Shown piece by piece: positions 1 to 32,964 of a DNA stretch of 32,964 bases. The stretch lies in the NCBI RefSeq assembly GCF_003569765.1, contig NZ_QXMG01000063.1, positions 1 to 32,964 on the forward strand, written 5' to 3'. The DNA comes from Caldimonas tepidiphila. Lineage in GTDB: Bacteria > Pseudomonadota > Gammaproteobacteria > Burkholderiales > Burkholderiaceae_C. The position numbers and the translations under genes were made by a program. Position 1 is the stretch's first letter, and every line of letters begins with the position of its first letter. The notes beneath the pieces were generated by a model. It saw nothing but the letters and a program-made list of their open reading frames with translations, did no database searches and was not told where the DNA came from.

Positions 1-55
1 CTCCTGCCCCAGCCCGCCGGCTGATCCTCAGTTCAGCACCCCGGCTGAATACGTA

Positions 56-352
56 CCCTACAAGTTCAGCCGCCAGCCCACCGGCGACATCCTCGCGATC
101 GACCGCATCAAGGAGATCCGCGAGGGCATCCGCCACGGCGTGCGCAAGGTCAACATCGACACCGACATCCGGCTCGCGATGACCGGTGCGATGCGCCGCG
201 CGATAACGCGCGACCGGGGCGAGTTCGACCCGCGCAAGTTCCTGAAGGACGCGACGGTCGCGGCGCGAGATTTGTGCATCGAGCGCTTCGAGGCGTCCGG
301 GTGCGGGGGGCAGGGGAAGAAGGCCCGGCCTGCCCCCGGCGGGCTTCACTGA
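56..352 (+). pseudogene. fba: Class II fructose-bisphosphate aldolase, 3' remnant with internal deletion
   Basis: The reading frame is open from the window edge to the stop at 350-352. The recognisable part is the C-terminal end of a class II fructose-bisphosphate aldolase (glycolysis, gluconeogenesis, Calvin cycle). It includes the motif [20 protein letters not shown] and the block [19 protein letters not shown]. Upstream, residues [14 protein letters not shown] match the segment that in intact enzymes follows the GTSHGAYKF motif. Here that segment runs straight into [12 protein letters not shown]. In intact proteins about 40-45 residues, including HGSSSVP and PVEEI, separate the two. The junction lies at about 113-122, between two Glu-Ile pairs, consistent with an in-frame deletion. 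Sequence before about 56 does not resemble aldolase, and the end after FEASGC is atypical. I read this as a truncated pseudogene. The alignment is from memory of the family. Confidence 0.72.
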
Positions 353-358
353 GCCCGC
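339..358 (+). other. Perfect hairpin across the fba-remnant stop codon
   Basis: GCGGGCT (339-345) and AGCCCGC (352-358) are perfectly complementary with a 6-nt loop that holds most of the stop codon. A second hairpin, GGGCTC/GAGCCC, follows at 402-418. Neither has a clear T-tract, so termination is only possible. Confidence 0.35.
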
Positions 359-599
359 AGAGGGCAGGGACCCGGATCAGCTTCCGGCGACGGCGAGAGG
401 TGGGCTCCGGCAGAGCCCTTCAGGCTGCAGTCGCGGATTTTTGCTGCGTCAGTTTTGTTCAGCAGGATTCGATCTGCCCGTCTCCCCAGGGGAAATTTCC
501 CTCAGGTTCCATGATTACCTTCTGATTCGAGCTCGGTCGTGCCGTTGGTCTGCATGAGGGAATTTCCGAGCCAGGATTCACCATCTGTCCCGCGGAAGG
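353..599. other. Non-coding gap with two GGGAA(A)TTTCC palindromic motifs
   Basis: No gene is supported here. The stretch contains a perfect 12-bp palindrome GGGAAATTTCCC at 490-501 and a similar GGGAATTTCC at 558-567. Base composition is closer to that of the following exported-protein gene than to the C1 cluster. Confidence 0.4.
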
Positions 600-1163
600 T
601 CAGAGGCTGGACTGGCAGTTGTCCGGGTTCGGGTTCTGCCGGGTCGGGGTTGGAAATTGAAGTGTATTTTCTCTTATGTTGACATCGGTGCGGTCATCAT
701 AGGTTTGTATCTGTCCTTCTGGTACAGTGTAGCCCCCTTCCAAGATGGCGCTTGTATAGGTCACTTCCCTCAGGCAGAGCTTCCGGTTGCCGCCGCTGAG
801 GCACTTTTGCGCAGCCTCCGTGGGGCTTGCGGCGGGTGGCCCGGCCTCCAGAGAGGCAGTCACTTGTCCATTCAAGCCACTGCTGTAATCTCCTGTTGCA
901 GTCAGGTTCTGATCCGTTACTTGAAACGGTTGACCATGTGGCCTTTGATTGCCGTTATTAAAGCACTGATAGATTGCTGTCGCAGAAGCAGTCAGTAGGT
1001 AACTCCTCTCCGTGCTGTTCCCGAGTCCCGCCTCCTTGAAATTAACTACCAAGGCGCCGTCATTGTCGATGCTCCCGTTCGCAAAAATGAAATGTGGGTT
1101 CGCTGCCCATGCGCTTACTGCCGTCACGCAGGCAATCGCCGGCAATGTGAAATGACGAAGCAT
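600..1163 (-). CDS. Exported protein of unknown function
   Basis: A 187-residue protein. It starts at the ATG at 1161-1163 because a GGAGG ribosome-binding site lies 6 nt upstream and the protein then opens with a signal peptide (MLRHFTLPAIACVTAVSAWA, cleavage near residue 20). The frame extends upstream to another ATG, but that version would bury the signal peptide. The mature part begins NPHFIFANGSID and carries a block like ALVVNFKEAGLGN that I associate with small secreted proteins scattered in proteobacteria. It has four cysteines, the last near the C-terminus, and is rich in Asn, Thr and Gly. There is no enzyme motif. It is visibly lower in G+C than the C1 cluster and stands alone between non-coding stretches, which suggests recent acquisition. 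Function unknown; probably periplasmic or extracellular. Confidence 0.75.
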   Translation of the reverse strand: MLRHFTLPAIACVTAVSAWAANPHFIFANGSIDNDGALVVNFKEAGLGNSTERSYLLTASATAIYQCFNNGNQRPHGQPFQVTDQNLTATGDYSSGLNGQVTASLEAGPPAASPTEAAQKCLSGGNRKLCLREVTYTSAILEGGYTVPEGQIQTYDDRTDVNIRENTLQFPTPTRQNPNPDNCQSSL

Positions 1164-1773
1164 AATATCCTCCAGATAGGAAAAAGAATCAGGTCGGTGC
1201 ACGAAGGCGCCGGCAGGTGGCTTCATGTTTTTGAAGCCGCGATTGATTCTTTGTCTGCTTCACAAGCGCAGCAAGCAATAGGCAAGACGTTCACAGGGTA
1301 TTGGATGTCATGCGGAGGAAGTTATATTTTCCCATTGGATTGATATGTCTCTAATGCAGGATTTTCTTGGGGGAAACACCCGTGTTCATAAGGGCGATGG
1401 CAAGGTGTTAGGCCGAGAAAAGAATGCATTTTCGTAATTGGTTTTGGTGTCTAAATTTCTGGCAGTAGAGATATCTGCTCGATAACAACTGCTCAAGGAA
1501 AGGGAACTACCCAAATGGGTAATAGCAATTCCGATTGCTTATGTTCCATGATCGACCGATAGGTCGAGTGGAAAACGCCGGGAAGCGTTCCGTTCCATCC
1601 ATTCCCTCCAAATCCCGGTCAGGTAATCCGACGCGTAAAAGTTTGTTCGGTGCGTGGGAAGGAGAAATGTCGAGCGGTTCGACCGAGGGTTTTCCCGGAA
1701 GCTCTGGGGAGGTTGGGAATCGAGAGGAACTGGAAAAGACCCCCGCCCGAGGCGGCCACGCTTCCCAAGAAGC
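1164..1773. other. AT-richer intergenic region with clustered short palindromes
   Basis: About 610 nt with no convincing gene. The open frames here lack ribosome-binding sites and overlap the HAD gene in antisense. Between 1464 and 1567 it holds four short inverted repeats, each with a 4-nt spacer (listed separately). It probably contains the promoter of the exported-protein gene, but no clear -35/-10 pair could be assigned. Confidence 0.5.
1464..1567. promoter_or_regulatory. Cluster of four short inverted repeats, possible operators
   Basis: Four inverted repeats share the same layout of 5-6 bp arms and a 4-nt centre. They are AGTAGA-GATA-TCTGCT (1464-1479, one mismatch), TACCC-AAAT-GGGTA (1508-1521), AGCAAT-TCCG-ATTGCT (1524-1539) and TCGACC-GATA-GGTCGA (1552-1567). 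The arms differ from site to site, so one protein need not bind them all. They lie 300-400 nt upstream of the exported-protein gene. A regulatory role is inference. Confidence 0.35.
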
Positions 1774-2436
1774 TCACGCCTCCAGGATGCGCCATCCCCG
1801 TTGGAGAGCCAGCGCCCTCAGCCGCGCATCCGGCCGCACCGCCATCGGATCCGTCACCGCCTCCAGCAACGGCAGGTCGCTCGCCGAGTCGGAGTAGAAC
1901 CAGCTGCGCTCGAAGTCTTCGAGGCGCAGCCCGGCCTGCGCCAGCCAGCGGTGCACCCGCGCGACCTTGTGCTCGCGCCAGCAGGGCTCGCCGTCGATCT
2001 CGCCGCTGTAGCCGCCGTCCGGCGTGGCGAGGCAGGCGGATTCGGTCGCGAGCACGTGCCGGATGTCGAACAGCCGCCCGAAGGGCTCGGCGATGAAGCG
2101 GGTGGTCGCGGTGACGAGCGCGCAGAGATCGCCGGCCTCGCGGTGGCGGCGCACCAGTTCCTGCATCCCGGGGACGAGCCGCGGCGCGACCGCGGCCTCG
2201 AACTCCGCGGCCCAGGCCGCGACGGTGCTGCGCGGATGCGCGCCGAGCGGGGCGACCGTCGCGCGGTGCAGCGCGCGGATGTCGAGCCGGCCCTCGACGT
2301 ACTGCCGGCAGTGCGACAGGTAGAGCTCGTCCGCGTCCGGCGGCAGCACGCCGCGCCCGACCAGGAAGCCGGTCCAGGCCATGCCGCTGTCGAAGGGGAT
2401 CAGCGTGTGGTCGAGGTCGAAGAGGGCGAGCCGCAT
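1774..2436 (-). CDS. HAD-IB family phosphatase (SerB-like)
   Basis: A 220-residue haloacid-dehalogenase-superfamily hydrolase of subclass IB. Motif I is DLDHT (D7, D9 as nucleophile and acid/base). The conserved Thr of the middle motif lies in LVTATT, and the acidic metal-binding motif is SDSASDLPLL near residue 185. The family includes phosphoserine and histidinol-phosphate phosphatases; substrate cannot be read from sequence. It is the last gene of the run pabBC-phhB-HAD, starting 4 nt after the pterin dehydratase stop, so it is very probably co-transcribed. Related HAD-IB genes often sit beside folate genes in betaproteobacteria, so dephosphorylation of a pterin or related intermediate is a reasonable guess but unproven. 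Confidence 0.88.
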   Translation of the reverse strand: MRLALFDLDHTLIPFDSGMAWTGFLVGRGVLPPDADELYLSHCRQYVEGRLDIRALHRATVAPLGAHPRSTVAAWAAEFEAAVAPRLVPGMQELVRRHREAGDLCALVTATTRFIAEPFGRLFDIRHVLATESACLATPDGGYSGEIDGEPCWREHKVARVHRWLAQAGLRLEDFERSWFYSDSASDLPLLEAVTDPMAVRPDARLRALALQRGWRILEA

Positions 2437-2440
2437 CGGC

Positions 2441-2839
2441 TCAGTCGTACTTGAGATACCTGAAGCGCGGGTCGTCCGGCGTGCCCTCCAGCGGCGAGCC
2501 CTCGTCCCGCCCCGGCTGCCAGCCGACCACCTCCTCGATCTTCGCCGCCAGTGCGAAGTCCTTGTCGGTCACGCCCTTGGCCGCGTGGTTCATCAGCTTC
2601 ACGGTCACGAAGGCGTAGGACACGGTCAGGTCCGGGTGGTGCCAGGCCGCCTCGGCGAGGTGGCCGACGGTGTTGACCACCATCAGCGTGCTCTTCCAGC
2701 CGCTCGTCCTGTACTTGCGGCGGATCCAGCCGTCCTCGAAATACCACTGCGGCAGCTCCGCCTTCAGCCGCGCCTCGATCTCCTCGGGGGAGTAGACCTC
2801 GTCGGAGCCCGTCTTCCTGCGCCATTGGGATTGCGTCAT
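2441..2839 (-). CDS. phhB: Pterin-4a-carbinolamine dehydratase
   Basis: A 132-residue protein of the 4a-hydroxytetrahydrobiopterin dehydratase family. It carries the family signature HHPD (H67, H68) followed by H85 in KLMNHAAKGVTDKDFALA. The start at 2839 is chosen because a GGAGG site lies just upstream; a longer frame reaches back into pabBC and is Arg/Ser-rich nonsense. The enzyme normally dehydrates oxidised tetrahydropterins so they can be recycled. Inside an H4MPT cluster, between pabBC (19 nt upstream) and a HAD phosphatase (4 nt downstream), it more likely serves synthesis or repair of the C1-carrying pterin than phenylalanine hydroxylation. The N-terminal extension of about 25 residues is longer than in minimal family members. 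Confidence 0.9.
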   Translation of the reverse strand: MTQSQWRRKTGSDEVYSPEEIEARLKAELPQWYFEDGWIRRKYRTSGWKSTLMVVNTVGHLAEAAWHHPDLTVSYAFVTVKLMNHAAKGVTDKDFALAAKIEEVVGWQPGRDEGSPLEGTPDDPRFRYLKYD

Positions 2840-2858
2840 CGCACACCTCCTTGCCGAA

Positions 2859-4757
2859 TCAGTGCGGCTGCAGCTCCGCCGCCGCCTCGAGCAGCTGCGC
2901 GGGCAGCGCGCCGCGCAGCGCATTGCAGACCACGATGCCTTGCGCGCGCGCGAGCTCCTCGCGCCGGATCGTGCGCTCGCCGGCCTGCCAGCGCGGGTCG
3001 GCCAGCAGCCGCGCGCGCATCGTGCCGGGCAGCACGCCGTCGGCGAGCGGCGGCGTCCACCAGCGGCCGTCGAGCTTCACGAAGACGTTGCTGCGCCCCC
3101 CTTCGGTGAGCCGCCCGTCCGCGGTGAAGAACAACGTGTCGAAGGCGCCCCGGCGCTCGGCCTCGCGCACGCCGGCGTCGTAGTCGTCGCGCAGCGTCGT
3201 CTTGTGCGCGGCGAAGACGGCGGAACGGCGCACCGGCGCGGCCGACAGCAGCAGCCGCACCGGCCCCGCGGGCAGCGGCGCGAGTTCGGCGCTCGTGATC
3301 TGCAGGCGGCCGTCGTGCGACAGCGCGAGGCGCACGCGATGCCCGGGCCCGGGGCGCAGCGCGGCCGCATGCGCGGCCAGCCCTGCCCCGGCCTCGTCGC
3401 GATCGAGGCGGAAGCCCAGCGCCGCGGCGCTCGTGGCGAGGCGGTCCAGGTGCTGCGCCACGTGCTGCAGGCGGCCCTCGCGATCGGCGAGCAGCGTCTC
3501 GAAGATCTGGAAGCCGGGGTCCAGCCCGGTGAGGAAGCGGGCCTTCAGCCGGCATTCGTCGAACTCGGCGTCCGGCTCGCTGTCGAGCACGATGCCGGCC
3601 CCGACGCCCAGCCGCGCCGGCCGCAGCCCGTCCGCGTCCGCGGCGCCGAGCGTCAGCGTGCGGATCGCGACCGACAGGCAGAAGTCGCCGCAGCGCGCGC
3701 CGTCCTGCGGCGCGTCGATCCAGCCGATCGAGCCGGTGTAGAGGCCGCGCGGCGTGCTCTCGAAGTCCGCGATCAGCTCCATCGTGTGGTGCTTCGGCGC
3801 GCCGGTGATCGAGCCGCAGGGGAAGGTCGCGCGCAGCAGCTCCGGGAAGCTCATCCCGACGGCGAGCTCGGCCTGCACGGTGGAGGTCATCTGCAGCACC
3901 GTCGCGTGCGACTCGACCGAGAACAGCGCCGGCACTTTCACCGAGCCGGTGCGCGCGATGCGTCCCAGGTCGTTGCGCAGCAGGTCCACGATCATGAGGT
4001 TCTCGGCGCGGTTCTTCACGTCGGCGGCGAGCCAGCGGGCCGTTTCCTCGTCGCGCGCCGCGTCGCCGCTGCGCGGCGCGGTGCCCTTCATCGGCCGCGC
4101 GGTCAGCACGCCGGCCTCGTGGCGCAGGAAGAGCTCGGGCGAGCAGGACAGCACGTACTGCGGCGCATCGTCGCCGTCCACCGGCAGCGAGATGAAGGCG
4201 CCGTAGGGCACCGGCTGGCGCGCGCGCAGCCGGCGGTAGAGCGCGGCCGGGCTGCCGTGCGCGCGGCCGTCGATCCGGTAGGTGTAGTTCACCTGGTAGG
4301 TTTCGCCGGCGCGGATCGCCTCGTGGATGCGGTGGATCGCGGTGCAGAAGCCGTCGCGATCGACGCTGTCCTCGAGGTCGAGCACGCCGGCCGGGCCCGG
4401 CGCGTCGCGCGCCCCGTCGAGCGAGCGCAGCCAGTCGTCCACCTGCTCGCACGACAGGGGCTGCAGCGTGCGGAACATCAGCACGCGCAGCGCCGAGGCG
4501 TCGTCGGCGGGCAGCGCCCGCTCGCCGGCGCCGAGCAGCTTCGCGCCCCATTCGTAGTCGGCCAGCACCACCGCGTGCAGCCCCTCGCGCTGGTCGGCCT
4601 CGACTGCGGCCCAGGTGGCGTCGAGCGTCGCCGGGTCGGTGCAGCGGTGCTCGCGCACGAAGCCGGTGTAGAAGCGGCTCGCCGGCCGCGCGGGGCTGGC
4701 GTCGCGGTCGTCGAGCAGGGCGAAGACAGGGGGCGGAAGGCTCGTCATGGCGGACAT
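2859..4757 (-). CDS. pabBC: Aminodeoxychorismate synthase component I / aminodeoxychorismate lyase fusion
   Basis: A 632-residue fusion that makes p-aminobenzoate from chorismate. Residues about 100-420 are the chorismate-binding PabB domain, with RPMKGTAPR, KNRAENLMIVDLLRNDLG and the signature FPCGSITGAPK. After DPGFQIFETL the PabC lyase, a class IV PLP enzyme, begins; the PLP lysine is expected in AHKTTLRDDYD near residue 520. GRSNVFVK near residue 570 matches the usual N-E/S-x-N-x-F family block. Starts at 4757 and 4748 are both possible; neither has a strong ribosome-binding site. p-Aminobenzoate is the arylamine substrate of the mptG product encoded at the other end of the window, so placement here links pABA supply to H4MPT synthesis as well as folate. 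It lies 67 nt after fae2 and 19 nt before phhB. Confidence 0.95.
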   Translation of the reverse strand: MSAMTSLPPPVFALLDDRDASPARPASRFYTGFVREHRCTDPATLDATWAAVEADQREGLHAVVLADYEWGAKLLGAGERALPADDASALRVLMFRTLQPLSCEQVDDWLRSLDGARDAPGPAGVLDLEDSVDRDGFCTAIHRIHEAIRAGETYQVNYTYRIDGRAHGSPAALYRRLRARQPVPYGAFISLPVDGDDAPQYVLSCSPELFLRHEAGVLTARPMKGTAPRSGDAARDEETARWLAADVKNRAENLMIVDLLRNDLGRIARTGSVKVPALFSVESHATVLQMTSTVQAELAVGMSFPELLRATFPCGSITGAPKHHTMELIADFESTPRGLYTGSIGWIDAPQDGARCGDFCLSVAIRTLTLGAADADGLRPARLGVGAGIVLDSEPDAEFDECRLKARFLTGLDPGFQIFETLLADREGRLQHVAQHLDRLATSAAALGFRLDRDEAGAGLAAHAAALRPGPGHRVRLALSHDGRLQITSAELAPLPAGPVRLLLSAAPVRRSAVFAAHKTTLRDDYDAGVREAERRGAFDTLFFTADGRLTEGGRSNVFVKLDGRWWTPPLADGVLPGTMRARLLADPRWQAGERTIRREELARAQGIVVCNALRGALPAQLLEAAAELQPH

Positions 4758-4824
4758 CGTGAAGGGCCGAGATTCTCACATCGCGCGGCCTCGCGTGCCG
4801 CGCCGCGCGAAGACCCGGCTCGCG

Positions 4825-5358
4825 TCAGCTCCAGTCGTCCATGTCGTGCTTGATCCTGTGGCGGTTCGCGATCAGCTCCTCCACCGAGGGCTCGTTGGCG
4901 AGCGCGCGGCGGATCGCGAGCTTGGTGGCCTCGTAGTTGGTGCGGTACATGTCCTTCTTGTCTAGGTTCGGGTCCTTGGCGCAGCGCGGGTCGATCCACA
5001 CCAGGCTGATGATGCACAGCTCGTTGGCCAGCTCCTTCGGGATCACCCCCTCGATCAGGCAGTCCACCACCGCGTCGGCGGTGGCCGACTGCACCACGCC
5101 GCCGAACAGGTCGATGTTGGCCATGTCCTTGAGCGTGACCTTGGGCACCACCATCGTCGCCGGGCGCACCAGCTGGTTGCAGGCGCGGATCGCGAACATC
5201 GCGGTGTGGCCCTTGCTCTGCGCCATCATGTTCGCGAAGGCCTGGCCCACCGGGCCGTCGGTGCGGCCGATCAGGATCTCGGGCATCGCGTCGGTGTACT
5301 GGCCCTCGGCCGCGAGGACGGTGGCTTCGCCGGCATGGAAGAGATAGTTCTGGCTCAT
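4825..5358 (-). CDS. fae2: Formaldehyde-activating enzyme paralogue (Fae2 type), catalytic His absent
   Basis: A 177-residue Fae-family protein. True Fae condenses formaldehyde with H4MPT. The family core is clear: FANMMAQSKGHTAMFAIRACN, KPxT-like RPATMVVPKVTL, FGGVVQSA and YRTNYEATKLAIRRAL. Aligning LIGRTDGPVGQAFAN with [15 protein letters not shown] of the Fae encoded at 19864-20376 places Met25 where that protein has its catalytic histidine (His22, in VAHIDL). The two are about the same length. This protein is therefore unlikely to be an efficient formaldehyde-activating enzyme. It may bind the pterin or formaldehyde as a sensor, carrier or accessory subunit; methylotrophs are known to carry such Fae-like paralogues. 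It sits 40 nt downstream of fhcC, in the fhc operon. Confidence 0.93.
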   Translation of the reverse strand: MSQNYLFHAGEATVLAAEGQYTDAMPEILIGRTDGPVGQAFANMMAQSKGHTAMFAIRACNQLVRPATMVVPKVTLKDMANIDLFGGVVQSATADAVVDCLIEGVIPKELANELCIISLVWIDPRCAKDPNLDKKDMYRTNYEATKLAIRRALANEPSVEELIANRHRIKHDMDDWS

Positions 5359-5398
5359 GGTCTTTTTCGGATCGGAGAGGTGGGAAGGGAAAAGGGGT

Positions 5399-6214
5399 TC
5401 AGGCGGGCAGCAGCAGCTCGCCCCGGCCGCCGACCGCGAGGTCGCCGGCGTGGCGCCGCAGGCGCCGCCGCGGCAGGGATTCGAAGGGGCCGCCGAGCCG
5501 CGCCAGGTCGCGCGCGATCAACTGCCAGGCGACCTCGAAGTTCGCGCCGGTCTCGGCGAAGGTGGGGGAGATCGGGGGGACGCTGCCCGCGCAGACGATG
5601 CTGCCGCGGCGCATCCCCCAGGCGCAGTGCGCGCCGACGCGGCCGGCGACGGCGATGGTGCCGGCGACCATGCGCGAGCCGAGGAAGTCGCCCGCATCGC
5701 CGAGCACCGCGGCGGTGCCGCGGCGCATGCGGTCGCCGAAGCGCTCGCCGGCATGGCCGCGCACGAGGAGCAGCCCGCCGCGCATGCCGTCCATGCTGCC
5801 GGGAAGGGCCCCCGCGGCGAAGTCGCCCACGCTGCCGGCGACTTCCAGCCGGCCGCCCGCCATCTCGCAGCCGGCGTACATCCCGGCGTCGCCGTGCACG
5901 CGGATCTCGCCCGCGCTCATGCCGGTGCCGACATGGTCGCCCGCCGCGCCGCGCACCTCGATGCGGCCGCCCGCGAGCTGCCAGCCGATGCGGTCGAAGC
6001 GCGAGAAGTCTCCGTCGAGCACCAACGTGCCGGTGTCCTCGCCGCCAGCGACGACGCGGCAGAACTCGGCCAGCGGCACCATCTCGCGTCCGCAGGGCAC
6101 CGCCAGGCGCTCGATCTCGCCGGCCGGCATCCCGGCCAGCCGCGCCGGCTGCACCGCGCGCAGATCGACCCGCAGCGCGGGCGCCTGCTTCATGATCAAC
6201 ATACATGCGCTCAT
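5399..6214 (-). CDS. fhcC: Formyltransferase/hydrolase complex subunit C
   Basis: A 271-residue protein homologous to the C subunit of formylmethanofuran dehydrogenase. The middle of the protein is a right-handed beta-helix made of repeats such as GDFSRFDRIGWQLAGG, GDHVGTGMSAGEIRVHGDAG and GDFLGSRMVAGTIAVAG, the fold shared with the glutamate synthase C-terminal domain. In bacteria the Fhc complex transfers formyl from formyl-H4MPT to methylofuran and hydrolyses it to formate; subunit C is structural. The start at 6214 overlaps the fhcD stop in an ATGA arrangement; MLIMKQAP, five residues in, is a possible alternative start. It is last of the four fhc genes in the order B-A-D-C. Confidence 0.95.
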   Translation of the reverse strand: MSACMLIMKQAPALRVDLRAVQPARLAGMPAGEIERLAVPCGREMVPLAEFCRVVAGGEDTGTLVLDGDFSRFDRIGWQLAGGRIEVRGAAGDHVGTGMSAGEIRVHGDAGMYAGCEMAGGRLEVAGSVGDFAAGALPGSMDGMRGGLLLVRGHAGERFGDRMRRGTAAVLGDAGDFLGSRMVAGTIAVAGRVGAHCAWGMRRGSIVCAGSVPPISPTFAETGANFEVAWQLIARDLARLGGPFESLPRRRLRRHAGDLAVGGRGELLLPA

Positions 6215-7134
6215 TGCCCGCTCCCCTCGCGCATCAGTTCGCGCAGATGAAAGTGGAAGGGGCCGAGCTTGCCGCCGTAGTTGCCGGCGCCGATGCGCAG
6301 CAGCCCGGCCCCGGCGCCCGGCGCGTGCGGGCCGACGAGCGCGAGCATGCCGGCGCGCATCGCGCGCGCCACGTCCACGTCGCTCAGGCCGTCGATGACG
6401 ATCTCCATCACGCAGCCGACCTCGGGCGTCAGCACGCTGCGCGGCACGAGCGCCGTCAGGCTCGGGCAGTAGGCCTCGTTGGTCGAGGCGCTCAAGGATC
6501 TGTACTTGCTGCCCACCTTGGAGCCCGAGCGCACCACGCCGCCGGGGAAGGGCATGATGACGTTGGGCACCTGGCGCATCGCCGCGACCGCGGTCTCGGC
6601 CGCCAGCAGTGCCGCGTCGGTGTCGCGCGCGAGCAGCAGCAGGTTGCCGCCGCCCACGCCCTTGGTGACCGCGGTGGTCTCCTGCCCGACGAACTCGCCG
6701 TCCATCACCGGCACGCGCCAGTAGCGCACGCCGTCGATGACTTTCGAGATCTGCCAGCCGTCGCCGAAGAAGCGCAGGTTCTTCGCGAGCGGAATCGCCT
6801 CGCCCTCCGACAGGCCGGCGTAGACGGCGGTGGTCGGGCAGGTCAGCACGCACTGGCCGACGCGGCGCTCGACCTGCTTCGCGAGCTCCTTGCCGGACAT
6901 CGAGAAGAACAGCAGCGCGACGCCGGGGCGGCCGTCGGGCGTCTCCTCGGGGGAGAGCTCCCGCTCGATGCCGGCCTCGCAGCCGCAGGCGATCACGGAG
7001 GTGGCGAAGCCGGTGGCGGCCAGCGCCGCGTTGCGGGCCCAGGCGGGGGTGTGCGCGGTGACGACGAGCCGCGTGGCCTTCATCGGGAAGGCCTCCGCGA
7101 AGCTGTCGTCGATCTCGACGCCGTTCATCTGCAT
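6211..7134 (-). CDS. fhcD: Formylmethanofuran:H4MPT formyltransferase subunit of Fhc
   Basis: A 307-residue homologue of archaeal Ftr. It moves the formyl group between N5-formyl-H4MPT and the furan cofactor bound to FhcA. Recognisable blocks are EIDDSFAEAFPMKATRLVVT at the N-terminus, GFATSVIACGCEAGIE, CVLTCPTTAVYAG, the RFFGDGWQISK block and SKYRSLSASTNEAYCPSL. The C-terminus is AGNYGGKLGPFHFHLREL, typical of bacterial FhcD. AAGGAG about 8 nt upstream supports the ATG at 7134; MNGVEIDD two codons later is an alternative. It starts 13 nt after the fhcA stop and overlaps fhcC by the ATGA. Confidence 0.97.
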   Translation of the reverse strand: MQMNGVEIDDSFAEAFPMKATRLVVTAHTPAWARNAALAATGFATSVIACGCEAGIERELSPEETPDGRPGVALLFFSMSGKELAKQVERRVGQCVLTCPTTAVYAGLSEGEAIPLAKNLRFFGDGWQISKVIDGVRYWRVPVMDGEFVGQETTAVTKGVGGGNLLLLARDTDAALLAAETAVAAMRQVPNVIMPFPGGVVRSGSKVGSKYRSLSASTNEAYCPSLTALVPRSVLTPEVGCVMEIVIDGLSDVDVARAMRAGMLALVGPHAPGAGAGLLRIGAGNYGGKLGPFHFHLRELMREGSGQ

Positions 7135-7147
7135 GCAGGGTGCTCCT

Positions 7148-8839
7148 TCAGGCGGTCGTGTCGAGCTGCTGGAAGCACTCGGTCGGCAGCAGCCTGCCGC
7201 CGCGGCAGCAGCCGCACAGCTCGTCCTCGCCGATCGCGGCGTGCGCGGGGTTGACCGTCAGGTGGCGGCGCGCGTAGTCGGCGAGCGTGCGCTCGATGCC
7301 GCGGTCGAACTCCGGCGTCGCGAAATGCGTGCCGCCCACCGGCGTCGCAACGACGCGGCCGGCGCGCGCGACGAGCTCCCCGTCCTTGAACACGAGCTCC
7401 GGCGTCGCGAACATCGCCTCGGCGTCGGCGTCCTCGCGGTACACGGCGATGTCGGCCGCCGCGCCCGCGCCGAGGTGGCCCTTGTCGCGCAGGCCGAGCA
7501 GCCGCGCGGGGCCGGCGCGCGTCAGGATCGCGATCTCGTAGAGCGTGAGCTCGCGGCGGATCTCGCGCAGCGCGGCGGTGGCAGCGACATCCGGGTGGAG
7601 CTTCGCGAGCTGCTCGTCGCGGAAGGTCTTGTCCATCAGCAGCCGGATCAGGTGCGGGTAGCTGCCGAAGGGGCCGCCGTTGGGATGGTCGGTGCTCAGC
7701 ACCACGCGCCAGGGGTCGTCGATCAGCAGGAAGAGCTCGAGCCCGATCGCCCACTGCAGCGCGTTGACGTGGCTCTGCTCGCGGTAGCGGAAGGGCACCA
7801 CGCCGCAGCCGGCGTCGCACTCGATGTCGGCGGCGCCCCACTTGCGCGGGTGCGCCACGCCCGAGTTCACGTGCTGGCGCATCGTGTCGCCCGAGGCGGT
7901 GACGGTCTGGCCGAACATCACCTGGCCGACGTCGACCGAGACGTTGCGGTGCGCGTTGACGGCCTCGGCGAGCTGCAGCGCTGCCGACGAGAACTTCAGC
8001 GGGCCCTCGGTGCCGTAGCTGTGGAACTGCACGTGCGTCAGGTGCCCGGGCAGGCCCTCGAGCGCGTCGATGGTCGCGAGCGTGGACGCGATGTTGCCCG
8101 CGACGCCCAGGTTGCTCGCGTGGATGTGCAGCGGGTGCGGGATGCCGAGCTCGGTCATCGCTCGAGCCAGCGTGTGCAGCACCTTGCGCGGCGTGACCTG
8201 CCAGTGCGCATGGCCCTCGTCCACGTCGAGGCGGCGCTGGTTGAACTTGAAGGCGGAGATGCCGCCCGGGTTCACCACCTTCACGCCCATCGCCTTGGTG
8301 GCGTTGACGGTCCAGCCGACGTAGTCGCGGATGCGCCTGAAGTCCTCGCCGCGCGCGAGCATCTGCAGGAACAGCTCGTCGTTGCCCATCATCACGTAGG
8401 CGCCGTGGTCGAGGATCGGGATGTCGCCCATCTCGAGGTGCGTATGGCGCGCGTTGCTCGCCGCCATCGCCGGCTCGAAGGCGCTGGTGTAGCCCATCTC
8501 GATGTAGCGGTAGCCGGTGGCGAGCGTGCCGGGCGAGCAGATGCCGCACGACGCCAGCTCCAGCGGGTTGGACGGCAGCGGCACCGGCTCGCGGCCGGCG
8601 CGGTGGTCCTCGGGCAGCATCGTGCGCGCGAGGTTCATCTTGCCGCCGCCGATGTGGGTGTGCATGTCGATGCCGCCGGCCATCACGATGCAGTCGGCGA
8701 TGTCGAAGGTCCGGTCGACCGGCTCGTCGGGGCGCAGCTCGACGATGCGGCCGTCGCGCACGCAGAGATCGCGCCGCTCGCCGTCGACGCCGTTCGCCGG
8801 GTCGTAGAGGCGGCCGCCGCGCAGGCGAAGGGTGCTCAT
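7148..8839 (-). CDS. fhcA: Formyltransferase/hydrolase complex subunit A (amidohydrolase)
   Basis: A 563-residue amidohydrolase, homologue of FwdA/FmdA. It hydrolyses formyl-methylofuran to formate. The binuclear metal site is complete: HTH (H60, H62) in GGIDMHTHIGGGK, the expected carboxylated lysine K187 in VKVVNPGG, H238/H240 in LHIHASN, H269/H273 in THVQFHSYG, and D384 in STDHPNGGP. The C-terminus has the CGCCRGGR cysteine cluster. The start overlaps the fhcB stop as ATGA. The intact metal site matters because FhcB has lost its redox centre (see that entry), which leaves FhcA as the hydrolytic subunit. It lies second in the fhcB-A-D-C operon, with tight translational coupling on both sides. 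Confidence 0.97.
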   Translation of the reverse strand: MSTLRLRGGRLYDPANGVDGERRDLCVRDGRIVELRPDEPVDRTFDIADCIVMAGGIDMHTHIGGGKMNLARTMLPEDHRAGREPVPLPSNPLELASCGICSPGTLATGYRYIEMGYTSAFEPAMAASNARHTHLEMGDIPILDHGAYVMMGNDELFLQMLARGEDFRRIRDYVGWTVNATKAMGVKVVNPGGISAFKFNQRRLDVDEGHAHWQVTPRKVLHTLARAMTELGIPHPLHIHASNLGVAGNIASTLATIDALEGLPGHLTHVQFHSYGTEGPLKFSSAALQLAEAVNAHRNVSVDVGQVMFGQTVTASGDTMRQHVNSGVAHPRKWGAADIECDAGCGVVPFRYREQSHVNALQWAIGLELFLLIDDPWRVVLSTDHPNGGPFGSYPHLIRLLMDKTFRDEQLAKLHPDVAATAALREIRRELTLYEIAILTRAGPARLLGLRDKGHLGAGAAADIAVYREDADAEAMFATPELVFKDGELVARAGRVVATPVGGTHFATPEFDRGIERTLADYARRHLTVNPAHAAIGEDELCGCCRGGRLLPTECFQQLDTTA

Positions 8840-10116
8840 GCGGGCCTCCCGGCATCGAGCCGCTGGTTCAGCAGCGTGAGGACCTCGGCGACGGTGGGCA
8901 GCGCGTCCTGCCACAGAGGCGTAAGCGGCAGCACGACGGCGCCGTCGGTGCGGAACAGGTGGCCGGCCGCGCCGATGCCGGGCGTCGCGACCGGGATGAA
9001 GACGCTCCCGTCCTCGTGCGGCAGCGGCAGCGCCGGATGGCCGAGCACGATCCGGGGCAGGCGCAGCGCCGGCGGGACCAGCCCGGGCCCGAAGCTCGAC
9101 ACCCACAGCAGCAGGTCGACCGAGCCCTCGTCGAGCAGGCGCTGCGCGTCGAAGCGCTCCGGCTCGTGCTCCAGCCCGAGCGGCCCGGCCTTCGTGCGCA
9201 GCGGCAGGCCCGACAGCCAGGTCCAGGCCTGGTTCACTGCGTAGGCGCCGTCGCTGCCGCCCAGCGAGAAGCCGGCGGCGCGGGTGTGGCGGTTGAGCGT
9301 GCCGACGAGCTGGTGCACGCCCTCGGCGACGAGCGCGCCGTGGCGCGGCAGCCGGCCCGCCTCCCAGACGATCACCGCGTAGCTCGCGGCGCGCAGCCGT
9401 TCGGCCAGCGCCGCGAGCGGGGCCGAGGCGCGCGGCACGGGGCGCTGCGCGACCAGCGCGTTGAGCACCGCGAGTGTCTCGAACAGCTCGCCCTGCAGCG
9501 GGACCGATTCGCTCCCGACGCCGGCCAGCCCGTCGAGCGCCGGATCGGCGGCCGCGCCGACGAAGGCGAGGTGCCGTGCCGGCAGCAGCTCCTCGCCGAT
9601 GCCGCAGCGGCGGAAGAACTCGGGGTAGTGCTCGCTCGGTTGCGTGCCGAGGCAGACGATCAGGTCGGCGCGGTTGCGGATCTCGGCGAGCGTCGTGTAG
9701 TGCACGCCCCGGTCCTGCTGCGCGCGCACCGCGTGCATCAGCGCACGGCCGTGGGCGTGGTCGGCGATCGCGCCGCTGCGCGCCGCGAGCCGGTACAGCG
9801 CCCGGCCGCCCGCCACGTCGGTGGCGAGCCCGCCGAACAGCGGGCGGCGGCTGCGCGCGAGCCACTGCGCCGCGGCGTCGAGCGCCTGCTCCAGCGGCAC
9901 CGGGGCGCCGTGCAGCCGCGCCGTCGCGGCCGTCGCGGGCCCGTTGGCGAAGTGACTCAGCCCGTGATGCGCGCGCGGGCAGTCGCTGCCGACCAGCCGC
10001 GGCGGGCGGGTCGGCTCGACGCCGAAGGCGTCGCAATGCAGCGAGCAGAAGGGGCAGGTCCAGGGGCTCGCGACCGGGTCGGCCGGGGTCGGGAGCGGGG
10101 CGCGGATGTCGTCCAT
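8836..10116 (-). CDS. fhcB: Formyltransferase/hydrolase complex subunit B
   Basis: A 426-residue homologue of the molybdo/tungsto-pterin subunit FwdB/FmdB. The N-terminal iron-sulphur motif is retained, CPFCSLHCD with Cys21, 24, 28 and a fourth at 46 (C-x2-C-x3-C-x17-C). In archaeal FwdB the metal-ligand Cys or Sec sits in a VCHGPS-like motif; the matching stretch here is ADHAHGRALM, with Ala121 in its place. This fits the bacterial complex being a hydrolase and not a redox enzyme. Start at 10116; no in-frame ATG, GTG or TTG follows before the first Cys. A sigma54-type promoter at 10131-10145 would start RNA only about 3 nt ahead of the ATG. First gene of the fhc operon. Confidence 0.95.
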   Translation of the reverse strand: MDDIRAPLPTPADPVASPWTCPFCSLHCDAFGVEPTRPPRLVGSDCPRAHHGLSHFANGPATAATARLHGAPVPLEQALDAAAQWLARSRRPLFGGLATDVAGGRALYRLAARSGAIADHAHGRALMHAVRAQQDRGVHYTTLAEIRNRADLIVCLGTQPSEHYPEFFRRCGIGEELLPARHLAFVGAAADPALDGLAGVGSESVPLQGELFETLAVLNALVAQRPVPRASAPLAALAERLRAASYAVIVWEAGRLPRHGALVAEGVHQLVGTLNRHTRAAGFSLGGSDGAYAVNQAWTWLSGLPLRTKAGPLGLEHEPERFDAQRLLDEGSVDLLLWVSSFGPGLVPPALRLPRIVLGHPALPLPHEDGSVFIPVATPGIGAAGHLFRTDGAVVLPLTPLWQDALPTVAEVLTLLNQRLDAGRPA

Positions 10117-10130
10117 GGCCGCGCCCGGAC

Positions 10131-10145
10131 GCAATCGATGTGCCA
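10131..10145 (-). promoter_or_regulatory. Sigma54-type -24/-12 promoter before fhcB
   Basis: On the minus strand the sequence is TGGCACATCGATTGC: GG and GC elements exactly 10 nt apart, matching TGGCAC-N5-TTGC in full. The predicted RNA start is near 10119. The only oddity is that this leaves almost no leader before the fhcB ATG at 10116. Confidence 0.65.
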
Positions 10146-10200
10146 TGCCGCCCCGCCGGTGGGATGCGTGCCGCGCGCAGGGGCGGCGTGCCGCCGCGGC

Positions 10201-10254
10201 CACAGTCTGTGCGGGGCGGGGCGGCCACACTGCACCGCCGCTGCAACACTGTGT
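10201..10254. promoter_or_regulatory. Candidate activator-binding palindromes upstream of fhcB
   Basis: CACAGTCTGTG (perfect 5-1-5 palindrome, 10201-10211) and ACACTGTGT (10246-10254) lie about 57-110 bp upstream of the -24 element. That is where sigma54 activators usually bind. The same ACACnGTGT core recurs at 26631-26639 between two other sigma54-type promoters. Confidence 0.45.
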
Positions 10255-10383
10255 GACGCGCGCCGGCGGCACGCGCTGCGCCGTCCCGGCGCCGCCCGCG
10301 CGGCAGCGATGGCACGGTTCGTGTTTGGCCCGGGGCATGAACCCCCGAGCACCGACGATCCGGACCGCGCGACCGCCGCGGCT

Positions 10384-11082
10384 TCAGCCCGCGCGCGGCA
10401 GCCGCAGGTCGTGCAGCGCGCTGGCAACCAGCCAGGCGTCGGCGCCGGCCGCTTGGGCGGCCCGCAAGTCGGCCGCGTCGCGGATGCCGCCCGCGCCGAC
10501 GAGCTCCGCGTGCGGCGCGTGCCGGCGCACCTCGGCGAGCGTGTCCAGGTCCGGCCCGGCGTCGCTGCCGACGCGGTCGAGCGTCATCACGATCAGCCGC
10601 TGCGGCCACAGCCCGGGCCGGGTCCAGCAGCCGCCCGGGTCGAGCGGCCGCTCGTGGCGGCGGTCGAGCGACAGCACGCCCGCGGCGGGCGGCGCCATGC
10701 AGCGCGCGAGCGCCTCGGGCGAGGCGAGCGACTCGCTGCCGAACACCGGCACGACGCGTTGCGCCTCGGGGCCGAGCGCGGCGAGCAGGGACTGCGCCGC
10801 GTCGCGGTCGGCGAAGCCGGCGTCGATCCAGAACTCCACGCCGGGCAGCTGCCGCAGCAGGCGCGCGAGCAGCGCGGCCTGCGGCGCGCCGCCGAGCAGC
10901 CCGTCGAGGTCGGCGACGTACAGTCGGCGCGCGGCGCAATGGGCCAGCAGCGTCGCGGCCACCTGCCGCGGCTCGCTGCTGCCGCACAGCGGCGACTCGA
11001 TGGGGCGGTAGGTGGAACGTTCGCCCTTGAGCGCGCGCACCACCTGGCCGGCGAGCAGGTCGATGACGGGAATGATTTGCAT
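10384..11082 (-). CDS. HisA-like TIM-barrel protein of the C1 cluster
   Basis: A 232-residue protein that resembles HisA/HisF (phosphoribosylformimino-AICAR-P isomerase). The N-terminus IIPVIDLLAGQVVRALKGER matches the HisA phosphate-barrel start, with Asp at the usual acidic position. The C-terminus LVGAGGIRDAADLRAAQAAG-ADAWLVASALHD matches the second phosphate-binding half. It is shorter and divergent from true HisA and lies far from any histidine gene. HisA-like genes accompany H4MPT genes in bacteria and archaea, which suggests a role in making or handling a ribosylated or phosphorylated cofactor intermediate; the reaction is not known to me. Its start is only 18 bp from the divergent mfnD start. 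Confidence 0.82.
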   Translation of the reverse strand: MQIIPVIDLLAGQVVRALKGERSTYRPIESPLCGSSEPRQVAATLLAHCAARRLYVADLDGLLGGAPQAALLARLLRQLPGVEFWIDAGFADRDAAQSLLAALGPEAQRVVPVFGSESLASPEALARCMAPPAAGVLSLDRRHERPLDPGGCWTRPGLWPQRLIVMTLDRVGSDAGPDLDTLAEVRRHAPHAELVGAGGIRDAADLRAAQAAGADAWLVASALHDLRLPRAG

Positions 11083-11100
11083 GGGGCGACGGGCAGGGCG

Positions 11101-12051
11101 ATGAAACGGACGATCCTGGTCTACGAACACCTGAGCGCCGGCGGCGACGGGGCCGATCCGCAGCTGCGGGACGAGGGCGCGGCGATGCGCGACGCGATTG
11201 TGGCGGGTCTCGCCGCCTGCCCGGACGTGCTCGTGTGCCTGGCGGAGCCCGCCACGGCCGGGGCGCCGGTCGCGGGCACCGCGGCCCCGCGCGCCGGCGA
11301 GTCGATGCCCGACTTCGTCGGGCGCGAGGCGCGGCGGTACGACCGGGTCTGGGTGGTGGCGCCGGAGACGGACGGGCTGCTCGCCGAGTTCTGCCTGCGC
11401 GTCGATCCGGCGCGCTGGATCGGCTGCGACGCGGCCGCGGTGCAGCTCGCGACGAGCAAGCGCGCGACGCTCGCGCACCTTGCGCGCCACGGCCTGAACA
11501 CGCCGCTGGACTTCGAGCGCGCCGCCGACGTGACGCGCTGGGTGGTGAAGCCCGACGACGGCGCCGGCGCGGTGGACACCCGCGTGCATGCGAGCTTCGA
11601 CGCGGCGCTGGCCGCGGCCTCGCAGCGCCGCGACGCCGGGCGGCCGGTCTCGCTCGAGCCCTGGGTGCCGGGCGAGGCGCTGAGCCTGTCGCTGCTGTGC
11701 GGGGGCGGCCGCCCGGTCGAGCTGCTGAGCGTCAACCGGCAGCGCATCGTCGTGGACCCCTGGGGCTCGGTGTCGCTGGTCGGGCTGGACCTCGACGCGA
11801 TCGCACCGGCCTCGCCCCGCGGCCGCGAGCTCGGCCGGGTCGCGGCGCAGGTGGCGCGGGCGATGCCCGGGCTGCGCGGCTTCGTCGGCATCGACCTGGT
11901 CTGGCACGCGCGGCGCGGCCCGGTGGTGATCGAGGTGAACCCGCGTGTCACGAGCGCCTTCGTCGGGCTGTCGCAGCAGCTCGGGCGGCCGCTCGCGGCC
12001 GAGATCCTCGCGCGCTGCTGTCCCGGGGAGGCGAGCGATGCCGCGGCCTGA
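11101..12051 (+). CDS. mfnD: ATP-grasp ligase, MfnD-like (methylofuran glutamate ligase)
   Basis: A 316-residue ATP-grasp protein. It opens MKRTILVYEHLSAGG, as do MfnD-type tyramine/tyrosine-glutamate ligases. ATP-binding residues are visible in RWVVKPDDGAGAVDT and SLEPWVPGEALSLSLLC, and the metal-binding end is GPVVIEVNPRVTSAFVG. It would attach glutamate to the amine part of methylofuran. It is first of three overlapping genes: mfnF starts 14 nt before its stop, and mfnE overlaps mfnF by one base. The divergent hisA-like gene begins 18 bp away, so the promoter for this operon must lie inside that gene. Confidence 0.88.
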   Translation: MKRTILVYEHLSAGGDGADPQLRDEGAAMRDAIVAGLAACPDVLVCLAEPATAGAPVAGTAAPRAGESMPDFVGREARRYDRVWVVAPETDGLLAEFCLRVDPARWIGCDAAAVQLATSKRATLAHLARHGLNTPLDFERAADVTRWVVKPDDGAGAVDTRVHASFDAALAAASQRRDAGRPVSLEPWVPGEALSLSLLCGGGRPVELLSVNRQRIVVDPWGSVSLVGLDLDAIAPASPRGRELGRVAAQVARAMPGLRGFVGIDLVWHARRGPVVIEVNPRVTSAFVGLSQQLGRPLAAEILARCCPGEASDAAA

Positions 12052-13123
12052 GCTCTCCGTCGCCGCGGACGCGCCGGCGGTGCTCGGCTGGGACGTCGGC
12101 GGCGCCCACGTGAAGGCCTGCCTGCTGCAGGGCGGCCGGGTGCGCGACGTCGTGCAGTGGTCCTGCCCGCTGTGGCAGGGCCTGGAGCAGCTCGACCGGG
12201 TGCTGGCGCAGGCCGCCGCGCGCTGGCCGGGGCTGGACCATGCGGCGCATGCGGTCACGATGACCGGCGAGATGGCCGACCTGTTCGAGCATCGCGAGGC
12301 GGGCGTGACGCGGATCGCGCAGCGCATGACGACGCTGCCCGGTGCCGGCTGGCACTTCCACGCCGGGGACGCCGGCTGGTGCGGGCCGGATCGGGTGGGG
12401 GCGAGCTGGGAGGCGATTGCCTCGGCCAACTGGCGCGCCACGGCGCGGCTTGCGGCGCGCGCCGTCGGCGACGGCGTGCTGGTCGACATCGGCAGCACCA
12501 CCTGCGACCTGATCCCGCTGCGCGGAGGCCACGATGCGGCGCAGGGCGCCACCGACGCGGCGCGGCTCGCCAGCGGCGAGCTGGTCTACCACGGCGTGGT
12601 GCGCACGCCGCTGTGCGCGCTCGCGCGCCGGATCCCCTTCGGCGGCCTGCGCCGCAACGTGATGAACGAGTTCTTCGCCACCACCGCGGACGTCTACCGC
12701 CTCACCGGCGAGCTCGACCCCGCGCACGACCTCTACCCGCCGGCCGACGGCGGTGCGAAGGACGCCGCGGCAACGCGCCGGCGGCTCGCGCGCATGGTGG
12801 GGCTCGACGCGCGCGACGCCGACGACGCGCAGTGGCTCGCCTTCGCGCAGGCCTGGCGCGAGGAGCAGCTCGCGGTGATCGGCGCCGAGCTCGACCGGGT
12901 GATCGCGGCGGCCGGCGTGCCGGCCGGGGCGCCGCTGGTCGGCGCGGGCTGCGGCGACTTCCTCGCCGTCGAGCTCGCGGCGCGGCGGGGGCGGCCCGTG
13001 CGCCGCTTCGCCGACCAGCTCGCGGGCCTGCATCCGCAGGCCGACCCGGAATCGGGCCGCTGGGCCCAGGTGTGCGCGCCGAGCGTGGCCGTCGCGCTGC
13101 TGTTCCACCAGGAGATGCAGTGA
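12038..13123 (+). CDS. mfnF: MfnF-like methylofuran synthesis protein (hydantoinase/kinase fold)
   Basis: A 361-residue protein of the H4MPT-linked C1 transfer pathway family, with an ASKHA/hydantoinase-like fold. Visible elements are LGWDVGGAHVKACLL (phosphate 1 loop), HAVTMTGEMADLF, VLVDIGSTTCDLIPL (second nucleotide-binding loop) and GAGCGDFLAVELA near residue 305. In methanogens MfnF joins the aminomethylfuran phosphate unit to the tyramine-glutamate part. GGGGAGG just upstream supports the ATG at 12038, inside the end of mfnD. It sits between MfnD and MfnE, matching its predicted step. Confidence 0.9.
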   Translation: MPRPELSVAADAPAVLGWDVGGAHVKACLLQGGRVRDVVQWSCPLWQGLEQLDRVLAQAAARWPGLDHAAHAVTMTGEMADLFEHREAGVTRIAQRMTTLPGAGWHFHAGDAGWCGPDRVGASWEAIASANWRATARLAARAVGDGVLVDIGSTTCDLIPLRGGHDAAQGATDAARLASGELVYHGVVRTPLCALARRIPFGGLRRNVMNEFFATTADVYRLTGELDPAHDLYPPADGGAKDAAATRRRLARMVGLDARDADDAQWLAFAQAWREEQLAVIGAELDRVIAAAGVPAGAPLVGAGCGDFLAVELAARRGRPVRRFADQLAGLHPQADPESGRWAQVCAPSVAVALLFHQEMQ

Positions 13124-13719
13124 TGTGGGTCGTCAAGATCGGTGGCAGCCTGAACCGCGACGCGCTGCTGCCGCAGTGGCTGGAACTGCTCGGCACGCTC
13201 GGGCGCGGGCGCGTGGTGCTGGTGCCGGGGGGCGGCGCCTTCGCGGACGAGGTGCGCGCGGCGCAGCGGCACTGGTCCTTCGACGACGTGGCCGCGCACA
13301 ACATGGCGGTGCTCGGCATGGCGCAGACGGCGATGCTGCTGCGGGGCCTCGCGCCCGCGCTGCAGCCGGTGCTGCGCGAGGCCGACTTCCGCAAAGTGCT
13401 GCGCCAGGGCGGCACCGCGCTGTGGATGCCGCTGCAGCTGCTGCGCGAGCAGGCGGACGAGCTGACGAGCTGGGAGGTCACGTCCGACAGCCTGGCGCTG
13501 TGGCTCGCGCGGCGGCTCAACGCCGAGCGCCTCGTGCTGGTGAAGTCCTGCGAGATGGATGCGGCCGCCTCCTTCGGCGAGCTCGCGCAGGCCGGCGCGC
13601 TCGACGGCCGCTTCGCCGCGCTGGCGGCGGACGCGGCCTTCCCGATCGAGCTGCTGCACCGCGGCGAGCTGGAGCGCATGCGCGCGCTGCTGATCGGCGA
13701 GCACGTCTGCGCGATGTGA
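13123..13719 (+). CDS. mfnE: MfnE-like aminomethylfuran phosphate kinase (amino acid kinase family)
   Basis: A 198-residue amino-acid-kinase-fold protein. It begins MWVVKIGGSL (the K-x-GGS nucleotide/phosphate loop) and continues VVLVPGGGAFADEVR; SDSLALWLARRL and LVLVKSCEMD are further family blocks. In the methanofuran pathway MfnE phosphorylates aminomethylfuranmethyl phosphate to the diphosphate used by MfnF. Start and mfnF stop share one base (TGATG). It is the last gene of the plus-strand operon and converges on mfnB 73 nt away. That gap contains a GCCGGC self-pairing repeat (13730-13750) but no clear terminator. Confidence 0.88.
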   Translation: MWVVKIGGSLNRDALLPQWLELLGTLGRGRVVLVPGGGAFADEVRAAQRHWSFDDVAAHNMAVLGMAQTAMLLRGLAPALQPVLREADFRKVLRQGGTALWMPLQLLREQADELTSWEVTSDSLALWLARRLNAERLVLVKSCEMDAAASFGELAQAGALDGRFAALAADAAFPIELLHRGELERMRALLIGEHVCAM

Positions 13720-13792
13720 GGCGGGCGCGGCCGGCGCGTCGGCGGCCGGCACGGCGAAAGGCGGGTCTGCTGCGGGGCTGCTGCGGCGGGGC

Positions 13793-14482
13793 TCAGCCGG
13801 CCGGCGCACCGCACAGCTGCGCGTGCAGCGCCTGCAGGCGCTGCGCGTCGAGCGCCCCGGTGCGCGCTCCGTCGCAGACCGCGCTGCGAAAGCCCGCAAA
13901 GTCCGGCGCCAGCTCCCGCAGCAGCGGCAGGTGGCCCATGCGCAGCGCGCCCGCCAGCCCGGCGAGCCTGCCCGAGCGCCGGCACCGTTCGACGAAGCCG
14001 TGCAGCGCCTCGCGCTCCAGGCAGTCGAACAGGCTGCCGGCGAGCTTGTCGGCGGTGTCGAGCATCAGCGCGGGGAAGGGGCCGGCGCAGGCCTGCTCGA
14101 TCCGCGCCGCGTCGAGGCCCCGGTCCGCGATGAACACCGGCACCACGCGGCGGCCGCAGGCGGCGAGCGCCGACAGCACCGCCGCCGCGCCGGCCTCCTT
14201 GTCGATGCCGACCTTTACGTAGTCGACGCCGCAGTCCGCCACCGCGTCGACCTGCGCGAGGATCGCGGGCAGCTCGCCCATCGGCCAGTCGCCGATCGTC
14301 GCGCTGATCTCGCGGCGGCTGCCGCGCGCGCGCAGCGCGGAGACGATCTCCCGCACCCGCGCGTGCGGCAGGCCGCCGAGCGCGCCGGCCTGCGGCTCCT
14401 TGAGGTCGATCAGGTCCGCGCCCGCCTCGTCGGCCAGCAGTGCCTCCTCGACCGAGCGCACGCTCACCAGCAGCCGCGTCAT
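13793..14482 (-). CDS. mfnB: (5-formylfuran-3-yl)methyl phosphate synthase
   Basis: A 229-residue DUF556/MfnB-family TIM-barrel enzyme. It condenses two glyceraldehyde-3-phosphate molecules into the furan ring of methanofuran or methylofuran. The Schiff-base region is LIDLKEPQAGALGG (K28), with further conserved lysines at K90 (DYVKVGI) and K146 (LDTADK). The start overlaps the DUF447 stop as ATGA. It is last in the operon afpA-DUF6513-DUF447-mfnB and converges on mfnE, so the two halves of methylofuran synthesis meet tail to tail. mfnA and mfnC homologues are not in the window. Confidence 0.95.
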   Translation of the reverse strand: MTRLLVSVRSVEEALLADEAGADLIDLKEPQAGALGGLPHARVREIVSALRARGSRREISATIGDWPMGELPAILAQVDAVADCGVDYVKVGIDKEAGAAAVLSALAACGRRVVPVFIADRGLDAARIEQACAGPFPALMLDTADKLAGSLFDCLEREALHGFVERCRRSGRLAGLAGALRMGHLPLLRELAPDFAGFRSAVCDGARTGALDAQRLQALHAQLCGAPAG

Positions 14483-15054
14483 GCCGCGACCCGGCGCAGG
14501 CGGTGTGCGGCGATCGCCTCGAGCAGCCAGCTCCAGGCCTCGCGCTCGGCCGGCCCGGCGGTCTTCTCGACCGCGATCTGCAGGTAGTGCATCTCGGTGT
14601 CGATCTTGTGCGCGGGCAGCATGTGCAGCCGGCTGACCAGCACCGCGGCCTCGATCACCGCCGCCTGCGCGCGGTTGAAGCCGGGGAAGCGGCCGTGCTG
14701 GGCCTCGTGCACGCGCTCCATCGTCAGCACCGGGCGCTGCGGGTCCTCGCGGTGCTCGGCGAGGCGCAGCTCGACGTGGCTCAGCGCGCAGGCCAGCCGC
14801 GCGCCGGGCACCTTCTCGGCCGGCAGCACCGGCCAGTCGCGGCGCCCCGTGACGCAGCCGGCGAACACGCGCGTGTCGGTGACCACGTTGAGCACCGCGT
14901 GGCCACCGGCGAGGATGTTGTCGAGCGTCGCCGAGGGCCGGAAGGGCATCAGCACCACCCGCTCGCCGGCGTAGCGCACGCCCATCGGCGCGACATGCGC
15001 GCGGCCCTGCGGCGACTGCGTCGTCACCACCGTCTCGAAGATCACGTCGTTCAT
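14479..15054 (-). CDS. DUF447 family protein
   Basis: A 191-residue protein of the DUF447 family, related to flavin-reductase/FMN-binding split-barrel proteins. Family features: the opening MNDVIFETVVTTQSPQGRAHVAPMGVRY, the block LDNILAGGHAVLNVVTDTRVFAGCV and an acidic helical C-terminal part with AAVIEAAVLVSRLHML. It overlaps its neighbours by ATGA at both ends, so it is tightly coupled with DUF6513 and mfnB. Distribution with H4MPT/methylofuran genes suggests a cofactor-synthesis role, possibly flavin-dependent; the reaction is unknown. Confidence 0.88.
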   Translation of the reverse strand: MNDVIFETVVTTQSPQGRAHVAPMGVRYAGERVVLMPFRPSATLDNILAGGHAVLNVVTDTRVFAGCVTGRRDWPVLPAEKVPGARLACALSHVELRLAEHREDPQRPVLTMERVHEAQHGRFPGFNRAQAAVIEAAVLVSRLHMLPAHKIDTEMHYLQIAVEKTAGPAEREAWSWLLEAIAAHRLRRVAA

Positions 15055-16445
15055 GTCCCCTCCTTGCTGCGTCGAAGCGTGGTGCCGGGCGCGCAGTGCC
15101 CGGCGAGATCGTCGGGCGTGCGCTCGAACGCGCAGCCCCAGTCCAGCGGCTGGTCCTGCACGTAGCGCTTGCCGAGCTGCCACGCGATCTCGGCGCGCGC
15201 CAGCTCGACCCCCATGTAGAAGGCATGCGCCGCGTCGTTCTCGAGCCCGAGCCGCGGCCACAGCTCGAAGGCGTCCTGCGCCAGCCGCATGCCGTCGCGG
15301 TTGTAGACGTGCACGCCGAGCGGCGAGACCTGGACGCGGAAGTTCGGGTCGCGCACCGCCTCGGCGGTCTGCGCGATCTCCTCGGGCGTGTCGGGGTGCG
15401 GGTGCTTGGCGTGCACCGTCATCAGCTTGTCGGACAGGCCCTTGGGCAGCGTCTGCTGGCGGCGGGCGGCGTGCATCACGCGCCGCGCCCAGTCCGCCTC
15501 GCGCACCGCGCGGCGCGCGTGGCCGCTGACCTGCGTCGTCAGGATCGCGCGCACGTCGAGCTCGGCCGCGATGCCCAGCAGCACCGCGTTGATGCCGCTG
15601 GTGTCGGCCTCGGTCAGCTCGGTGACGTTGCCCACGCCCATCATGATCTCGACCTCCGGGCAGCGCTCGCGCAGGCGCTGGTAGCGGCAGATCGAGGCGG
15701 CGAGGCCGAAGGGGATCGGGTCGAGGATCGGGTCGGCGAGGAAGGGCCGAGCGCGCGCGCGCATCGCGTCGATCGCCGCGTGCAGCGAGGCCTCGTCGCC
15801 CGGCTCGCGCGGGATCAGCACCGGCGTGGCCCGCACCTCGTCGGCGATCCAGAGCGTGTCGACGGTGAGGCTCAGCAGGTAGTCGGCGCCGGCGCGCCCG
15901 CCGCGCAGCAGCTCCTGGGTGTCGAGCGAGTCGACGCTGACGCGCAGCCCCGCGTCCTTCAGCGCCCGCACGCTCTCCTCCAGGTGCGGGAAGGGCGTCT
16001 CCGGCAGGCAGCCGAGGTCGATCACGCCGGCGCCGTCGGCGGCGAGCGCCCGTCCCCGCGCGACGACCTGTTCGACCGTCAGGCGCGGCGCGTCGACGAT
16101 CTCGGCGAAGATCTCGGTGCCGTACTCGCCCAGGTCCGCCGGCTTGTCGGCCTGCCTGAAGAAGCGCGGCAGGTCCTTGAGCTCCTCGGGGCCGCGCTGC
16201 ACCGGGATGCCGTAGTGCGCGCTCAGCGCGTCCACGTCGCCGCGGCAGCGCCCCGGCACCAGCAGGCGGTCGGCGGCGATCGGCGCCGGCACGCGGCGGC
16301 GGATCATGTCGGCGGTCATCAGCGCCGCCACCTGCAGGCCGATCTCGCGCACCTCCCAGGTGAAGGGCGCGTCGTCGAGGCCCCGCAGCACGCGCTCGAG
16401 CCCCGGCTGGGCCAGCCGGCCGGTCAGGAAGACGATGTGTTCCAT
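15051..16445 (-). CDS. DUF6513 / dihydropteroate-synthase-like protein
   Basis: A 464-residue protein of the H4MPT-linked family that combines an N-terminal segment (MEHIVFLTGRLAQPGLERVL) with a dihydropteroate-synthase-like TIM barrel. DHPS-like blocks are VIDLGCLPETPFPHLEESV, LRVSVDSLDTQELLRGG, PFLADPILDPIPFG and EIMMGVGNVTELT. True folate DHPS joins p-aminobenzoate to the pterin. In the H4MPT route the arylamine is ribofuranosylaminobenzene phosphate, so this protein is a candidate for that coupling; this is family-based inference. It overlaps afpA upstream by 22 nt and DUF447 downstream by ATGA. Confidence 0.85.
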   Translation of the reverse strand: MEHIVFLTGRLAQPGLERVLRGLDDAPFTWEVREIGLQVAALMTADMIRRRVPAPIAADRLLVPGRCRGDVDALSAHYGIPVQRGPEELKDLPRFFRQADKPADLGEYGTEIFAEIVDAPRLTVEQVVARGRALAADGAGVIDLGCLPETPFPHLEESVRALKDAGLRVSVDSLDTQELLRGGRAGADYLLSLTVDTLWIADEVRATPVLIPREPGDEASLHAAIDAMRARARPFLADPILDPIPFGLAASICRYQRLRERCPEVEIMMGVGNVTELTEADTSGINAVLLGIAAELDVRAILTTQVSGHARRAVREADWARRVMHAARRQQTLPKGLSDKLMTVHAKHPHPDTPEEIAQTAEAVRDPNFRVQVSPLGVHVYNRDGMRLAQDAFELWPRLGLENDAAHAFYMGVELARAEIAWQLGKRYVQDQPLDWGCAFERTPDDLAGHCAPGTTLRRSKEGT

Positions 16446-16990
16446 GCGCGGGACAGCTGTTGCAGCCGCGCGTGCAGCGCGGCCTCGAGCGCGGCGGGCG
16501 AGCACACCACCTCGCAGAAATCGATGCGGCGCAGCCGCTCGACGTTGTCGAGCTCGATCGCGCGGGGCTTGAGCGTCACCCAGTCGTGCGGCGACTTCGT
16601 CACGACTACCGGCTCCGTGTCGCACGCGAAGACGAGGCCCGGGATGCCGAGCTTGCCGGCCTGCGCGAACATGTTGGTCGGCAGCGTGTCCGAGATGCCG
16701 AAGGCACACTTGGCCACGGTGTTGCTCGTCGCGGGCGCCACCACCACCGTGTGGTAGAGGTCCTCGTAGAGCATGCCCACCGGCACCGAGCTCGCGCTCT
16801 TGTCGCGGAAGACGCGGAAGCGCTGCCTGAGCACCTCGAGCGTGAAGCCGTACTGCGGCAGCACCTCCTCGGCCGCGGCCGACAGGAACAGGTCCACGTC
16901 GGGCAGGCGCATCGCGAGCGCCATCGCTTCCTCGAGGTAGTGCCCCGAGCCGGTCACCGTCCAGGCGAAGCGCGAGCGCGCGGCGACCAC
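16424..16990 (-). CDS. afpA: Archaeoflavoprotein AfpA-like flavoprotein
   Basis: A flavoprotein of the Rossmann-like phosphopantothenoylcysteine decarboxylase fold. Characteristic blocks are FAWTVTGSGHYLEE, VDLFLSAAAEEVLPQYG, VVVAPATSNTVAKCAFGISD (FMN-binding) and GLVFACDTEP. The GTG at 16990 gives 188 residues and starts 34 nt after the regulator stop, and the next residues resemble the usual start of the family. An ATG at 17092 is also open but would overlap the regulator by about 65 nt and add a low-complexity leader. Ribosome-binding signals are weak for both. Homologues travel with H4MPT genes and may deliver electrons from ferredoxin to a biosynthetic step; the partner is unknown. Confidence 0.85.
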   Translation of the reverse strand: MVAARSRFAWTVTGSGHYLEEAMALAMRLPDVDLFLSAAAEEVLPQYGFTLEVLRQRFRVFRDKSASSVPVGMLYEDLYHTVVVAPATSNTVAKCAFGISDTLPTNMFAQAGKLGIPGLVFACDTEPVVVTKSPHDWVTLKPRAIELDNVERLRRIDFCEVVCSPAALEAALHARLQQLSRAWNTSSS

Positions 16991-17024
16991 GGGCTCGCGG
17001 GCCGTCGCGGGCGTCGCGCTGGCC

Positions 17025-19034
17025 TCAGGCGCGCGGCGTGACGGGGATCTGGAGCTTATGAAGTTTCCGGTAGAGGGTGTTGCGGCTGACATCGAGCGCC
17101 TTCGCGACGTTGCTCACGTTCCAGCGATGCTGCTCGAGCAGGCGCAGCAGCACCTGCCGTTCGTTCGACTGGATCACGTTGAGCCCGCTCGGCGCGGGCT
17201 CGGGGAGGGATTCGGGGATCGACGGCGCGGCCTCGGGCGCGGGCAGCTGCGGCGTCGCGAACGTGCCGGGGGCGGGCTGCGACGGCGCGGCGGCCGGGCT
17301 GCCGCCGGCGAGCGAGGGCAGCTGGGGCAGCCCGATCGGCTCGCCGTCGGACAGCGCGACCGCGGTGCGCAGCACGTGGCGCATCTGGCGCAGGTTGCCG
17401 GGCCAGGGATGCGCCATCAGCAGCGCCTCGGCCTCGGGCGTGAGCCCGGGCGCCTCGCCGCCGGCCTCCTCGCGCAGGATCTTCGCGATCAGCTCGCGGC
17501 GGTCGGCGCGCTCGCGCAGCGGCGGCAGGTGCAGCTCGATGCCGTTGAGCCGGTAGTACAGGTCCTCGCGGAAGCGCCCCTCGGCGACGAGCTCGGCGAG
17601 CTTGCGGTGGCTCGCAGACAGCAGCTGGAAATTCACCGCGTGCGTCTCCTCGGTGCCGAGCGGCGTGACCTGGCGCTCGTCGAGCACGCGCAGCAGCCGC
17701 GCCTGCAGATCGAGCGGCATGTCGCCGATCTCGTCGAGGAAGAGCGTGCCGCCGTCGGCCTGCAGGATCTTGCCGCGCCGCCCGCTGCGCTGCGCGCCGG
17801 TGAAGGCGCCGGCGCGGTAGCCGAACAGCTCGGCCTCGATCAGGCTCTCGGGCAGGCTCGCGCAGTTGACCGCGACGAAGGCGCCGCCGGCGTGGCCGCT
17901 GCGCTCGTGCACCGCGCGGGCGAACACCTCCTTGCCGGCGCCGGTCTCGCCGTGCAGCAGCACCGGCGTGTTGCGCGCGATCACGCGGCGCGCGGTCTCG
18001 AGGTGCGCGGCGAGGATCGGGTCGCCGCTCGTCGGCGCATGGGCCGAAGGCCGCAGCGGACGGGCCGCGGCGAGCCGGCGCGGCAGGGCGGCCGCGGCCC
18101 CGTCGCCCGCGGGCCGGCGCGCCACCGCGAAGAAGCGGTGCGCGCCGTTGACGCGGTAGGTCACCACCGGGTGGAAGGACGCGGCGCTGCTGCGCTCGAC
18201 GATGTCGTCGAGCGTGGTCTCGAAGAAGTCGTCGATGCGGCGCTCGTTCAGCTCGGCGAGCGAGCGCACGCCGAGCTGGAACAGCGCGCTGCGGTTGGCG
18301 GCGAGGATGCGCCCGTCCTGCCCGAGCGCCAGGCGCCCTTCGTGCAGCGTGTAGACGAACTCGGGGCGGGTGTGGAAGTGCACCGGGTGCGCGTGGCGGA
18401 AGCGCCGGTCGAGCAGCCGGTTCTCGATCATGCGCGCGGTCATGTCGAGCAGCACCAGCACGTGCTGCTGCATCAGGTTCGAGCGGCTCGTGACGTCGAG
18501 CACCGCGGCCATGCGGCCCGACGGGTCGATGATCGGCACCGCCGAGCAGGTCAGCGACGTGAAGCGCGTGAAGAAGTGGTCCTCCTGGCGCACCGAGATC
18601 GGCCGCGCCGCGGCGAGGCAGGTGCCCATGCCGTTGGTGCCGGCCTCGGCCTCGCTCCACTTCGCGCCGACGTGAAAGCCCACGGGCTTGAGCTCGTCGG
18701 CGAACTCGGGCGAGGACACCATGTGCAGGATCACGCCGTCGGTGTCGGTGAGCACCACCGCGGACAGCGGGTCGGCGAGCTGCTGGAACAGCGTCGTCAT
18801 CTCGTAGCGCGCGCACTCGATGACGTCGGCCATGCGCTCGCGGCGCTCGTCGAGCTCGTCGACGGGGCAGCTCGGCGGCCGCGGCGCGCGGTCGGGGTGC
18901 AGCCGGTAGTCCTGCAGGCAGCGCATCCAGGAACTGGCGACCACCTCGCTGATCTCGTCTGCGCGCACCCCGCGCTGCACGACGTCGAGGATGCGGTCGG
19001 TGTGCCTCGCGGGCACGGAGAGCGACTGGTTCAT
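17025..19034 (-). CDS. Sigma54-dependent activator, AcoR type (regulator 1)
   Basis: A 669-residue bacterial enhancer-binding protein. Residues about 80-205 form a GAF-type sensor with the AcoR-like signature AGTNGMGTCLA and FTSLTCSAVPIIDP. A PAS-like segment lies at 220-300. The AAA+ domain starts near 335: Walker A GETGAGKE at 362-369, the sigma54-contacting GAFTGA at 409-414, and Walker [11 protein letters not shown] near 429. A Pro/Ala-rich linker leads to a Fis-type helix-turn-helix, NVSNVAKALDVSRNTLYRKL. The start at 19034 has CGGAG about 8 nt upstream. The likely inducer binds the GAF domain. It is divergent from folB and just upstream of afpA, so it plausibly controls the C1 genes. 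Confidence 0.93.
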   Translation of the reverse strand: MNQSLSVPARHTDRILDVVQRGVRADEISEVVASSWMRCLQDYRLHPDRAPRPPSCPVDELDERRERMADVIECARYEMTTLFQQLADPLSAVVLTDTDGVILHMVSSPEFADELKPVGFHVGAKWSEAEAGTNGMGTCLAAARPISVRQEDHFFTRFTSLTCSAVPIIDPSGRMAAVLDVTSRSNLMQQHVLVLLDMTARMIENRLLDRRFRHAHPVHFHTRPEFVYTLHEGRLALGQDGRILAANRSALFQLGVRSLAELNERRIDDFFETTLDDIVERSSAASFHPVVTYRVNGAHRFFAVARRPAGDGAAAALPRRLAAARPLRPSAHAPTSGDPILAAHLETARRVIARNTPVLLHGETGAGKEVFARAVHERSGHAGGAFVAVNCASLPESLIEAELFGYRAGAFTGAQRSGRRGKILQADGGTLFLDEIGDMPLDLQARLLRVLDERQVTPLGTEETHAVNFQLLSASHRKLAELVAEGRFREDLYYRLNGIELHLPPLRERADRRELIAKILREEAGGEAPGLTPEAEALLMAHPWPGNLRQMRHVLRTAVALSDGEPIGLPQLPSLAGGSPAAAPSQPAPGTFATPQLPAPEAAPSIPESLPEPAPSGLNVIQSNERQVLLRLLEQHRWNVSNVAKALDVSRNTLYRKLHKLQIPVTPRA

Positions 19035-19268
19035 GTACTGCTCCGGAGTTCGCGTGCCGATGCTGGGGCACCGGTACGTGGGTCGATTTTCCATGATTGC
19101 CGACCTTTGCTGTACCGGGCATGCCCCCCCTCGGTGCCCGCTTCGGGGAGGGGGTTTTCCATGGCGCCGCGACGCAATTCGTGGTCTGCATCTTGCTCGA
19201 CCTGCCGCTCCGCACGCCCCGAGGCGGCGGCCCGAGGAACCTTCACAGCACACGAGGAGACACGAACG
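19035..19268. promoter_or_regulatory. Divergent region between regulator 1 and folB
   Basis: 234 nt that should hold both promoters. For folB a sigma54-like element is seen (separate entry). For the regulator no sigma54 or clear sigma70 promoter could be assigned. The ACACnGTGT motif found near the fhc and mptG promoters was not seen here. Confidence 0.4.
19182..19197 (+). promoter_or_regulatory. Possible sigma54 promoter before folB
   Basis: TGGTCTGCATCTTGCT has GG and GC exactly 10 nt apart and a full TTGC -12 block, but the -24 block matches only in TGG. The predicted RNA start is near 19208, leaving a leader of about 60 nt. Confidence 0.4.
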
Positions 19269-19766
19269 ATGAACGCCAGCTTCCCCCAGACCCGCTTCGC
19301 CCCCCTCGACGCCAGCGGCGTGGCGCTGCCGATGGACCTCGTCTTCATCGACGGCTTCGTCGGCGAGACGGTGATCGGCATCTTCGAGGACGAGCTGCAC
19401 GACACGCAGCCGGTGCGCATCGACCTGCAGGCGGGCGTGCCGCGCGTGCGGGCCTGCGAGACCGACCGCATCCACGACACGATCGACTACGGCGTGGTGC
19501 GCGAGCGGCTGCTGCGCCTGCTGGCCGGGCACCGCGTGCAGCTGCTCGAGGCGCTGGCGGAGTCGATCGCGGAGATGCTGCTGCGGGAGTTCGGGGCGCA
19601 CTGGGTGCGGGTCGCGGTGGCGAAGCCGCGCAAGTTCAGGGACGTGGAGTCGGTGGGCGTGGTGATCGAGCGGCGCGCCGACGAGCCGCGGGCCGCGCAG
19701 CGCGCCGACCGGGGCGGCGCGGTGCTGTCGCTGATCGGTGCCGGGATGGTGCCCGGGGCCGACTGA
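19269..19766 (+). CDS. folB: Dihydroneopterin aldolase-like protein
   Basis: A 165-residue FolB-family protein. Core: LVFIDGFVGETVIGIFEDE (pterin-binding region with the usual Glu), DTIDYGVVRERLLRLL, and the C-terminal VRVAVAKPRKFRDVESVGVVIE with the catalytic-type lysine. It releases glycolaldehyde from dihydroneopterin to give 6-hydroxymethyl-dihydropterin, the pterin needed for folate and, by family analogy, for H4MPT. A 20-residue N-terminal and a 25-residue C-terminal extension are unusual for FolB. GAGGAG lies about 10 nt upstream. It is the only plus-strand gene between 13.7 and 26.8 kb. Confidence 0.88.
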   Translation: MNASFPQTRFAPLDASGVALPMDLVFIDGFVGETVIGIFEDELHDTQPVRIDLQAGVPRVRACETDRIHDTIDYGVVRERLLRLLAGHRVQLLEALAESIAEMLLREFGAHWVRVAVAKPRKFRDVESVGVVIERRADEPRAAQRADRGGAVLSLIGAGMVPGAD

Positions 19767-19777
19767 GGGAGGAGGGG

Positions 19778-19828
19778 GGCACCGCCCGCCAGGGCACGCG
19801 CCGCGTGAGCGGCAAGTCGGGCGGTGCC
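19778..19828. terminator. 11-bp inverted repeat between folB and fae
   Basis: GGCACCGCCCG (19778-19788) pairs perfectly with CGGGCGGTGCC (19818-19828), with a 29-nt loop. It lies between two convergent stops and could act on both strands. There is no T-tract, so it may be an RNA-stabilising hairpin rather than an intrinsic terminator. Confidence 0.5.
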
Positions 19829-19863
19829 GTTCCGGATCAGTCCTTGAGCGTGGCGCTCCTCCT

Positions 19864-20376
19864 TCAGGCAGCGGCCTGGAACGGGTGGGTCGCGTTGGCC
19901 TTCTTGGCCACCACCTCCGCGGCCGAGGGCTCGCAGCGCACGGCGCGGGCGATCGCCTCGCGCGTGGCGCGGTAGTTGTAGTCCTGGATCTTCTGGTCGT
20001 CCTCGGCCAGCCAGTGGATGAACACGCCGACGCAGACGAACAGGTTGTCGGCCTCGTCCTGCGGGATGGTGCCGTCCTCGACGCTGTCGGCCACGGCCAT
20101 CGCGACCGCGCGCTGCGCCGGGCCGAACATCTGCACCGCCTGCTTGGCGCCCTTGATCGTGACCTTGTTGAACATCACGGTGTTGGGCTTGGTCAGCAGG
20201 TTGGGCGCGACCACCGCGAGCAGCGAGGTGAAGCCGTCCTTGTTGTTGACCAGCGCGTTGGCGAAGGCGGTCTCGGCGGGGCTGCCGCGCGGGCCGATGA
20301 TCAGGTCGATGTGGGCGACTTCGTTGCCGTCGCCGACCAGCGATTCGCCGACGAGCATGCGGTCGATCTTTGCCAT
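19864..20376 (-). CDS. fae: Formaldehyde-activating enzyme
   Basis: A 170-residue canonical Fae that condenses formaldehyde with H4MPT to methylene-H4MPT, the entry step of the pathway. Nearly all family landmarks are intact: [19 protein letters not shown] with the catalytic His22, [38 protein letters not shown] and the ending [13 protein letters not shown] about 9 nt upstream fixes the start. It is last in the run mptG-mtdB-ATP-grasp-mch-ATP-grasp-citG, 74 nt after the citG-like stop. That gap and the 3' side both contain strong hairpins, which could allow it to accumulate as a separate, stable message; Fae is an abundant protein in methylotrophs. Confidence 0.98.
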
Positions 20377-20415
20377 GGGTCTGTCTCCGTTGAGGAAAGG
20401 TTGATGGTGGTGCCC

Positions 20416-20443
20416 GAGGAGACTCCTCCCCCCGGCGGGGAGG
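20416..20443 (-). other. GC-rich hairpin in the fae leader
   Basis: CCTCCCC (20425-20431) pairs with GGGGAGG (20437-20443) around a 5-nt loop, and GAGGAG-A-CTCCTC (20416-20428) forms a competing palindrome. Both lie between the citG-like stop and fae, 40-67 nt before the fae ATG. An RNA-processing or stability element is plausible. Confidence 0.4.
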
Positions 20444-20450
20444 GCAGCTA

Positions 20451-21374
20451 TCACGTTCCGTGCCACAGCCAGGCGCGGCTCACGCGGTGATCCCAGCCGG
20501 GCTCGAGCAGCGTGGCCAGCAGCAGCGTCGCCACCGCCAGATCGGCGCTGGTGCCGGGGTTGAGGCCCTGTGCCTTCAGCGATTCGTCCCACACCGCGAA
20601 GCAGGGGTCGGCATCGAGCGCGGCGCCGCGCAGCGCGCGCTGCCGCCAGACCTGTGCCTGCGCCATGACACTGTGTGCCGCCGGCTCGCCGTGCTTTCGC
20701 ACAATGTGTGAATCGGGCCAGCGCGCCGCGAACGCGAGCCACGCGGCCTGCACCGCGGCGGCGACGCCGCGCGGAGCCGCGGCGCGGAAGGCTGCCAGCC
20801 CGGTGTCGAACAGGTCCTCGAAGCCCAGCGCGTACTGGCGCGCGATGCTGTCGCGGTGCGCGGCCAGCGCCATCGCCTCGCGCAGCGCGAGGCTCGGCGC
20901 CTCGGCCACGTCCTGCTCGGCCGCGCGCCCGAGCCCGCCCGGGTTGGCGAGCGCGATCGCGCGGTAGGCGGCGCGCGCGTCGTCCACGTCGAGGCCGTCG
21001 AGCACCTGCTCCACCGCGCGGCGCAGCGCCGCGGCGTCGCCCGGCGCGGGCCGGCGCTCCAGCGCCGCGGCGATCGGCGCGCACAGCAGCACGATGCCGA
21101 GGTTGGTGTTACAGCCGGCCGCCGCGACCGTGGCCCGCATCGCCGACTCGATGCGCTCGCCCACCGGGCGGCCGCGCGCGAACAGCGCCGGCGCGGCGGC
21201 CGCCGCGCTCCTGAGGAACATCGCCGCGTCCATGCGGTGCCCCTCCGAATGGCCGCTGACGTTGCCGGGCTTGCGCACCGCGACGTCGAGCTCGCAGGCG
21301 AGCAGGAAGGCGTCCCGGCCCGGCCCCTGCCAGGCGGCGGTCTCGAGCGGCCCGGGCCGCAGCAGCGCGCTCAT
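20451..21374 (-). CDS. CitG-like (triphosphoribosyl-dephospho-CoA synthase family) protein
   Basis: A 307-residue member of the CitG/MdcB family. The signature [22 protein letters not shown] near residue 35 matches the usual KPGxV-x-H family motif, followed by [16 protein letters not shown]. CitG moves a phosphoribosyl group from ATP onto dephospho-CoA. In methylotrophs a homologue always sits with mch and fae (called orf7 in the older literature, by gene order). A role in adding the ribosyl unit to the H4MPT side chain would fit, but is inference. ATGA overlap with the ATP-grasp gene upstream. Two ACAnTGTG-like palindromes lie inside the gene at 20668-20676 and 20700-20708. Confidence 0.88.
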
Positions 21375-22330
21375 GCGCTGCGCTCCTGCGGGCCGCCCGC
21401 GCGCTGCCGCGCCTCGGCCAGCCGCCGGTCGAGCAGGTCGTCGACGATCGCACGCGCGATGCGCAGCGGCGTGACGCGCTGCAGCCCCTGCCAGGCCGCG
21501 ACGCCGTTGACCTCCAGCACGAGCAGCCCCTGCGGCGCGGCGGCCGACAGCGGCGCGGGGATGAGGTCCACCCCGGCGTAGTCGAGCCCGAGCGCCTGCG
21601 CGGCGGCAACCGCCAGCCGCGCCAGCGCCGGCGTGAGCGCCGCCGCCTCGCAGCGCGCGCCCTGCGCGACGTTGTGCACCCAGTGCTCGCTCACGCGCCG
21701 CATTGCCGCGACCGCGCGCCCGCCGATCACCATCACGCGCCAGTCGTGGCCGGGCGCGCCCATTGGCGGCACGAAGCGCTGCAGGTAGGCGAGCGAGCCG
21801 TAGGCGCCGTCGAGCGGCGGCAGCGGCCGGTGCGCGCCGTCGACGCGGCCGACGAGCTGCAGGCCCTTGCCCTGCGAGCCGAACAGCGGCTTGAGCACCA
21901 GCGCATGGCCCGCCGCGCTCTCGCGCATCACGATGCGCTGCGCCTGCGCCGCCGACTCGGTGGCCCAGGTCGGCGGCGCGGGGATGCCGGCCGCGTGCAG
22001 CAGCAGGCTCGTCATCGACTTGTCGACGCTGCGCTCGATCGCGCGCGCGTCGTTGTAGACCGGCACGCCCAGCTCGCGCAGCGCGTGCAGCACCCCGAGG
22101 CGCTTGGTCACCTGCTCGAAGCTGCCGCCGGCGATGCCGCGCACCAGCACCGCGTCGGGCAGCGCGCGGCCGAAGCCGGGCAGCGCGAGGCCGTGCCAAG
22201 CGGCCGTCGTGTCGACGCGGCAGTCGGCGAGGTCGAGGCAGCGGCCCTCGGCGCCGCGCGCGCGCAGCGCCCGCTGCAGCTCGCGCGTGTGCCAGCCGGT
22301 CTCGTCCGTCATGATCGCCACGCGCGTCAT
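21371..22330 (-). CDS. RimK-type ATP-grasp ligase (MptN-like)
   Basis: A 319-residue ATP-grasp protein of the RimK type. It begins MTRVAIMTDETGWHTRELQRAL. ATP-binding blocks are HALVLKPLFGSQGKGLQLV and LAYLQRFVPPMGAPGHDWRVMVIGG; the metal/phosphate end is LLVLEVNGVAAWQGLQRV. RimK-type enzymes add amino acids, usually glutamate; MptN is the methanogen ligase acting on H4MPT. It lies between mch and the citG-like gene, overlapping both by ATGA, the position of orf5 in methylotroph C1 clusters. Its substrate could be the pterin or the poly-glutamate tail of methylofuran; sequence alone does not decide. Confidence 0.88.
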   Translation of the reverse strand: MTRVAIMTDETGWHTRELQRALRARGAEGRCLDLADCRVDTTAAWHGLALPGFGRALPDAVLVRGIAGGSFEQVTKRLGVLHALRELGVPVYNDARAIERSVDKSMTSLLLHAAGIPAPPTWATESAAQAQRIVMRESAAGHALVLKPLFGSQGKGLQLVGRVDGAHRPLPPLDGAYGSLAYLQRFVPPMGAPGHDWRVMVIGGRAVAAMRRVSEHWVHNVAQGARCEAAALTPALARLAVAAAQALGLDYAGVDLIPAPLSAAAPQGLLVLEVNGVAAWQGLQRVTPLRIARAIVDDLLDRRLAEARQRAGGPQERSA

Positions 22331-23352
22331 TCGTGCGCTCCTTGGCGCCACAATTGCTGCAGCAGCGGCATCTCGAGCCGCCCGCCGTGCCAGGTGTTGC
22401 CGCTGTCGAGGTTGGTGACCCAGGCCTCCGCGGGCGCGAACAGGCTGGGGTCGATCTTGTAGAAGTCGTGGCCGGCGTCCCTGAAGATCTCCGCGAAGGA
22501 GCGGCCGTGGTCGGGCGAGTGGATCGACGGCAGCTGCTGCGCCAGGCGCCGCGCCGCCTCGTCGTCGCCGCGCACGCACAGGTGCACGCGACCGCCGTAG
22601 AGGATCGCGTCGTTGGTGCGGCCCATCGCCTGCAGCCCGTCCGGGCTCGGCGCGGGCAGCGGCGCGCTCGCGTTGCCCTCGACGATGCGCCCGAGCGGGA
22701 AGCCGCTCACGTGCGCCTTGTGCAGCGCCACCTCCAGCACGCGCGCCACCACCTGCGTGGTGCCGGCGAGGCTCGCGGTCGGCGTGACGATCAGCGTCAG
22801 CGCCCCGGGCGGCAGGCCGCAGTCCGCGAGCACCTTGTCGACGATCACCCGCGGCGGCAGCCGGTCGACCTCGAGCACCAGGCAGCCGCTGTCGGCGCGG
22901 TCGCGGTAGCCGAGCTCGGCGAAGAGCTCCTCGCGCGCGGCGAGCGCGCGCGCCGGGCCGGAGCCGAGCGAGAAGAACTTCCTGCCGCCGGTCTGCTCCT
23001 TGGTCGCCGACAGGCTCCAGCCCGCGTACTGGCTGCCGAGGCAGGCGAGCACCGGCTGGGAGCTGCTCACCTCGAGCCAGGTCGGCCAGCCTTCGCGCGG
23101 CGTGGCGGCGAGGTGCACGCGGCCGAGCCCGCCCATGCAGATCTCGGCGATCGCGAGGCCGGCGGCGATGCTGCCCTGCGCCTCGATGCCGGCGTCGACG
23201 ATGCAGGTGCCGCGCTCGTCGCGGTGCAGCGCGAGGCGCAGCTCGTCGGCGCGCGCCAGCAGCTGCGCGACGCGCGCCGCGGCGAGCCGGTTGACGCTGA
23301 GCGCGGGCGGCCGCTCAGCCGGGGAGGAGGGGGCTTGCGCAGCCTCGTTCAT
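22327..23352 (-). CDS. mch: Methenyl-H4MPT cyclohydrolase
   Basis: A 341-residue Mch that hydrolyses methenyl-H4MPT to N5-formyl-H4MPT, the third pathway step. Recognisable blocks: IEAQGSIAAGLAIAEICMGG, SSQPVLACLGSQYAGWSL, KFFSLGSGPARALA, SGCLVLEVDRLPP and GRTNDAILYGGRVHL. The first 20 residues are a non-conserved extension. The ATG at 23352 has GGAG about 8 nt upstream, which supports a 38-nt overlap with the 3' end of the preceding ATP-grasp gene; ATGA overlap with the next gene. It lies between MtdB (previous reaction) and Fae. Confidence 0.97.
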   Translation of the reverse strand: MNEAAQAPSSPAERPPALSVNRLAAARVAQLLARADELRLALHRDERGTCIVDAGIEAQGSIAAGLAIAEICMGGLGRVHLAATPREGWPTWLEVSSSQPVLACLGSQYAGWSLSATKEQTGGRKFFSLGSGPARALAAREELFAELGYRDRADSGCLVLEVDRLPPRVIVDKVLADCGLPPGALTLIVTPTASLAGTTQVVARVLEVALHKAHVSGFPLGRIVEGNASAPLPAPSPDGLQAMGRTNDAILYGGRVHLCVRGDDEAARRLAQQLPSIHSPDHGRSFAEIFRDAGHDFYKIDPSLFAPAEAWVTNLDSGNTWHGGRLEMPLLQQLWRQGAHE

Positions 23353-24496
23353 GGCATGTCTCCAGGAAGTCCAGTACGGAATCACGGCGCTGCACGAGGC
23401 GCGCCCGCACCTCCCCGGCGTCGCGGCCGGCGGCGCTGACGCTGCATACCGGGCTGCCGGGGATGAATCGGCTGCCGGCACGCGGCAGGTCGTGGGTCGA
23501 GGCCTGCCGCGCGAGCGCGCACACGGCCCCGGCGTCGAGCGCGAGCGCCCGGCGGGCATAGACGATCTCGTGGCCCTGCACCGCGGCGGCGGGCGCGGGC
23601 GGCGCGGGCAGCAGGCCTTCGAGGCAGGCGCGCACGTGGGCGCGCATCAGGCCGCCCGGCAGCGCCCGGGCGTGCAGCGCCATGCTCGCCGAGGGGCGCG
23701 GATTGATCTCCAGCACCAGCGCCTCGCCGCCGTCGCCGAGCAGGAAGTCGAGGCTGCCGAGGCCGCGCAGCGCGAAGCGCCGGGCGAGCGCCTGCAGCGC
23801 GGCGTCGAGCCGGGCGGCGACGCCCGGCGCCGGCGGCACCGGCCCGATCGCGCCGCAGTAGACGTGGGGGTGGCGCCGGCCGTCGAGCTCGACCGGGCGC
23901 ACGATCAGCGCGTTGAAGCCGACGATGCGCGCCCGCGCGCCGTCGGCGACGAAGAGCGCCGACATCGGCGCGCCGCCCGCCTCGCGCTGCCAGTAGGCGG
24001 CGGGCCCGGCCGGCTCGGCGGCGGCCTGGGCCGCGGCGGCGATGTGCCAGCCGCCGGCGGCGTCGCCGCGCTTGCGCAGCCAGCCGGCCGGCTGCGCGGG
24101 GGCGTCGAAGCGCACCTCGGGATGCGGGATGCCGAGCGCGTCGAGCGCGGCGAAGAAGCGGCGGGGGTCGCGCACCTCGCGCACCGCGTCGGCGCCCATG
24201 CCGATCAGCGGCAGCACCGCGGCGCCGCGCTCGAGCAGTTCCGGCTGGTCCTCGAAGCCGCTGCCGGCCACCCAGCCGAGCGGGCGGCGGCGCTCGCGCA
24301 GGTCCGCGAGCGCGGCAAGGAAGCGCGCCGCATCGAGCCGCAGCGCGCCGGGCGTGCCGATGTCCTGCCAGTGCGCGGCGACGCGCCGCAGGTCGAGGTC
24401 GCCGAAGGCGTCGAGCGCGAGCGGCGCGTAGCCGTCGCGCGCGGCGGCCTCGGCCGTCATGCGCGCCGACAGCCCCGCGAGCACCAGCGCGTCCAT
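23315..24496 (-). CDS. ATP-grasp protein of the H4MPT cluster
   Basis: A 393-residue ATP-grasp-fold protein, possibly the orf17 type of methylotroph clusters. N-terminal pre-ATP-grasp domain: MDALVLAGLSARMTAEAAARDG. The ATP-grasp region has GWLRKRGDAAGGWHI, PMSALFVADG and the metal-binding block GSLDFLLGDGGEALVLEINPRPSASM. The C-terminal 60 residues end CHERGCASPLLPG. It is more like carboxylase/PylC-type ATP-grasp proteins than RimK. It starts 10 nt after the mtdB stop and overlaps mch by 38 nt. It probably forms an amide or acyl-phosphate bond during cofactor synthesis; substrate unknown. Confidence 0.85.
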   Translation of the reverse strand: MDALVLAGLSARMTAEAAARDGYAPLALDAFGDLDLRRVAAHWQDIGTPGALRLDAARFLAALADLRERRRPLGWVAGSGFEDQPELLERGAAVLPLIGMGADAVREVRDPRRFFAALDALGIPHPEVRFDAPAQPAGWLRKRGDAAGGWHIAAAAQAAAEPAGPAAYWQREAGGAPMSALFVADGARARIVGFNALIVRPVELDGRRHPHVYCGAIGPVPPAPGVAARLDAALQALARRFALRGLGSLDFLLGDGGEALVLEINPRPSASMALHARALPGGLMRAHVRACLEGLLPAPPAPAAAVQGHEIVYARRALALDAGAVCALARQASTHDLPRAGSRFIPGSPVCSVSAAGRDAGEVRARLVQRRDSVLDFLETCHERGCASPLLPG

Positions 24497-24506
24497 GCGG
24501 AGCCCG

Positions 24507-25412
24507 TCAGTCGCCCTCGGCCAGCATCTCGCAGGCGAGCGCGTAGGCCTCGGGAAAGCCCAGCGAGAGCGGCCGGTCGGCGTCGCGCATGCGCGCGAGC
24601 AGCCGGTGCTGCACCTGGTACTTGACGTTGCCGACGGCGAGCGCGCCGATGCCCACCGCCTTCGAGTCCGGCAGCGGCTTGCCCATGTCCATCACGCCGA
24701 CGCCGGCCAGACCCTCGGGCGGCACCGCGTTGACGTCGGCCGCGACGAGCAGGCGCGTCGCGGCGCGGCGCTCGCGCTCGCCGAGCACCTGCACGCCGGC
24801 GGCCGCGGTGCCGAGCACCACGTCGGCCTCGGCCGCGGCCTCGCGCACCTCGTCGGCGCCGCGGCAGGACAGGCCCTCGAGCGTGCAGCCGAAGCGCTCG
24901 CCGGTCTCGCGCGCGGCGCGCTGCGCGGCCTCGAGCCCGGAGTGGCTGCCGAGCCGCACGCTCGCGCCTTCCCGCGCCGCGAGCACGCCGGCGATGCGGC
25001 CGACGGTGCCGGTGCCGCCGAGGATCAGCACGCGCTTGTCCGCGAGCGCGGTGCCGTGCGCCTTGCGCAGCTGCGCCTGCACGCAGGCCACCAGCGCCGC
25101 CGCGGTGGTGTAGGAGCCGCTCGGGTCGGCGAAGACCGGCACGTCGAAGGGCGGCACCATCGCGCGGCGCGCGTCCTCCAGCATGTCGGCGGCGAGCAGC
25201 ACGTCTCGCCCGCCGATGAAGATGCCGGTGCGCGCCACGCCCTTGGGGCCGCGCGAGAAGATCGCGTCCTGCGTCAGCCCGGTGAGGGCCTTGCGGTCGA
25301 CCGAGGCGTAGGGCAGCACGAGCTGCCAGCCGGCGTCGGCGGCCATGTTGCTGTCGAAGGGGCTGATGTGCGGCCCCGGGGTGAACATGTGGAGGATGTA
25401 GGGTCGTTCCAT
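24507..25412 (-). CDS. mtdB: NAD(P)-dependent methylene-H4MPT dehydrogenase
   Basis: A 301-residue MtdB that oxidises methylene-H4MPT to methenyl-H4MPT with NAD(P)+. The N-terminal substrate domain reads ILHMFTPGPHISPFDSNMAADAG, with SVDRKALTGLTQDAIFSRGP and RTGIFIGGRD. The Rossmann loop is ILGGTGTVGRIAGVLAA near residue 130. The C-terminal blocks LLVAADVNAVPPEGLAG and KAVGIGALAVGNVKYQ are diagnostic of MtdB. Start at 25412; the ribosome-binding site is weak. It follows mptG by 39 nt and precedes the ATP-grasp gene by 10 nt. Confidence 0.97.
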   Translation of the reverse strand: MERPYILHMFTPGPHISPFDSNMAADAGWQLVLPYASVDRKALTGLTQDAIFSRGPKGVARTGIFIGGRDVLLAADMLEDARRAMVPPFDVPVFADPSGSYTTAAALVACVQAQLRKAHGTALADKRVLILGGTGTVGRIAGVLAAREGASVRLGSHSGLEAAQRAARETGERFGCTLEGLSCRGADEVREAAAEADVVLGTAAAGVQVLGERERRAATRLLVAADVNAVPPEGLAGVGVMDMGKPLPDSKAVGIGALAVGNVKYQVQHRLLARMRDADRPLSLGFPEAYALACEMLAEGD

Positions 25413-25451
25413 GGAGGCGGGCTCGGGCAGGGTGGGAAAGCGGAAGGGGGC

Positions 25452-26510
25452 TCAGGCGCGGGCGAGCGCGCGCTCGGCCGGCCGCAGCTCGATGTCGGCG
25501 CCGCGGTTGCGGGCGCGCACCACGTGCAGGCGCAGGCCGGGCTCGACCAGGCCGGCCTCGGCCGCCTGCCGCACCAGCGCCTGCGCCTCGGCGGCACCGG
25601 GCAGCACCGCGAAGCCGGTCGGCCCCCAGGAGCTCTGGCCGATCGCGGCGGGCGCGCGCGCGCCGATCCACTCGAGCAGGCGGCCGACGCGCGGGCTGGT
25701 CCAGGCGCTGCCTTGCTGCGCCGGCGCGAAGTGGCCGCCGAGCAGCTGCTGCATGCGCGTGAGGCCCTGCGCGAAGGGCTCGAGCTGGCCGGCGGCGGCG
25801 CCGGGCAGGATCTGCATCAGCGCGCGGTGGCAGATCTCGGCCGCCGCGTCGCGCGGGAAGGGCGGCAGGCTCGCGATCGCGCGCCGCTCCTCCGCGCCCG
25901 ACAGCCCGGCCTGTCCCGGCTCGAGCACCAGCAGCACGCGCCAGGCGTCGGGAAAGTGCAGCCGCGCCAGCAGCGGCGCGACGCTGTCGCCTTCGCCTGG
26001 AGCGCCCGGGCCGCCGTCGAGCAGCAACCCGCCGCGCTCGAAGCCGGCGATGCCGACGCCCGAGCGCAGGCCGCGGCCGAGCCAGTGCGCGAGGCGTTCG
26101 GACGGCAGCGCCAGGGCGTGCAGCGCCGCGAAGGCGCGGCCGACCGCGAGCGCGAGCTGCGTGCCGGAGCCGAAGCCGGCGTGCGGCGGCAGCGAGCGGT
26201 GCAGCCGCAGGCTCAGCGGCTGCGCGAGCCCGGCTTCGCGGCGCAGCGTGCGCAGGTGGTCCGCCGCGCGCTCGAGCTCCGAGGGGTCGCCCTCCGGCCC
26301 GGCTTCCAGCCGGTCGCGGTCCGCGCGAGCGAGCTCGACCACGGTCTCGAACTCGTCGATCACGAGGCCGAGGCTGCCGAAGCGCCGGCCGAGCGAGGCG
26401 CCGGGGTCGAGGAAGCCCAGGTGCAGCCGCGCGGGCGCCCGCACCACCACGGCGTCCGCGGAAACGCGGCGGCGGGGCGGCGACGAAGTGGGGATCGGGG
26501 AAGCTCGCAA
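25452..26510 (-). CDS. mptG: Beta-ribofuranosylaminobenzene 5'-phosphate synthase
   Basis: A 352-residue GHMP-kinase-fold enzyme. It condenses p-aminobenzoate with PRPP, releasing CO2 and PPi, the first committed step of H4MPT synthesis. Motifs are VRAPARLHLGFLD near the N-terminus, SLPPHAGFGSGTQLALAVGRAF (the GHMP glycine-rich loop), GVGIAGFERGGLLLDGG and GQSSWGPTGFAVL. The longest frame starts with TTG at 26510, with AAAGG about 8 nt upstream; the GTG cluster near 26450 would remove 20 non-conserved residues and is a real alternative. A sigma54-like promoter at 26547-26561 would start RNA near 26535, which suits the TTG. First gene of the seven-gene operon ending in fae. Confidence 0.93.
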   Translation of the reverse strand: MRASPIPTSSPPRRRVSADAVVVRAPARLHLGFLDPGASLGRRFGSLGLVIDEFETVVELARADRDRLEAGPEGDPSELERAADHLRTLRREAGLAQPLSLRLHRSLPPHAGFGSGTQLALAVGRAFAALHALALPSERLAHWLGRGLRSGVGIAGFERGGLLLDGGPGAPGEGDSVAPLLARLHFPDAWRVLLVLEPGQAGLSGAEERRAIASLPPFPRDAAAEICHRALMQILPGAAAGQLEPFAQGLTRMQQLLGGHFAPAQQGSAWTSPRVGRLLEWIGARAPAAIGQSSWGPTGFAVLPGAAEAQALVRQAAEAGLVEPGLRLHVVRARNRGADIELRPAERALARA

Positions 26511-26546
26511 GGGGCGGCCTTTCGCGAAGTGATGCGGGGGCCGTTA

Positions 26547-26561
26547 GCAAAGCCCGTTCCG
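26547..26561 (-). promoter_or_regulatory. Sigma54-type promoter before mptG
   Basis: On the minus strand CGGAACGGGCTTTGC: GG and GC 10 nt apart, full TTGC followed by T, and -24 block CGGAACG against TGGCACG (two mismatches). The predicted RNA start is near 26535, 25 nt before the TTG start. Confidence 0.5.
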
Positions 26562-26629
26562 CGAGGCGCGATGCCTGCGGGAGCGCCGGGCCGCCGCGCG
26601 CGGCGCGGGCGGGGCTGTGGCGGATCGGG

Positions 26630-26640
26630 GACACAGTGTC
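26630..26640. promoter_or_regulatory. Palindrome GACACAGTGTC between two sigma54-type promoters
   Basis: A perfect 5-1-5 palindrome. It is about 70-80 bp upstream of the mptG -24 element and about 100-110 bp upstream of the regulator 2 -24 element. It shares the ACACnGTGT core with the site at 10246-10254 upstream of fhcB. Confidence 0.45.
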
Positions 26641-26737
26641 ACCACCGTGCCCGCGGTCCCGCACAGCCTGCTGCGCCGGCGCGCGCGCCGCGCCGCCGCG
26701 CTCCCGGGAGGCGACGCGCGGCGGGGCGTGCCGCGGC

Positions 26738-26753
26738 TTGGCATGTGCCTTGC
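26738..26753 (+). promoter_or_regulatory. Sigma54-type promoter before regulator 2
   Basis: TTGGCATGTGCCTTGC: GG and GC 10 nt apart, TGGCA and TTGC complete. The predicted RNA start is near 26765, giving a leader of about 70 nt. This would make the activator itself sigma54-dependent, hence possibly self-regulated. Confidence 0.55.
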
Positions 26754-26835
26754 CGTTGCGCCCTGCGGGACGATTCACGGAATACCGACAACGGAGACGA
26801 CCGCCTCGTGCGGGACCATGGAAAGGAAGTTCTGG

Positions 26836-28995
26836 ATGTCCATTCCCCCGCGCAGCGGCGAAGCAGCGCCGCGAGCCCATTCGCGCCGGCAGGATCTCGG
26901 CTTCGGCCACTCCCCGTCCAGCGCGCTGCTGCCTCCCGACCCGGCCCATGTGGAGACGATCGCGCAGTCGCACGCGCGCTGCGCCGCGCTCGGCCTCAGC
27001 CGCATCGAGCCGCTCGATGCCGCGCCGGCGCTGCGCGTCGAGCTGGAGACCGCCCGCACGCGGCACCAGCGCCTGCTGCAGCACGCGGTGCCGCTGATGG
27101 AGCTGCTGCTGGAGCAGATCGTCGCGACGCAGAGCATGGTGCTGCTCGCCGACACGCAGGGCACCGTGCTGCATTCGGTCGGCGAGGCCCGCTTCCTCGA
27201 GCGCGCATCGCGCATCGCGCTGGCGCCGGGCACGAACTGGGCCGAGTCGAGCCGCGGCACCAACGGCATCGGCACCACGCTTGTGACCGAGGCGCCGACG
27301 GTCGTGCACGCCGACGAGCACTACCTGCACGCGATCGACTTCCTGACCTGCTCGGCCGCGCCGATCTTCGACCCGCGCGGCAACCTGCTCGGCGTGCTCG
27401 ACGTCACCGGCGACCACCGCTCCTACCACCTGCACACGATGGGGCTGGTGAAGATGTCGGCGCGCATGATCGAGAACCACTGCCTGGCCGACGACTTCCG
27501 CGACGAGTTGCGCCTGCACTTCCACCACCGGCCCGAGTTCATCGGCACGCTCAGCGAGGGCATCGTCGCGGTGGGCCGCGACGGGCGGCTGCTCGGCGCG
27601 AACCGCAGCGCGCTCGACCAGCTCGGCATGAGCGGCGCGGCGCTGCGCATGAACAGCCTCGCCGGCGTGTTCGGCGCCACGCTCGACGAGCTCGTCGACC
27701 ACTTCCGCAGCGCGGCGGCGGCGCCGATGCGGCTGTGCCTTGGCGACGGGCGGGCGCTGTACGTGCAGGCCCGCGTCAACTGGCCGCTGTGGCACTCGCC
27801 GGGCAGCGTGGTGTCCCGCGTGCTCGCCGCCGACTGGACCCCGCCGTCCTGGGAGTCGCCGCGCGTGCCGCCCTCGCGCCAGCCTGCCGAAGGCGCGGTG
27901 GGCGCGGCCTCTGCGCCGCCGCGGGTCGCGCCCGCCGTGGCCAGGCCGGCGCCGGCGCGCCGCGGCGAGGGCCGGGCCCTGGCCGGGCTGCAGACGGGCG
28001 ATGCGCAGATGGACGCGGTGGTCTCCAAGCTGCGCCGCGTGCTCGACCGCGAGATCTCGGTGATGATCCTCGGCGAGACCGGCACCGGCAAGGAGCTGCT
28101 CGCGCGGGCGACGCACGACGATTCGTCGCGCGCCGCGGCGCCCTTCGTCGCGGTGAACTGCGCGTCGATCCCCGAGGCGCTGATCGAGGCCGAGCTGTTC
28201 GGCTACGAGGACGGCGCCTTCACCGGCGCGCGGCGCAAGGGCGCGGTCGGCAAGATCGCGCAGGCCGACGGCGGCACGCTCTTCCTCGACGAGATCGGCG
28301 ACATGCCGCTGGCGCTGCAGGCGCGGCTGCTGCGCGTGCTGCAGGAGCGGCAGGTCACGCCGCTCGGCAGCGTACGCGCCACGCGCGTGGACCTGAGCAT
28401 CATCTGCGCCACGCACCGCAACCTGCGCGAGATGATCGCGCGCGGCGAGTTCCGCGAGGACCTCTACTACCGGCTCAACGGCCTGGTCGTGAAGCTGCCG
28501 CCGCTGCGCGAGCGCGGCGACCTGCTGACGCTGGCGCAGAAGATCCTGCGCGAGCAGTGCGAGGGAGGGGGGGAGCCGCCGGCGCTCGCGCCCGAGGTGC
28601 TGCGGCTGCTGAAGCGGCATGCCTGGCCGGGCAACATCCGCCAGCTCGTCAACGTGCTGCGCACTGCGGCGGTGATGGCCGAGGGCGAGGCGCTGATCAC
28701 GCGCGCCCACCTGTCGGACGATTTCCTCGAGGAGGCCGCGGGGCTGCCGCTGCCCGAGGGCGGCCTGCCGGCGGCGGCGAGGGAGCCGGCGCCGCCCGAG
28801 CCTGCGCCGCCGCGCCGCGAGCCGGCAGGGACCGATTCCTCGACCACGCTCGAGCAGGTCGAGCTGCGCACCATCTTCCGCGCCGTCGAGGCCTGCCGCG
28901 GCAACATCTCCGAGGCCTCCAAGCGCCTGGGCATCAGCCGCACCACCATCTACCGGCGCCTGCGCCGCTACGGCGGGCCGAGCGGCACCCCCTGA
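26836..28995 (+). CDS. Sigma54-dependent activator, AcoR type (regulator 2)
   Basis: A 719-residue enhancer-binding protein with the same architecture as the regulator at 17025-19034. The GAF sensor at about 95-215 has [11 protein letters not shown] and [15 protein letters not shown]-like part ([20 protein letters not shown]) follows at 233-300, then a long Pro/Ala-rich linker at 335-380. The AAA+ domain has Walker A GETGTGKE (413-420), GAFTGA (460-465) and [10 protein letters not shown]. The C-terminal Fis-type helix-turn-helix is [20 protein letters not shown]. The ATG at 26836 is preferred over that at 26818 because AAGGAAG lies just upstream. Divergent from the mptG-fae operon, which it probably activates. 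Confidence 0.92.
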
Positions 28996-29160
28996 GGTCC
29001 GGCCGGGGCGCGCCGCCGCCCGGCGGCAGCCCGTTTGCCCGTCGGGACGCGGGGCGCGCCGGAGATTGACGCAGGTCCAGCTTGTTCGTCACGGGAAGAA
29101 AGCGGCCCTTGAAAACGGCCGCCCTCCGCCTTAAATCCGGAGCAATCGGAGGATTTCCCC
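28996..29160 (+). other. Intergenic region before clpB
   Basis: 165 nt. It includes a GC-rich self-complementary stretch (GCCGCC/GGCGGC near 29010-29030) after the regulator 2 stop, which could end that transcript but lacks a T-tract. The clpB promoter follows. Confidence 0.4.
29108..29136 (+). promoter_or_regulatory. Sigma32-like heat-shock promoter of clpB
   Basis: CTTGAAA (29108-29114) is a perfect sigma32 -35 element. CCTTAAAT (29129-29136), 14 nt later, is an acceptable -10. GGAGG at 29148-29152 then precedes the clpB ATG by 8 nt. Heat-shock control of clpB is well established. Confidence 0.65.
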
Positions 29161-31761
<2,601 letters not shown>

Positions 31762-31789
31762 GCGCCGCGGTCAGGGACTTTCCTTATCA

Positions 31790-31853
31790 GGGCGGGCCGG
31801 CCTCCGGGCCGAACCCGCCCGACCAAGGAGCCGCCTTTCCAGGCGGCTTTTTT
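31790..31853 (+). terminator. clpB terminator region (two hairpins, T-tract)
   Basis: The first hairpin is GGGCGGG (31790-31796) with CCCGCCC (31814-31820). The second is GCCGCC-TTTCCA-GGCGGC (31830-31847) followed by six T residues (31848-31853), a textbook intrinsic terminator 70-90 nt after the clpB stop. Confidence 0.9.
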
Positions 31854-32086
31854 CTTGATGGGACCACGAGAGGCGGCGGGCGGCCCGCCGCCCGTTCGCC
31901 GGTCGCCTGGGCGAAGGGTGGGGCCGTTTGCCTGCGGGCCAGGTAAAGGGACGGCTGCCGGATAAAGGCCAAAGGCCGTCGAGAGAAGCCGCCGGGATCG
32001 GGGGCGAGCGGCGTTCCGCTGCCTGGGTTCAGGGCCAGGCCTGACGGACGCACCGGGACGCGATCCGGACCCCCGGGAGAGCGCCC
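31854..32086. other. Non-coding stretch with a 9-bp perfect hairpin
   Basis: No gene is supported. GGCGGCGGG (31872-31880) pairs perfectly with CCCGCCGCC (31884-31892) around a 3-nt loop. It could end transcription arriving from the hypothetical gene on the minus strand, but has no T-tract. The rest shows nothing recognisable. Confidence 0.4.
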
Positions 32087-32653
32087 TCAAGCACGCGGCG
32101 TTTTCCAGGCAGCGAGCTTGCCCACCGCCGCCCAGGCCGCGATGCCGAACCCGATGCCCAGGACCGGTTCGGCAAGAGGAGCCACCGCGCTGCCCAGTCC
32201 GGCCCCCCAACTGGTCGCCCACATGCTCGCGCCGGCCTGCCCGGCGATCGTGACCGCCCGCCATGCGGTGAGCTGGCGACGATAGGCCTCGATGCCCAGT
32301 TGCACGAGGGCCCCGGCGAGGGCGGCGGGCCCCGGTCCTTTGGAGAGCGTCTGCGCGACGAGGCCTCCGCACCGGCTCGCGCCGATCTTGATGGCTTCCT
32401 GGCAGGCCGCCTTGGCGACGGCGCGTGCGCCGCCCTGCAGTGCCACCCGCGCGCCCTGCTTGCCTGCAGCCTTGGACAACCTGTGCAGCCGCAGTCTCCG
32501 CAGCCGGGCGACCCTCAGGCGGCTGCTTTTCGCCTTCGGTGCGTCGAGCCGGTGGAGGCCGGCAGAACGGCTCCGTTCCGTCCGCCGGGCCCCTCCGTCT
32601 CCCTCCGATCCCTCGGCGCTCGCTTCGCAAGTTCGCTCTGGATGCTCAGCCAC
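32087..32653 (-). CDS. Hypothetical protein with basic N-half and small-residue-rich hydrophobic C-half
   Basis: A 188-residue protein I do not recognise. The GTG start at 32653 is supported by AGGAG 7 nt upstream. Residues 1-65 are charged and Arg-rich (RLRVARLRRLRLHRLSKAAG). Residues about 70-188 are Ala/Gly-rich with helical hydrophobic stretches (AVAPLAEPVLGIGFGIAAWAAVGKL), so membrane association is possible. There is no catalytic motif. It is minus-strand, convergent with clpB, next to insertion-sequence debris. It could be a cargo gene or a resident orphan. Being GC-rich and carrying a good ribosome-binding site it is likely real, but a spurious frame cannot be excluded. Confidence 0.55.
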   Translation of the reverse strand: MAEHPERTCEASAEGSEGDGGARRTERSRSAGLHRLDAPKAKSSRLRVARLRRLRLHRLSKAAGKQGARVALQGGARAVAKAACQEAIKIGASRCGGLVAQTLSKGPGPAALAGALVQLGIEAYRRQLTAWRAVTIAGQAGASMWATSWGAGLGSAVAPLAEPVLGIGFGIAAWAAVGKLAAWKTPRA

Positions 32654-32744
32654 TCCCGCTCTCCTATCCGGTGCACGTCATCAACCCCGGGCGCACCTGG
32701 GCTCGCGGTCGAAGGTCTTCACCGCCATTGTCGGGCCGCAAGGC

Positions 32745-32905
32745 CGGGTGTGAAGCGCCGCTGGCATTTCGAGTCGCCGCCAAGCGCGGCGACGACGACC
32801 TGAGGACGCTGCCGATTCAGGCGGCGAAATCGGCGGTGATGACGGCGCACAAGCGCAGCGACCGGATCTCGCAATGGGTGGTGCAGTTGAAGGCGTGCCT
32901 GGGCT
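32745..32905 (+). pseudogene. IS110-family (IS1111-like) transposase remnant
   Basis: The frame encodes RVAAKRGDDDLRTLPIQAAK followed by SAVMTAHKRSDRISQWVVQL and KACLGW. This closely follows the C-terminal Transposase_20 region of IS110/IS1111-type transposases (usual form KRGDxYLRTLLIQGAK...RSDR...VGWQKA). The N-terminal DEDD catalytic domain is absent, and the frame loses similarity right after LGW, where another element begins. The stretch from 32654 to 32745 shows no clear gene, although VHVINPGR at about 32671-32694 is faintly reminiscent of the IS110 N-terminal half. Confidence 0.65.
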
Positions 32906-32964
32906 GGCTCTGTTGCACAAATGAATTGAGGGGGAGCTTCCCCTGACCCCGGGCGGAGTTATGC
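32906..32964. mobile_element. Probable end of a second insertion sequence (partial)
   Basis: GGCTCTGTTGCACAAA, starting at 32906, resembles the terminal inverted repeats of IS5- and IS6-like elements. It begins exactly where the IS110 transposase frame stops matching. The element continues beyond the window edge; no target duplication or transposase can be checked. Confidence 0.45.

Follow-up and report, generated by a model that had tools for sequence, protein, structure and literature searches.

σ54 promoters carry a GG at -24 and a GC at -12, 10 nt apart, in the context TGGCAYRN4TTGCW. The soluble methane monooxygenase of methanotrophs is controlled by σ54 together with an activator (MmoR/RpoN). 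The NorR enhancer, GTCA-N3-TGAC, has two short inverted half-sites around a 3-nt centre and is read by a Fis-type HTH. One review lists rpoN alongside the Stafford 2003 mmoR/mmoG reference (PMC10992012). A literature search returned no regulator of H4MPT-linked formaldehyde oxidation for these bacteria.

The window, a stretch of 32,964 nt from Caldimonas tepidiphila, encodes an H4MPT/methylofuran cluster that is very probably a σ54 regulon with a cluster-encoded protein, regulator 1, as its activator; we infer σ54 dependence, binding and signal from the sequence. The arrangement resembles MmoR/RpoN in placing a C1-oxidation step under σ54 and an activator, and differs in the step, which is methane oxidation in methanotrophs and H4MPT-linked formaldehyde oxidation here. 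Regulator 1 shares the domain order (GAF, AAA+, Fis HTH) and the GAFTGA motif of AcoR/DhaR-type σ54 activators, and its GAF region is related to that of DhaR (PDB 4lrx, weak match), but it differs from them by its location in an H4MPT cluster, its separate clade and Cys159. The candidate enhancer has a 3-nt-centre inverted repeat like the NorR sites, with a different half-site (GACA-N3-TGTC). AcoR-type activators also lie divergent from a strict σ54 element at two PQQ alcohol dehydrogenase loci (L104, L121); L104 differs in carrying the inverted repeat CCAATGT...ACATTGG and no ACA-N3-TGT by the activator. The relevant genes and putative promoter elements are:

8836..10116, minus strand: fhcB, ORF; first gene of fhcB-A-D-C-fae2; NCBIfam TIGR03129 match under cut-off
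10145..10131, minus strand: fhcB -24/-12 element, TGGCACATCGATTGC; zero mismatches to TGGCACN5TTGC
17025..19094, minus strand: regulator 1, with GAF, AAA+ with GAFTGA, and Fis-type HTH; proposed activator
19182-19196, plus strand: folB -24/-12 element, TGGTCTGCATCTTGC; without an ACA-N3-TGT site
19269..19766, plus strand: folB (FolB-domain protein); TIGR00526 over cut-off, folB equivalog TIGR00525 below
19864..20376, minus strand: fae (formaldehyde-activating enzyme); TIGR03126 over cut-off
20465..20451, minus strand: fae -24/-12-like element, TGGCACGGAACGTGA; A in place of the -12 C; overlaps the stop codon of citG
25452..26510, minus strand: mptG (beta-RFAP synthase); TIGR00144 over cut-off; heads mptG-mtdB-atpg2-mch-mptN-citG-fae
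26561..26547, minus strand: mptG -24/-12 element, CGGAACGGGCTTTGC
26739-26753, plus strand: -24/-12-like element preceding regulator 2, TGGCATGTGCCTTGC
26836..28995, plus strand: regulator 2, AcoR-type activator

A sequence-only reading had proposed σ54 control from four elements, before fhcB, mptG, folB and regulator 2. All four lie where it placed them, with a GG-to-GC gap of 10 nt, and they match the σ54 consensus with some single-position departures. The genome encodes RpoN in two copies. Conservation was scored in a set of at most 19 clusters that includes the window, with a σ54 matrix entered from recall and a site defined as at least 10 bits, a threshold set after the first 20 genomes; the counts are plain tallies, uncorrected for relatedness. 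Such sites occur upstream of fhcB in 14/14 loci, folB in 15/17 and mptG in 10/14, so that these three elements are kept in close relatives, and upstream of each of 15 control genes in 0-3 of 13-18 loci. Conservation at set positions, compared with control genes and shuffles, shows that the predicted elements are real. A σ54 site for the regulator 1 gene itself was found in 1 of 18 loci and was dropped.

The earlier reading overlooked a palindromic enhancer, SACA-N3-TGTS, which forms a candidate upstream activator site at fhcB, fae and mptG and is absent at folB:

10201..10211: candidate fhcB enhancer palindrome, CACAGACTGTG, given on the minus strand
10245..10255: candidate fhcB enhancer palindrome, CACACAGTGTT, given on the minus strand
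20667..20677: candidate fae enhancer palindrome, within citG
20700..20710: second candidate fae enhancer palindrome, within citG, 33 bp from the first
26630..26640: candidate enhancer palindrome in the gap between mptG and regulator 2, GACACAGTGTC

The palindrome lies upstream of fhcB in 12/13 loci, fae in 15/17 and mptG in 10/14, and in 0-1 upstream regions for each other gene (folB, 1/17). Among the order genomes, a palindrome of the same type sits between divergent fhcB and mptG elements in 9 of the 10 with both scored. Two results on the palindrome count against the model: it is present in only 2/7 class genomes having both genes, and of three other regulator-1 genomes, two contain the strict form at least as often as its reversed control. 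TGTC-N6-GACA gave no lead (10 versus 7.1 expected), and an inverted-repeat scan returned none at folB/regulator 1 and GC-rich repeats elsewhere. Coding constraint on citG was ruled out as the source of the conserved palindromes, because the first uses rare codons and the residues under the second vary. These rare codons are TCA (0.6-3.9% of Ser codons) and ATT (1.6-18% of Ile codons), each in 13/14 loci, counts that are partly by construction since the search required those codon shapes.

The promoters track regulator 1. A genome was called positive if a match of at least 47% identity, whole or split in two, spanned most of the protein; AAA+-only matches, some reaching 51%, were excluded, G205 was counted on residues 19-454 and G108 only via its congener G061. 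Among fhc-bearing genomes, an fhcB or mptG site is present in 22/24 with regulator 1 versus 8/56 called without. The order sample, which omits G188 (its contig ends before fhcB), has the fhcB site in 11 of 13 genomes with regulator 1 and 0 of 22 without; the mptG test, added later, gives 10/10 scorable genomes with and 2/17 without. For held-out genomes a prediction was set beforehand, and the fhcB site was found in 3/5 with regulator 1 versus 0/10. The two misses among these positives score 6.6 bits (G116) and 3.7 bits (G065), and both, examined later, have an mptG site. A second prediction, for an fhcB or mptG site in other orders, held in 9/11 regulator-1 genomes; the misses are G762 and G640, whose main copy runs off the contig, and one association test was run without G640 and repeated counting it as a miss. 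Of the 34 class genomes scored as lacking regulator 1, six contain a site of at least 10 bits, and regulator-1 absence is not firm in this set because three candidates were scored per genome; one negative (G714) had neither gene. In the class sample of 368 other genomes, fhcA is present in 11/13 with regulator 1 and 46/368 overall. Conservation, the common enhancer motif and the two predictions lend good support to the predicted σ54 control of both catalysis (fhc, plus the mtdB, mch and fae genes that follow mptG) and cofactor synthesis (mptG, folB), as the sequence-only reading had it.

The same elements could be chance matches in GC-rich DNA, with the pathway under σ70. The spacing by itself is no evidence, because GG-N10-GC is at chance frequency (1067 in the window versus 1040 expected from shuffles), and TGGCACN5TTGC with up to three mismatches is likewise not enriched there (258 versus 313 expected). 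Strict TGGCAYN5TTGC matches are rare, occurring 27 times in the 5.47 Mb genome (reversed control, 7), two of them on the 33-kb contig (binomial p 0.012). Against the position-specific conservation and the association with regulator 1, we consider a chance origin extremely improbable. The fae element was also overlooked by the earlier reader. It is a 16-bp block in 17/17 loci, although this count is partly by construction since the search expression required A or T at -12; it lies outside citG in many relatives. In place of GC at -13/-12 it has TGA or TGT, with A or T for the -12 C, and 2/17 loci reach 10 bits. It may be another factor's site or an extended -10, in which case fae transcription would come from elsewhere, either a separate promoter or read-through out of mptG. 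In the window fae closes the mptG operon, and two distant loci (L163, L166) showed no such element. The conserved block is nevertheless exactly TGGCA...TG at σ54 spacing between unconserved flanks, with the palindromes upstream, and we rate this alternative as possible but rather unlikely.

Regulator 2 might instead be the main activator of these promoters, with regulator 1 governing folB only. In the window and in one relative (L027) it is transcribed divergently from mptG with the palindrome in between, and the folB promoter, which adjoins the regulator 1 gene, lacks the palindrome. On the other side, palindromes and promoters are kept in regulator-1 clusters without an adjacent regulator 2, in a minority of which the rest of the genome was covered, and the closest kin of regulator 2 adjoin an aldehyde dehydrogenase gene. 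Regulator 2 as a general activator was dropped as the main reading on its tree placement and on the scarcity of the palindrome upstream of other activators (5 of 75 loci); we regard the alternative as quite improbable. On the co-occurrence counts above, these promoters are more likely activated by regulator 1 than by regulator 2. Of the two resident activators claimed earlier, only regulator 1 is supported; regulator 2, seen beside the cluster in the window and L027, is apparently a lineage-specific neighbour. Its σ54 site, strong in the window, is unconfirmed because the L027 candidate sits on the far side of the palindrome.

Both regulators have the Sigma54_activat domain, a Fis-type HTH and, as previously noted, an intact GAFTGA motif, which is kept in 18/18 aligned regulator-1 rows. 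Sixteen of these rows form one fully supported clade apart from the regulator 2 group; the other two cluster with a Solimonas protein whose locus lacks H4MPT genes. Regulator 1 reaches 258 bits against the DhaR equivalog NF008485 (cut-off 551) and is under the cut-off for every NCBIfam model among the matches listed. Azohydromonas australica (L024) encodes regulator 1 as an orphan, and no element was found around it. At the position of Cys159, 31 of 32 other rows carry Ala or Thr; that this cysteine is reactive toward formaldehyde is our guess.

In the proposed mechanism, regulator 1 would bind (GT)GACA-N3-TGTC(AC) upstream of fhcB, mptG and fae and drive σ54 polymerase at their -24/-12 elements, and formaldehyde oxidation and cofactor synthesis would therefore rise together. 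The folB gene would use its own σ54 element, reached from a site other than the shared palindrome. The signal may be a C1 compound, with formaldehyde acting at Cys159 as one possibility, and a single signal for catalysis and cofactor synthesis is possible, with the folB promoter lacking the shared enhancer motif. We speculate further that regulator 1 is a formaldehyde/C1-adduct sensor that reads the substrate with GAF Cys159 and throttles the archaeal-type C1 pathway by σ54, in Burkholderiales as well as in several further orders of Gammaproteobacteria; the fhcB message would be leaderless, and the fae promoter would be kept leaky on purpose by the missing -12 C; this composite is unlikely to hold in full.

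Many bacteria that oxidize formaldehyde with the archaeal-type cofactor seem to use σ54 and a cluster-encoded activator. With a conserved activator, a defined enhancer and candidate promoters at known positions, the regulation of H4MPT-linked formaldehyde oxidation becomes testable, and the elements together with regulator 1 predict which species use σ54 control of this process. They may also be useful as a C1-responsive σ54 part for gene expression. In the window, the fhcB ATG (10116) lies 14 nt past the -12 element, and it lies 13-16 nt past it in 12/14 loci. From this position, the σ54 mRNA of fhcB should be nearly leaderless, and the message would start 2-5 nt upstream of the AUG.

The -24/-12 elements that the sequence-only reading had placed before fhcB, folB, mptG and regulator 2 are all present in the window, at the coordinates claimed and with the 10-nt GG-GC spacing. 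That spacing alone is uninformative (1067 GG-N10-GC occurrences in the window versus 1040 expected). The 5.47-Mb genome has 27 copies of the strict word TGGCAYN5TTGC, two of them within this contig, versus 7 for its reversed control. Some of the other strict sites precede genes resembling usual σ54 targets, which we take from their first residues to include nifH and ABC transporters. The genome (G000) carries two rpoN copies (C48:12140 and C10:26857), one of which might serve particular regulons. Both enhancer-binding proteins of the cluster possess GAF, σ54-interaction and Fis-type HTH domains and, as had been claimed, an intact GAFTGA motif.

17025..19094, minus strand: regulator 1, AcoR-type, proposed activator
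26836..28995, plus strand: regulator 2, AcoR-type activator

A search with regulator 1 returned 80 loci, about 15 of which contain complete or incomplete H4MPT clusters, their regulators being 60-69% identical (Rubrivivax, Rhizobacter, Azohydromonas, Variovorax, Methylibium, Ramlibacter and others). Promoters were scored from -130 to +30 of each gene in up to 19 loci, including the window and some loci added later, with a σ54 matrix entered by hand. Sites of at least 10 bits precede fhcB in 14/14 loci (shuffles: mean 0.61, maximum 3), folB in 15/17 (mean 0.45, maximum 3) and mptG in 10/14 (mean 0.18, maximum 3), and 15 control genes have them in 0-3 loci each. These three elements are thus conserved in close relatives; the folB element, described earlier as the weaker one, lies where it was placed but is among the best conserved.

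Control genes: loci with a site of at least 10 bits / loci scored
regulator 1: 1/18
hisA: 1/13
atpg1: 0/13
mfnF: 2/13
mfnE: 0/13
mfnB: 0/14
duf447: 1/15
dhps: 0/16
flavo: 0/17
citG: 0/18
mptN: 1/17
mch: 0/16
atpg2: 3/15
mtdB: 1/14
fhcA: 2/13

The gene fhcA is present in 37 of the order's 399 genomes, one of them the window's own. Of the other 36, thirteen count as regulator-1 positive: 12 have hits of 47-71% identity spanning most of the sequence (some in two pieces), and G108 is included via its congener G061. Among the negatives, hits of that span did not exceed 44%, or the match was confined to the AAA+ part. Sites before fhcB occur in 11/13 positives versus 0/22 negatives (G188 was not scorable), and an mptG site in 10/10 versus 2/17, with scores of 15.4-18.5 bits in the positives and 12.0-12.2 bits, near -150, in the two negatives. 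The threshold was set on the first 20 genomes. For the 16 held out, the fhcB outcome was predicted beforehand, and sites were found in 3/5 positives versus 0/10 negatives (Fisher 0.02); the two remaining positives, G116 and G065, score 18.2 bits at mptG, as a later look showed.

For other orders of the class, sites were likewise predicted beforehand in regulator-1 genomes with fhcA, and 9/11 have one. Of the two that do not, G762 scores 8.8 bits at fhcB and has no mptG on its piece; in G640 the main copy runs off the contig, and the second copy scores 3.9 bits. Among class genomes that have fhcA but no called regulator 1, 6/34 also show sites. Four of these are marginal (10.1-10.3 bits), and the other two are G562 and G639, the latter sharing an identical element with a positive congener. 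Combined, 22/24 regulator-1 genomes have sites versus 8/56 without it (Fisher 4e-11, uncorrected for relatedness), and in the class sample 11/13 regulator-1 genomes carry fhcA versus 1.6 expected. These patterns make it likely that the H4MPT cluster forms a σ54 regulon with regulator 1 as its activator. The σ54 proposal thus proves stronger than originally stated, but it had overlooked fae, the enhancer and the near-leaderless start described below. In G562, the fhcB element (locus L224) scores 14.8 bits though the class search reported no regulator 1.

Of the 18 regulator-1 rows in the tree, 16 make up a single clade with full support. The other two, L163 and L164, group with L042 from Solimonas, and L036 from Noviherbaspirillum lies nearby; the fetched loci of L042 and L036 contain no H4MPT genes, so relatives of regulator 1 can have other jobs. 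Azohydromonas australica (L024, 10001-13582) still keeps regulator 1 (69%) and fae2 together, with no other H4MPT genes within the fetched 22 kb and no σ54 element nearby.

A candidate enhancer is the palindrome ACA-N3-TGT, found 9 times in the window versus 1.4 expected, five copies lying before fhcB, before fae and between mptG and regulator 2. In related clusters it occurs within 200 bp of fhcB in 12/13 regions (shuffle mean 0.27), within 200 bp of mptG in 10/14 (0.29) and within 400 bp of fae in 15/17 (0.80), and is nearly absent elsewhere (folB 1/17, each other gene 0-1 regions); only 5/75 other activator loci have it upstream. Its centres lie mostly 52-107 bp upstream of the -24 element for fhcB and mptG (29 for mptG in L035) and 166-294 bp upstream for fae. 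Where fhcB and mptG diverge, GTGACA-N3-TG(T/C) sits between both elements in 9/10 order genomes with both scored, and in only 2/7 class genomes; one enhancer could serve both genes. The stricter word SACASWSTGTS occurs at 6 genomic positions versus 4 for its reversed control, and 3 of the 6 fall in the window (binomial p 4e-6). Three other regulator-1 genomes have 8, 4 and 0 places versus 5, 11 and 3 for reversed controls, so the word is not rare everywhere; two of the 8, in G298, fall inside the fetched cluster. A perfect GACACAGTGTC also lies upstream of a gene reading as a GGDEF protein (L124, 6388; G000 C59:18387), possibly a further regulon member or a chance match.

Loci with both fae palindromes have them at a distance of 33 bp and inside the citG frame, except in Piscinibacter aquaticus (L048), whose frame breaks earlier; many cluster genes there are broken up over several frames, apparently through sequencing error. 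The codons at these sites include Ser TCA in 13/14 loci (0.6-3.9% of Ser codons) and ATT in 13/14, and residues under the second site vary (His-Ser-Val, Gln-Thr-Val, Gln-Ile-Val) while the palindrome is kept. Because rare codons persist and residues change, we read these palindromes as kept by selection on DNA.

Upstream of fae, a 16-bp block, TGGCAcGGAwCgTGAt, recurs in 17/17 loci examined between unconserved flanks, and was unseen in the more distant L163 and L166. In the window it overlaps the citG stop codon, but it is no coding relic, since many relatives carry it beyond citG or in a different frame. Its -12 position is A or T, as the search expression demanded, and canonical scoring gives at least 10 bits in 2/17 loci only. 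We favour reading the block as a σ54 element whose -12 is unusual; it is the least certain of the promoters. A copy with one mismatch, TGGCACGGTTCGTGT, lies at 10310-10324 (plus strand) in the fhcB-hisA gap, facing the hisA 3' end.

Before fhcB, the distance from the -12 C to an ATG is 13-16 nt in 12/14 loci (12 nt in L128; L034 differs), and no Shine-Dalgarno-like sequence is visible by eye. Transcription from σ54 promoters starts about 12 nt after this C, so the mRNA would be near-leaderless, with a predicted leader of 2-5 nt. In two Variovorax loci an in-frame stop between element and ATG makes an upstream start impossible. The window has no other start codon between the element and the conserved WTCPFC, although its -24 region overlaps an in-frame ATG. 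In five loci, another possible in-frame start (ATG, GTG or TTG) follows the element at 25-44 nt. In distant regulator-1 genomes the ATG is further off, e.g. 35-68 nt in L131, L147, L150 and L151. Leaderless mRNAs are a known bacterial class (PMC3616915), with no link to σ54 in the passages concerned.

No account of this pathway being under σ54 control turned up in the open-access literature searched, including passages of PMC10992012, PMC5023235, PMC13300288, PMC12997753 and PMC6615313; PMC3162934 contains none of six C1 terms. Since the search covered open-access papers, priority over older work on these gene islands is not certain. RpoN sites are described at nif and nitrate genes in Methylosinus (passages of PMC12403871). 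For Paraburkholderia phymatum, an expression table lists fhcA- and fhcD-type genes and an rpoN mutant is described, with no link between them in the passages concerned (PMC5748707).

Of the two resident activators proposed, regulator 1 is supported and regulator 2 is unproven. Among fetched loci, regulator 2 adjoins mptG in just two, the window and L027. In three same-genus genomes, the proteins closest to it are encoded beside genes that presumably encode aldehyde dehydrogenase. A paralogue 67% identical to it (L104, G000 C5:60678-63014) lies beside a PQQ-type cytochrome gene and has its own strict σ54 element and another inverted repeat; 15 kb away, a PQQ methanol/ethanol-family dehydrogenase (L121, C5:78019) also has a strict element. 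Alcohol oxidation may be σ54-controlled in the same cell. We take regulator 2 as a probable local addition.

All 18 regulator-1 rows carry a cysteine, Cys159, in the GAF domain, and 31/32 other rows have Ala or Thr there, the sole exception being the Solimonas protein. Our guess is that its thiol might react with formaldehyde.
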